Origin: Coniferiporia sulphurascens
Taxonomy: Eukaryota > Basidiomycota > Agaricomycetes > Hymenochaetales > Hymenochaetaceae
Direction: 5' to 3'
Length of the DNA: 64,000 nucleotides
NCBI GenBank assembly: GCA_002794785.1
Contig: NBBA01000011.1
Coordinates: 434,001 to 498,000 of the forward strand
The notes under the pieces were generated by a model that searched no databases, was not told the DNA's origin, and saw only the letters and a list, made by a program, of their open reading frames with translations. A program made the translations under genes and the position numbers. Positions 1-64,000 of this stretch are shown piece after piece (position 1 is the stretch's first letter; each line of letters starts with the position of its first letter).

Positions 1-246
1 TGTGCTCTTTGTTCATACAAGCCCATTATCTGCTACCACCAGTCTACTGTGTGCCCTTGGCCACTAGTCGCTTTGTCGTAACCCAACTCACCTCCAAGAA
101 GCATACCGCGTCCACATCGCCGATCAGGAAGCCCCTTCGGTGATCATCTTCGATTTACGACATCTAGGAAGCCCCATTGCCGTACCATCAGTTCCGACGA
201 TCAGGAAGCCCCAACGTCGATCACCGCGTAACCGTTGAGCTTAACA
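1..246 (+). repeat. LTR-1 solo LTR, 3' part (left edge of window)
   Basis: This is the right-hand 246 bp of a roughly 560-bp LTR whose complete copies lie at 45822, 57553 and 60276. It starts inside the transcribed region (GTGCTCTTTGTTCATACAAG) and ends in the family's terminal TTAACA. The U5-like part carries the motif AGGAAGCCCC three times at about 40-50 bp spacing. The following bases (CTCAG, 247-251) would be the 5-bp target duplication, but its partner is outside the window. No primer-binding site or internal region follows, so it behaves as a solo LTR. Confidence 0.9.
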
Positions 247-302
247 CTCAGGTCTGCCCGTCTGGGTCGATGAAGGTGAACGATACTGGGCATGCTTTTG
301 GA
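247..302 (-). pseudogene. LINE-delta ORF1 scrap
   Basis: Read on the minus strand, about 50 bp encode the segment (F/V)DPDxQTxACLLK, seen in the delta ORF1 at about 14830-14880. It may be the left part of the same delta element whose 5' part lies at 9473-10786, separated by later insertions. About 340 bp of ORF1 would be missing between the two pieces, so that link is only a suggestion. Confidence 0.5.
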
Positions 303-468
303 GATGTCTCGGCTGGCGCTCTTGCCCTCCCTTTCCACTTCTAAGCTTCTTACTTTTACCTGCCCTCAACCACATGGTTGGTTCGTAGTGATATGTATTC
401 CTCCTTCTCTTGTTCTTCTCACTTAATAGGGGCTCTACACACTTCGGCACCCTTTGGGGAGCAGAGCC
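303..468 (+). mobile_element. LINE-gamma 3' UTR scrap
   Basis: The stretch matches the gamma 3' UTR (CTTGCCCTCCC...TAAGCTTCTTAC...CTTCGGCACCC) seen complete at 41464-41740. It is cut at 468 by the T-rich tail of the minus-strand LINE that follows. Its own last ~120 bp and tail are not visible next to it. Confidence 0.75.
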
Positions 469-783
469 TTTTTTTTTTTTTTTTTTAAATTATTCCTGCA
501 GTATTACATAATTACAAGCTGCCCCCCCAAAGGGGGGGCCCTAACTACATAACAACAGAGGCGCCCGTCATTGCGCAACACATGAAACTGGGCAGGGGCC
601 CTGCTCCCTGGAGGGAGCCAGAGTGGGAAGGGCCCCTATTAGTAAGTGAACAGAAAGAGGGAGGAATACGTGTCACTACAGCCAAGCCAAATGGACAACA
701 TCAGGCAAAAGGGGGTAGTTTAGAATTGGAAAGGGAGGGCAAGAGCACTGGCTGGGACATCCGAGGGGGAGTCCAAAGGGCAG

Positions 784-3700
784 TCATAGATCAGAGGAAA
801 AGGGAGGAAGCACACCTGAAAGCTCCAAGAGAGCCGGGTCCAGGTCCTGGGTATGAGGTCCAAGCATACGACTCATGTAGTCCCTGAGGAGGTCCAAGTC
901 CATATCTTCGTCAGTCAGGTGCCCCTTGAGTTCCATTGCAGCGAAAGCCAGGCGGATGGAGGCAGAGGTGCGGTCGGAGAAGTGGTTGAGGTGCCCCGTC
1001 AGCTTGAGCCAGCAGCGCAAAACCTGGAGGCGGCTTTCATCGGCCCACTCAGTGTGGTGGGTCAGAAGTGGGTCATGGGGGGGCCAGACCTTGTGGATCC
1101 ATGGTTGGAAAGTGCAACATCCACCCAGTACATGGGCAGTCGACTGAGCTGGCCAGGGAGGGTGGTTGTGCCATTGGCAGTGCGAGATCAGGCCATGCCT
1201 GTGTCGGTAGGCTGAGTCAAAGCTCAGCCAGTAACCCCCATAGGGACCAGCATGGCAGAGAACCTGGGCGACTGCGGAGAGCTCCCAGTGGGGGTGGTCG
1301 ACCGACTGTGTCATGAGCTTTCAGGGATGGCGAGAAGGGACGCCGGTGACAGCTAAGTATTTGTCGGCTGTTGAGGCAAGGGGACGGACAAGAGAGAGGG
1401 TCCATCGCTGCATGAGGGTGTTGACGGCGACCTCTTTCAGTGCAGAGGTGGAGGGTGCGAGGGGAGACGGGGGGAGATTCGTTGCGAACTTTGCCTCGTG
1501 GTCTGCCCATTCATTCCCGGGGATGTCAGAGTGACCTGGACACCAGATGAAGTGAATAGAAAGATCCGGGTGTGAGTCCAGTAGAGTCTGGACCCCTGCC
1601 TTCCATTGGTGGAGGAGGTGTGCACCTGGGACTGGTGCCCATGTACGGATCAGGTGGAGTGCCGTCAGCAAATCCGACAGGAAGAAGATGTCGGATGCGA
1701 TGGGCAGAAACTCCCAGAGGTGGTGTGCAGCCCAGCTTGGTGCGGAGGTGAGTGAAAAGATTTCCGTGTCCATGGCTGTTGCACAGGTGGGGGAGGTGAG
1801 CTGGCGAGACTTGAGGCGGGTGAGGCCTTCCATGGCGCATACTGCTGACCCAGACTTAGAACTGATGCAGGAGCCATCAGTGAAAACCTGGAGATGGGGG
1901 AGGGTGCTCAGGGAGCATGCAGTGCCAACAAATTCCTTGTGAGTGTCTTCACTGACTGGAGTGATAGGAGTGGCAAATGAGACTCATCCATTCATAAATG
2001 CCAGAGGATCCATCCATGGGGGATGAGTGTATGCAGGGACTGGTTGTACCCGAGGGACCCAGGCCTGCAGAGAAGTGGTAAAGGGACGGTTAGTTACTGA
2101 TTTATAATATTGTTTTCTACCGACGGAGTGCGGGGTACGCCAGAGGCAAAGAGAATGGAGAGTCTTAGTATATTCAAAATAGTAAGAAAGGGGGGGAAGG
2201 GAACAAAGAAAATTTGTGGAGAAGGGGGAGGTGCCTTTATAGATGCCCAGGATCCATCTACAAGCCATGTTTTGTACAGCCTGCAGGCAGCTTACTAGCG
2301 TTTTTTGGCGTCAGCCATGATACCAAACTGGGGTGCCCCATGTGAGAACAGAGCAGACACAGGTGGTGTACAGTCAACAGAGGAGGAGGGCCGAGATTCC
2401 GTGTTCCGTGTTACCGAGAATGTGGAGGGCGGCAAGTGTGGAGAGGCCCTTGGAGCGCATGCGTTCTATGTGGGCCTTGAATGTGAGGGCGGGGTCCCAC
2501 CATATTCCCAGCCAGCAGAGTGGGATAGAGGGTCGGATTAGCGTGGTGGGGGCGACCCACACCCCGGTGGTGTCCCAGTCGGTATAGGCGGCTGAACGGT
2601 GTCAGGGTGGGTGGAAGTGTTGGCACTCCATTTTGGCAGCTTCGATGTTGAGACCGATGGCACTGAAGTGGGCATTGAGTTGGTGGTAGGTGTTAGACAA
2701 TTGCTGGCAGTTGGATGCCATGCTGGGTCCTATGCACACGAGAAGGTGGTCGTTGACGTACACAAGGGCAGTGGTGCCGGTTTGGTGGAATTTCCAGAGG
2801 ACCATGCCCACGAATATGGTCGAGAGGATCAGGGATACCGGTGACCCTTGGGGGGTGCCGAGGTCAGGTTTCTGGGCTGTTGGGAGGGTAGTGCCATCGA
2901 AAGCGATGGCTACCTGCCGATCCGTCATAAAGGACAAACACCAGTCCGCCATGTCTGGTGGGCACTGGAGGTCCAGCAATTGCTGGTGGAGGAGTTGTGG
3001 GTTTACCGAGTCAAAGAAGCCTTGCATGTCGACCGCAAGGACCGAACATATGTGGCCCTTGGCGTGGGCTCTTTCCACAGTCTGTAGGAGGTGCTGGGCG
3101 GCATCGTAGACAGAATGTCCTTGGCACCCCCTGTATTGGTTAGGTGGCAGCCAATCTCTCATGTTAGCGAGGAACTGGAGCCGGTTAGCTATGATCTTTT
3201 CGAGGAGTTTCCCTAGGGTCTCCTCGAGGGAGATGGGCTGATATGAGCGTGGCAAGAAAGGGTCCTTCTTGTTTGGCTTCCGAAGCATTACCACTTTTGC
3301 CGACCGCCAGCACTTAGGGTAGTGCCCCATGCGTAGGCAGTCGTTGAAAAGGGCGAGGATCTCCTTGGGGTAAGCGTCTACTACCCATTTCAGCGGGCGG
3401 TATCCAATCCCCGAGAGGCCCAGAGCCGACAAGTTGGAGGTGTCGGCCAGTGCCCCTGTAAGCCCCATGAGGAGGATGGGCAGGGCAGCTGGTTGGGGGG
3501 GGGGGTGGCCGCATGTCGGCCGCTTGTCGGGGTGGTGGGGGCGTGAAAAAGGTGGTGCGAAAGAGCTCACCTTTCTTGTTGTCAGATTGGGTGAAGGTGC
3601 CATCTCGCTTTTTGAGCGAAGGGATCGGTGTAGGTTGGTTGCCGAGGCCTCATTTGGCCCAGCCCCAGATGTTGGAGGCGTCTGCTTGGTCTGCTTGCTC

Positions 3701-4792
3701 GGCGTAAAAGTGCCGTTTTGCCACCCGAATGCCCTGTTTAAAGGCGCGGCAGGCTGCTGACCATTGAAGGGGGGTGGAGGCCGTTGAAATCGCCTGGAGG
3801 AGCGTTTTGCATGTCGGGGTCCACCAGGGGACTTCGGTTTTGGACAGCTTGCTGATTCAGGTGAAGGAGGCAAGGGCGGAGATCATGGAATCGATCACAG
3901 CCTGTGCTTTAATGTCGAGGGTGAGGGTGTTGTCTGCTTGTAAGAGGAAGGCAGCTTCAAGTAATGGAAAGGCGATGTCAGTCCACTCCTCCTTGTCGGC
4001 CAGTGTTAGCTGGCGGGTTTTGATGGTAGGAGGTGGGGGCCGAGTCGGCAGGGACCAGCGTAGCATGGCGTGGTCGGATAGTGCGGAGGTGGTTGAGGTG
4101 CACGAATCTAAAATAGAGTCGGGGTTGATTGTGGGGGGGGACCAGATCATGTCAATTGGGCACCACCGACGATTGTCGATGGGCCTGGAGTCCGAGTCTG
4201 GGAGGTGAGCTGGCGCAAGGCTGTGCTCCCAAAAGAAGTCGTTGAGAGGTTGCGCTCTCAAGTCCTCCTGCTGTGCAGCAAGGAGTTCGGACCACAAGTG
4301 GTGGCGATGGTTGAAGTCGCCTGCCACCAGGAGAGTGGAGGCCAAAGCTGGTGGAATTGTAAAGAGGAATGACTCACCAGGGTAGAGGGGGGTGGCAGTG
4401 GTGTGATCCGGGGCATGCATGCCATAATAGTTGCAGAGGCGGATTGTCCACTGGGAGCAGATTTCGATGGTGAGGACATCGGTGCTGGAGGATGCGGCAC
4501 CAAGGACAGACCAGGCGGTGGATGGAATGGTCTGGGATACATACATAACAACCCTTGGCCATGTGGTTGGGGGAAGAACGGCTGTGTAGCTGGGGAGGGT
4601 TGGGACATTGAGTACTGGGGTGCCAGTGGGGTCAGTGAGTGAGGGCTGGAGGCCTATTTGGTACCAGGGCGGTTCCTGGATCAAAATAATGGTGGGTGGG
4701 GATGGGTCAGTGGTGAGGATAGGGATAAGGGAATGGACTGTGGCTAGAGAGTGGGCGGCATTCCACTGAAGAATAGAGATGTCCCTATTCAT
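784..4792 (-). pseudogene. LINE-alpha ORF2 (EN-RT-RNase H), inactivated
   Basis: ORF2 starts at 4792 with MNRDISILQWNAA and ends at 784. EN motifs are visible (LQWNAA, LIQEPPW, NYYGM, GDFNHRH, SDHAML). RT motifs include KVVMLRKPNKKDP, VLAVDMQGFFDSV and LGTPQGSPV. The YVDD box reads YVNDHLL: the first catalytic Asp has become Asn through GTCGAC to GTCAAC, a CpG change. RNase H and the C-terminal Cys/His motif follow. The frame shifts in a G/C homopolymer near 3492-3502, and in-frame TGA codons lie at 2602-2604 and 2311-2313. Intact ORF2 would be about 1335 aa. It cannot make a full product. Confidence 0.92.
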
Positions 4793-5250
4793 TGGTCCTC
4801 CATGATTTCGTTGTCGGTACCTTCAACCGCCTTGAGGATCTGGCGGAATCGCTGTTTCTTGGGGCATTGAGGGAGGGTGGTGGGGTGGTCGCCTTTGCAG
4901 TTGGTGCAGTAGTGAGGGTGAGGGCACTGGTCGCCCTCAATGGCTTTGGTTGCACAGGATGCACACAACTTGCGGTGATTATGGGACAAGTGTCCCCCTC
5001 TGCAGTCGGTGCAGCAGGGCTGGGCGCAGCATCCTTTTGTCCCATGGCCTAGGCCTTGACAGCGCTCATATTGGGTGAGGCTGGGGCAGTAGGGTGGGAT
5101 GGAGAGGGAGAGGGCAGAGCCGAACAGCCATACTTGTGGGCGCTTCAGGAGCTGCGCACGGATTGAGCCATCAGGGTCGGAGAAGGAGAACGCCATGGGG
5201 CACTTCTGGAGGGTCGGGAGGTGATCCTCTGTGGCAGCGAAGTGGGGGTC
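4789..5250 (-). pseudogene. LINE-alpha ORF1 C-terminal part (zinc knuckles)
   Basis: This is the last ~150 codons of the gag-like ORF1. It runs from DPHFAATEDHLPTL through three Cys/His knuckles to the ORF1 stop. The first knuckle should read CERCQGLGHGTKGC, but here its first Cys is Tyr (YERC). The second (CTDCRGGHLSHNH) and third (CTNCKGDHPTTLPQC) are intact. ORF1 ends in CAATGA, so its TGA overlaps the ORF2 ATG by ATGA. The family role is nucleic-acid binding in the retrotransposon RNP. The N-terminal two thirds are missing through 5' truncation. Confidence 0.9.
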
Positions 5251-5261
5251 ACAAGTGGGAC

Positions 5262-8200
5262 TGGCTGCCACCTAACCAGTACGGGGGGCGTCAAGGACAT
5301 TCAGTCTACGATGCCGCCCAACACCTCCTACAGATAGTGGAGAATGCCCACGCGAAGGGCCTTGTGTGCTCAGTCTTAGCAGTCGACATTCAGGGCTTCT
5401 TTGACTTGGTACACCCCTGCCTCCTCCACCGGCAATTGCTGGAGCTCCAGTGCCCGCCCGACATGGCGGATTGGTGTCTCTCCTTCATGATGGACCGGCA
5501 GGTCGCAGTCGCATTTGATGGCACCACCCTCCCAACCGCCCCCAAACCCGACTTCGGCACCCCTCAAGGATCGCCTGTCTCCCCCATCCTATCAACAATT
5601 TTTGCAGGTGTGGTCCTCCAGCGCTTCCACCAAGCCGGCACCACTGTGCTTGCTTACATTGATGACCACTTACTAATATGCATAGGCCCCTCAGTGGCAT
5701 CCAACTGCTGCCGACTAGCCGACGCATATCACCAACTCGACGGACTCTTCAGTGATATCGGACTCAACATTGAAGCTGCCAAAACAGAGGCACTCCACTT
5801 TCACCCACCCTGGCGCAGAATCGGCTATCACGGCTGGGACATGGCAGGAATTCAAATCGACCCCAACACCCTCATCCGACCCTCCCACCCACTAAGGTGG
5901 CTCAGGATCTGGTGGGACCCAGGCTTGACCTTCAAGCCCCATGTAGAGAGAATGCGCTCTAAGGGGCTCTCCACCCTCGCCGCCCTCCGCATCCTGGGTA
6001 ATACCGAACGCGGAGTATCGGCCCTCCTCCTCTGGCGACTATACACTAGCTGTGTCCACTCCGTCTTAGCGTGGGGCGCCCCAGTCTGGTACCATGGCCA
6101 CTGCCAAAAAACCCTAATAAACCGCCTACAGTCTGTGCAAAACACGGCCTGCCAGTGGATTCTTGGCGTCTACAAGGGCACCTCCCCATTCTCCACTAAC
6201 TTTCTATGCTCAGTCCCTCCCCTTTCTTTTTTACTTCAAATACTTAAAAACGTCCCACTCCCTGCATCTATGGCGCACCCCCCACTCTATTGGCCGCAAA
6301 CACTTCCAAAATGTAACTAATAGACCTTTTTCCCTTTCTCTGCAGGTCCGAGTCCCTCGGGTACAACCAGTCCCCGCATATATGCACCCCCCATGGACAG
6401 ATCCTCTGGCCTTTGCAGGTGGATGGGTCACCTTCACCCTCCCCTCCCTACCGGTCACAGGTGACATGCGCAAAGAGTTTGTGCAGGCCGCGCTAGACCT
6501 CAGCACCACCCACCACCTCCAGGTCTTCACAGATGGCTCCCGCATCGGGACAGCCTCAGGATCCGCCATCCACGCTATGCTCGGCCGAACCAAATTGCGG
6601 GCTCGCCGACTCGCCTCCCCCACCTGTGCCACAGCCACGGACACAGAAATCTTCTCCCTCGCCACCGCCCCTGGCTGGGCAGCGCACCGCCTCCGCACCC
6701 ATCTGCCTGTCGCATTGGACATGTTCTTTCTGTCCGATTCAGTGACAGCACTCAACCTTTTCCACAGCTGGGCCGCCATCCCTGGGGCCCACCTCCTCCA
6801 CCTTTGGAAGGCGGGGGTCGAGATGCTTCTGGACTCGCATCCAGGCCTCACCATCCATTTCATATGGTGCCTGGGCCACTCGGACATCCCCGGAAATGAA
6901 TGGGCCAATGTCGAAGCGAAGTTCACCACGGAGCTCCCCCCCTCGCAGCTTGTGCCCTCCATATCTGCCCTTAAGGAAGTGGCCACCAAGACTCTGGTCG
7001 AACGGTGGACGTTATCCCTGGCCCGCCCTCTAGCCTCCACCACTGATAAATACTTGGCCATACATGGCATCCCCTCACGTCACCCACGGAAACTGCTCAC
7101 CCACTCCATAGACCACCCTCGCCATCACCTCTCTGCAGTGGCACAAGTCCTCTGCCATGCCAGTCCCTACGGGGGCTACTGGCTGAGCTTCGACTCAGCC
7201 TACCGGTGCAGGCATGGCTTGATCTCCCACTGCAGGTGGCATAGCCACCCACCATGGCCAGCACAGACAACCGCCCACATACTAGGTGGGTGCACCATGT
7301 TCCGCCCCTGGATCCGGCACATCTTTTTTATTATTATTATTATTATTCCTGCAGTATTACATAATTACAAGCTGCCCCCCCGAAGGGGGGGCCCTAACTA
7401 CATAACAACAGAGGTGCCCATCATCGCACATCGCATGAAACTGGGCGGGGACCCTGCTCCCTGAAGGGTGCCAAGGTGTGGAGGGCCCCTATTAGTTGAG
7501 GGAAAGCACAGGAGAAAGGAATACATATCGCTATGACGAAACCAAGCAGTTGAGGGCAGGTAACGGGGGTAACTTAGAATCGGAAAGGGAGGGCGAGAGT
7601 GCTGGCCGAGACATATGAGGGAGAGTCCGAACCAACATTAAGGGCGCCCTTGCGGGCCCACATTTGCCTACACCTTCCTCATAACATCGCCCCCTTAAAA
7701 GGGTACCCACCCCGTATGTCAGAGGGCGGGAGTTTTTAAACGGCGCGATATGCTGTCCTCCTCAATGCAAAGGGAGTGCCAGCGGCATCCCTGTGAGCAT
7801 ATATGGAGTGTGGCTAGCTGTTGGGAATCAACTCAAGCCCGCAGTAGGACTTACTCCTACACGAACCCATGGCAGATTTAGTGCTCTGGAGCCAGTAGAG
7901 GGAACTACCCCCCACTGCTACAGCCCACTCCATAGTGGGGGCAGGGTTCCACGCCCACCCTCAGAGTTTCCTGTTCCCCAGCATGCACTTCAGAGACCGA
8001 GTTGCCCCAGTGAATACTCAGGGCCTAGGCCCCACTTCTGGATCTGCGGCATACCGGAGTTACCATGTTGCCAGAGGCTTGGACCCCAGCCTATCTCTTT
8101 CAAGGCTGCCAGGGAGTCTGCTTGACTAACCACCTGCTGAGTGAGAGCGAATCATCTACCCCAGGGGCCCATGGTGACCTGTCTCTTTCGAGTCGGTTGG

Positions 8201-9147
8201 TTTTTGCCCTTCAAGCCCATGTGTTAAGAAGCCCCTATCCCCTTATAGCAACTAGTGCCATCATCAGAGACCCTTTCGGGATTTGGGGCAGCCGTTTTTA
8301 TGATTTGTCATGCCAAGGACAATGCGGCCCCATGCCCAAAGGCACAACCTGAAGGTTAGATCCGAATTTCCCCGAACCCAAGGTCTCCCGACCGAAGCTG
8401 ACCGCTGATGGGCAGAGGGTTACCCCCCCCTGCGTGGGTGTGGGGACATTAACATCGTGTCCCCCCCCAACTGGCAGGCATACGCCCCTTGCGCCGCCAA
8501 GAGGCAGACCAGCCGAGCACCATGCCCCAAGAGAGCACAGCAGACATGAGAGAGGATCTTGTACTCACTGAGCCATCCCCCCCCATTGCAACATTATCAA
8601 CAGGTTGCGTGCCCCCTGGTGGGTGTGAGCCCCTTTTGCACCATCAGATGACGCTGCTACAGCGCCTCGGCAACCAGTGAGCAGCACTCCTTTACAAAAG
8701 GTGTGCAGTCAGTAGCCTTCTCTCATGTCGACCCAGTAGAATACTAGACCAGAGCATGGGTTGCTGTGACGAACCCCCAGATGACCCCCAGTGAAAACCA
8801 GAGATGGTGGTGGTAAGAGGACAAGAAGGATTGTCCAGTGCATCTGGCCAGCCAAGATCCCCCTCCCAGCCCACCACTCAGAATGGGCTGAGGAAAACCG
8901 TATCCCGGTTCTGCGCCATTGGCTTAGGCTGACAGGGCACCTGAACTGCCTCTCAGACAGAACCGCAGGCGCCATCCACCTGGCTTTCGCCACGATGGAG
9001 CTAGACGGCCACCCCACCGATGAGGACATGGACCTGGACCTCCTTAGGGACTACATGTGTCATATGCTCGGACCCTGTACCCAGGACTCGGACCCGGCTC
9101 TCTTGGAGCTGTCAGGTATGCTCCCACCCTTTCTCCCCGACCTGTGA
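5262..9147 (+). pseudogene. LINE-beta ORF2 (RT/RNase H part), interrupted
   Basis: RT block A (VLAVDIQGFFDLV, ~5380), block B (GTPQGSPVSPILS, ~5560) and block C (YIDDHLL, ~5660) are intact. The thumb-side motif WLRIWWDPGLTF follows. A frameshift lies in the T-run near 6228. RNase H follows in the new frame, with VFTDGSRI (~6522), TEIFSL, LSDSVTAL and WCLGHSDIPGNEWAN (~6865). The C-terminal Cys/His motif (ISHCRW...AHILGGC) sits at ~7225-7290. NAL interrupts the frame after RPWIRHI, and it resumes with WPAKIPLPAHHSEW. The stop is at 9147. EN and the first RT motifs are absent. Confidence 0.9.
7325..8833 (-). mobile_element. NAL element (non-coding, LINE-ended), copy 1
   Basis: A 1509-bp non-coding insertion in the RNase H C-terminal region of LINE-beta. 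On the minus strand it begins with the 5' signature shared with the LINEs (CCTTCTTG, then ACCACCACCATC). A core of about 1.2 kb with no conserved ORF follows, ending in CGCCCTTAATGTTGG. The alpha/beta-type LINE 3' UTR then runs from TTCGGACTCTC to an (ATT)n tail at 7325. The target duplication is 12 bp, TCCGGCACATCT (7313-7324) versus TCCAGTGCATCT (8834-8845). Its three differences are all CpG/TpG/CpA. It lacks EN and RT, so mobilisation by LINE enzymes is inferred. Confidence 0.88.
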
Positions 9148-9472
9148 CCGCCTTTCGGACTCCTAATTGTATGTCCCGGCCGGTGCTCTCACCCTCCCAT
9201 TCCCCATTCTAAGCTACCCCCTTTGCCTGCACTTGTCCATTTGGTATCGTCGTAGCAATATGTATTCCTCCCTCTCTTTGTCTGTTGTACTAATAGGAGC
9301 CCTTCACACCTTGGCACCCTTCGGGGAGCAGGGCCCCCGCCCAGTTTTGTGCGCTGGGCAATGACGGGTGCCTCTGTTGTTATGTAATTAGGGCCCCCCC
9401 TTCGGGGGGGCAGCTTGTAATTAGGTAATACTGCAGGAATAATTTAAAAAAAATAAAAAATAAAAAAAAAGG

Positions 9473-10727
9473 TCACCAGGTTGCCCTTCACGTTGAACTT
9501 GGAGGACAGCACAGTGACTGCATCAGCAGTAGGCAAGGCCTGGAAGAATCCCCAGGCCATTTCAGTGAGGGAGGCGCCTGACTTATGCATAGCTGCAGGT
9601 GCGATGAGGTCCCGCAGTGTTAGGACCAAGGTGGGTTCCTTGGCGTACATCTTGGGAGGGGATGGAGGTTGCCGGACTTTCTTTGCCTTCTTTGCTGGGG
9701 CCATCTGGGCTGCTGGGGGCTGGGGGAGGTTAGCTGCAAGTGCCGCTAACTGGGTGTACGTCATCGGGGCTCCTGCTGGTGTGACTTTCACTGCAGCCTC
9801 AAGCTGAGCCAGGGTAATTGTTGTGGCAACAGTTGCCACAGTGGTGGTAGTGGGGGTGGTTCCTCCCACATTGGTGGGAGTCTGCTGTGGGGCCTGTTGC
9901 GGCTGTGGGGCAGGGTGTGATGCCAGGGAGGAGACCTGGCAGGTGAGGTTCCCCACATCGACTGAGAGCCGCTTGATGATGTCTGCCAACACTGAAATCT
10001 GTGAGTCAGGGGGAGCAGGTTGGGCTTGAGCCTGCTGGTTAGTCTTTGTGTTGAAGGTAAATGGGGCTCTCATAGCGGAGGAGAACAGTGCACTGAGTGA
10101 GATTCTCGTGCCCATCGTGGATTGGGCATATTCCTGTTCTGCTGCACAGGTGGCGATGTGGTCCGGATCATCCCGATCTTGCATCCGGTACATTGTCGAC
10201 AGTGTTTCATGGCTGAGGGCTGTTAATTTCCCCAGGAATGCTGCCATCGCTTGTATGACCATTGTGGAGCTGGCAGCCTTTTCGATGTCGGCCTTGAGGG
10301 TGTTGAGGGCCCTTTCTACATTTGGTGCGAAGTCCGTCAGTGCTCAAACGAACTCTGAGGTGACTGGCCGGTTGCGAGGGGTCTCGGGGGAAAGGACGTC
10401 GGCCCTGCATTTGCCAGTCGACTGGGGGGGTGTATGTGGATCTTGCATCTGGTCGTCGGTGTCCTGGCCGGTGTGTGACCGGACCAGGGCGATGTTGAGG
10501 GCGGTTTGTGTTCCCCTCTGCGGCCACTCGTTGAGGTCGCTGAGGGGGGTGACTCCCGTTAGGTTGTCGTAGTTGGGGGCAGTCAGTCGTGCTGGTGGGG
10601 ACAGCGATCGGCTGCGGGGGGCGGTTGGTGACTGTTGGCGGCCAGGGTTGGCCGCTCCAGATGCAGTAGAGCTAGCAGTGGAGAGGCCAGTGGGTCGTAG
10701 TGGACGACCACCAAACCGATCTGCCAT
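9473..10727 (-). pseudogene. LINE-delta ORF1, N-terminal 418 codons
   Basis: The reading frame starts with MADRFGGRPLRPTGL. A low-complexity Pro/Ser/Thr/Gln N-terminal half follows, typical of LINE gag proteins. Then come a Lys-rich stretch (PAKKAKKVRQ), a conserved MYAKEPTLVLTL and LTEMAWGFFQALPTAD. The frame stays open from the ATG to the truncation except for one TGA at 10344-10346 (SEFV-stop-ALTDFAP). The homologous codon in the 14457-16484 copy is AGA. The zinc-knuckle part is lost to the insertion. Confidence 0.88.
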
Positions 10728-10786
10728 GGGGGAGTTTGAGCTGCCCGTGCTAGGGAGATGGTAGTGGTAAGAGGTCAAGAAGGGGA
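9473..10786 (-). mobile_element. LINE-delta, 5' part
   Basis: This is the 5' end of a minus-strand LINE of the delta subfamily. The 5' signature lies at ~10750-10786 (plus strand TAGTGGTAAGAGGTCAAGAAGG). The 5' UTR is short, and ORF1 follows down to 9473, where the tail of LINE-beta cuts it. The right flank (10787 on) is a plus-strand LINE RT fragment, so delta inserted into an older LINE. Confidence 0.85.
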
Positions 10787-11121
10787 TGAATTGGTCTCAA
10801 CATTGAACCAGCGAAGATGGAGGCCCTCCACTTCCACCTGCCCAGGCGATGAACCGGCTACCACCGCTGGGACACTGCCGGGATACAAATCGATGCCAAC
10901 ACCCTGGTACGACCCACCAACCCCCTGCACTGGCTGGGAATCTGGTGGGATGCAGGCCTCACCTTCAAACCTCACATAGAGCAAATGCGCTCCAAAGGCC
11001 TCTCAACACTGGCAGCCCTCCACATCCTTGGCAACACTGAGAGGGGCCTCTGCCATCCACCTCTGGCGACTCTACACCGCCTGCGTGCGCACCATCTTAG
11101 CATGGGGCGCACCAGTGTGGT
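10787..11121 (+). pseudogene. LINE ORF2 fragment (end of RT)
   Basis: A plus-strand RT C-terminal fragment reading GLNIE, ALHFHLP, then DANTLVRPTNPLHWLGIWW, HIEQMRSKGLSTLAALHI and LAWGAPVW. It is bounded on the left by the 5' end of delta(-) and on the right by the 5' end of a NAL element. A stop after LPRR and a frame slip near 11050 show decay. I cannot assign its subfamily firmly. Confidence 0.8.
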
Positions 11122-12632
11122 CATCTCTTCTTGTCCTCTTACCACCACCATCTCACTTTTGCCCTGGGGTGTTCTTGGCAGTATGTCGCAGCAACCCGAC
11201 CTTGCGCTGGGGTCTCACCTTGGCCATCGTACGAGAGAGGGGATCCGACTTACCTCGGTGCGCCGGGGTCGTTTGTCAGTCACCGTAACGCGGCAGGAAA
11301 CGGGCACAGAGCTCGCTGGCTGGCTTGGCAACCCATCGAAAACGTTGCCTCTGGATTGAGGACTTGGTGAGGATGATTCTTTCTGGTGTCTGCACTGCCC
11401 TCTTGGGGTGGTGTGCTCATTGAGCTCGCATTGTATGTGGGCTCGGCGGGGGGAGACACAATGTTAACGTCCTCACAGGGGGGGGGGAAACCCCCTGCCT
11501 CGCAGCGAGCGACTCCAGTCGGGAAACCTCAGTTTGGGGCAACCCGGATCACGCCTTCGGGTGCTGAGCACTGCCCTCCTGGGTACCTCGGAGCCCGTGT
11601 TGTCCCTGGCATGACAAATCAAAAACTGCCCCCCTAAATTCCCGAAAGGGTCTCTGATGACGGCACCTAGTGCTAAAAGGAGATAAGGGGCTCATAACAC
11701 ATGGTGTGGCAGTAAGAACCACCCGATGCCGAAAGGCGACAGGGCACCATGGGCCTCTTGGGTGGGATGGACCCTCTTGAGGTGGTTAGTATCCCTTACT
11801 CCCTGGGACAGCTTTGCCACTGGGGTCGGGTATGCGAGACGGAGATCCTGGTACAATTGCAGATCCAGAAGCGGGGCCGGGGGTTGACTGGGCGCTTGTC
11901 CCATGACCTTGGTGCCTGAGTATTCCGGCTGTAATGGCTGTTTCTGAAGTGTGTGCCAGGGCACAGGAAAGGGCCTGCATGGAGTGTGCATTGGCATCCT
12001 GGCATGCTGAAGTGTAGTGTCTTGGGCCATAGCACTGTGGGAGAGTTCCCCCCAGTGGCTCCAGAGGACTAAATCCTCCGTTGGTTCATGTGGGGGTAAT
12101 TCCCACTATGGGCTTAAGTTGATTCCCAGAAGTGCAGCGGCACTCTCCAGGACCTCTATGGTTGGGGAAGGAATGTGTAGGGTAGGGGGGTCATTCCATA
12201 TGGGTGTAGTAGTGCCTATGGCGCCATGACCTGCACCTGGGGTGGCCTCCTGGCACGGCATGCCTTACCCTAGTGCATCACACATCCATATTTCGGAGAG
12301 GACAGCGGGAGCAGTGTATGCCGGCTGCATATCCTGAGGAAGGTGCATGCACTGTTTGAGTCCCGCAAGGGCACTCTTAATTCTGGCTTTTGGCTTGGTT
12401 TGGCTTTTCGTAGTCTCAATATGTATGCCTCCCTCTTTCCCCCCCATCTATCCCTAATAGGGCACGTAAGTTCACCAGGCCTCCTTCAGGAGGCACGCAC
12501 CCCACCCAGTTTCACTCGATGAGCAATGACAGGTGCCTCAGTAGTTAGGTAGTTTACAGGCGGCCCCTTCGGGGCCGCAGGTGTATTGCATAGCTCAGTA
12601 GGAATAATAAATATTTAAAAAAATATTTAAAA
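11122..12632 (+). mobile_element. NAL element with delta-type 3' end, copy 2
   Basis: A plus-strand NAL copy of about 1511 bp. It begins CATCTCTTCTTGTCC, then ACCACCACCATC. The non-coding core is collinear with the minus-strand copies at 7325 and 24680. It ends in CACTCTTAATTCTGG at ~12364-12380, where it joins the delta 3' UTR (CTTTTGGCTTGG...). It carries the delta hairpin (GGCCCC-TTCG-GGGCC, ~12562-12580) and an AATAATAAA-rich tail. The join to LINE sequence differs from the two alpha-tailed copies, but the core's 3' end is the same. I found no clear target duplication. Confidence 0.85.
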
Positions 12633-12840
12633 GTAAGTGACCACCCTAGGTCGGGTGGCAGGAGGGAGAACTGGTATGTAGCCGGGGATTGTCAGTATGT
12701 TGAATACTGGGTCCCCATCTGGGTTAGTGAGGGAGGGCTGTAGCCCGATTTGATACCACGGCGGCTCCTGGATCAGAATCAGGTGAGGGGGGGAGGGTTC
12801 ATCAGTAAGGACCGGGAGAAGGGAGTGAATTGCTGCAAGT

Positions 12841-14402
12841 TTTTTTAATTTTTTTAATTTTTAATTTATTATTCCTGCAGTATTACGTAATTACAAGCTG
12901 CCCCCCCAAAGGGGGGGCCCTAACTACCTAACAACAGAGGTGCCCATCAACGCACAACACATGAAACTGGGTGGAGACCCTGCTCCCCGAAGGGTGCCAA
13001 GGTGGGAAGGGCCCCTATTAAAACAAGAAGAGGAGAAGGAGAGAGGAATACATATCGCTACAACAGAACCAAGCGGATGAGGGCAGGTAATGGGGGTAAC
13101 TTAGAATTGGAAAGGGAGGGCAAGAGCACCGGCCAGGACATATGAGGGAGAGTCCGAAAGGCATTCACTGAGTAGAGGAAAAGGGAGGAAGCGCACCTGA
13201 AAGCTCCAAGAGAGCTGGGTCCGAGTCCTGGGGTTGGGGTCCAAGCATACGACTCATGTATCCCTTGAGGAGGTCCAAGTCCATATCTTTGTCAGTTGGG
13301 TGTCCCTCCAACTCCATCATGGCGAAAGCCAGGCAGATGGTGGCTGAGGTACGGTCTGAGATGCAGTTAAGGTGCCCTGTCAGCTTAAGCCAGCAGCACA
13401 AAACCTGGAGGCGGTTTTCATCGGCCCACTCAGTGTGGTGGGTCAGAAGTGGGTCTCGGGGAGGCCAGACCTTACGGATCCATGGTCAGAAAGTACGACA
13501 CCCGCCCAGAACATGGGCTGTGGATTGGGCTGGCCAGGGGGGGTGGTTGTGCCACTGGCAGTGTGAGATCAGGCCATGTCTGTGCCAGTAGGCTGAGTCG
13601 AAGCTCAGCCAGTAGCCCCTGTAGGGACCGGTGCAGCAGAGGACCTGGGCGACTGCCGAGAGCTCATGGTGGGGATGGTCGACCGACTGGGCAAGAAGTT
13701 TCCATGGTCGGCAAGAGGGGATGCCGTTGACAGCCAAGTACTTGTCGGCTGTCGAGGCCAGGGGGCAGGCGAGAGAAAGGGACCACCGTTCCATTAGGGT
13801 TTTGACAGCGGCCTCCTTCAGGGTGGAGGTAGAGGGGGCAAGGGAGGACAAGGGGAGATTTGTTGCGAACTTGGCCTCTTGGTCAGCCCATTCATTCCCT
13901 GGGATGTTGGAGTGACCTGGGCACCAGATGAAATGGATGGAGAGTTCTGGATATGAGTCCAAGAGAGTCCGGACCCCAGCCTTCCATTGATGAAGGAGGT
14001 GGGCGCCTGGGGCTGGCGCCCATGTGCAGATAAGGTGGAGTGCCATCAGCGAATCCAACAGAAAGAAGATGTCGGATGCGACAGGCAGTAGCTCCCAGAG
14101 GTGGTGTGCCGCCCACGTGGGCACAGAGGTGAGGGAGAAAATTTCTGCATCCGTTGCAGTGGCACATGTAGGGGAGGCGAGTCGGCGAGATTTTAGGCAG
14201 GTGAGGCCTGTCATGGCGCAGACAGCGGAACCAGACTTTGTCCCCATGTGGGAGCCATCAGTGAAGACCTGGAGGTGGGGGAGGGTGCTCAGGGAGCATG
14301 CGGCTTCCACAAATTCCTCACGGGTGTCTTTGCTGACCAGAGTGATAGGAGAGGCAAACGATACTCAACCATTCATAAATGCCAGAGGATCTGTCCACAG
14401 GG
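12841..14402 (-). mobile_element. LINE-alpha, 5'-truncated fragment
   Basis: A 1562-bp minus-strand insertion holding the alpha 3' UTR (C-rich hairpin with UUUG loop near 12899) and the RNase H to C-terminal part of ORF2. The target duplication is 14 bp, GAATTGCTGCAAGT (12827-12840) versus GAATCGCCGCAAGT (14403-14416). Both differences are TG versus CG. The T-rich stretch at 12841-12872 is its tail. Confidence 0.92.
13165..14402 (-). pseudogene. LINE-alpha ORF2 C-terminal part (RNase H)
   Basis: RNase H motifs are present in order: VFTDGSHMGTKSG (~14250), TDAEIFSL, LLDSLMAL and WCPGHSNIPGNEWAD (~13890). The Cys/His tail motif and the conserved C-terminus (LDLLKGYMSRMLG) follow, with a stop at 13165. 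The frame is single apart from one TGA at ~13484, where other copies have CGA in RPWIRKVW. The piece lacks EN and RT because of 5' truncation. Confidence 0.9.
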
Positions 14403-14456
14403 GAATCGCCGCAAGTGAGCAGGCAGCGTTCCACTGGAGTACACAGATTTGTGCAC

Positions 14457-16484
14457 TCATTGGTCCTCCTCCATGAAGGCATCAGTGTCCTCTTCCCCCT
14501 GGAGGGCGGAGTCGATGGCGTGGAAGCGCTTCTTCTTCGGGCAGGTGGGAAGGGTAGCGGGGTGGTCGCCCTGGCAGTTAGCACAGTGGCGTGGGTGGGG
14601 GCAGGTGTCTCCTTCAACTGTGTCATTAGCACAGTAGGTGCATGACTTATGATGATTGGCCATCAGGTGCTGTCCAGCACATTCAGCGCAATGAGCCTGG
14701 GCTTGGCAGCCCTTCTTTCTGTGGCCAAGTCCTTGGCAGCATTCACACTGGGTGAGGCCGGGCCGGACCGGTGGGACCGAAAGGCGGAGGGAGGATCCAA
14801 ACAGGTAAACTCGGTTCCTCTTGAGGAGGCAAGCATGGGTTTGACTGTCTGGGTCGACAAAGGTGAATGATACTGGGCAAGTCTTCAGTAGTGGGAGCTT
14901 CTCCGGTATTGTTGCAAAGTGTGGTGCTACCACGAAGTCGAGGTGGTGGAGGGACAGGTTTTGTCGGACTTCTTCAAGGAGTGCCGCTTCAGTGATTGGG
15001 TGGGGGTTCTGTCCGAAGAAGACATCCATACAGGGCACCATGGAGATGCGTAACATCGATTGGGGGCAAACTCTGGAGGGGGTTAGCTGGAAGCGGTCCA
15101 AAATGGGTCGGTCCGCCAGTTGGGAGAGGCAGCGGTCACGCATGTATTTTGTGAACGCATCCACATGGCGATCTATGATTCCCGATGTGGTGGGGGTGGA
15201 GGAGGCTGGCCTTTCTGCAAAGGTGGTCACCAGGTTACCCTTTGTGTTGAACTTAGAGGATAACACAGTGACCGCGTCAGCAGTAGGCAGGGCCTGGAAG
15301 AAACCCCGGGCCATTTCAGTGAGGGAGGTGCCTGACTTACGCATAGCAGCAGGTGCAACAAGGTCCTGCAGTGTTAGAACCAAGGTGGGTTCCTTGGCAT
15401 ACATTTTGGGTGGGGGTGGTGGTTGCCTGACTTTCTTCGCTTTCTTTGCTGGGGCCGTCTGGGCTGCAGGGGGTTGGGGGAGGTTAGCTGCAATCGCCGC
15501 TAACTGGGCATACGTCATAGGGGCTCCTGTTGGCACAACTTTCGCTGTGGCCTCGAGCTGAGCCTGGGTGATGGTTGTGGCGGCTGGTGCCATGGTGGTG
15601 GGAGCAGGGCTGGTTCCTCCCACGTTGGTGGGAGTCTGCTGCTGGGCCTGTTGGGGCCGTGGGGCAGGGCAAGAGGCCAAGGAGGAGACCTGGTGGGTGA
15701 GGTTTCCGACATTAACTAAGAGGCATTTGACGACGTCTGCCAGTGCTGTGATCTGTGAGTCGGGAGGGGTAGGTTGGACCTGAGCCTGCGGTCTGTTCCT
15801 AGTATTGAAGACAAACGGGGCTTTGAAGGCTGAGGAGAAGGGTGCGCCAAGGGAAATTCACGCCCCCATCATGGACTGGGCATAGACCTGTTCTGCCAAG
15901 CAGGTGGCTATGTGGTCGGGATCATCCTGTTCTTGCATCCGGTAGGCTGTCGACAGGGCTTCGTGGCTGAGGGCTGTCAACCTTCCTAGGAACGAAGCCG
16001 TCGCTTGCATGACCGAGGTGGAATTGGCGGCCTCTTCAATTTCGGCCTTGAGGGTTTCAAGGGCTCTCTCAACATTTGGTGCGAAGTCTGTCAGAGCTCT
16101 GATGAACTCTGAGGTGACTGGCCGACTGTGAGGGGTCTCAGGGGAGAGGACATTGGCGTTGCATTTGCCTGTCGATGGGGGGGGTGTATGCGGGTTGTCC
16201 TGCATCTGGTCGTCCTGCTCCTGCCCCGGTGTGTCCTGGGCTCGGGCAATGGCAAGGGCGGTTTGTGTTCCCCTTTGCGGCCATTCATTGAGGTCACCGA
16301 GGGGGGTGACTCCCGTGAGGTTGTCATAGTCGGGGGCGGTTAGTCATGCTGGTGGGGACAGCGAGCAGCTGCGGGGGGCGGTGGGCGATTGGCAGCGACC
16401 AGGGTTGGTTGCTCCAGTCGTGGTAGAGCTAGAGGTAGTGAGGCCTGTGGGTCGTAGGGGACAACCACCAAATTGATCTGCCAT
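14457..16484 (-). pseudogene. LINE-delta ORF1, full length, two stops
   Basis: A frame of 676 codons from ATG at 16484 to TGA at 14457, with no net frameshift. The N-terminal third is Pro/Ser/Thr-rich. The middle carries PAKKAKKVRQPPPPPKMYAK and LTEMARGFFQALPTADAVTV. A conserved gag block follows (LRISMVPCMDVFFGQNPH). The C-terminus has Cys/His knuckles, CECCQGLGHRKKGC, CAECAGQHLMANH and CANCQGDHPATLPTC. Two in-frame TGA codons lie near 16345 and 15857. The first is CGA in the 9473-10727 copy (PARLTAP), a direct CpG to TpG change. Confidence 0.92.
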
Positions 16485-16544
16485 GGGGGAGTTTGAGCTG
16501 CCTGCACTAGGGAGATGGTGGTGGTAAGAAGTCAAGAAGGGATG

Positions 16545-17839
16545 CCTTGGACACCATGGAATAGAATTCAAGTGTTGGACATAATCCAGTTCCAACCTCA
16601 TCAAAGTACTCGACCTCCAGAATCGATGAAGACGACCCATAAAGCTCGAACACTTTGAAAGCGGACTCAAGTATATGCTTTCTTGATATCCGAACCTTTT
16701 GCCTCTGCAAGCGCCTGAGGAAACCAAATGTGTCGTCTCTCCAAGACATCTCCTGGGCACGATTTTGGCTATGCCATTTTAAAATAAGGTGCACATATCT
16801 GAAGGATCCCACCATTTCCCTCTGACTCTTGACTGCCCTTCGGATTCCACATCAGTCTCTTCTATGGCACTTGCAGCTGCTCCATTCCTCTTCTAAGGGA
16901 CACTTCCTTCCTGATCTCGCTTTTGGCTTGGTTCGGCTTTTCGTAGTCTTGATATGTATGCCTCCCTCTTTCCCCCCCATCTATCCCTAATAGGGCACGT
17001 AAGTTCACCAGGCCTCCTTTGGGAGGCATGCGCCCCACCCAGTTTCACTCGATGAGCGATGACGGGCGCCTCAGTAGTTAGGTAGTTTACAGGCAGCCCC
17101 TTTGGGGCCGCAGGTGTATTGTGTAGCTCAGTAGGAATAATAAATTTAAAAATAAAAAAAAATAAAAAATATCTGAAGGATGTTGACTGTAGGAATGAGA
17201 AGTGTGTAGAGAATGGGAATGAGAAAGGAAATGAAGTGGGAGATCCATGGCCCACTCCAGAAGGCAGGAGCTGAAAACAAAATGAGAACATGTAGCAACC
17301 TCAAATTATGCACCTAGCTACAATCATCGGCTCTTCTAGCTGACAAGTCAACTTAGTGGTCAATTTATTATTAAAAAAAGCTGTCTCAGGAAGTGGCCGG
17401 GCACTCGAAAAGCTATTGTCATTATTGTCTGTGTTCAGTCTGTGTAGGATGCACAAAAGCTTAAGAATTTTCGAGTATGATGCCTCATCATGAAGGGAGG
17501 CTAGCAAAAAGATAGGTGATCTTGCCCACAATGGGGAATCAACTGCGGCTTATGAGGGTTAAGTCGAATGTAAATCAGGCCGAAGGGCACACCAGACTTA
17601 CTTTCGGTAACCTGTCAAGGGCCGGTTACTTTCTTGTATTTCACGGTATACACTCCGAGTCCTCGCCAGATCATATTTGACAGGACAGTGCCCCCTGGAG
17701 ACTTGTGAGCCTCATGTTGGTGTACTGCCCCATAGATAGTCAGTCATATCCAAAGGGAGAATATGACCATCCATGTTGAATTCCAGATGCCAATCACTGC
17801 CTTTGTTCTTGAGTGCAGCTGCATAAGAAGGCTTCCAAT
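16545..17839 (-). pseudogene. ufd4: UFD4/TRIP12-type HECT E3 ubiquitin ligase, decayed and interrupted
   Basis: This is the only recognisable host gene. Minus-strand exons, in order, are 17839-17602 (KPSYAAALKNKGSDWHLEF, NMDGHILPLDMT, then YGAVHQHEAHKSPGG, VYTVKYKKVTGP), 17542-17314 (SKILKLLCILHRLN, NNKLTTKLTCQLEEPMIVA) and 17270-16545 (FPFSFPFSTH, SFLQSTSF, RLQRQKVRISRKHILESA, LEVEYFDEVGTGL, PTLEFYSMVSK). Introns fit GT-AG: 17601-17543 (GTAAGT...GCAG) and 17313-17271 (GTGCAT...TTTTCAG). The segment is the pre-HECT and HECT N-lobe region. The catalytic-Cys C-lobe is absent because LINE-delta breaks the gene at 16544. Decay signs are a 4-bp GACT duplication near 17738-17747, a TGA at 17615-17617, a 1-nt deletion near 17230, FGY changed to FRY and GLGPT changed to GLCPT. 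Family assignment is from remembered conservation and is strong. Confidence 0.88.
16808..17168 (+). mobile_element. LINE-delta, 361-bp 3' end insertion in the UFD4 exon
   Basis: This copy contains only the last codons of ORF2, the delta 3' UTR, the hairpin (CAGCCCC-TTTG-GGGCCGC, ~17093-17112) and an A-rich tail. It has a perfect 13-bp target duplication, ATATCTGAAGGAT (16795-16807 and 17169-17181), in single-copy host sequence. The insertion splits the HECT exon, and removing it restores the UFD4 reading across STSFRYVHLILKW. Confidence 0.96.
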
Positions 17840-18989
17840 CTGATGAGCAAAGCCAGGGATTGAGGGGCTTGTCCTATATAATAATCTTGCTCACCCTTTT
17901 CTTCCATAAGAATGTTACTAATAATTTTATTAATCACATTTTTGTGATTGCCAAGGCAAAATCGCTTTTTAAAGTAAATTTTCCCTGTGAATCTCATTTT
18001 TGGCAGGGTCTTGCATGACATGTCACTTTGGTAATTTGGGGAATGGTCAACTCCCAGAAAATATCCCAAAAGTAAAATGTCTATGTGAGGTAAGTCCCTG
18101 GCAAAGCAAGGGATTGAGGGCTTGTAGAGGTGATAAACAAGCTGGGCAGGTTTATGCAATATGTGAGAAATATTTCCTTATATATCTCTGTTTGTGGATA
18201 TTTGCCTGTCATGTGACATACTTCTATAAATTTGACTCAGGGTCTTCTGCTTCTTTTCCTTTTACCACCATCATCCCATTTGCAAATATTCCACATTTGG
18301 GATTTTGGTCATCCTAGATCATAAAAATTATGTCTTGGGAAGTGGAGAAGGAGACTGATAGATTATCCTACTTTCTCTTCTCCATGTTCACTCCCACATA
18401 TTATGCCTGCAATGCATCATCTCTTAACTTCAGATTTCTGCATCATTACTTCTTCCTCCCACAAGGACCCAATGCTTATCATGCTTGTTGGTTTGCATGT
18501 CCTTGGGAGTACATCATTCATGCCATATCTGGCCTGTCCCCCATTTGACTTTGGCATTGCTTTCTCAAATAGTATTGCCATTGTCACCAGTGCATATCAC
18601 ATTTTTCAAACATTCTATGATGTAATTCTTTCCATTTATTTTGACTGACTTATAGATTCATCCACCATCCCAGTTGAACATCTTGGAGGTCTACTCATAA
18701 AGGTGAGTAATATGTTTCACAGATCTGTTGAACATCTCTTTATAGCTGATTTATTTATGCTTTCACTAACAGGACTCCTGTTACCATGCTCATAGAGTGT
18801 TTCTTTTTTCTAATTGCTTAGAATATTTTGGCCCCACTGACCACTGATTTGCCAGTTTTTATGCTTCTCTTCAGTCATACTTACATACACCTGACTTGAA
18901 GAGTAAGATGTCTATATATCATAGCCAAATAGAACATATTTTCTCTGAAAGGACTAGACAAAGAATGTGATCAACCAAATGACCAGGGA
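17840..18989. other. AT-rich host DNA without a recognisable gene
   Basis: This stretch is probably upstream UFD4 sequence (introns or decayed exons), since the exon at 17602-17839 begins with a plausible acceptor (CTCATCAG). I cannot read conserved coding sequence in it. It contains an imperfect 25-26 bp direct repeat (17847-17872 and 18101-18125). Base composition is clearly more AT-rich than the LINE DNA around it. The short plus-strand reading frames at 18000-18648 look like chance. Confidence 0.6.
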
Positions 18990-19300
18990 GATTATCAGTC
19001 AGAAATAGTCAAATATAGTCAGAAATAGCCAGAAAATAGTAGTAGATAGTCATAAATAGTGAGAAAATAGTTGAAAGTAGACACAATATAGTGAAAAATA
19101 GTGAAAAATAGTTGGAAAATAGTACAAAATAGTAGAGAAAGGGGGCTATATAGCAATATATAGTGCTATATAGTAAGGGGGACTACTATATAGTACTATA
19201 TAGTACTATATATGACCAAGAAGGGCTGGATTAACCTATTTTACCTATGGGCCATATTTTAATTATATAGTGTTATATAGTACTATATAGCATTTTGGGT
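18990..19300. repeat. ATAGT repeat tract with about 10-bp phasing, then TATA palindromes
   Basis: From about 18998 to 19135 the motif (G/A)AAAATAGT recurs every 10-11 bp about 13 times (AGAAATAGTC, AAATATAGTC, AGAAATAGCC, AGAAAATAGT and so on). From about 19145 to 19295 it changes to palindromic units such as CTATATAGTACTATATAG. The spacing equals one DNA helical turn, so the A-runs are in phase. The tract lies between host DNA and a LINE fragment. Confidence 0.85.
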
Positions 19301-19308
19301 TTTTTCTG

Positions 19309-19817
19309 ATGTCGGACCATGTGGGGTGGCAACAGTTGAAGTTGCCTGCCACAAGGAGGGTGGTGGCTAGTGCCGAGGGAAGCGAGAAGAGGAATAACTC
19401 ACCTGGGTACTGTGGGGGGGCCCCAGCTCGGTCTGGGGGTAACATGCTGTAGTAGTTACACACCTGGACTGTGAGGGAGGATCGGATTTCCACAGTGAGG
19501 ATGTCAGTGCCATAAGAGGCAGTTCTGAGGACTGACCATGAGGTTGGGGGGAGGGAGCGTGCCACATAGGTGACTACCCAGGGGTGGGAATTGAGGGGTA
19601 GGACCGGTGTGTAGCCCGGGATATTGGGGACATTGAACACTGGTGTACCAGTGAGGTCGGTGAGGGATGGTTGCAGGCCGATTTGATACCAGGGTGGTTC
19701 CTGAATAAGAATTAGGTGCGGTGGGGAAGGAGCATCAGTAAGGAGCGGAATCAGGGAATTAATCGCTGCAAGTGAGTGGGCAGTGTTCCACTGCATGATG
19801 GAGATGTCTCCAATCAT
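19309..19817 (-). pseudogene. LINE-epsilon ORF2 N-terminus (EN)
   Basis: The reading frame runs from MIGDISIMQWNTAHSLAAI at 19817 to AGNFNCCHPTWSDI, covering the first ~170 EN residues. The QEPPW Glu is present. The usual GDFN motif reads GNFN, so the catalytic Asp is lost (GAC to AAC after C, a CpG-type change). The rest of ORF2 is missing. Confidence 0.85.
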
Positions 19818-20270
19818 GACTCCTCCATCTGTTCGAAGGTGGGCTCGTCCCCAATGGCCTCCAGGATTTGGCGGTATCGCTTCTTCTTGGGGCAGGACGG
19901 GAGGGTGGTGGGGTGGTCACCTTTGCAGTTGGTGCAGTGGCGAGGGTGGGGGCATGGGTCGGCTTCAGCCATGGCGTCAGTGGCGCAGTGGGCGCAGTTC
20001 TTGCAGTGGTTGTGGGTGAGGTGATTACCCCCACAGTCCGCACAGCAGGCTTGAGCACGGCACCCCTTGGTCCCATTTCCGAGGCCTTGGCAGCGCTCAC
20101 ATTGGGTGAGGCTGGGGTGAACAGGAGGGACGGAGAGGTGGAGGGAGGATCCGAAGAGCCAGACCCATGGGCGCTTGACGAGGCGCTCATGGATAGACCT
20201 GTCGGGATCAACGAAGGAGAAGGCAACTGGGCACTTACTCAGGGAGGGTAGGTGTTCAGGGGTTGCAGCC
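19814..20270 (-). pseudogene. LINE-epsilon ORF1 C-terminal part (zinc knuckles)
   Basis: About 150 codons with three intact Cys/His knuckles: CERCQGLGNGTKGC (Asn at the His position), CADCGGNHLTHNHCKNC and CTNCKGDHPTTLPSC. The TGA overlaps the ORF2 ATG (ATGA at 19814-19817). Upstream it continues into non-coding NAL sequence after one extra G, so the join lies inside the FAA codons. Confidence 0.85.
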
Positions 20271-21868
20271 AAAATTAAGAGCGCCTTTTCAGGGCTCAAC
20301 ATATGTGTGCACCTTCCTCGGGATATGGGGCGACCAAACCCCTCCCGCTGTCCTTCACGCCACACAGGCCTAAAGGTAGGATTAGAGCTACCTGATGCAC
20401 CAAGGGTGCAGTGTGAGGGTCGTGGCGCCATAGGCACTACCCCACCACCCCCAGCCACCTGGACTCATGCCTCCCCATACCCACTTGGTGATGTGAAGTG
20501 CCGCTTCATTTAAGGGAATCAACCCACCCTTTTCCTCTGATTTGTGACTGCCATTAGGACTCCTACTCGTATGTCCCGGCCGGTGCTCTCACCCTCCCTT
20601 TCTCCATTCTAAGCTACTTCCCTTGCCTGTATTTGTCTGGTTGGTATCATTGTAGTGATATGTATTCCTCCCTCTTCTTTTGCCTTGTACTAATAGGGGC
20701 CCTCCACACTTCGGCACCCCTTGGGGAGCAGGGGCCCCACCCAGTTTTGTGCATTGCGCAATGACAGGTGCCTCTGTTGTTATGTAGTTAGGGCCCCCCC
20801 TTCGGGGGGGCAGCTTGTAATTATGTAATACTGCAGGAATAATAAAATAAAATAAAATAAAATAAAAAAGTTTAAGGGAATCAACTTAAGCCTGCAGTGG
20901 GAATTACCCCCATGCGAACCGATGGAGGATTTAGTCCTCTGGAGCCACTGCAGGCAACTCTCCCACAGCACTACGGCCCGAGACACATCACTTCAGTGCA
21001 CTGATGATCCAATGCACACTCCATGATGGCCCTTTCCTGTGCCCTGGCACACACTTCAGAAACAGCCATTACAGCCGGAATACTCAGGTACCAAGGTCAT
21101 GGGACAAGTGCCCAGTCAACCCCCAGCCCCCGCTTCTGGATCCGTGATTGTACCAGGATCTCCATCTCGCATACCCAACCCCAGTGGCAAAGCTGTCCCA
21201 GGGAGTAGGGGATACTAACCACCTCAAGGGGGTCCAACCCACCCAAGAGGCCCATGGTGCCCTGTTGCCTTTCGGTGTCAGGTGGTTCTTACCACCACGC
21301 CATGTGTTATGAGCCCCCTATCTCCTTTTAGCACGAAATGCCGTCATCAGAGACCCTTTCAGGAATTTGGGGGGGCAGTTTTTGATTTGTCATGCCAGGG
21401 ACAATGCGGGCCCCAAGGTACCCAGAGGGGCATTGCTCAGCACCCGAAGGCGCGATCCGAGTTGCCCTGAACTGAGATCACCCGACCGAAGTCGCCCACT
21501 GTGAGGCAGGGGTTTCCCCCCCCCCCTGTGAGGATGTCAACATCGTGTCCCCCCCCGCTGAGCCCACATACAATGCAGGCCCAACGAGCACGCCACCCCG
21601 AGAGGACAGTGCAGGCGCCAGAAGGATGCAAGCTCACTGAGAATCCAACCAGTAGCAACGTTTTCGACGGGTGCCCGCAAGCTCTGCACCCATTCCCCGC
21701 TGCGTTATGGTGACCGATGACCAACCCTGGCGCACCAGGGTGAGTCAGAACCTTCTCTCGTATGATGCCCAGTCCCGGAGAGTCCAGACAAGGTCAGGTA
21801 GCTGCAACTTCCCCCCAGCCAACCCCAGTCACAAAACCAAGATGGTGGTGGTAAGAGGACAAGAAGGA
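20271..21868 (-). mobile_element. NAL core, copy 3, split by a LINE 3' end
   Basis: The NAL core lies in minus orientation, with its 5' signature at ~21840-21868 (plus strand GATGGTGGTGGTAAGAGGAC, then AAGAAGGATG). The core's 3' end CTCTTAATTTTGG (at 20271-20280) abuts LINE-epsilon ORF1 rather than a 3' UTR. It is interrupted at 20524-20870. It contains the conserved G-tract hairpin region (GGACACGATGTTGACATCC, ~21523-21553). Right flank: gamma RNase H sequence. Confidence 0.82.
20524..20870 (+). mobile_element. LINE (alpha/beta type), 347-bp 3' end insertion
   Basis: A severely 5'-truncated copy: the last ORF2 codons, the 3' UTR, the hairpin (CCCCCCTTCGGGGGG near 20790-20810, UUCG loop) and a tail of AATAA-type pentamers. 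It has a perfect 15-bp target duplication, TTTAAGGGAATCAAC (20509-20523 and 20871-20885), within the NAL core. Confidence 0.96.
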
Positions 21869-22259
21869 TGAGGGGTGTCTGAATGTCTGGGACACCATAC
21901 AAAATGAACAGTGAGCTGGGGGTACGAATCCAGCAGGGTCTCCACACCCACTTTCCAGATGTGTAGGAGGTGTGCGCCAGGTGCTGCTGCCCAGGTGTGG
22001 AAGAGGTGGAGAGCAGTCAGCAAATCGGACAGAAAGAAAATGACAGATGCAACATGCAGTTGGGCTGGGAGACAGCGTGCTACCCAGCTGGGGGCCATGG
22101 CGAGAGAGAACTCTTCGGCATCCGTGGCTGTGGCGCAGGTGGGGGACTCTAGTCGGCATGACTGGAGTCGGGCGTGGCCTAGCATTGCACAGATGGCCAA
22201 GCCCACCTTATTGTTGATGCGGGAGCTGTCAGTGAATACTTGGACATGATGGGTGTAGC
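21869..22259 (-). pseudogene. LINE-gamma RNase H fragment (left half)
   Basis: Minus-strand RNase H sequence with VQVFTDSSRINNKVG (FTDGS changed to FTDSS), SPTCATATDAEEFSL, FLSDLLTALHLFHTW and HFVWCPRHSDT. It continues at 30154-30480 once the full-length alpha insertion is removed. It is cut on the left by the 5' end of NAL copy 3. Confidence 0.88.
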
Positions 22260-22310
22260 ATCCTTCTTGACCAGTAACCACCACCATCGACTAGTGCGGG
22301 TAGCTAAAAC
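22260..22310 (+). promoter_or_regulatory. LINE 5' signature, putative internal promoter
   Basis: The first ~50 bp of the element (ATCCTTCTTGACC, GTAACCACCACCATC, GACTAGTGCGGG) are shared with the 5' ends of gamma, delta and the NAL elements, although the following sequences differ. The ORF1 ATG follows within 60 bp, so any promoter must lie at or inside this start. Promoter function is inferred from position and conservation. Confidence 0.5.
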
Positions 22311-22316
22311 TCCCCC

Positions 22317-24331
22317 ATGTTGAACCCCAGTGGATACAGGAATGCTCTACAATCGACTCAACCACCCCTCCCACCTCCCTCATCGGCCAGAGCCGCTGCC
22401 AACTGGGTGGCCGCTGGCAACGTTGCTGCCGCTATGCACGGTACAACCCCCACCCCCGCCCAAATCGACCCAGGCCTCCTGGTGTCGTCCCCAGATGAGC
22501 TCCATCTTGCCCCATCCCCTGTCATCGGAGTCTCGAACACAGAGTTCACCTGTGCATTCAAACACATCAGCCACCCCCCCTCTGTAGGCTCCAACCCCCC
22601 CGCCAGCTCCAACAAGCAGGGCGAGATGGAAGATATCCTCGAGAACCTGCACACTCCCTCACCGCTGCTCACCAATAAGCGTTCATCCGAAAACCTCTCC
22701 CCGCACACCCCCTGACCCCACCCTCGAGCCCAGTTTGAGCCGCATGTGTCGGGATTTATGTACTCCATCTCCCATGCACTGGAGGACTTCGACAGGAGGA
22801 CCCACTGCTACAGCCCCAAAGAGATTGACCGAGCTGCCGCTAAGTTTGTGGGTGACCTCCTTTGGAACATTCAACAGACCATTGCTGGCATTATTAGGGA
22901 CGAGAAGGACCCCCAACACATAATCTCCCACAACCTGGAGATGGCCTACAACATTGCAAGGGGGGGGGGCGGAAGCCTCTCTGCCAGTGCCCTTCGCCCC
23001 AGCTCACCCCCAACAAAGGACCCCGATCACCACCGCCCAACCCTCTGCCCCGACCAGGACCCCCGGAACCGCCAATGTGTCACCCGATGTGGCTGCACTG
23101 ACTAACATTGTCAAACAGTTATCTACAGAGGTTGCCACCATCTCCCTACAAGTCTCCACACTCGTCAACTGGCCCACACCCCGTGCCCCACAGGCCCAGA
23201 AGGCCCAGGCCCCTGCCACCAACACCACCGCCCCTGCCACCATCACCGTGGCCCCAACTTCGTATGCCCAGGTAGCAGCCGCCCCGGCCCCACCTATGGC
23301 CTCCAACCCCAACCCTGTCGCACTGGCTCCGGGCACCATCTACACAATGGTGACCCACAAGAAGAAGAAAAAGCAACGACAGGTCCCCCCCCGCCCCCGG
23401 TATACGCAAAGGACCCAACCCTGGTCCTCATTCCCGCTGTTGTCCCTAAGACTGAGCTACAACTCCCGGCTATGCGCCTCACCACCACTGCTTGTGAGTT
23501 CTTCACTTCCCTTCCCACTGCTGACCAGGTCATGGTCCTTGCCTCCTCATTCAATGTGAAAGGGAACCTCGTGACCTCTTTCACCAAGCGACCCTCTTCT
23601 GCCTCGCCCACCACCGACATGATCATTGACTGTCATGTGGCGGTGTTTGCAGCCCATATGCGCAATAGGTGCCTATCCGCGATGGCCGATCAGATCTCCG
23701 CCCGGTTCACCCTCACCCCCATCCATGTCCATCCCCAGTCCGCTCTCTGCATCTCTATGGTGCCCTGCATGGACTACCTCTTTGGCCAGAATGGCCACAC
23801 CATCTCCCCGAAGGCCCTCATGGCCGAAATCCAGAACAACCCAGCGCTCCACCCCCTCGACTTCATCATCGACCCCACTTTACCGCCACAGAGGATCACC
23901 TCCCGACCCTCCAGAAATGCCCCATGGCCTTCTCCTTCTCCGACCCTGATGGCTCAATCCATGCGCAACTCCTTAAGCGCCCACAGGTTTGGCTGTTTGG
24001 TTCCGCCCTCTCCCTCTCCATCCCGCCCTATCGCCCCAGCCTCACTCAATGTGAGCGCTGTCAGGGCTTAGGCCATGGAACGAAAGGCTGCTGTGCCCAG
24101 CCCTGCTGTGCAGATTGCAGAGGGGGACATCTGTCCCATAACCACTGTAAGTCCTGTGCATCCTGTGCTACTGGAGCTGTCGAGGGCGACCAGTGCCCTC
24201 ACCCCTGCTATTGCACCAACTGCAAAGGCGACCACCCTGCCACCCTCCCTCAATGCCCCAAGAAACGGCGATTCCGCCAGATCCTAGAGGCCACTGAAGG
24301 ACCTGAAGATGAACCAATGGAGGACCAATGA
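22317..24331 (+). pseudogene. LINE-alpha ORF1 (gag-like), frameshifted
   Basis: It starts MLNPSGYRNALQS; other copies begin MSNP, so TCG became TTG. A disordered N-terminus and a conserved block with MVPCMDYLFGQNGHTISPK follow. Three C-terminal knuckles are intact: CERCQGLGHGTKGC, CADCRGGHLSHNHCKSC and CTNCKGDHPATLPQC. Frameshifts lie in the G10 run at 22960-22969, in a C-run near 23387 and near 23880. The last codons are GAC CAA TGA, overlapping the ORF2 ATG. Intact length would be about 675 aa. Confidence 0.9.
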
Positions 24332-27300
24332 ATAGAGACATCTCCATTCTTCAGTGGAATGCTGCATGCTCTCTAGCCATGGTCCATTCCCTTATTCCGA
24401 TCCTCACCACTGACCCATCCCCACCCACCTTTATCCTGATCCAGGAACCGCCCTGGTATCAAATAGGCCTCCAGCCATCACTCACTGACCCAGCCGGCAC
24501 GCTGGTACTCAATGTGCCACCCCTCCCAGGTTACACAGCCATTCTTCCCCCAGCCACCCGGCCACGGGTTGTTACGTATGTATCCTGGGCCATCCCATCA
24601 ACCGCCTGGTCAGTCCTAGGCGCCACATCCTCCGGCACCGATGTCCTCACCATCGAAATCTGAGCACACCTGACAATCCTTTTTTTTTATTTATATTTTA
24701 TTATTCCTGCAGTATTACATAATTACAAGCTGCCCCCCCAAAGGGGGGGCCCTAACTACATAACAACAGAGGCGCCCATCATCGCACAATACACAAAACT
24801 GGGCGGGGGCCCTGCTCCCCAGAGGGAGCCAGAGTGGGAAGGGCCCCTATTAGTATAAAAACAGAAAGAGGGAGGAATACGTGTCACTACAGCCACACCA
24901 AACGGACAACATCAGGCAAATGGGGGTAGCTTAGAATTGGAAAGGGGGGGCGAGAGTGCCGGCTGGGACATACGAGGGAGAGTCTGAACCAACATTAAGG
25001 GCGCCCTTGCAGGGCCCACATTTGCCTACACCTTCCTCGTAACATTGCCCCCTTAAAAAGGGTACCTGCCCTGCATGTCAGAGGGTGGGAGTTTTTAAAT
25101 GGCACAATATGCTGTCCTCCTCAATGCAAAGGGAGTGCCAGCGGCATCCCTGTGAGCATATATGGAGTGTGGCTAGCTGTTGGGAATCAACTCAGGCCCG
25201 CAATAGGACTTACTCCTATGCGAACCCATGGCAGATTTAGTGCTCTGGAGCCAGTAGAGGGAACTACCCCCCACTGCTACAGCCCACTCCATAGTGGGGG
25301 CAGGGTTCCACACCCACCCCCAGAGTTTCCTGTTCCCTGGCATGCGCTTCAGAGACCGGGTTGCCCCGGTGAATACTCAGGGCCTAGGCCCTGCTTCTGG
25401 ATCCACGGCATACCAGAGTTACCATGTTGCCAGAGGCTTAGACCCCAGCCTATCTCTTTCGAGGCTGCCAGGGAGTCTGCTTGACTAACCACCCGCTGAG
25501 TGAGAGCGAATCATCTACCCCAGGGGCCCATGGTGACCTGTCTCTTTCGAGTCGGTTGGTTTTTGCCCTTCAAGCCCATGTGTTAAGAAGCCCCTATCCC
25601 CTTACAGCAACTAGTGCCGTCATCAGAGACCCTTTCAGGATTTGGGGCAGCCGTTTTTATGATTTGTCATGCCAAGGACAATGCGGCCCCATGCCCAAAG
25701 GCACAACCTGAAGGTTAGATCCGAATTTCCCCAAACCTGAGGTCTCCTGACCGAAGCTGACCGCTGATGGGCAGAGGGTTACCCCCCCCCCCGCGTGGGT
25801 GTGGGGACGTTAACATTGTGTCCCCCCCCGACTGGCAGGCATGCGCCCCTTGTGCCACTGAGAGGCGGACCAGCCGAGCACCATGCCCCAAGAGAGCACA
25901 GCAGATGTGAGAGAGGATCTTGTACTCACCGAGCCATCCCCCCCCATTGCAATGTTATCGACGGGTTGTGTGCCCCCTGGCGGGTGTGAGCCCCTTTTGC
26001 GCCATCAGATGACGCCGCTACAGCGCCTTGGCGACCAGTGAGCAGCACTCCTTTACAAAAGGTGCGCAGTCAGTAGCCTTCTCTCATGTCAACCCAGTAG
26101 AATACCGGACCAGAGCATGGGTTGCTGTGACGAACCCCCAGATGACCCCCAGTGAAAACCAGAGATGGTGGTGGTAAGAGGACAAGAAGGATGACACCTG
26201 ATGATCCGCCTCTGCAACTACTATGGTATGCATGTGCCAGACCACACCACTGCCACCCCCATCTATCCCGGTGAGTCTTTCCTCTTTTCCATCCCACCGG
26301 CTTTGGCCTCCACTCTCCTTGTGGCAGGTGACTTCAACCATTGCCACCACTTGTGGTCCAAACTCCTTGCTGCATGGCAGGAGGATTTGAGGGTGCAACC
26401 CCTCGATGACTTCTTCTGGGAGCATGGCCTTGTGCCAGCTCACCTTCTGGACTCTGACTCCAGGCCCATCGACAACTGTCAGCGGTGCCCAATCGACATG
26501 ATCTGGTCCCCCCCTGCAATAAACCCAGATTCAATCCTTGACTCAGGTACCTCAACCACCTCCGCCCTGTCCGACCACGCCATCCTACGCTGGTCCCTGC
26601 TGTCCCAGCCCCCACCTCCCATTGTAAAAACCCGCCGGCTCACACCGGCCGACAAAGAGGAATGGACCGACATTGCCTTCCCTTTACTCAAAGCCGCTTT
26701 CCTCCAACAAGTGGACAACACCCTCACCCTCGATAACAAAGTGCAAGCAGTAGTCGACTCAACGATTGCCGCCCTCGCCCCCTTCACCAGAATCAGCAAG
26801 CTGTCCAAGACCGAGGTCCCCTGGTGGACCCCAACATGCAAATCGCTCCTACAGGTGATCTCAGCGGCTCCCACCCCCCTTCAGTGGTCAGCAGCCCATC
26901 GCGCATTCAAGTGGGGCATCCAGGCGGCAAAGCGGCATTTCTACACCGAGCAGGCAGACCAAGCAGATGCCTCCAACATCTGGGGCTGGGCCAAATGAGG
27001 CCTCGGCAACCGCCCCACCCCAATCCCCTCGTTAAAAAAAAGTGATGGCTCCTTCACCCAATTGGACAACGAGAAAGGTGAGCCTTTCTGCACGACTCTC
27101 TTCACACCCCCGCCACCCCAACAAGCGGCCGACACACCGCCCCCCCCTCCCCAACCAGCTGCCTCACCCATCCTCCTCATGGAGCTCGCAGGGGCACTGT
27201 CCGACACCTCCAACTTGTCGGCTCTGGGCCTCTCCAGGATCGGATATCGCCCTCTCAAATGGGTGGTAGACACTTATCCCGATGAGATCCTTGCCCTTTT

Positions 27301-29849
27301 CAATGACTGTCTGCACATGGGGCACCACCCCAAGTGCTGGCGGTCGGCAAAAGTGGTAATGCTCTGGAAGCCTAACAAGAAGGACCCCTTCTCGCCATGC
27401 TCATACTGGCCCATTACCTTAGAGGAGACCTTAGGGAAACTCCTTGAAAAGATTATAGCTAACCGGCTCCAGTTCCTCACTAACATGAGGAGTTGGCTGC
27501 CACCCAATCAATATGGGGGGTGTCAAGGACATTCTGTCTATGATGCTGCCCAGCACCTTCTACAGATCATGGAGAGAGCCCATGCCGAGGGCCACATATG
27601 TTCGGTCCTCGCAGTCAACATATAAGGGTTCTTCAACTCGGTACACCTGCAACTCCTCCACAGGCAATTGTTGGACCTCCAGTGCCCACCCGACATGGCG
27701 GACTGGTGTTTGTCCTTCATGATGGATCAGCAGGTAGCTATCGCTTTTGATGGCACCACCCTCCCAACTGCCCAGAAACCCGACCTCGGCACCCCCCAAG
27801 GGTCGCCAGTATCCCTGATCCTCTCGACCATATTCGTGGGCGTGGTCCTCTGGAAATTTCACCAAACCGGCACAACTGCCCTCACGTATGTTGACAACCA
27901 CCTCCTAGTGTGTGTCAGACCCAGTGTGGCATCCAACTGCCAGCAATTGTCTAATGCCTACCACCAACTCAATGCCCACTTTGGGGCCATCGGTCTCAAC
28001 ATCGAAGCTGCCAAAATGGAGTGCCTTCACTTCCACCCACCCTGACACCATTCAGCCGCCTATACCGACTGGGACACCGCCAGGGTGTGGGTCACCCCCG
28101 CCACGCTTATCCGACCCTCTATCCCCCTCCGTTGGCTGGGAATATGGTGGGACCCTGCCCTCACCTTCAAAGTCCATGTAGAGCGCATGTGCTCCAAGGG
28201 CCTCTCCACGCTTGCCACCCTCCACATCCTCAGCAACACCGAACGTGGTATTTCAGCCCTCCTCCTCCAGCGACTATACACCGCCTGTGTCTGCTCCATT
28301 CTGACATGGGGCACCCCAGTATGGTATCATGGCTGACACCAAAAAACATTAGTAAGCCATCTGCAGGCAGTACAAAACACTGCATGCAGATGGATTCTGG
28401 GCGTCTATAAAGGCGCCTCCCCCTTCTCTACAAATTTTCTTTGTTCCCTTCCCCCCCTTTCTTATTATTTCGAATATGCTAAGACCCTCCATTCTCTGTG
28501 CCTCTGGCGTACCCTGCACTCCATTGGTAGAAAACGCTATTACAAAACCATAACTAACCGTCCTTTTTCCACTTCTCTGCAGGTCTGGATCCCTCGGGTA
28601 CAGCCAGTTCCTGCATACACTCATCCCCCATGGACGGATCCTCTGGCATTCACGAATGGATGAGTCTTGTTTGCCACTCCTATCACTCCGGTCAGCAAAG
28701 ACACCCGCAAGGAATTTGTGGGTGCCGTGAGCACCCTAAGCACCCTCCCCCACCTCCAGGTTTTCACTGATGGCTCGCACATTGGCTCAAAATCTGGATC
28801 AGCCATCTGCACCATGAAGGGCCTTACCTGCCTCAAATCTCGCCGGCTGGCCTCCCCCACTTGCACAATGGCAACAGATGCAGAAATCTTCTCCCTCACC
28901 TCTGCACCAAGCTGGGCTGCACACCACCTCCAGGAGCAACTGCCTGTTGCATCTGACATCTTCTTTCTGTCGGATTCGCTGACGGCACTCCACCTGATCC
29001 GAACATGGGTGCCAGTCCCTGGTGCACACCTCCTCCACCAATGGAAGGCAGGGGTCCAGACTCTGTTGGACTCATACCCGGATCTATCCGTTCACTTCGT
29101 ATGGTGCCTGGGTCACTCCGACATCCCTGGGAATGAATGGGCAGACCACAAGGCGAAGTTCGCTATGAACCTACCCCCGTCTCCACTTGCACCCTCCACC
29201 TCCGCACTGAAAGAGGCTGCAGTCAACACTCTAATGGAGCGCTGGTCACTCTCACTCACCCACCCGCTTGCCTCAACGGCCGACAAATACTTAGCCGTAA
29301 ATGGGGTTCCCTCCCGCTGTCCCTGAAAGCTGCTCACGCAGTCGGTGGACCACCCCCGACACGAACTATTGGCAGTTGCCCAGGTTCTCTGCCACGCTGG
29401 TCCCTATGGGGGCTACTGGCTGAGCTTTGACTCAACCTACTGGCATAGGCATGGCCTGATCTCGCACTGCAGGTGGCACAACCACCCTCCCTGGCCGGCC
29501 CAGTCGACCGCCCATGTCTTAGGTGGATGTCTCACATTCCGACCCTGGATCCGAAAGGTCTGGCCCCCCCATGACCCTCTCCCGACCCACCACACCGAGT
29601 GGGCTGACGAAAACCGTCTCCAGGTTCTGTGCCACTGGCTTAAGCTGACGGGGCACCTTAACCGCCCTTCCGACTGCACCTCCGCTGCCATCTGCCTGGC
29701 CTTCGCTGTGATGGAGTTGGACGGCCACCCAACTGATGAAGATATGGACTTGGACCTCCTCCGGGACTACATGAGTCATATACTTGGACCCAGACCCAGC
29801 TCTTTTGGAGCTTTCAGGTATGCTTCCCCCCTTTTCCTCTGTTCTATGA
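24328..29849 (+). pseudogene. LINE-alpha ORF2 (EN-RT-RNase H), interrupted and decayed
   Basis: EN starts MNRDISILQWNAACSLAMV and is split by NAL at 24680-26193. It resumes with IRLCNYYGMH, GDFNHCHHLW and LSDHAILRW. RT motifs follow (KVVMLWKPNKKDP, NQYGGCQGHSVYDAAQ, GTPQGSPVSLILS), but block C reads YVDNHLL. The second Asp is lost by GACGAC to GACAAC at 27896-27898, a CpG change. In-frame stops include 24661, 27623, 28043 and 28334. RNase H is well preserved (VFTDGSHIGSKSG, FLSDSLTAL, GHSDIPGNEWAD). A small deletion near 29793 shifts the C-terminus. Confidence 0.92.
24680..26193 (-). mobile_element. NAL element, copy 4
   Basis: 1514 bp, non-coding, near-identical to copy 1 over its whole length, including the join between core (CGCCCTTAATGTTGG) and LINE 3' UTR (TTCAGACTCTC). 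Copies 1 and 4 therefore descend from one chimeric founder. It has the 3' UTR hairpin with UUUG loop and a T-rich tail. The target duplication is 14 bp, ACACCTGACAATCC (24666-24679) versus ACACCTGATGATCC (26194-26207). The CA/TG difference implies an ancestral CG. Confidence 0.93.
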
Positions 29850-30153
29850 CTGCCTTTTGGACTCTCCTGCATATGTCCCGGCCAGCGCTCTTGCCCTCCC
29901 TTTCCAATTCTAAGCTACCCCCTTTTGCCTGATGTCGTCCATTTGGCTTGGCTGTAGTGACATGTATTCCTCCCTCTTTCCATCTACTTACTAATAGGGG
30001 CCCTTCCCACTCTGGCTCCCTCTGGGGAGCAGGGCCCCTGCCCAGTTTTGTGTGTTGTGCGATGACGGGCACCTCTGTTGTTATGTAGTTAGGGCCCCCC
30101 CTTCGGGGGGGGCAGCTTGTAATTATGTAATACTGCAGGAATAATAATAAAAA

Positions 30154-30480
30154 ACATGATGGGTGTAGCTGAGTTCACATGCCACCATCACAAAAGACTT
30201 GCAGGTGTCGGCACTGACTGGGGCGATGGGGGTGGTGAAGTGTACTTGGCCCTGAGTGAAGGCCAGAGGGTCCATCCATGGGGGATGCATGTATGCAGGG
30301 ACTTGTTGAACCCAGGGGGCTCAGACCTGCAAAGAAAGGGAAAAAGGTCTATTAGCTACATTTTTAAAAAGTTTACGGCCAATGGAGTGCAGGGTGCGCC
30401 AAAGGTGCAGAGAATGGGTAGTCTTAATATATTCAAAATAGAAAGAAAGAGGAGGAATGGAGCAAAGGAAGTTCGCCAGA
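30154..30480 (-). pseudogene. LINE-gamma RT/RNase H fragment (right half), joined to NAL
   Basis: This continues the gamma fragment of 21869-22259: HHHKRLAG-type linker, QVPAYMHPPWMDPLAF and FTNFLCS-type sequence in the 5' direction. On its 5' side (30480) it meets the NAL core end (AATTAAAGAGCGC on the plus strand) in the same sense. This is a 5'-truncated gamma LINE fused to NAL. Confidence 0.8.
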
Positions 30481-30652
30481 ATTAAAGAGCGCCCTTGCAG
30501 GGCCCCACTACATGTGCACCTTCCTCATGACATAGAAGCCTGACCAGTAGGACTTACACCCGACATGCTGTCCTCTATGACACGCTGGATTGGGAAGGGT
30601 GTGCCGTGCCAGGGAGACATTCTGAGTGAGGGTTGCGGCACTGTAGGCACTT
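30481..30652 (-). mobile_element. NAL core, 3'-most 172 bp, copy 5
   Basis: On the sense strand the segment ends GGGCGCTCTTTAATTCTGG, the same core 3' end as in the other NAL copies, and is followed by gamma RT. It is cut at 30652 by the tail of full-length gamma(-). The remainder of this core would lie beyond the nested block, to the right of the window. Confidence 0.75.
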
Positions 30653-33183
30653 TTTTATTATTATTATTATTCCTGCAGTATTACATAATTACAAGCTGCC
30701 CCCCTGAAGGGGGGGCCCTAACTACATAACAACGGAGGCACCCGTCATTGCACATCACACAAAACTGGGCGGGGGTGCTGCTCCCCAAAGGGTGCCAGAG
30801 TGTGAAGTGCCCCTATTTGGTAAGAAAAAGGAGGGAGAAGGAGGGATACATATTGCTACAAACAAACTGGGTGGTTGAGGGCAGGTTAAGGTAAGAAGCT
30901 TAGAAGTGGAAAGGGAGGGCAAGAGTGCTGGCTGAGACATATTCAAGGGAATTCGAAAGGCAGTTGCTATTTGTCAGGGAAGGGAGGAAGCATACCTGAG
31001 AGCTCCAAAAGGGCTGGGTCCGAGTCCTGGGTTCGTGGTCCGAGCATACAACGCATGTATTCCCTTAGGAGGTCCACGTCCATATCCTTGTCGGTGGGGT
31101 GGCCGTCTAGGTCCATTGCGGCAAATGATAGCCTAATGGCCCCTGTGGTCCATTCGGAGAGGCGGTTCAGGTGCCCCATCAGCCTAAGCCAACAACACAA
31201 AACCAGGAGGCAGTGTTCATCAGCCCACTCTGAATGGTGGACTGGGAGAGGGTCCTGAGGTGGCCATACACATTGTATCCACGAATGGAAGGTGCTGCAG
31301 CCGCCAAGGATGTGGGCGGTCGACTGTGCAGGCCAGGGGGGGTGGTTGTGCCATCTGCAATGCGAGATCAGGCCATGTCTGCACCGGTAGGCTGAGTCAA
31401 AGCTCAGCCAGTAACCCCCATAGGGACCAGCATGACAGAGGACCTGCGCGACTGCTGATAGCTCGCTGCGGGGGTGGTCGACCAAGTGCATGAGCAGCTT
31501 CCTGGGTTGCTGTGAGGGGAGGCCATGTACTGCCAAGTACTTGTCGGCAGTTGAGGCTAGGGGACGGGCTATAGAGAAAGTCCAGCAGTCCATAAGGGTG
31601 CGGACTGCGACTTCCTTGAGAGCGGAGGTGGACAGTCTCAGATCGGATGGAGGGAGCTCTGTTGCCAGTTTCGCTTCCATGTCAGCCCATTCATTTCCAG
31701 GGATGTCTGAGTGGCCGGGACACCAGATGAAGTGAATGGTGATCTGTGGGTATGAGTCCAGCAGAGTCTCCACACCCACTTTCCAGATGTGAAGGAGGTG
31801 GGCACCTGGGGCGGCGGCCCACATGTGGAAAAGGTGAAGTGCGGTCAGTGAATCAGATAGAAAGAAGATATCTGATGCAACGTGCAGCTGTGCCGGGAGG
31901 CGGCATGCTACCCAGCTGGGGGCTGTTGTGAGGGAGAACTCCTTGGCATCTGTGGCAGTGGCACAGGTGGGGGACTCTAGTCGGCGTGACCGGAGGCGGG
32001 TGGTGCCTAGCATTGCGCAGATGGCCGAGCCCGACCTGTCGTCGATGTGCGAGCTGTCCATGAATACTTGGACATGGGGGGTGGAGCCTAGGCCCGTGCG
32101 GTGCTCACAAATTGTTTGCGAGTGTCCGTGCTGACCAGGGTAGCCGGGGTGGTGAAGTGGACTCAGCCTTTTGTGAAGGCCAAGGGGTCTGTCCATGGGG
32201 GATGCATGTATGCAGGGACCTGTTGAACCCGGGGGGCTCGGACCTGCAGAGAAAGGGAGAAAGGTCTATTAGTTACATTTTTAAAAAGTTTACGGCCAAT
32301 AGAGTGAGGGGTGCGCCATGGGTGCAGGGAATGGGTCGTTTTTATATACTCAAAGTAAAAAGAGAGAGGGGGGACAGAGCAAAGGAAATTGGTGGAAAGG
32401 GGGGAAGCGCCTTTGTAGATGCCCAAGATCCACCTGCAAGCCGTGTTTTGCACGGCCTGGAGGCGGTTTACCAAGGTTTTTTGGTGGCGACCATGGTACC
32501 ATACTGGCTCTCCCCATGACAAGATGGAGTGGACACAGGAGGTGTAAAGGCGGTGGAGGAGAAGGGCCGATATGCCGCATTGGGTGTTGCCCAGGATGCA
32601 TAGGGCGGCGAGGGTGGAGAGCCCTTTGGAGCGCATTCGCTCGATGTGGGGCTTGAAGGAGAGGCCTGGATCCCACCATATCCCTAGCCAGCGCAGTGGG
32701 ATAGAGGGTCGGATCAGGGTGTTAGGGTCGACTTGAACCCTGGTGGTGTCCCAGCCATCATAGCCGGTGTGTCGCCAAGGGGGGTGAAAGTGGAGGCACT
32801 CTGTCTTGGCAGCTTTGATGTTGAGACTGATGGTGCCAAAGAGGGTGTCCAGTTGTTGGTAGGCGTGGGCGAGGGTGCGGCAGTTGGATGCCACTGAGGG
32901 ACCTATGCAGATAAGTAAGTGGTTGTCAACATATGCCAGGGCAGTGATGCCGGCTTGTTGGAAGTGCCAGAGGACCACCCTGGCAAATATTGTTGACAGG
33001 ATTGGGGAGACTGGCGATCCTTGAGGTGTGCCGAAGTCTGGTTTAGGGGCAGTGGGGAGGGTGGTGCCGTCGAAGGCAACAGCGACCTGCCAGTCTGTCA
33101 TGAAGGACAAACACCAGTCAGCCATGTCTGGCACACAACTGAGGTCCAACAGTTGTTGGTGGAGGAGTTGGGGGTGGACTGAG

Positions 33184-33440
33184 TATTAAATAAATATAAC
33201 GAACAATATAAATATAGTACGTGGTCATATGAACAACCACCTTACTAAGTGAACGATAACGCAATGATAACGCCATACGATATAGGAGCTAGATAGTTAT
33301 AGTAGTACTAGCCCACGGAACGTGTATATAAGGGGAGCTGGTCTCGCCCTAGAAATACATCGGTTTACGCTGATAACCCACCTTGCCTGAACATCACCAC
33401 TGCACCTCATTGTCTACCACAACGTGCGTAGATTTTAAGA
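33184..33440 (+). repeat. LTR-2 solo LTR-like element, copy 1
   Basis: A 257-bp AT-rich insertion with termini TATTAAATAA and GATTTTAAGA and a 5-bp target duplication, CTGAG (33179-33183 and 33441-33445). It has a promoter-like GTATATAAGGGGAGC at ~33323-33337. It splits RT block A of gamma(-). Orientation is set by the TATA box. It lacks TG/CA ends; if its ends are read as inverted, both start T(A/C)TTAAA. Confidence 0.85.
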
Positions 33441-34568
33441 CTGAGTCAAAGAAACCCTGAATGTCAACTGCTAGGACCGAACAGACAAGGCCCTCCAAGT
33501 GAGCGTGTTCCGCAATCTGTAAGAGGTGTTGGGCAGCATCATAGACCGAGTGGCCCTGGCGCCCTCCGTATTGGTTGGGTGGCAGCCAGCCCCTCGTGTT
33601 AGCGAGGAACTGGAGCCAGTTAGCTATTATCTTTTCAAGGAGTTTCCCTAGGGTCTCCTCGAGGGTGATGGGCCAGTATGATTGCAGCGAGAATGGGTCC
33701 TTCTTATTAGGCTTCCTGAGCATCACCACTTTTGCCGCCCACCAGCACACAGGGTGGTGCCCCATGCATAGGCAGTCGTTGAAAAGCGTGAGTATCTCAT
33801 CAGGGTAGGTGTCAACCACCCATTTCAGGGGGTGATAGCCTATTCCTGAGAGGCCCGGAGCTGACAAGTTGGATGTGTCGGCCAGTGCCCCTGTGAGCTC
33901 TGATAGGAGTATGGGCGGGGCAGCTGGTTGGGTTGGTGGCAGCAGGATGTCTGCTGCTGCCTGGGGTGGGGGGGGCATGAAGAAGGTTTCACAGAATAGC
34001 TCACCTTTCTCATCGTCCGTCTGGGTGAAGGAGCTGTCTCGCCACTTGAGCGAGGGGATGGGGGTGGGTCGGTTACTGAGGCCATGTTTGGCCCAGTTCC
34101 ATATGTTGGAGGCGTCTGCTTCCAATGCCTGGTTGGCGTAGAACTGCCGTTTGGCAGTTCTGACACCTCTTTTGAAGGCACGTCTTGCTGCTGCGCGCTG
34201 GAGGGGTGTGGTGGCCGCTGTAATGGCAGATAGGAGCGTCTTGCAGTGGGGTGACCACCATGGGACTTCTGTTTTCAACGGCTTGGAGAGGTGGGTGAAC
34301 GACTGGAGGGTGGTGACCATGGCATCGATGACCGCTTTAGCTTTGATGTCCAGGGTTTGGGTGTCGAGCCCCAGTAGGCGGAAGGCTTCTTCAAGTAGAG
34401 GGAAGGCGATGTCAGTCCATTCTTCCTTGTCGGCTGGGAGTAGCCGGCGTGTCTTTAGGACGGGAGGGAGGGGCCGAAAAGGCAGTGCCCAGTGCAGTAT
34501 AGTGTGGTTGCATCCTTCTTGACCAGTAACCACCACCATCGACTAGTGCAGGCAGCTAAAACTCCCCC

Positions 34569-36644
34569 ATGTCGAACACAGGCGATTACAGGAATACACT
34601 CCATCGAACGACTTGAACCAACCCCCCACCCGCCCCATCGGCCAACGCTGATCCCGACTGGGTCGCCAGGATGGCCGCCAACTGGGTGTCTGCCGGCGCA
34701 GCCGCCGCCGCTCGACATGGAACGGCCGCCCCCACCACCCCCAACAGAGAACCCCTCACTGGCTTCCTGCCACTGACTTCCTCCCCGGACGTCCTGGCAC
34801 CCTCCCCAGCCATTGGTGACTCCCAACTGGTGTTGGCCTACGATTTCACCACCCAGGCGCATGCAGAGTCAAGGCAGGCATCCCGAGCCGGCTCCCCAGC
34901 AGCCTCGGTAGGGTCGATCCACGGCTCCAACAAATTTGGCGAGACAGCCCCAGAGATGGCCGTCGACCCCCATACCCCCCTGCAACAGGTGGGAGGTGCA
35001 AGCCTCTGGCGGAAACGCTCCTCTGTCGCCATGTCGCCTCTCACTCCGAGAGGACCCCCGGCTCAACAACAACATGAACCCCACACGGCGGGATTCATGC
35101 ATGCCCTCTCCCAAGCCCTGGATGACTTCGACAAGGAAACCCTGGGCGCCACCACCAAAGATATCGACATCAAAGCCGCTTAGTTTGTAGGCAACCTCCT
35201 CTGGAACCTCCAAACAACAGTGGCCAACATCATGCAAGAAAGGAATGACCCCCAGCACATCATCTACCGCAACACGGTAATGGCCTACAACTTCACAAGG
35301 GAGGGGGCGGAAATCACCCTCCCGGAACCCTTTGCACCAGCTCACCCCCCCCAAAGGGCCCCGGCCACCACCGGGACCCCAGGCACCGCCCCCGTGACCC
35401 CAGAAATGAGGGCACTGACTGATGCAGTCAAGCGCCTGACTACTGATGTAGCTTCTATATCACGTCAGATGGCCTCCATCAGCTCTAGGCCCGCCCAGCA
35501 ACAACAGCAACAACAACAACAACAACAACAACAACCCGCCCCCCAGACCACTGCCCAGGCCGCCCCCACCTCCTATGCCCAAGTAGCCACAGCAGCGGCC
35601 CCACCAACATCCGCCAACCCATCCCCAGTGGCCCCAGCCACTGGAGTGGTCATCAACCCAGCACAAAAGAAGAAGAAGCGCCAATGGAAGGTGCCCCCCC
35701 CACCCACTATGTATGCCAAGGACCCAACCTTAGTTCTCACACCAACAGTTGGCATATGGGCCGAAAACCAGAAGTCAGCAATGGCTCTGACCAAAACGTC
35801 CCATGAGTTCTTTGCCTCCCTCCCCACTGCAGACCAAGTCCCAGTCCTGTCCTCTGCATACAATGTAAAGGGGAACATCGTGACCACATTTGTGGCACGC
35901 CCATCATCTGCTAACCCGACCACAGAAACAATCATTGATCACCACTCTGCGGCCTATGCATCCCACATGCGCAATGAATGTATTGCAGCAGGGGTTAACG
36001 TCCCGACCGCATTCTCACTCACCCCCTCCAGAGTCCGCCCCCAGCCTGCACTGTGCATCTCCATGGTGCCCTGCAAGGACTTCCTGTTCGGCCAGAATGG
36101 ACATACCATCACTGAGAAGGCCCTTATGGCCGAAATCCGGCACAACCCGGCACTCTGCAACCTTGACTTTGTGGTCACCCCACACTTTGCTGCCACCGAG
36201 GATCACCTGCCGACACTCGACAGGTGCCCAGTGGTCTTCTCCTTTGTCAACCCCAATGGCTCCATATGAGAGCGCCTCCTCAAGAGGCCCTGAGTATGGA
36301 TGTTTGGTTCCGCCCTCCGACTTTCAGTCCCACCTGTATGCCCCACCCTCACTCAATGCGAGCGGTGCCAGGGCCTCGGCCATGGAATCAAGGGTTGCCA
36401 TGCCCAACCCTGCTGCACTGACTGCGTGGGTGCCCACCTGACCCACAATCACCGCAAATTGTGCGCCCACTGCGCGACAGATGCAGTGCCCGAAGGCGAC
36501 ACATGTCCCCACCCCCACCTATGCAACAACTGCAAGGGCGACCATCCCACCACCCTGCTGGCCTGCCCTAAGAAGAGGCGCTACTGCCAAATCGAAGAGG
36601 CCCTTGCTGCCGACCCCACCGACAACCAGATGGAGGAGATATGA
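34569..36644 (+). pseudogene. LINE-gamma ORF1, full length, three stops
   Basis: 692 codons in one frame from MSNTGDYRNTLH. The N-terminus is Pro/Ala-rich, with a CAA/CAG-repeat polyglutamine tract at ~35498-35535 and a basic KKKKRQWKVPPPP stretch. The gag core contains KTSHEFFASLPTADQVPVL and LCISMVPCKDFLFGQNGH. Knuckles read CERCQGLGHGIKGC, CTDCVGAHLTHNHRKLC and CNNCKGDHPTTLLAC. In-frame stops lie near 35182 (TAG), 36268 and 36291 (TGA). The ORF1 TGA overlaps the ORF2 ATG (ATGA, 36641-36644). Confidence 0.92.
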
Positions 36645-39600
36645 TAGAGAAACTCTCTGTCCTACAGTGGAATGCCGCCTGCTCACTAGCGGCGATACAT
36701 TCCTTAATCCCTGTCCTCACAACTGACCCATCCCCCCTGCACCTAATCCTGATTCAGGAACCGCCCTGGTACCAAATAGGCATGCAACCATCACTCACGG
36801 ACCCGACTGGCACACCGGTCAACAACATCCCCACCATCCCAGGATACATACCCGTCCTACCACCAGAGGTCCGCCCTCAGGTCATCACATATGTATCCAG
36901 GGCCCTCCCCCCCACCTCCTGGTCAATCCTTGGCGCCGCATCCCACAGCACCGATGTACTGATGGTGGAGGTTAGATCCCAACTCACCCTCTGGGTGTGC
37001 AACTACTACGGCATGCACCCCCGGATCGAGCAAACGCCTCCCCCCAGTACCCAGGTGAGTCCTTCTTATTCTCACTCCCCTCGGTGCTAGCCACCACTCT
37101 ACTCGTGGCAGGCGACTTCAACCGTTGCCACCACATGTGGTCCGAATTCTCTGTCCCACAGCGGGATGACTTGGGGGCGCAACCCCTCAATGACTTTTTC
37201 TGCGGACACAGCCTGGCACCTGCCCATCTCCCTGACTCGGATTCCCAACCTGACGGCAATCGCTGCCAGTGTCCCATTGACATGATCTGGGCCCCACCTG
37301 TGGTCAACCCCAACTTTATTATAGACTCGGCTACCTCCAACCCCTCACCACTGTCCAACCATGCCATCCTGCAGTGGTCACTGCTGTTCCGGCCCCCCCC
37401 TCCCATCCTAAAGACACACCAGCTACTTCCAGCCAACAAGGAGGAGTGGACCGACATAGCCTTCCCCCTCCTAGAAGCAGCCTTCTGCCTACCGGGGCTC
37501 GATACCCATTCACTGGACACCAAAGCCAAGGCGGTCCTTGACTCTATGGTCGCTGCCCTCCAGCTGTTCACCCATCTCACCAAACCGTCGAAAGCGGAAG
37601 TCCCATGGTGGTCACCCCACTGCAAGACCCTTCTTTCCGCCATCCAGATGGCCACCACCCCCCTCCAGTGATCAGCAGCTCGATGCGCCTTTAAAAGAGG
37701 TGTCAGGACGGCCAAACGGCAGTTCTACACCGACCAGGCATCGGAAGCGGACACCTACAACATCTGGAGCTGGGCCAAACATGGCCTCGGAAACCGACCC
37801 ACTCCTATCCCCTCGCTGAAACGGCAGAACGGCACCTTCACCCAAATGGATGATGAGAAAGGTGAGCTTTTTCACGAAACTTTCTTCATGCCCCCCCCAC
37901 CCCAGGCAGTGACCAACACCCCATCGCCACCACCCCAACCAGCTGCCCCACCCATTCTCCTTTCGGAGCTCATGGGGGCCTGGCCGATATGTCCAACTTG
38001 TCGGCCCTGGGCCTCTCAGGAATAGGTTACTGCCCCCTGAAATGGGTGGTGGATGCCTACCCTGATGAGATACTTACACTTTTCAATGACTGCCTATGCT
38101 TGGGGCACCACCCCGAGTGCTGGTGGGCGGCAAAGGTGGTAATGCTCAGGAAGCCAAACAAGAAGGACCCCTTCTTGCCGCACTCATACTGGCCCATCAC
38201 CCTCAAGGAGACCCTAGGGAAACTCCTCAAAAAGATTATCACTAACCGGCTCCAGTACCTTGCGAACACGAGGGACTGGTTGCCACCTAACCAATATGGG
38301 GGGCGCCAAGGCCATTCGGTCTATGATGCTGCCCAACACCTTTTACAGATGGTGGAGTGCGCCCACTCAGAGGGCCGTGTGTGCTTGGTCCTAGCAGTCG
38401 ACATACAGGGTTTCTTCGACTCGGTGCGCCCTCAGCTCCTACACCGACAGCTGTTGGACCTCGGTTGTGTTACAATTTTTCTCTATGTTTCCCTCATTGC
38501 GCTGACTCACTTCCTCTTCATCATCATCAGTCAGCGCAACTCCCCCATTTCTCTGCCTTACTCATCCTTATTCGCCCTGCACCATAAGATGCCATGATGA
38601 CACCTTATTGCACCATCATGACGTGCTTTGCTTACTGATCGCATTCCATGCCTTGTAAACGACCGCATACAAGCAGCTACAGTAGTAAACACATAGAGTA
38701 GCATATAAGCCTGTAAAGTCTGTAGCACAAGCCCTAAGCTTGTGCTCTTTGTTCATACAAGCCCATTATCTGCTACCACCAGTTTACTGTGTGTCTACCA
38801 AGTCACCAGCCGCTTCATCATAACCCAACTCCACTAAGAAGCCTACCATGTCCACATTGTCGATCAGGAAGCCCCACCGACAATCACCTTCGACTTACGA
38901 CATCTAGGAAGCCCTGTTGTCATCACCACCAGTCCCGACGATCAGGAAGCCCCGATGTCGATCACCGCATAACTGTTGAGCTTAACAGGTTGCATGCCAG
39001 ACATGGCCGACTGGTGCCTGTCCTTCATGACAGATCGGCAGGTGGCTGTTGCCTTTGACAGCACTACCCTTCCTACCGCCCCAAAGCCAGACTTCGGCAT
39101 CCCCCAGGGATCACTGGTCTCCCCCATCCTGTCAACCATATTCACAGGGGTGGTCCTCCAGCGCTTTCACCAAGCCGGCACCTCCGCCCTGACATATGTT
39201 GATGACCACTTACTTGTTTGCGTAGGTCCCTCAGTGGCATCCAACTGCCATGCCCTAGCCCGTGCATACCAACAACTCAACACCCTCTTTGGCACCATTG
39301 GTCTCAACATTGAAGCCGCCAAGACAGAGTGCCTCCACTTCCACCCCCCCTTGGCGACGCACCGGCTATGATGGCTGGGACACAGCCGGCGTCCAGGTAG
39401 ACCCCAACACCTTGATCTGCCCCTCAATCCCCCTCCGATGGCTGGGGATATGGTGGGACCCAGCCCTCTCCTTCAAGCCCCACATAGAGCCCATGCACTC
39501 CAAGGGGCTCTCCACCCTCACCACACTCTGCATTCTAGGCAACACGCAACGCGGCATATCGGCCCTTCTCCTCCACCACCTCTACACCTCCTGTGTCCGC

Positions 39601-41153
39601 TCCATCCTGTCATGGGGGGCGCCAGTCTGGTATCATGGCCGCCACCAAAAAACCGCCTCCAGGCTGTACAAAACACAGCCTGTTGATGGATATTGGGCAT
39701 CTTCAAAGGCACCTCCCCCCACTCCACTAATTTTCTCTGCTCTGTCCCCCCTCTCTCTTTCTACTTTGAGTGTATAAAGACGACCCATTCTCTGCGCCTC
39801 TGGCGCACCCCCCACTCTATTGGTCACAAACTTTTTAAAAATGTAGCTAATAGACCCTTCTCCCTTTCTTTGCAGGTCTGAGCCCCATGGGTCCAACAGG
39901 TCCCTGCATACACACATCCCCCATGGATGGATCCTCTGGCCTTCACTCAAGGACGTATCCACTTCACCACTCCAGTCACCCTGGTTAGCGCCGACACCTG
40001 AAAATCATTCGTAACAGCCACGCACCAACTAGGATACACCCCTCACGTCCAAGTATTTACAGATGGCTCCCGCATAGAAAATAAGTCGGGCTCGGCCATA
40101 TGTGCAATGCTCGGCCATACTCGACTCCGGTCCTGCCGACTGGAGTCCCCTACCTGCACCACAGCCATGGACGCTGAGGAATTCTCCCTTGCCACGGCCC
40201 CAGGCTGGGTAGCACGCCGACTCCCGGCGCAGCTGTGTGTTGCATCAGACATTTTCTTCATGTCTGATTCACTGACTGCCCTCCACCTTTTCTGAACCTG
40301 GGCCACCGCCCCTGGCGCCCACCTCCTTCACATCTGGAAAGCAGGCGTGGAGACTCTGCTGGACTCGTACCTCCAACTCACCATCCATTTCATATGGTGC
40401 CCTGGCCACTCGGACATCCCTGGAAATGAATGGGCTGACATGGAAGCGAAGCTGGCCACAGAGCTCCCCCTGTCTGATCTTAAACCTTCCACCTCCACAC
40501 TAAAAGAGGTCGCCATCTGCACCCTCATGGCGCAATGGACGCTCTTGCTAGCCCGCCCACTTGCCTCAACCACCGACAAGTACTTGGCAGTTCATGGCCT
40601 CCCCTCCTGCCAACCACGAAAGCTGCTCATGCATTCAGTCGACCACCCACGCATGGAACTATCTGCAGTTGCGCAGGTCCTCTGCTGTGTTGGTCCCTAC
40701 GGGGGTTACTGGCTGAGTTTTGACTCAGCCTACCGTTGCAGGCATGGCCTGATCTCGCACTGCAGGTGGCACAACCACCCCCCCTGGCCCATGCAGTCGA
40801 CTGCCCACATCCTCGGCAGCTGCAGCACCTTCCATTCATGGATACAGCACATGTGGCCACCTCGGGACCCTCTCCCAGTCCACCACTCAGAGTGGGCTGA
40901 TGAAAACCACCTCCCAGTTCTGCACCACTGGCTTAAGCTGACAGGGCACCTGAACCGCCTTTCTGACCATGCCGTGGGGGCCATCCGGCTGGCATTTGCC
41001 ACAATGGACCTTGATGGACACCCCACCAACAAGGATATGGACTTGGACCTCCTAAGGGAATACATGCATCATATGCTTGGACCTCGAACTCGGGACTTGG
41101 ACCCAGCCCTTTTGGAGCTATCAGGTATGCTCCCTCCTTTTCCCTCTGACTAG
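36641..41153 (+). pseudogene. LINE-gamma ORF2 (EN-RT-RNase H), split by a solo LTR
   Basis: It begins MIEKLSVLQWNAACSLAAI. EN keeps LIQEPPW, NYYGMH and GDFNRCHHMW, but SDH reads SNH (TCCGAC to TCCAAC at 37357, a CpG change). Frameshifts occur in a C-run near 37022 and near 37978, with a TGA near 37669. RT block A is intact (VLAVDIQGFFDSV). LTR-1 sits between LLDLGC and MPDMADWCLSF, and the frame rejoins across the GGTTG duplication. Block B reads GIPQGSLVSPILS and block C YVDDHLL. RNase H has VFTDGSRIENKSG, and the C-terminal part ends at 41153. Confidence 0.92.
38468..38987 (+). repeat. LTR-1 solo LTR
   Basis: A 520-bp solo LTR, TGTTACAATTT...GAGCTTAACA, with a perfect 5-bp target duplication GGTTG (38463-38467 and 38988-38992). 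It lies inside RT of gamma(+). It is about 40 bp shorter than the other copies, mostly around the CATGACCTTCC segment upstream of the TATA region. It carries the hairpin GCACAAGC-CCTAA-GCTTGTGC at ~38727-38747. Confidence 0.96.
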
Positions 41154-41205
41154 CGCCCGTCTTTTGAATTCCTACGGATACATCTCAGCTGGCACTCTCA
41201 CCCCC

Positions 41206-41463
41206 TATTAAATAAATATAACGAACAATATAAATATAGTACGTGGTCATATGAACAACCACCTTACTAAGTGAATGATGACGCAACGATAATGCCATAC
41301 GATATAGGAGCTAGATAGTTATAGTAGTACTAGCCCACAGAACGTGTATATAAGGGGAGCTGGTCTCACCCTAGAAATACATCGGTTTACGCTGATAACC
41401 CACCTAAGCCCTGACTTCACCACTGTACCTCATCATCTACCACAACATGTGTAGATTTTAAGA
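41206..41463 (+). repeat. LTR-2 solo LTR-like element, copy 2
   Basis: 258 bp, differing from copy 1 at only a few positions, with the same termini (TATTAAATAA...GATTTTAAGA). The target duplication is CCCCC (41201-41205 and 41464-41468). It has the TATA-like GTATATAAGGGGAGC. It sits in the 3' UTR of gamma(+), just after the ORF2 stop. Confidence 0.87.
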
Positions 41464-42467
41464 CCCCCCCTTTCCATTTCTAAGCTTCTTACTTAACCTG
41501 CCCCTAACTGCGTGGTCTGTTCATAGCGATATGTATCCCTCCTTCTCGTGCTTCATCTCACTAAATAGGGTCTCTTCACACTTCGGCGCCCCTGGGGAGC
41601 AGAGCCCCCGCCCAGTTTTGTGTGATGCGCAATGATGGGCACCTCCGTTGTTATGTAGTTAGGGCCCCCCCTTTGGGGGGGCAGCTTGTAATTATGTAAT
41701 ACTGCAGGAATAATAATAATAATAATAATTTTAAAAAAAAAGTATAGCATGGTCAGACAGGGGGGAGGGGTCGGAGGTAGCCGAATCTAGAATAGAGTCG
41801 GGGTTGACTGCGGGTGGGGCCCAGATCATGTCAATGGGGCACTGGCAACAATTGCCATTGGGCCATGAGTCCAAGTCAGGTATGTGGGCAGGCGCCAGGC
41901 CATGCCCACGGAAAAAGTCATCGAGGGGCTGTGCCCCCAAGTCATCTCGCTGTGTGGCTGAGAGTTCAGACCACATGTGGTGGTGATGGTTGAAGTCGCC
42001 CGCCACGAGTAGAGTGGTGGCTAGCACCAAGGGGAGTGAGAACAGAAATGACTCACCTGGGTACTGAGGGGGGGCATTTTCTCGGTCCAGGGGGTGCATA
42101 CCATAGTAGTTGCACACCCGGAGGGTGATTTGGGATCATACCTCCACTGTCAGTACATTGGTGCCATGGGATGCAGCTCTGAGGATCGACCATGAAGTAG
42201 GGGGGAGGGCTCTGGAAATGTATGTGACTACCCGAGGGTGAACCTCTGGTGGTAGGACCAGCACGTAGCCTGGGATGGTTGGGACATTGAGGACCAGAGT
42301 GCCAGTTGGGTTCATGAGTGAGGGTTGCAGGCCTATTTGATACCAGAGTGGTTCCTGGATAAGAATTAGGTGCAGGGGGGAGGGGTCAGTTGTGAGGACT
42401 GGAATTAGGGAGTTTATTGCCACTAGTGAGTGGGCGGCATTCCACTGCAGGATAGAGAGTGTCTCTA

Positions 42468-45400
42468 TCATATTTCCTCCATCTGGTCATCGGTGGGGTC
42501 AGTGGCAAGGGCCTCTTCGATTTGGCGGTAGCGCCTTTTCTTAGGGCAGGCCAGCAGGGTGGCAGGGTGGTCGCCCTTGCAGTTGTTGCATAGGTGGGGG
42601 TGTGGGCATGTGTTGCCTTCGGGCACTGTGTCGGTTGCGCAGTGGGCGCATGATTTGCGGTGATTGCGGGTCAAATGGGCACCCGCACATTCAGCGCAGC
42701 AGGGTTGGGCTTGGCAGCCCTTGGTTCCATGACCGAGGCCTTGGCACCACTCACATTGGGTGAGGGTGGGGCGGACAGGTGGGACTGAGAGCCATAAGAG
42801 GCTCTGAACATCCAGACACAGGGTCTCTTGAGGAGGTGTTCGCGGATGGACCCATCGGGGTTGACGAAGGAGAAGACCACTGGGCACCTGTCGAGGGTCG
42901 GCAGGTGGTCCTCGGTGGCAGCAAAGTGGGGGGTGACTACAAAGTCGAGGTTGTGGAGTGCCAGGTTGTGCTGGATTTCGGCCATGAGGGCCTTCTCAGT
43001 GATGGTGTGCCCGTTCTGGCCGAATAAGAAGTCTTTGCACAGCACCATGGAGATGTGGAGGGCAGACCGGGGGCGGACTCTGGAGGGGGTGAGCGAGAAG
43101 GCAGTTGGGATGTTAATCCCCACTGCAATTTTTTTTTTAAATTTATTATTCCTACTGAGCTATGCAATACACCTGTGGCCCCGTAGGGGCCGCCTGTAAA
43201 CTACCTAACTACTGAGGCACCCGTCATCATTCATTGAGCGAAACTGGGCGGGGCGCATGCCTCCCAGAGGAGGCCTAGTGGGCTTACACACCCTATTAAA
43301 GGAGAGGAGAGGGAAGGGGAGGGAGGCATACATATCGTGACTAATACTAACTGAACCAAGTCGAAACAAGATCAGGAAAAGACAGTCCCTTAGAAGAGGA
43401 AAGGAGTGGCTGCAGGTGCCATAGAAGAAACCGGTGGGGAATCCAAAAGGCAATCAAGAGTCAGAGGGAAATGGTGGGAGCGTACCTGAGCGCTCCAAAA
43501 GGGCCGGGTCTGTGTCCTGAGTCCTGGATCCGAGCAACCTGCACATGTAGCCCCAGAGGGTGTCCAAGTCGAGGTCATTGTCAGTGGGGAGTCCGTCTAG
43601 TTCCATGGTCGCAAAGGCAAGGCGAATAGCCCCGGCTGTACAGTCGGATATTCGGTTGAGGTGGCCTGTGAGGTGTAGCCAGTGCCTTAGTACCAGGAGG
43701 TGGTTTTCATCCGCCCATTCTGAATGGTGGACAGGGAGGGGGTCGCTTCTTGGCCATACTCATCTTATCCAGGGCTGGAATGTTTCGCATCCGCCTAGGA
43801 CATGTGAGGTTGACTGAGCCGGCCAGGGGGGGTAGTTGTGCCACCTGCAGTGAGAGATCAGGCCATGTCTGCATCGGTAGGCTGAGTCAAAGCTCAGCCA
43901 GTAACCCCCATAGGGACTGGCTTGACAGAGGACCTGCACCACTGCGGTGGGCTCCGAGCAGGGGTGGTCGACTGAGATAGTCAAAAGTTTCCTCGGTCGT
44001 CAAGTGGGGGGCCCCGTTACTGCCAGGTATTTGTTGGCGGTAGAGGCAAGGGGGCGGGTAATCCCCACTGCGATGCACTCTGTGCACATATGGGACGCAT
44101 AGGCCACAGAGTGATGATCAATGATCGTTTCCGTGGTCGGGTTAGCAGAGGAGGGGCGTGTCACAAATGTGGTGACAATGTTCCCCTTTACATTATATGC
44201 GGAGGACAGGACCGGGACTTGGTCTGCAGTGGGGAGGGAGGCAAAGAACTCATGGGACGTTTTGGTCAGAGCCATTGCTGACTTCTGGTTCTCGGCCTGT
44301 ATTCCTACTGTTGGGGTGAGTACCAAGGTTGGGTCCTTGGCGTACATTGTGGGTGGGGGGGGCACTTTCCGCTGGTGCTTCTTCTTCTTTGGCACTGGGT
44401 TGATGACCATTCTGGTTGCTGGGGCAACTGGAGCCGGGTTGGTGGTTGTCAGGGGGGCTGCTGCTGTGGCCACCTGGGCATAGGAGGTGGGGGCAGGCTG
44501 GATGGCCGCCTGGGGGGCGGGTTGCTGCTGTTGCTGCTGCTGTTGATGGGGGGTGGGCCTAGAGCTGATAGAAGCCATCTGACGTGAAATAGAAGCCACG
44601 TCAGTAGTCAGGTGCTTGACTGCATCAGTCAGCACCCTCATTTCTGGGGTCACAGAGGTGGTGCCAGGGGTCTTGGTGGTGGCCAGGGCCCTTTGGGGGG
44701 GGCAAGCTGGGGCAAAGGGTTCCGGGAGGGCGATTTCTGCCCCCTCCCTTGTGAAGTTGTAGGCCATGACTGCGTTGTGGTAGATGATGTGCTGGGGGTC
44801 TTTCCTTTCTTGTGCAATGTTGGCCAGCATAGTTTGGATGTTCCGGAGGAGGTCGCCTACAAACTGTGCTGCCTTTATGTCGATATCGGTGGCAGAGGCA
44901 TCTGCTGTTTCCTTGTCGAAGTCTTCCAGGGCTCGTGATAGGGAGTACATGAACCCCAAGGTGTGAGGGTCGTGTTGTACCTGGGCGGGGGGTCCTCTCG
45001 GGGTGAGAGGCGACATGGCGGCTGAGGAGTGTTTCCGCCCGAGGCTTGCGCCTCCTACCTGTTGTGGGGGGGTGGTGGGGTCGACGGCCATGTCTGGTGT
45101 GGTCTCGCCTGGGTCGTGGGCTGGTTGGATCGACCCTACCGAGCCTGCTGTGGAGCCTGCTCGGGATGTCTGCCTCGATTCATTGCGTGCTTGGGCAGTG
45201 AAATCGTAAGCTGAGATCAGTTGGGAGTCGCTGATGTTGGGGGAGGGTGCCAGGACATCCAGGGAGGAGGTCAGTGGTGGGAAACCGGTGAGGGGTTGAC
45301 GGTTGGGGGTGGTGGGGGTGGCCGTTCCTTGGTAGAGGGCGGCTGCATTGGTGCTGGCGGACGCCCAGTTGGCGGCCATCCTGGCGACCCAGTCGGGATC

Positions 45401-45481
45401 GGCATTGGCCGATGGAGTGGGTGGGGGGTTGGTTCGAGTTGTTCGACAGAGTGTGTTCCTGTAATCGCCTGGGTTTGACAT
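42468..45481 (-). pseudogene. LINE-gamma ORF1, split by a delta fragment
   Basis: It starts at 45481 with MSNPGDYRNTLCRTTRT. A polyglutamine run near 44525-44550, KKKKHQRKVPPPPTMYAKD and HEFFASLPTADQVPVL follow. The delta fragment at 43130-44075 interrupts after HMCTECIAVGI. The rest resumes with PTAFSLTPSRVRP, MVLCKDFLFGQNGH and the three knuckles (CEWCQGLGHGTKGC with one residue changed, CAECAGAHLTRNHRKSC, CNNCKGDHPATLLAC). One frameshift lies near 42790. It ends overlapping ORF2 by ATGA. Confidence 0.9.
43130..44059 (-). mobile_element. LINE-delta, 930-bp 5'-truncated insertion
   Basis: It holds the delta 3' terminus (ATTCCTACTGAGCTATGCAA on the plus strand) and a hairpin with a UACG loop near 43172-43198. 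Up to ~43483 it is 3' UTR, followed by the ORF2 C-terminus to the RNase H/Cys-His border. The target duplication is 16 bp, TAATCCCCACTGCAAT (43114-43129) versus TAATCCCCACTGCGAT (44060-44075). The single difference is CA/CG. The tail is the T-run at 43130-43138. Confidence 0.94.
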
Positions 45482-45821
45482 GGGGGAGTTTTAGCTGCCC
45501 GCACTAGTCAATGGTGGTGGTTACTGGTCAAGAAGGATGTATTATTCCTGCAGTATTACATAATTACAAGCTGCCCCCCCGAAGGGGGGGCCCTAACTAC
45601 ATAACAACAGAGGCGCCCATCATTGCGCAATGCACAAAACTGGGCAGGGGCCCTGCTCCCCGAAGGGTGCTGGTGTGTGAAGGGCCCCTATTAGTACAAG
45701 ACAAAAGAGGAGGGAGGAATACATATCACTATGACTGTACCAAGTGGGCGAATGCAGGCAAAGGAGGTAGCTTAGAATGGAGAAAGGGAGGGTGAGAGCA
45801 CCGGCTGGGACATATGAGTAG

Positions 45822-46380
45822 CGTTACAATTTTCCTTTACTTTCCCTTATTGCGCTGACTCACTTCCTCTTCATCATCATCAGTCAGCACAACTCCCCCA
45901 TTTCTCTCCCTTACTCATCCTTATTTCGCCTTGCACCATAAGATGCCATGATGTCGCCATATTGCACCATCATGACGTGCTTTGCTTACTGATACCTCAA
46001 CGTGTATTACCAAGACCTCCCTTGGGTTTCCATGACCTTCCATAGCCATGTAAACAACCCTACACACGACCCTACATTAGCAAACACATAGAGTAGCATA
46101 TAAGCATGTAATGTAGACTGTACAAGCCCTAAGCTTGTGCTCTTTGTTCATACAAGCCCATTATCTGCTACCACCAGTTTACTGTGTGTCTACTGAGTCC
46201 TCAGTCGCTTTGTCGTAACCCGACTCGCTCAGAAGCCTACCACACCCCTATCGTCGATCAGGAAGCCCCACTGACGATCACCCTCGACTTATGACATCTA
46301 GGAAGCCCCGTTGCCGTACTACCAACCTCGACAATCAGGAAGTCCCACCATCGATCAACGCGTAACTGTTGAGCTTAACA
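45822..46380 (+). repeat. LTR-1 solo LTR
   Basis: 559 bp with target duplication AGTAG (45817-45821 and 46381-46385). The first base is C instead of T (CGTTACAATTTT), a terminal change from the usual TGTTA. It ends GAGCTTAACA. It has the AGGAAGCCCC repeats of U5, one of them changed to AGGAAGTCCC. Confidence 0.95.
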
Positions 46381-46400
46381 AGTAGGAGTCTGAATGGCAG

Positions 46401-47521
46401 TCACAGATCAGAGGGAAAGGGTGGGAGTGTACCTGAGAGCTCCGAGAGAGCCGGGTCCGAGTCCTGGGTGTGGGGTCCGAGCATATGATGCATGTAGTCC
46501 CGAAGGAGGTCCAAGTCCATGTCCTCATTGGTAGGGTGGCCGTCGAGTTCCATTGCAGTGAAAGCCAGATGGATGGTGCTCGCAGTTCTGTCGGAGAGGC
46601 AATTCAAGTGCCCCATTAGCCTAAGCCAGTGGCGCAGAATCGGAATGCGGTTCTCCTCAGCCCATTCTGAGTGGTGGGCTGGGAGAGGGGTTTTGGCTGG
46701 CCAAATGTGCCGGATCCACAGTCGGAATGTGGTGCACCTGCCCAGAATGTGGGCAGTCGTCTGCGCTGGCCATGGTGGGTGGTTGTGCCACCTGCAGTGG
46801 GAAATCAAGCCATGCCTGCGCTGGTAGGCTGAGTCGAAGCTCAGCCAGTAGCCCCCATAGGGACTGACCCAGCAGAGGACTTGTGCCACTGCAGAGAGAT
46901 GATGGCGAGGGTGGTCCGCAGAGTGCATGAGGAGTTTCTGTGGACAGCGAGAGGGGATGCCGTGCACTGCCAAGTATTTGTCAGCAGTGGAGGCGAGTGG
47001 GCGAGCCAGCGAGAGTGTCCAGTGTTCAACCAGGGTCTTGGTGGCCACTTCCTTTAGGGCGGAGATGGAGGGTGCAAATTGCGAGGGGGGGAGCTCCATG
47101 GCGAGTTTCACTTCGTCATCGGCCCATTCATTCCTGGGAATATCCGAATGACCCGGACACCACATGAAATGGATGGTAAGGCCTGGATGCGAGTCCAGAA
47201 GTGTCTCGACCCCTGCCTTCCACAGGTGAAGGAGGTGGGCGCCTGGTACAGCAGCCCATCTGTGGAAAAGGTTTAGTGCCATCAGCAAATTGGACAGGAA
47301 GAACAGGTCCGATGCGACAGGCAGATGGGTGCGGAGGCGGTGTGCAGCCCAGCCGGGGGTGGTGGCGAGAGAGAAATTTTCTGTGTCCATGGCCGTGGCG
47401 CAGGTGGGGGAGGCTAGGCAGCGAGACCGGAGTCTGGTGAGGCCATGCATAGCACAGATGGCGGATCCTGAGGTAGTTCCGATGCATGAGCCATCAGTGA
47501 AGACCTGGAGGTGGGGGGTGG
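46401..47521 (-). pseudogene. LINE-beta ORF2 C-terminal part (RNase H)
   Basis: One open frame covers RNase H (VFTDGSCIGTTSG at ~47500, TDTENFSL, FLSNLLMALNLF with the third catalytic Asp read as Asn, and WCPGHSDIPRNEWAD). The C-terminal Cys/His motif (ISHCRWHNHPPWPAQ) and the tail to the stop at 46401 follow. It is well preserved except for the S-D to S-N change. Confidence 0.88.
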
Positions 47522-48205
47522 TGGAAACTTGTTGGCACCAGGCCTCTCAGGAATAGGCTATCGCCCTCTGAAATGGGTGGTGGAAGCTTACCCTGATGAG
47601 ATTCTATCGCTTTTCAACAACTGTCTGCGCCTGGGGCACCACCCTAAGTGTTGGCGGGCAGCAAAAGTGGTGATGCTCCAGAAGCCTAACAAGAAGGACC
47701 CTTTCTCACTGCGCTCATATCAGCCCATCACCCTCAAGGAGACCCTCAGGAAACTCCTTGAAAAGATCATAGCTAACTCGCTCCAGTTCCTTGCTAACAA
47801 GCGGGACTGGCTGCCACCTAACCAGTATGGGGGGCGTCAAGGACATTCTGTCTATGACACCACCCAACACCTTCTACAGATAGCAGAGAATGCCCATTCG
47901 AAAGGCCTGGTATGCTCGGTCCTTGTGGTCGACATACAGGGCTTCTTCGACTCGGTTCACCCCCGCCACCTTCATCGACAACTGTTGGAGCTCCAGTGCC
48001 CGCCCGACATGGCGGACTGGTGCCTCTCCTTCATGATGGACAGGCAGGTTGCAGTCGCCTTCGACGGCACCACCCTCCCAACCACCCCCAAACCCGACTT
48101 AGGCACCCCTCAAGGATCGCCAGTCTCCCCCATCTTGTCAACAATCTTTGCAGGCATGGTCCTCTGGTGCTTTCACCAAGCCGGCATCACAGTGCTTGCA
48201 TACGT
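47522..48205 (+). pseudogene. LINE-beta RT fragment, inverted relative to its neighbour
   Basis: An open frame from LAPGLSGIGYRPLKWVVEA through KVVMLQKPNKKDP, NQYGGRQGHSVYDTTQ, VLVVDIQGFFDSV and GTPQGSPVSPILS to TVLAYV, stopping just before the catalytic DD. The tail of a gamma LINE interrupts it at ~48206. In element coordinates it lies upstream of the segment at 45540-47521 and is in opposite orientation. About 0.9 kb between the YVDD box and RNase H is missing. Confidence 0.88.
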
Positions 48206-49889
48206 TTTTATTTATTTTATTATTCCTGCAGTATTACATAATTACAAGCTGCCCCCCCAAAGGGGGGGCCCTAACTACATAACAATGGAGGCACCCATCA
48301 TTGCACATCACACAAAACTGGGCGGGGGCTCTGCTCCCCTGAGGGAGCTGAAGTGTGAAGAGCCCCTATTTAGTTAAAAGAGATAGACCAAGAGGGAGGG
48401 ATACATATTGCTATGAACAAACCGAGTGGGTGAGGGCAGGTTAAAGTAAGAAGCTTAGAAATGAGAATGGGGAGGTGAGAGTGCTGGCCGAGACATATCC
48501 GTAGGAATTCGAAAGTCGGGTGCTAATCAGAGGGAAAAGGGGGGAGTGTACCTGAAAGCTCCAAAAGGGCTGGGTCCAAGTCCCAGGTCCATGGTCCGAG
48601 CATACAATGCATGTAATCCCATAGGAGGTCCAGGTCCATATCCTCATCGGTGGGGTGGCTGTCTAGGTCCATGGCAGCAAACGCAAGCCGGATGGCCCCG
48701 GCAGTCCAGTCTGATAGGCAGTTTAGGTGCCCTGTCAGCTTAAGCCAATGGTGCAAAACTGGGAGGCAGTGTTTGTCAGCCCACTCTGAGTGGTGGACTG
48801 GGAGAGGGTCCCGAGGCAGCCATACACATTGTATCCACGGGTGGAAGGTGCTACAGCCGCCTAAAATGTGGGCGATCGACTGCGTGGGCCAGGGGGGGTG
48901 GTTGTGCCACCTGCAGTGTGAGATCAGGCCATGTCTGTGCCGGTAGGCTGAGTCAAAACTCAGCCAGTATCCCCCATAGGGACCGGCACAACAGAGGACC
49001 TGCGCGACTGCAGAGAGCTCATGGCATGGGTGGTCAACTGAATGCATGAGGAGCTTTCAAGGTTGTCGGGATGGGATGCCATGTACCGCCAGGTATTTGT
49101 CGGTGGTGGAGGCAAGGGGGCGGGCGAGCGAGAAGGTCCACTGGTCCATGAGGGTGCAGATGGCTGCTTCTTTTAGTGCGGAGGTGGATAGCTTTAAGTT
49201 GGATGGGGAGAGTTCAGTTTCCAGTTTCGCTTCTGTGTCAGCCCATTCATTGCTGGGGATGTCCGAGTGTCCAGGGCACCATACAAAATGAATGGTGAGC
49301 TGGGGGTACGAGTCCAGCAGAGTCTCCATGCCCGCTTTCCAGATGTGGAGGAGGTGTGTGCCAGGGGTGGCAGCCCAAGTGCAGAAAAGGTGAAGGGCGG
49401 TCAGCGAATCAGACAAAAAGAAGATGTCTGATGCGACGTGCAGTTGCGCCAGGAGGTGGCATGCTACCCAGCCCAGGGCCATGGCGAGGGAGAATTCCTC
49501 GGCATCTGTGGCTGTGGCACAGGTGGGGGACTCCAGTCGGTGGGACTGGAGTCGAGTTGGGCCGAGCATTGCGCAGATGGCCGAGCCTGACTTATTGTCA
49601 ATGCAGGAGCCGTCGGTGAATACTTGGACATGGGGGGTGAGGCCTAGTTGGCACACAGCTGTTACGAAGGATTTCCGGGTGTTGGTGCTAACCAGGGTGA
49701 TGGGGGTGGTGAAGCGGATGCGGCCCTGTGTGAAGGCCAGAGGATCCATCCATGGGGGATGCATGTATGCAGGGACCTGTTGAACCCAGGGGGCTTGGAC
49801 CTGCAGAGAAAGGGAGAAAGGTCTATTAGCTACATTTTTTAATAATTTTCGGCCAATAGAATGAGGGGTGCACCAAAGGCGCAGGGAAT

Positions 49890-50847
49890 TTATTATTATT
49901 ATTATTATTATTCCTGCAGTATTACATAATTACAAGCCACCCCCCCAAAGGAGGGGCCCTAACTACATAACAATGGAGGTGCCCGTCATTGCGCATCACA
50001 CAAAACTGGGCAGGGGCTCTGCTCCCCAAGGGGGTGCCGGTGTGTGAAGAGTCCCTATTGAGTTAGAAAGACCGAAGAGAGAGGAATACATATCACTATG
50101 AACAAACCATGCGGATGAAGGCAGGTAACAGTAAGAAGCTTAGAAGTGGAAAGGGAGGGCAAGAGCGCCAGCTGGGACGTATCCAGAGGAATCCAAAAGG
50201 CAGGCACTATTTGAGCAGGAAAGGAGGGAGCGTACCTGATAGCTCCATAAGGGCTGGGTCCGAGTCCTGAGTTCGGGGTCCGAGCATACAGCACCTGTAG
50301 TCCCGTAGGAGGTCCAGGTCCATATCCTCATTGGTTGGGTGGCCGTCTAGGTCCATCGCAGCAAATGAGAGCCTGATGGCGCCTGTGGCGCGGTCTGAGA
50401 GGCGATTCAGGTGCCCTGTTAGCTTAAGCCAGCAGTGCAGAATCGGGAGGCGGTTTTCATCAGCCCACTCTGAGTGGTGGACTGGGAGAGGGTCCCGAGG
50501 TGGCCACACACGTCGTATCCATGGGTGGAAGGTGCTGCAGCTGCCGAGGATGTGGGCGGTCGACTGCGCTGGCCATGGGGGGTGGTTGTGCCACCTGCAG
50601 TGTGAGATCAGGCCGTGCCTGCGATGGTAGGCTGAGTCGAAGCTCAGCCAGTAGCCCCCATAGGGACCGGCACAGCAGAGGACCTGCGCGACTGCAGATA
50701 GCTCGCTGCGGGGGTGGTCGACCGAATGCATGAGTAGCTTTTGAGGTCGGCGTGAGGGGGGGCCGTGCACTGCCAGATACTTGTTGGCAGTTGAGGTGAG
50801 GGGGTGAGCTAGTGAGAGCATCCATCACTCCATGAGGGTGCGGACAG
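49890..50847 (-). mobile_element. LINE-gamma, 958-bp 5'-truncated insertion
   Basis: 3' UTR plus ORF2 C-terminus (50207-50821, one open frame from LAHPLTSTANKYLAV through the Cys/His motif to the stop). The perfect 15-bp target duplication is AAAGGCGCAGGGAAT (49875-49889 and 50848-50862). Its CpG is intact in both copies, suggesting a young insertion. The tail is an (ATT)n run. The 3' UTR hairpin is degraded (CCCCCCC-AAA-GGAGGGG on the plus strand). Confidence 0.95.
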
Positions 50848-51489
50848 AAAGGCGCAGGGAATGGGTAGTCTTTATATATTCAAAATAGAAAGAGAGAGGG
50901 GGAATGGGAGCAAAGAAAATTAGTGGAGTGGGGGGAAGCACCTTTAAAGATGCCGAGGATCCAGCGACAGGCCGTGTTTTGCACAGCCTGTAGGCGGTTT
51001 ACCAGGGTTTTTTTGGTGGCGGCCATGGTACCACACTGGTGCTCCCCATGACAGGATGGGGTGGACACAGGAGGTATAAAGGTGGCAGAGAAGGAGGGCC
51101 AAAATGCCATGCTGGGTGTTGCCCAGGATGCAGAGGGCGGCTAGTGTGGACAGCCCCTTGGAGTGCATCCACTCAATGTGGGGCTTGAAGGAAAGGCCTG
51201 GGTCCCACCAAATCCCCAACCACCGAAGGGGGATTGTTTGTTCCCTCCCCCCCCTTGCGTATTATTTAGAATATGCTAAGACACTCCATTCTCTGCACCT
51301 CTGGCGCACCCCACACTCTGTTGGTAGAAAATGATATAACAAAACAGTAACTAACTGTCCCTTTTCCACTTCTCTGCAGGTTTGGGTCCCTCGGGTTCAG
51401 CTGGTCCCTGCATACACTCATCCCCCCTGGATGGATCCTCTGGCATTTATGTATGGAAGAGTTTCGTTCACCACTCCTATCACTCCGGT

Positions 51490-52049
51490 TGTTAAGCTCA
51501 ATGGTTACGTGGTGATTGACGTCGGGGCTTCCTGATTGTTGGAAACTGATGGTACGGCAATGGGCTTCCTAGGTGTCGTAAGTCGAAGGTGATCGTCGAT
51601 GGGGCTTCCTGATCGGCGATGTGGACGTGGTAGGCTTCTTGTAGCGAGTTGGGTTACGACAAAGCGGCTGAGGGCACAGCAGTGCACAGTAGACTGGTGG
51701 TAGCAGATAATGGGCTTGTATGAACAAAGAGCACAAGCTTAGGGCTTGTGCTACTGAAGTTACATGCTTATATGCTACTCTATGTGTTTGTTACTGTAGC
51801 AACTTGGTTAGGTATGTTTACCAGCCTATGGAAGGTCATGGAAACTCAAGGAATGCCTTGGTAATACAAGTATGGTGATCAGTAAGCAAAGCACATCATG
51901 ATGGTGCAATAAGGCGTCATCATGGCGTCTTATGGCGTGAGGTGAATAAAGATGAGTAAGGTAGAGAAATGGGGGAGTTGCACTGACTGATGATGACGAA
52001 GAGGAAGTGAGTCAGCGCAGTAAGGGAAAAGTAAAGGAAAATTGTAACA
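51490..52049 (-). repeat. LTR-1 solo LTR, reverse orientation
   Basis: 560 bp, starting TGTTAAGCTCAA and ending AATTGTAACA on the plus strand. The target duplication is CCGGT (51485-51489) versus CTGGT (52050-52054), a CpG to TpG difference. It is the only copy of the six in minus orientation. Confidence 0.96.
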
Positions 52050-52826
52050 CTGGTCAGTGCAGACACCTGCAAGGAATTTGTGGGCGCCGCAAGCTCCCTG
52101 AGCACCCTTCCTCATCTCCAGGTTTTCACTGATGGCTCACGCATCGGCTCAAAATCTGGTTCAGCTGTCTGTGCCATGAAGGGCCTCACCTGCCTCAAAT
52201 CTCACCAGCTGGCCTCCCCTACCTGCACAACGGCAACGGATGCAGAAAATTTCTCCCTTACCTCCGCTCCAAGCTGGGCCATGCGCCACCTCTGGGAGCA
52301 CTTGCCTGTTGCATCTGACATCTTCTTTTTGTCAGATTCACTGACGGCACTCCACCTGATCCGCACATGGGCACCAGTTCCAGGCGCACATCTCCTTCAC
52401 CAATGGAAGGCAGGGGTCCAGACTCTACTGGACTCATACCCAGATCTATCCATCCATTTCGTTTGGTGCCCGGGTCACTCTGACATCCCCAGGAATGAAT
52501 GGGCAGACCATGAGGCGAAGTTCGCGACAAACCTACCCCCATCTCCACTTGCACCCTCCACCTCCGCACTGAAAGAGGCCACAGTCACCACTCTAATGGA
52601 GCACTGGTCCCTCTCACTCACCTGCCCGCTCGCCTCAACGGCCAATAAATACTTAGCCGTCAATGGGGTCCCCTCCCGCCGCCCCGAAAGCTACTCACAC
52701 AATTGGTGGACCACCCTTGCCATGAACTATCGGCAGTCGCCCAGGTTCTCTGTCGTGCTGGTCCCTACGGGGGCTACTGGCTGAGCTTCGACTCAGCCTA
52801 CCGGCATAGGCATGGCCTGATCTCGC

Positions 52827-52871
<45 letters not shown>

Positions 52872-53159
52872 CTGCAGTATTACATAATTACAAGCTGCCC
52901 CCCTGAAGGGGGGGCCCTAACTACATAACAACAGAGGTGCCCGTCATCACACAATGCATGAAACTGGGCAGGGGCCCTGCTCCCCGGAGGGAGCCAGAGT
53001 GGGAAGGGCCCCTATTAGTATAAAAACAGAAAGAGGGAGGAATACGTGTCACTACAGCCACGCCAAACAGACAACATCAGGCAAATGGGGGTAGCTTAGA
53101 ATTGGAAAGGGGGGGCAAGAGTGCCAGCCGGGACATATGCAGGAGAGTCCGAAAGGCAT

Positions 53160-56100
53160 TCATAGATCAGAGGAAAAGGGGGGAAGCACACCTGAAAGCT
53201 CCAAGAGAGCCAGGTCTGGGTCCTGGGTGCGGGGTCCAAGCATACGACTCATGTAGTCCCGGAGGAGGTCCAAGTCCATATCTTCGTCGGTCGGGTGGCC
53301 GCCCAGCTCCATCCTGGCAAAAGCCAACTGGATGGCTGCAGAGGTGTGGTTGGAAAGGTGGTTAAGGTGCCCTGTCAGCTTAAGCCAGCAGCGCAGAACC
53401 TGGAGACGGTTTTTGTCGGCCCACTCAGCATGGTGGGTTGGGAGAGGGTCGCAGGGGGGCCAGACCTTGCAGATCCAGGGTCGGAATGCGAGACATCCAC
53501 CTAGTACATGGGCGGTCGACTGGGCTGGCCAGGGAGGGTGGTTGTGCCATCTGCATTGTGAGATCAGGCCATGCCTATGCCGGTAGGCTGAGTTGAAACT
53601 CAGCCAGTAGCCCCCATAGGGACTGGCGCGACAAAGAACCTGGGTGACTGCCGATAGTTCATGGCAAGGGTGGTCCACCGATTGCATGAGGAGCTTTCGT
53701 GGGTGGCGGGAGGGGACCCCGTTGACAGCTAGGTATTTGTCAGCTGTTGAGGCGAGTGGGCAGGCGAGTGAGAGGGACCAGTGCTCCATTAGAGTGTTGA
53801 CGGCGGCCTCTTTCAATGCAGAGGTGGAGGGTGCACACAGAGACAGGGGTAGGTTTGTTGTGAACTTTGCCTCATGGTCTGCCCATTCATTCCCGGGGAT
53901 GTCAGAGTGGCCTGGACACCAGACGAAATGGATGGATAGATCTGGGTATGAGTCCAGTAGAGTCTGGACCCCTGCCTTCCATTGGTGAAGGAGATGTGCG
54001 CCTGGAACTGGTGCCCATGTGCAGATCAGGTGGAGTGCCGTCAGCAAATCTGACAAAAAGAAGATGTTGGATGTGACAGGCAAGTAGTCCCAGAGGTGGT
54101 GTGTGGCCCAGCTTGGCGCAGAGGTGAGGGAGAAAATTTCTGCGTCCATTGCTGTTGCGCAAGTGGGGGAGGCCAGCCGGCGAGATTTGAGGTGGGTGAG
54201 GCCCTTCATGGCACAGACAGCTGAACCAGACTTTGAGCCGATGTGCGAGCCATTGGTGAGAACCTGGAGATGGGGGAGGGTGCTCAGGGAGCTCATGGCA
54301 CCTACAAATTCCTTGTGGGTGTCTTTGCTGACCAGAGTGATAGGAGTGGTGAATGAAACTCTTCCATACATAAATGCCAGAGGATCCGTCCAGGGGGGAT
54401 GAGTGTATGCAGGGACCAGCTGAACCCGAGGGACCCGGACCTGCAGAGAAGTGGAAAAGGGACGGTTAGTTACTGTTTTGTAATATCGTTTTCTACCGAC
54501 AGAGTGTGGGGTGCGCCAGAGGCACAGAGAATGGAGGGTCTTAGCATATTCTAAATAATACGTAAGGGGGGGGAGGGAGCAAAGAAAATTTGTGGAGAAT
54601 GGGGAGGCGCCTTTGTAGACGCCCAGAATCCATCTGCAGGCGGTGTTTTGCACCGCCTGCAGGCAGCTTACTAATGTTTTTTGGCATCAACCATGGTACC
54701 ATACTGGGGCGCCCCATGTCAAAACAGAGTGGATGCAGGCAGTGTATAGTCAACGGAGGAGGAGGGCCGAGATTCTGCATTTGGTGTTGCCGAGGATGCG
54801 GAGGGCGGCTAGCATGGAGAGGCCCTTGGAGCGCATGTGCTCTATGTGAGCCTTGAAGGTGAGGGTGGGGTCCCACCATATTCCCAGCCAGCGGAGCGGG
54901 ATAGAGGGTCAGATGATCGTGGTGGGGGCGACCCACACTCCAGTGGTGTCCCAGTCGGTGTAGGTGGCTGAGCGTCATTGGGGTAGGTGAAAGTGGAGGC
55001 ACTCCGTTTTGGCAGCTTCGATGTTGAGACCAATGGTGCTGAAGTGGGCATTGAGTTGGTGGTAGGCATTAGACAGTTGCTGGCAGTTGGATGCCACACT
55101 AGGTCCGACACACACTAGGAGGTGGTCATCTACATACACAAGGGTGGTGGTGCCAGTTTGATGAAATTTCTGGAGGACCACGCCTGTGAATATAGTTGAG
55201 AGGATCAGGGATACTGGCGACCCTTGGGGGGTGCCGAGGTCGGGTTTCTGGGCAGTTGGAAGGGTGGTGCTGTCGAAAGCGATAGCCACCTGCCGATTTG
55301 TCATGAAGGACAGACACCAGTCCGCCATGTCAGGTGGGCAGTGGAGGTCCAAAAGTTGCCAGTGGAGGAGTTGTGGGTGTACCAAGTCGAAGAAACCTTG
55401 TATGTCGACCGCTAGGACCGAACATACGCAGCCCTCAGCGTGGGTGCACTCCGCGATCTGTAGGAGGTGTTGGGCAACATCATAGATGGAATGTCCTTGA
55501 CGCCCCCTGTATTGGTTAGGTGGCAGCCAATCTCTCATGTTAGCAAGGAACTGGAGCTGGTTAGCTATAATTTTCTCAAGGAGTTTCCCTAAGGTCTCCT
55601 CTAGGGTGATGGGCCGGTATGAGCGCAGCGAGAAGGGGTCCTTCTTGTTTGGCTTCCAGAGCATCACCACCTTTGCCACCTGCCAGCACTTGGGGTGGTG
55701 CCCCATGCACAGACAGTCATTGAAAAGGGCAAGGATCTCATTGGGGTATGTGTCTACTACCCATTTGAGAGGGCAGTATCTGATCCCTGAGAGGCCTGGA
55801 GCCGACAAGTTGGAGGTGTCGGCCAGTGCCCCCATAAGCTCCATGAGGAGGATGGGTGGGGCAGCTGGTTGGGGAGGGGGGGGTGGCGTGTCGGCTGCTT
55901 GTTGGGGTGGTGGGGGCATGAAGAAAGTCGTGCAGAAAAGCTCACCTTTCTCATTGTCTGATTGGGTGAAGGAGCCGTCGCATTTTTTGAGCGAGGGGAT
56001 CGGTGTGGGGCAGTTGCCAAGGCCTCGTTTGGCCCAGCTCCAGATGTTGGAGGCATCTGCTTGGTCTGCCTGCTTGGCGTAAAAATGTTGCTTTGCCGCC

Positions 56101-57167
56101 CGGATGCCCTGCTTAAAGGCATGCCAGGCTGCTGACCGCTGAAGGGGGGTGGGGGCTGCTGAGATTGCCTGGAGGAGTGATTTGCAGGTTGGGGTCCACC
56201 AGGGGACCTCGGTTTTTGACGGCTTACTGATTCTGGTGAAAGGGGCGAGGGCAGCAATCATGGAGTCGACTACAGCCTGCACTTTGATGTTGAGGGTGAG
56301 GGTGTTGTCCACTTGTTGTAGGAAAGCGGCTTTGAGTAGTGGGAAGGCGATGTCAGTCCATTCCTCCTTGTCTGTCAGTGTGAGCTGGCGAGTTTTGACA
56401 GTGGGAGGTGGGGGCCGAGACGGCAGGGACCAGCGTAGGATGGCGTGGTCAGACAGGGCGGAGGTGGTTGAGGTGCCTGGGTCGAGGATTGAATCTGGGT
56501 TTATTGTGGGGGGGGACCAGATCATGTCAATTGGGCACCGCCGATGGTTGTTGACCGGCCTAGAGTCAGAATCGGGAAGGTGAGCTGGCGCAAGGCCATG
56601 CTCCCAGAAGAAGTCATCAAGAGGTTGCGCTTTCAAGTCCTCCTGCCGTGTGGCAAGGAGTTCGGACCACGAGTGGTGGCGATGGTTAAAGTCGCTGGCC
56701 ACAAGGAGAGTGGAGGCCAAAGCCGGTGGGATTGTAAAGAGAAATGACTCACTGGGGTAGAGGGGGGCGGCGGTGGTACGGTCCGGGGCGTGCATGCCAT
56801 AATAGTTGCAGAGGTGGATCATCAGGTGGGAGCAGATTTTGATGGTGAGGACATTGGTGCCGGAGGATGCAGCGCCTAGGACAGACCAGGTGGTTGATGG
56901 GATGGCCCTGGATACATATGTAACAACCCTTGGCCGGGTGGCTGGGGGGAGAATGGCTGTGTATCCTGGGAGGGACAGGACATTGAGTACCAGCATGCCA
57001 GCTGGGTCAGTGAGTGAGGGTTGGAGGCCTATTTGATACCACGGCAGTTCCTGGATCAAAATAATGGTGGGTGGGGATGGGTCAGTGGTGAGGATCGGAA
57101 TAAGGGAATGGACCGCGGCTAATGAGCGGGCGGCATTCCACTGAAGAATAGAGATGTCTCTATTCAT
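53160..57167 (-). pseudogene. LINE-alpha ORF2 (EN-RT-RNase H), one frame with two stops
   Basis: 1336 codons in a single frame with only two internal TGA codons (54975-54977 and 54687-54689). EN: LQWNAARSLAAV, LIQELPWYQIG (QEPPW changed to QELPW), NYYGMH, SDFNHRHHSW (GDFN changed to SDFN) and LSDHAILRW. RT: KVVMLWKPNKKDP, NQYRGRQGHSIY, VLAVDIQGFFDLV, LGTPQGSPVSLILS, YVDDHLLV and GLNIEAAKTECL. RNase H: the first motif reads VLTNGSHIG, so the catalytic Asp became Asn (ACCGAT to ACCAAT, CpG). SDLLTAL and GHSDIPGNEWAD are kept. Typical C-terminal Cys/His motif. This is the best template for the family's full ORF2. Confidence 0.94.
57164..57167 (-). other. ORF1/ORF2 ATGA overlap (translation coupling candidate)
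   Basis: The ORF1 stop TGA and the ORF2 start ATG share bases. The same arrangement is seen at 4789-4792, 14457-14460, 19814-19817, 24328-24331, 36641-36644, 42468-42471 and 63058-63061, across four subfamilies. Such overlaps suit termination-reinitiation. Function here is inferred from conservation only. Confidence 0.8.
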
Positions 57168-57552
57168 TGGTCCTCCATGGGCTCATCTTCGGGTCCCTCA
57201 ATAGCCTCGAGGATCTGGCGGAATCGCCATTTCTTGGGGCATTGAGGGAGGGTGGTGGGGTGGTCGCCTTTGCAGTTAGTGCAGTAGCGAGGGTGAGGGC
57301 ATTGGTCGCCCTCGACAGCTTTGGTGGCACAGGATGCGCAGGACTTATGGTGGTTGTGGGATAGATGTCCCCCTCTGCAGTTGGCACAACAGGGCTGGGC
57401 ATGGCAGCCTTTCGTCCCATGGCCTAGGCCCTGACAGCACTCACATTGGGTGAGGCTGGGGCAATAGGGCGGGATGGAGAGGGAGAGGGCGGAGCCGAAC
57501 AGCCAAACTCATGGGTGCTTAAGGAGTTGTGCGCAGATTGAGCCATCAGGGT

Positions 57553-58113
57553 TGTTACAATTTTCCTTTACTTTTACCTTACTGTGCTGACTCACTTCCT
57601 CTTCATCATCATCAGTCAGTGCAACTCCCCCATTTCTCTGCCTTACTCATCCTTATTTCACCTTACGCCATAAGACGCCATGATGACGCCTTATTGCACC
57701 ATCATGACATGCTTTGCTTACTGATCACTGTACTTGTATTACCAAGGCCATTCCTTGAGTTTCCATGACCTTCCATAGTCTGGTAAACATACCTAACCAA
57801 GTCGCTACAGTAGCAAACACCTAGAATAGCATATAAGCATGTAACTTCAGTAGCACAAGCCCTAAGCTTGTGCTCTTTGTTCATACAAGCCCATTATCTG
57901 CTACCACCAGTCTACTGTCTGCCTTTGGGCTATTAGTCACTTTGTCGTAACCCGACTTCGCTAAGAAGCATCTCGCATCACATCGTCAATCAGGAAGCCC
58001 CACCGACGATCACCTTCGACTTATGACATCTAGGAAGCCCCGTTGTCGTAATCATCAGTCCCAACGATCAAGAATCCCCGACGTCGATCACCACGTAACC
58101 GTTGAGCTTAACA
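57553..58113 (+). repeat. LTR-1 solo LTR
   Basis: 561 bp, TGTTACAATTTTCC...GAGCTTAACA, with a perfect target duplication AGGGT (57548-57552 and 58114-58118) inside ORF1 of alpha(-). It is the innermost layer of the nest in this part of the window. It holds the hairpin GCACAAGC-CCTAA-GCTTGTGC and a TATA-like CATATAAGCATG upstream of it. Confidence 0.97.
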
Positions 58114-60275
58114 AGGGTCAGAGAAGGAGAAGGCCACAGGGCACTTCTGGAGGGTCAGGAGATGGTCCTCTGTGGCGGTAAAGTGGGGGTCAACGACAAA
58201 GTCGAGGGGACAGAGCGCCGGGTTGTTCCGGATTTCGGCCATGAGGGCCTTCGGGGATATGGTGTGGCCGTTCTGGCTGAAGAGGTAGTCCACACAGGGC
58301 ACCATAGAGATGTGGAGGGCGGACTGGGGGTGGACACGGACTGGGGTGAGGGTGAACTGGGCAGAGATTTGGTCGGCCATCGCGGATAAGCATCTGTCGC
58401 ACATATGGGCCGCAAATGCCACTGAGTGGCGATCGATGATCGTGTCGGTGGCGGGAGAGGCGGAGGCGGGTCGCTTGGAGAAGGAGGTCACAAGGTTCCC
58501 CTTCACGTTGAAGGAGGATGTGAGGACCGTGACCTGATCAGCGGTGGGTAGGGAAGAGAAGAACTCATGGGCTGTGGCTGTGAGGTGCATGGCGGGGAGC
58601 TGCAGCTCAGTTTTGGGGATGACGGCAGGGATGAGGACCAGGGTTGGGTCCTTGGCATAGACCGGGGGCAGGGGCAGGACCTGGCATTGCTTTTTCTTCT
58701 TTTTGTGGGTTACTGTCATAAAGACTGTACCCTGGGTCAGTGCAACTGGGTTGGGGTTGGAGGCGGTGGGTGGGGCTGGGGCGGCCGCCACCTGGGCGTA
58801 GGAGGTTGTCGTTGCCGCAGTGTTAGTGGTCTGGGCGGCGGTGGTGGCAGCCTGGGCCTTCTGAGCCTGTGGGGCACGGGGCGCAGGCCGGTTGACAAGG
58901 GTTGAAACCTGCCAGGAGATGGAGGCAACCTCTGTGGACAGCTGTTTGACAATATTGGTCAGCACAGCCACATCTGGTGACAAGTTAGCGGTTCCAGGGG
59001 TCCTGGTAAGGGCAGAGGGTTGGGTGACGGTGGTTGGGGTCCTTTGTTGGGGGCGAGCTGGGGTGAAGGGCGCTGGCAGGGAGGCTTCTGCCCCCCCTTG
59101 CAATGTTATAGGCCATCTCTATGTTTCGAGAGATGATGTACTGGGGGTCCTTCTCATCCCTCAAAACACCGGCGATGGTCTGTTGGACATTCCAGAGGAG
59201 GTCGCCCACAAACTTAGCCGCTGCTCGATTGATCTCTGTGGGGTTGTAGCGGTGGGTCTTCCTGTCGAAGTCCTCCAGCACTCGGGAGATGGTGTACATG
59301 AAGCCTGATGTGTGCGGCTTGAACTGGGCTCGAGGGCGGGGTTGGGGGGTGTGCGGGGACAGGTTTTTGGATGACCTCTTGTTAGTGAGTGGTGGCGAAG
59401 GTGTGTGCAGGTTCTCAAGGATGTCTTCCATTTCGCCTGGCTCATTGGAGCTGGCTGGGGGGTTGGAGCCTACAGATGGGGGGCGGCTGACATGCTCGAA
59501 TGTGTGGGTGAACTCCATGTTTGAGACTCCGATGATGGGGGATGGGGCGAGACGAAGTGCGTCTGGGGACGATGCCAGGAGGCCTGGGTCGATTTGGGTG
59601 GGGGTGGGGGTCGTACTGTGCACAACAGTGGCGACGTTGACAGCGGCCACCCAGTTGGTGGCAGCCCTGGCGGCCCTGTCGGCATCAGCACTGGCCGATG
59701 AGGGGGGTGGGAGGGGTGGTCAAGTCGAATGTAGAGCATTCCTGTATCCACTGGGGTTCGACATGGGGGAGTTTTAGCTGCCCACACTAGTCGATGGTGG
59801 TGGTTACTGGTCAAGAAGGATGGCCTGATCTCGCATTGCAGATGGCACAACCACCCTCCATGGCCGGCCCAGTCGACCGCCCACATTCTAGGTGGGTGCA
59901 TCACATTCCGACCCTGGATCTGCAAGGTCTGGCCCCCCTGTGACCCTCTCCTGACCCACCATGCCGAGTGGGCCGATGAAAACCGTCTCCAGGTTCTGCG
60001 CCACTGGCTTAAGCTGACAGGGCACCTTAACCGCCTCTCCGACCACACCTCTGCAGCCATCCACTTGGCCTTCACCTCGATGGAGCTGGATGGCCACCCA
60101 ACTGACAAAGATATGGACTTGGACCTCCTTTGGGACTACATGAGTTGTATGCTTGGACCCCGCACCCAGGACCCAGACCCAGCTCTTTTGGAGCTTTCAG
60201 GTACACTTCCTCCCTTTTCCTCTGATCTATGACTGCCCTTCGGACTCCCCCTCGGATGTCCCGGCTGGTGCTCTT

Positions 60276-60835
60276 TGTTACAATTTTCCTTTACTTTCCC
60301 TTACTGCACTGACTCACTCCCTCTTCGTCATCATCAGTCAGTGCAACTCCCCCATTTCTCTGCCTTACTCATCCTTATTCGCCATGCACCATAAGATGCC
60401 ATGATGACGCCTTATTGCACCATCATGACATGCTTTGCTTACTGATCACCGCACTTGTATTACCAAGGCTTTCCTTGCGTTTCCATGACCTTCCATAAGT
60501 CTGGTAAACATACCTAACCAAGTCGCTACAGTAGCAAACACATAGAGTAGCATATAAGCATGTAACTTCAGTAGCACAAGCCCTAAGCTTGTGCTCTTTG
60601 TTCATACAAGCCCATTATCTGCTACCACCAGTCCGCTGTGCGCCAGTGTGCCACTAGCCGCATCCTCATAACCCGATTCGCTAAGAGAAGCCTACCATGT
60701 CCCCATCGTTGATCAGGAAGCCCCATTGCCGATCACCCTCGACTTACGACATCTAGGAAGCCCCGTTGCCGTACCATCAGCCCCGACGATCAGGAAGCCC
60801 CAACGTCGATCACCGTGTAACCATTGAGCTTAACA
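60276..60835 (+). repeat. LTR-1 solo LTR
   Basis: 560 bp with a perfect target duplication CTCTT (60271-60275 and 60836-60840), in the 3' UTR of alpha(+). It includes the inverted repeat TGCACTGACT...AGTCAGTGCA at ~60306-60345, the TATA-like CATATAAGCATG (~60549) and the hairpin at ~60573-60593. Three AGGAAGCCCC motifs lie in the last 150 bp. Confidence 0.97.
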
Positions 60836-61047
60836 CTCTTGCCCTCCCTTTCCAATTCTAAGCTACCCCCTTTTGCCTGATGTCATCCATTTGGCTTGGC
60901 TGTAGTGATACATATTCCTCCCTCCTTCTGAAGTTCACCTTACTAATAGGGGCCCTTCCCACTCTGGCACCCCTTGGGGAGCAGGGCCCCTGCCCAGTTT
61001 TGTGTGTTGCACGATGACGGGCACCTCTGTTGTTATGTAGTTAGGGC

Positions 61048-61066
61048 CCCCCCTTCGGGGGGGCAG
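61048..61066 (+). terminator. LINE 3' UTR hairpin with UUCG loop (representative)
   Basis: The sequence CCCCCCTTCGGGGGG forms a perfect GC stem closed by cUUCGg, about 40 bp before the tail. Equivalent hairpins lie near 525, 7380, 9405, 12570, 12900, 17102, 20800, 24735, 30095, 30702, 41676, 43185, 45580, 48253, 49942 and 52905. A role in RT recognition or 3' end formation is inferred from its position and conservation. Confidence 0.6.
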
Positions 61067-63057
61067 CTTGTAATTATGTAATACTGCAGGAATAATAATA
61101 ATAAAAACCGGCGATCCTTGTGGTGTGCTGAAGTCAGGTTTTGGGGCAGTGGGGAGGGTGGTACCATCGAAAGTGACGGCCACCTGCCGGTCTGTCATGA
61201 AAGACAGGCACCAGCTGGCCAAGTCAGGCGCACAGCCGAGGTCTAACAGTTGTCGGTGGAGGAGTTGGGGGTGTACTGAGTCGAAGAAGCCCTGTATGTC
61301 GACCACTAGGACCGAACAGACAAGTCCCTCTGCATGGGCACATTCCACAATCTGTAAGAGGTGTTGGGTGGCATTGTAGACCAAATGGCCTTGATGCCCC
61401 CTGTATTGGTTCGGTGGCAACCAGTCTCGTGTATTAGCAAGGTACTGGAGCCGGTTAGCAATTATCTTTTTGAGGAGTTTCCCTAGGGTCTCCTCGAGGG
61501 TTATGGGCCGATATGATTGCAGTGAGAAGGGGTCCTTCTTGTTAGGCTTCCTGAGCATCACCACCTTTGCCGCCTGCCAGCACTCAGGGTGGTGCCCTAA
61601 GCACAGGCAGTCATTGAAAAGTGAGAGAATCTTGTCGGGGTAGGCCTCGACTACCCATTTCAGGGGTTGGTAGCCTATTCCCGAGAGGCCCAGAGCTGAC
61701 AGGTTGGATGTGTCGGACAGTGCCCCCATAAGCTCCGAAAGGAGGATGGGCAGGGCAGCTGGGTGGGGTGGTGGTGGTGGGGTGTTGGCTGCAGCATGGG
61801 GTGGGGGAGGCATGAAGAAAGTTTCACAGAAAAGCTCACCTTTCTCCTCGTCCATCTTGGTGAAGGAGCCATCTCGTTTCTTGAGCGAGGGGATAGGGGT
61901 GTGTTGGTTGCCCAGGCCACATTTGGCCCAGTTCCAGATGTTGGAGGCGTCTGCTCCTGATGCCCAGTCGGCGTAGAACTGCCATTTGGCTGTCCTCACT
62001 CCTCTCTTGAAGGCATGTCTCGCTGCTGCACACTGGAGGGGGGTGGTGGCCGATGTAATGGTGGATAGTAGGTTCTTGCAGTGGGGTGTCCACCACGGTA
62101 CTTCTGTTCTCGACGGTTTTGAGAGGCAGGTGAACAGCTTGAGGGCGGCGACCATGGCGTTGATGACCGCTTTGGCTTTGATGTCCAGGGTATGGGTGTT
62201 GAGCCCCGGTAGGCAGAAGGCTGCTTCGAGGAGGGGGAAGGCAATGTTGGTCCATTCTTCCTTGTTGGCTGGTAGCAGCCAGCATGTCTTTATGACAGGA
62301 GGGGGGGGCTGAAAGGGCAGTGACCAGCGCAGGATAGTGTGGTCAGACAGTGGAGAGGGGTCGGAGGTGGCTGAGTCTAAAATAGAGTCAGGGTTGACTG
62401 CAGGTGGGGCCCAGATCATGTCAATGGGACACTGACGGTGATTGCCGTCAGGTCGTGAGTCACTGTCAGGTAGATGGGCAGGCGAAAGGCCATGCCCACG
62501 GAAAAAGTCATCGAGGGGTTGTGCCCCCAAGTCGTCTTGTCGTGGGACGTGGAAGTCGGACCACAAGTGGTGGTGACGGTTGAAGTCACCGGCCACCAGT
62601 AGGGTTGTGGCCAGTTCTGAGGGGAGTGAGAACATGAATGACTCACCTGGGTACTGGGGGGAGGCGTTCTCGCAGTCTGGGGGGTGCATGCCATAGTAGT
62701 TGCACACCTGGAGGGTGAGTTGGGATCGGACCTCCACTGTCAAAACATCGGTGCCATGGGATGCGGCACCGAGGATTGACCATGAAGTTGGTGGGAGGGC
62801 TCAGGAGACATACGTGACTACCCTGGGGTGGACCCCTGGGGGTAGAACTGGTGTATAACCCAGGATGGTGGGGACATTGAAGACCGGCAAGCCGGCCAGG
62901 TCGGTGAGTGAGGGTTGCAGCCCTATTTGGTACCAGGGTGGTTCCTGTATAAGAATTAGGTGCGGGGGGGAGGGATCAGTGGTAAGGGCCAGGATTAGGG
63001 AATGAATCGCCACTAGTGAGCGGGCGGTGTTCCACTGTAGGATAGAGAGTGTCTCTA

Positions 63058-64000
63058 TCATATTTCCTCCATCTGTTCGTTGGTGGGGTCGGCGTCGAGG
63101 GCCTCAATGATTTGGCAGTAGCGCCTCTTCTTTGGGCATGTCGGCAGGGTGGCGGGGTGGTCGCCTTTGCAGTTGGTGCATTGGCGGGGGTGGGGACATG
63201 TGTCACCTTTGGGCACTGCATCAGTGGTGCAGTGGGCGCACAATTTGCGGTGATTGTGGGTCAAGTGGGCACCCATGCAGTCAGCACAGCAAGGTTGGGC
63301 GTGGCAGCCCTTGGTCCCATGTCCGAGGCCCTGACAGCGCTCACATTGGGTGAGTGTGGGGCGGATGGGTGGGACTGATAGCTGGAGGGTGGAACCGAAC
63401 ATCCAGATGCATGGCCTCTTGAGGAGGCGTTCACGGATGGAGCCATCCAGGTCAACGAAGGAGAAGGCCACAGGGCATCTGTCCAGGGTTGGCAGGTGGT
63501 CCTCCATGGCAGTGAAGTGGGGGGCAACTACAAAGTCGAGGTTGAGTAGTGCCGGGTTGTGTCGGACTTTGGCCAAGAGGGCCTTCTTGGAGATGGTGTG
63601 CCCGTTCTGGCTGAACAGGAAGTCCTTGCAGGGCACCATAGAGATGCGGAGTGCAGACCTAGGGTGGACTCTGGAGGGGGTTAGGGAGAAAGCAGTCGGG
63701 ATGGAAATTCCTGCTGCTATGCACTCTGAGCGCATATGGGTGGCATATGCCACAGCATGATGGTCAATGATCGTCTCCGTGGTCAGGTTAGCCGAGGATG
63801 GTTGAGATGCAAACATGGTCACAATGTTTCCTTTCACATTAAATGACAAGGAAAGGACCAGGACACGGTCTGTGGTGGGGAGGGAGGTGAAAAACTCATG
63901 TGACACTTTGGTGAGGGCCATCACGGATTTCTGGTTTTTGGCTTGGATGCTGATGGTGGGGGTGAGGACCAAGGTTGGGTCCTTGGCATACATTGTGGGT
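63058..64000 (-). pseudogene. LINE-gamma ORF1, C-terminal part, partial at window edge
   Basis: One open frame of 311+ codons from the window edge to the TGA at 63058, with no internal stop. It contains MYAKDPTLVLTP, SHEFFTSLPTTDRVLVL, LRISMVPCKDFLFSQNGH and CPVAFSFVDLDGSI. Knuckles are CERCQGLGHGTKGC, CADCMGAHLTHNHRKLC and CTNCKGDHPATLPTC. The N-terminal half lies outside the window, so it cannot be called intact. It overlaps ORF2 by ATGA. Confidence 0.9.

Follow-up and report, generated by a model that had tools for sequence, protein, structure and literature searches.

Fixed-end joining of a non-coding module to variably truncated LINEs in Coniferiporia sulphurascens: a MINE-like layout pointing to template jumping

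SINEs that borrow the 3' end of a LINE are non-coding sequences spread by LINE enzymes and carry one fixed LINE-like tail for priming. Another layout is that of MINE from the rice blast fungus Magnaporthe grisea, in which WEIRD (1113 nt) is fused in sense to a 5'-truncated MGL LINE (PMC2104539). According to the available part of that report, 33 chimeric retroelements use 28 sites, including hot spots used twice, and are flanked by direct repeats; CC precedes the break (GCC*A/U), and, in the same part, neither solo WEIRD nor microhomology at the junctions was found (PMC2104539). For the mammalian U6/LINE-1 chimeras, the portion of the source at hand presents the mechanism as debated between ligation and template switching (PMC13174262). 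In vitro, the reverse transcriptase of R2 is described, in the accessible part of the corresponding report, as jumping best when the acceptor 3' end is complementary to an overhang of +1, or no more than +2, nt (PMC8857657).

The window considered here is a stretch of 64,000 nucleotides of the basidiomycete Coniferiporia sulphurascens (contig NBBA01000011.1, positions 434,001 to 498,000). It contains five copies of NAL, a non-coding sequence of ~1.2-1.3 kb, which is repeatedly joined by one same end to LINEs genome-wide. This kind of element is already known from MINE (WEIRD plus MGL), and the NAL chimeras are a variant of it in another fungus. The parallel with MINE drawn in the first-pass annotation was right, since NAL chimeras combine a full-length, fixed-end 5' module of a length similar to that of WEIRD, an in-sense 5'-truncated LINE, outer direct repeats, CC before the break, and no solo module. 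The likeness drawn here is one of layout. Unlike the described part of the MINE set, the NAL chimeras involve other LINEs, several NAL subfamilies, 90 junctions, and 64 sites. New here are the CCG|CC context of the break, the match between the base preceding it (-1) and the terminal G of NAL, a first LINE base (+1) that depends on the NAL subfamily, a covarying 3' hairpin, and a 5' end shared with LINEs. As reported for U6/LINE-1 and other LINE-1 chimeras in the part of the source available, a fixed RNA end is fused in sense to a 5'-truncated LINE, with duplications outside (PMC13174262). U6 differs in being a small RNA of known identity that is encoded by genes of its own. NAL measures 1.2-1.3 kb, matches no Rfam family over the 64 kb window (0 matches at gathering score, 4227 families), and has no stand-alone representative among 90 copies. 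NAL resembles SINEs in being non-coding and apparently spread by LINE enzymes. It differs from them in that the LINE part of its copies is not constant and starts at 64 different points.

In the window, the last NAL base (TTCTGG or a variant) is located at positions 7632 (-), 12386 (+), 20269 (-), 24989 (-), and 30476 (-). On a LINE ruler of 6461 nt built from the window sequence, the LINE parts following copies 1 to 5 start at ~6133, 6208, 1680, 6133, and 4697, respectively. These positions confirm that the five copies are joined, all in the same sense, to four different LINE breakpoints, as initially annotated. The features are the following.

7324..7631, minus strand: LINE 3' UTR joined to NAL copy 1
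7632..8833, minus strand: NAL copy 1, subfamily B, both ends complete
11122..12386, plus strand: NAL copy 2, subfamily A1, complete
11122..11153, plus strand: NAL 5' end, near-identical to LINE 5' ends at 10782 (-), 16544 (-), 22259 (+), and 34511 (+)
12358..12386, plus strand: predicted NAL 3' hairpin (GAGT CCC GCAA GGG C ACTC) plus TTAATTCTGG
12387..12638, plus strand: delta LINE 3' UTR joined to NAL copy 2
19312..20268, minus strand: region of LINE ORF1 fused to NAL copy 3, break within the FAATP codons
20269..20535, minus strand: 3' part of NAL copy 3 with the fixed end, boundary with the insertion approximate
20523..20868, plus strand: LINE 3' piece inside NAL copy 3, 5'-truncated, without NAL, flanks (G/A)TTTAAGGGAATCAAC
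20867..21870, minus strand: 5' part of NAL copy 3, subfamily E, split by the later insertion
24680..24988, minus strand: LINE 3' UTR joined to NAL copy 4, duplication GGAT(CA/TG)TCAGGTGT around the chimera
24989..26193, minus strand: NAL copy 4, subfamily B, complete, inserted in a LINE
30190..30475, minus strand: region of the LINE reverse transcriptase fused to NAL copy 5, break in the NFLCS codons
30476..30651, minus strand: 3' portion of NAL copy 5 (subfamily C), interrupted at 30652 by a LINE tail

Genome-wide, 87 NAL 3' ends (46 + 41) matched GCAAGGGYRCTCTTAATTCTGG with at most 3 mismatches, the reversed-pattern control giving none, and 3 further ends carried the variant CTTTAATTCTGG, for a total of 90 junctions read. 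LINE sequence was present downstream from the NAL end, in the same sense, in 88 of the 90 junctions (87 plus L015-, whose LINE part is 54 nt). The two others, L010 and L074, were unplaceable, only ~13-20 nt separating the NAL end from other sequence. Sixty-four distinct LINE breakpoints were obtained by grouping over 40 nt, a 12-nt grouping merging unrelated sites; the 40-nt grouping places L085 with other B copies, and by eye its site looks different. The proposal that one fixed NAL end is joined to many LINE positions was therefore borne out, and the 3' ends were not scattered, as all 40 scored matches (79 candidates) stopped at position 117-125 of the 125-nt query. The 5' end of NAL is also fixed (CATCCTTCTTG...): 34 complete copies (25 from one comparison and 9 of 12 from another) have it at a distance of 1191-1275 nt from the 3' end, and it was absent within 1400 nt in 23 of the 51 assessable copies. 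No stand-alone NAL was found among the 90 copies read; one could escape notice if the assembly is incomplete or if the gene has diverged.

The 3' end of NAL is predicted to form a conserved, covarying hairpin, with few independent changes behind it. Pairing was preserved in 620 of 623 pair cells (89 of the 90 copies, L010 not being parsed), the three unpaired cells belonging to window copy 1 and L065. Three pairs were changed on both sides in 20 hand-picked ends, a number reached by 72 of 500 shuffles. At the opposite extremity, the first ~31 nt of NAL are common to LINE 5' ends. NAL as a regular LINE 5' UTR was considered and rejected, since duplication-flanked full-length LINEs start without NAL (window positions 22259 and ~59820). 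In L024, the NAL end is joined to nucleotide 7 of a LINE.

Comparison with intact LINE relatives, in which CpG sites were restored for the base counts, revealed that the breakpoints follow the motif CCG|CC. The base preceding the break usually corresponds to the terminal G of NAL, G being present at -1 in 43 of 66 distinct cases for an expectation of ~21% (27/43 for subfamily A1 without CpG restoration). The first LINE base varies with the NAL subfamily: A was found in 8 of only 10 distinct cases for A2 and D, versus 2 of 55 cases in the set formed by A1, C, and E (Fisher 4e-7), subfamily A2 being assigned by inspection and the outlier L052 being counted as A1. L023 is an exception, carrying C at a position where A predominates among the LINE relatives. 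The break motif was detected in only one of five truncated LINEs lacking NAL, these five being the eight starts minus L016 and L028 (continuous LINE) and L047 (starting inside NAL).

Target-site duplications around the whole chimera were detected in 7 of 18 testable copies, versus 0 of 306 mispaired controls, and were not found in the 11 remaining testable chimeras. Since the duplications bracket the whole chimera, NAL and LINE entered together in a single insertion where they were found. Copy 1 has, after its LINE tail, a diverged target repeat (GATGCACTGGA / GATGTGCCGGA) with 3 mismatches, which is below the threshold of the duplication test. The 77 flanks past LINE tails comprised 58 LINE, 7 NAL, and 12 other sequences, mostly the pattern expected of nested targets. 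At L038 and L044, a candidate 'leader' module turned out to be a 305-bp LTR-like repeat and was rejected. LINE-to-LINE jumping was considered as a candidate reading at L036 and at window position 45540.

Template jumping by the LINE reverse transcriptase onto NAL RNA as a second template is the best explanation for these chimeras, with a probability of about 0.74. The enzyme would initiate target-primed reverse transcription at the LINE RNA 3' end and halt within that RNA, typically just 3' of CC (CC|GCC). It would then switch to a second molecule, a NAL RNA, at the 3' end of the latter, the last 1-2 bases of which would pair with the end of the new cDNA. Copying would continue as far as the 5' end of NAL, and the composite cDNA would integrate with one target-site duplication. 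Template switching from LINE RNA to a separate RNA, as initially proposed, is well supported by the whole-chimera duplications, by near-identical NALs joined at different LINE points, and by the lack of solo copies (0/90). A NAL RNA with this 3' end presumably exists, and its source may be the NAL copies already present within chimeras; NAL may also be an independent transcript, as the first-pass annotation suggested. Pairing at the acceptor end leaves the C residues at -3 and -2, which are located outside the chimera, unexplained. R2 offers a partial precedent, 1-2 nt of pairing at the acceptor 3' end favoring the jump in the available part of the report (PMC8857657), with the difference that the R2 jump was observed in vitro from a duplex end, whereas the NAL jump is proposed to depart from within a long LINE RNA, or else from the end of a LINE RNA that is truncated.

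A fixed left flank followed by variable LINE starts would likewise be obtained if 5'-truncated LINEs had inserted at a single point where pre-existing NAL repeats terminate. This was rejected wherever an outer duplication was found, since the duplications are external to NAL, one preceding the NAL 5' end and the other following the LINE tail, and since the sequence beyond the LINE tails is different at each locus; we consider it hardly conceivable as a general explanation. Splicing, with the NAL end as donor and LINE sites as acceptors, also yields one fixed and many variable ends. It was rejected on the acceptor sequences and has a similarly negligible probability, since just 2 of 66 cases have A at -2 in the intact LINE and the AG acceptor is therefore missing. 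Alternatively, most chimeras could descend, through copying via LINE tails, from a small number of older NAL-LINE elements whose breakpoints were shifted by internal deletion or homologous switching. Consistent with this, 14 of the 64 breakpoints were used two or more times, both halves agree in the pairs L009/L011, L018/L019, L007/L062, L084/L080, and L068/L086, and the LINE parts of window copies 1 and 4 are free of transversions over their first 67 nt. The first-pass annotation had regarded these two window copies as one re-mobilized chimera. This was not borne out, as transversions were found at 1 of 1138 NAL sites versus 12 of 220 LINE sites (Fisher 3e-9); the two copies share a LINE point and derive from different LINE lineages. 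The LINE half was likewise the more diverged in 9 of 10 group D pairs with a complete NAL, and most shared-breakpoint pairs compared over complete NALs showed far greater divergence in LINE. In addition, 50 of the 64 breakpoints were used once, and the NALs of L029, L035, and L007, which are 0.5-1% apart at non-CpG sites, are joined to three different LINE positions. The joins are thus not derived from one element by internal deletion; many are independent, and descent from a few older elements is quite unlikely.

The more serious competitor, which nevertheless appears improbable, is a join at the RNA level, in which a ligase would link the 3' end of NAL RNA to the 5' ends of cut LINE RNAs, the fused RNA then being reverse-transcribed whole. 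It would give the same layout (fixed end, variable LINE start, shared orientation, outer duplication), and cleavage could explain the motif at -3 to -1. For U6/LINE-1, ligation is considered a possibility alongside template switching in the part of the source available (PMC13174262). However, a ligase would need neither a -1 match to the last G of NAL (43/66) nor a +1 base that depends on the subfamily (8/10 vs 2/55). Together with the break motif, the hairpin, and the shared 5' end, these features favor template jumping with 1-2 nt of pairing, the join probably being made by the enzyme rather than by an RNA ligase.

More tentatively, and with odds somewhat below even, NAL may be a retroelement that multiplies only as a second template. 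It would have no priming tail of its own, a structured 3' end on which LINE enzymes would land, and a LINE 5' end, perhaps acting as a promoter, the chimera copies supplying the next NAL RNA.

The choice between jumping and RNA ligation is debated for LINE chimeras, and 90 natural junctions with several acceptor subfamilies provide a direct test. If the acceptor end pairs, the base at the break should change with the acceptor, as has been seen so far. The NAL chimeras also suggest that MINE-like elements are not peculiar to one ascomycete. If the second-template reading is true, NAL junctions would be a natural record of the 1-2 nt pairing between a cDNA end and an acceptor RNA, and NAL, if indeed a replicating unit, would represent a further way of being a retroelement.

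On the sense strand, the copies of the non-coding module NAL in the window end in CTTAATTCTGG, CTTAATTTTGG, CTTAATGTTGG or TTTAATTCTGG, directly followed by a LINE, which is joined at four points. The first-pass annotation had described this fixed end with four joins correctly, and the genome-wide pattern is stronger than was claimed. A search of the assembly (39.3 Mb, 31 contigs; window, C11:434001-498000) located the NAL end at 87 places, the same pattern read backward, used as a control, being found at none. Addition of three sites with a variant end gave a set of 90 junctions, of which 88 were followed by a LINE in the same sense; in loci L010 and L074, the sequence after the NAL end was broken off after about 13-20 nt. 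The LINEs were joined at 64 distinct positions, and 52 of the 57 breaks placeable on two LINE coordinate scales (rulers) were past position 4000 of about 6400, as expected of 5'-truncated LINE copies. No solo NAL was present among the 90 copies examined genome-wide. NAL 3' ends were detected on 23 of the 31 contigs, clustered in one stretch per long contig, as in the following examples.

C1, 1.39-1.49 Mb: stretch containing NAL 3' ends (94 kb out of 5.0 Mb)
C3, 2.20-2.30 Mb: stretch containing NAL 3' ends
C8, 1.46-1.66 Mb: stretch containing NAL 3' ends

Judged from sequence, this clustering looks as if the LINE-rich regions might be candidate centromere marks.

The LINEs of the window encode endonuclease, reverse transcriptase and RNase H. 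In a protein search with one LINE frame, 16 of the 19 matches were from Coniferiporia weirii (54-72% identity), the remaining three comprising one strong and two weak matches; the sequenced host is probably a fungus related to this species. At window positions 45539-45540, a LINE tail nearly devoid of poly(A) runs straight into the 5' end of a second LINE of the same orientation, the arrangement expected of a jump between two LINE RNAs, the first of them complete. Copies of a repeat (about 520-565 bp, about 80% alike) are located within LINEs or beside LINE tails.

37468-37987: repeat copy
45823-46383: repeat copy
51490-52050: repeat copy
57553-58113: repeat copy
60276-60835: repeat copy

Complete NALs start with CATCCTTCTTG. 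Direct repeats bracket the chimeras, located directly 5' of the NAL start and directly 3' of the LINE tail, as in two loci.

L031: AGTCAGAGAGGCGG, 14/14 identical
L034: GCATCGGGATAGAGG, 14/15 identical

In a scored test, such outer repeats were detected in seven of the 18 chimeras that could be assessed (0/306 mispaired controls) and not in the other 11. Truncated LINEs devoid of NAL were also present, five of them with duplications, indicating that NAL is not required for integration.

The NALs of loci L029, L035 and L007 differed by 0.5-1% at non-CpG sites and were joined to LINEs near positions 5940, 4626 and 5518, respectively. In chimeras sharing a breakpoint, the LINE halves had often diverged far more than their NAL counterparts. 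Window copies 1 and 4 differed by transversions at 1/1138 NAL sites and 12/220 LINE sites (Fisher 3e-9), and the LINE half was the more diverged in 9 of 10 group D pairs with a complete NAL. Two pairs did not follow this pattern, L084/L080 (NAL 4/1198, LINE 3/287) and L068/L086 (NAL 9/1156, LINE 3/277). Given the greater divergence of the LINE halves, shared breakpoints are largely reused hot spots, as also reported for MINE (PMC2104539). Both halves agreed in L009/L011, L018/L019 and L007/L062, which may be segmental copies. Since copies 1 and 4 have no transversion in the first 67 nt of the LINE, a homologous switch near this join is possible. In L036 (- strand, around 1897 and 3303), the LINE following NAL begins near ruler position 5043; past its tail, LINE sequence starts again at almost the same ruler position, as though a single point had been used for two joins.

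The bases at each break were taken from LINE relatives free of NAL and counted, with CpG sites restored, for 66 distinct subfamily/breakpoint combinations. The intact LINE had C or T at -3 (62/66) and -2 (63/66), G at -1 (43/66; about 21% expected, p 1e-14), and C at +1 (45/66) and +2 (44/66). The G at -1 is also the last base of NAL and is thus assignable to both partners; with the break shifted to the left of shared bases, the preceding dinucleotide was CC in 33/66 (background, 16.5%). The motif was found in only one of the five truncated LINEs devoid of NAL. The +1 base was A in 8/10 combinations for NAL groups A2 and D versus 2/55 for A1, C and E (Fisher 4e-7), A2 and D being few and B having a single breakpoint. 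The +1 LINE base depends on the NAL group, as predicted by short pairing between the cDNA end and the acceptor 3' end, a behavior described for the R2 reverse transcriptase in vitro (PMC8857657). Joining of cut fragments by a ligase could also produce NAL/LINE junctions, but does not predict a +1 base following the NAL group. Template jumping by pairing, for its part, leaves the bases at -3 and -2 without explanation. Template switching from LINE RNA to NAL RNA, the mechanism proposed by the first-pass annotation, is the best supported reading.

The sequences of the 3' end groups vary, although a hairpin with a GCAA-type loop is kept, with TTAAT and the final TGG downstream of it. In 20 picked ends, the seven hairpin pairs were 99.3% paired, with changes on both sides at three pairs; none of 500 shuffles reached the paired fraction or the covariation score, and 72 reached the three-pair count. 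The hairpin was read in 89 of the 90 copies (620/623 cells paired), or 29 distinct hairpins (200/203), with few independent events behind the covariation counts. NAL begins with ~31 nt that nearly match LINE 5' ends and may correspond to a promoter. ATG frames in nine NAL copies reached at most 129 aa, were mostly antisense, and none was common to the copies; an Rfam search of the 64-kb window gave no match. Among 18 complete A1 copies, 220 of 1266 columns show the pattern of CpG sites undergoing decay, which points to methylation-type decay in the repeats of this subfamily. An LTR-like repeat of 305 bp (93.8% alike, TATAAAA motif, 3' terminus TAACA) lies in one case 5' of a LINE and in the other 5' of NAL nt 329.

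L038 3461-3765 and L044 498-802 (- strand): copies of the LTR-like repeat

The 90 NALs fall into groups A1 (56), D (11), A2 (7), B (7), E (6) and C (3). The existence of several groups, five of the six with more than one breakpoint, fits a multiplying family. The groups could also stem from several host genes, or from one that the assembly lacks. In PMC2104539, WEIRD, the module of MINE, is regarded as a cellular RNA rather than a transposable element. MINE, as presented there, resembles the NAL chimeras in layout, sense and length; it shares with them the repeats, the hot spots and the CC preceding the break, and it too lacks solo copies. Searches of the open-access PMC literature turned up no basidiomycete with chimeras of this type. 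This kind of chimera is already known from MINE; what is new is the host and the scale, together with a break base that follows the acceptor, the 3' hairpin and the 5' end shared with LINEs.
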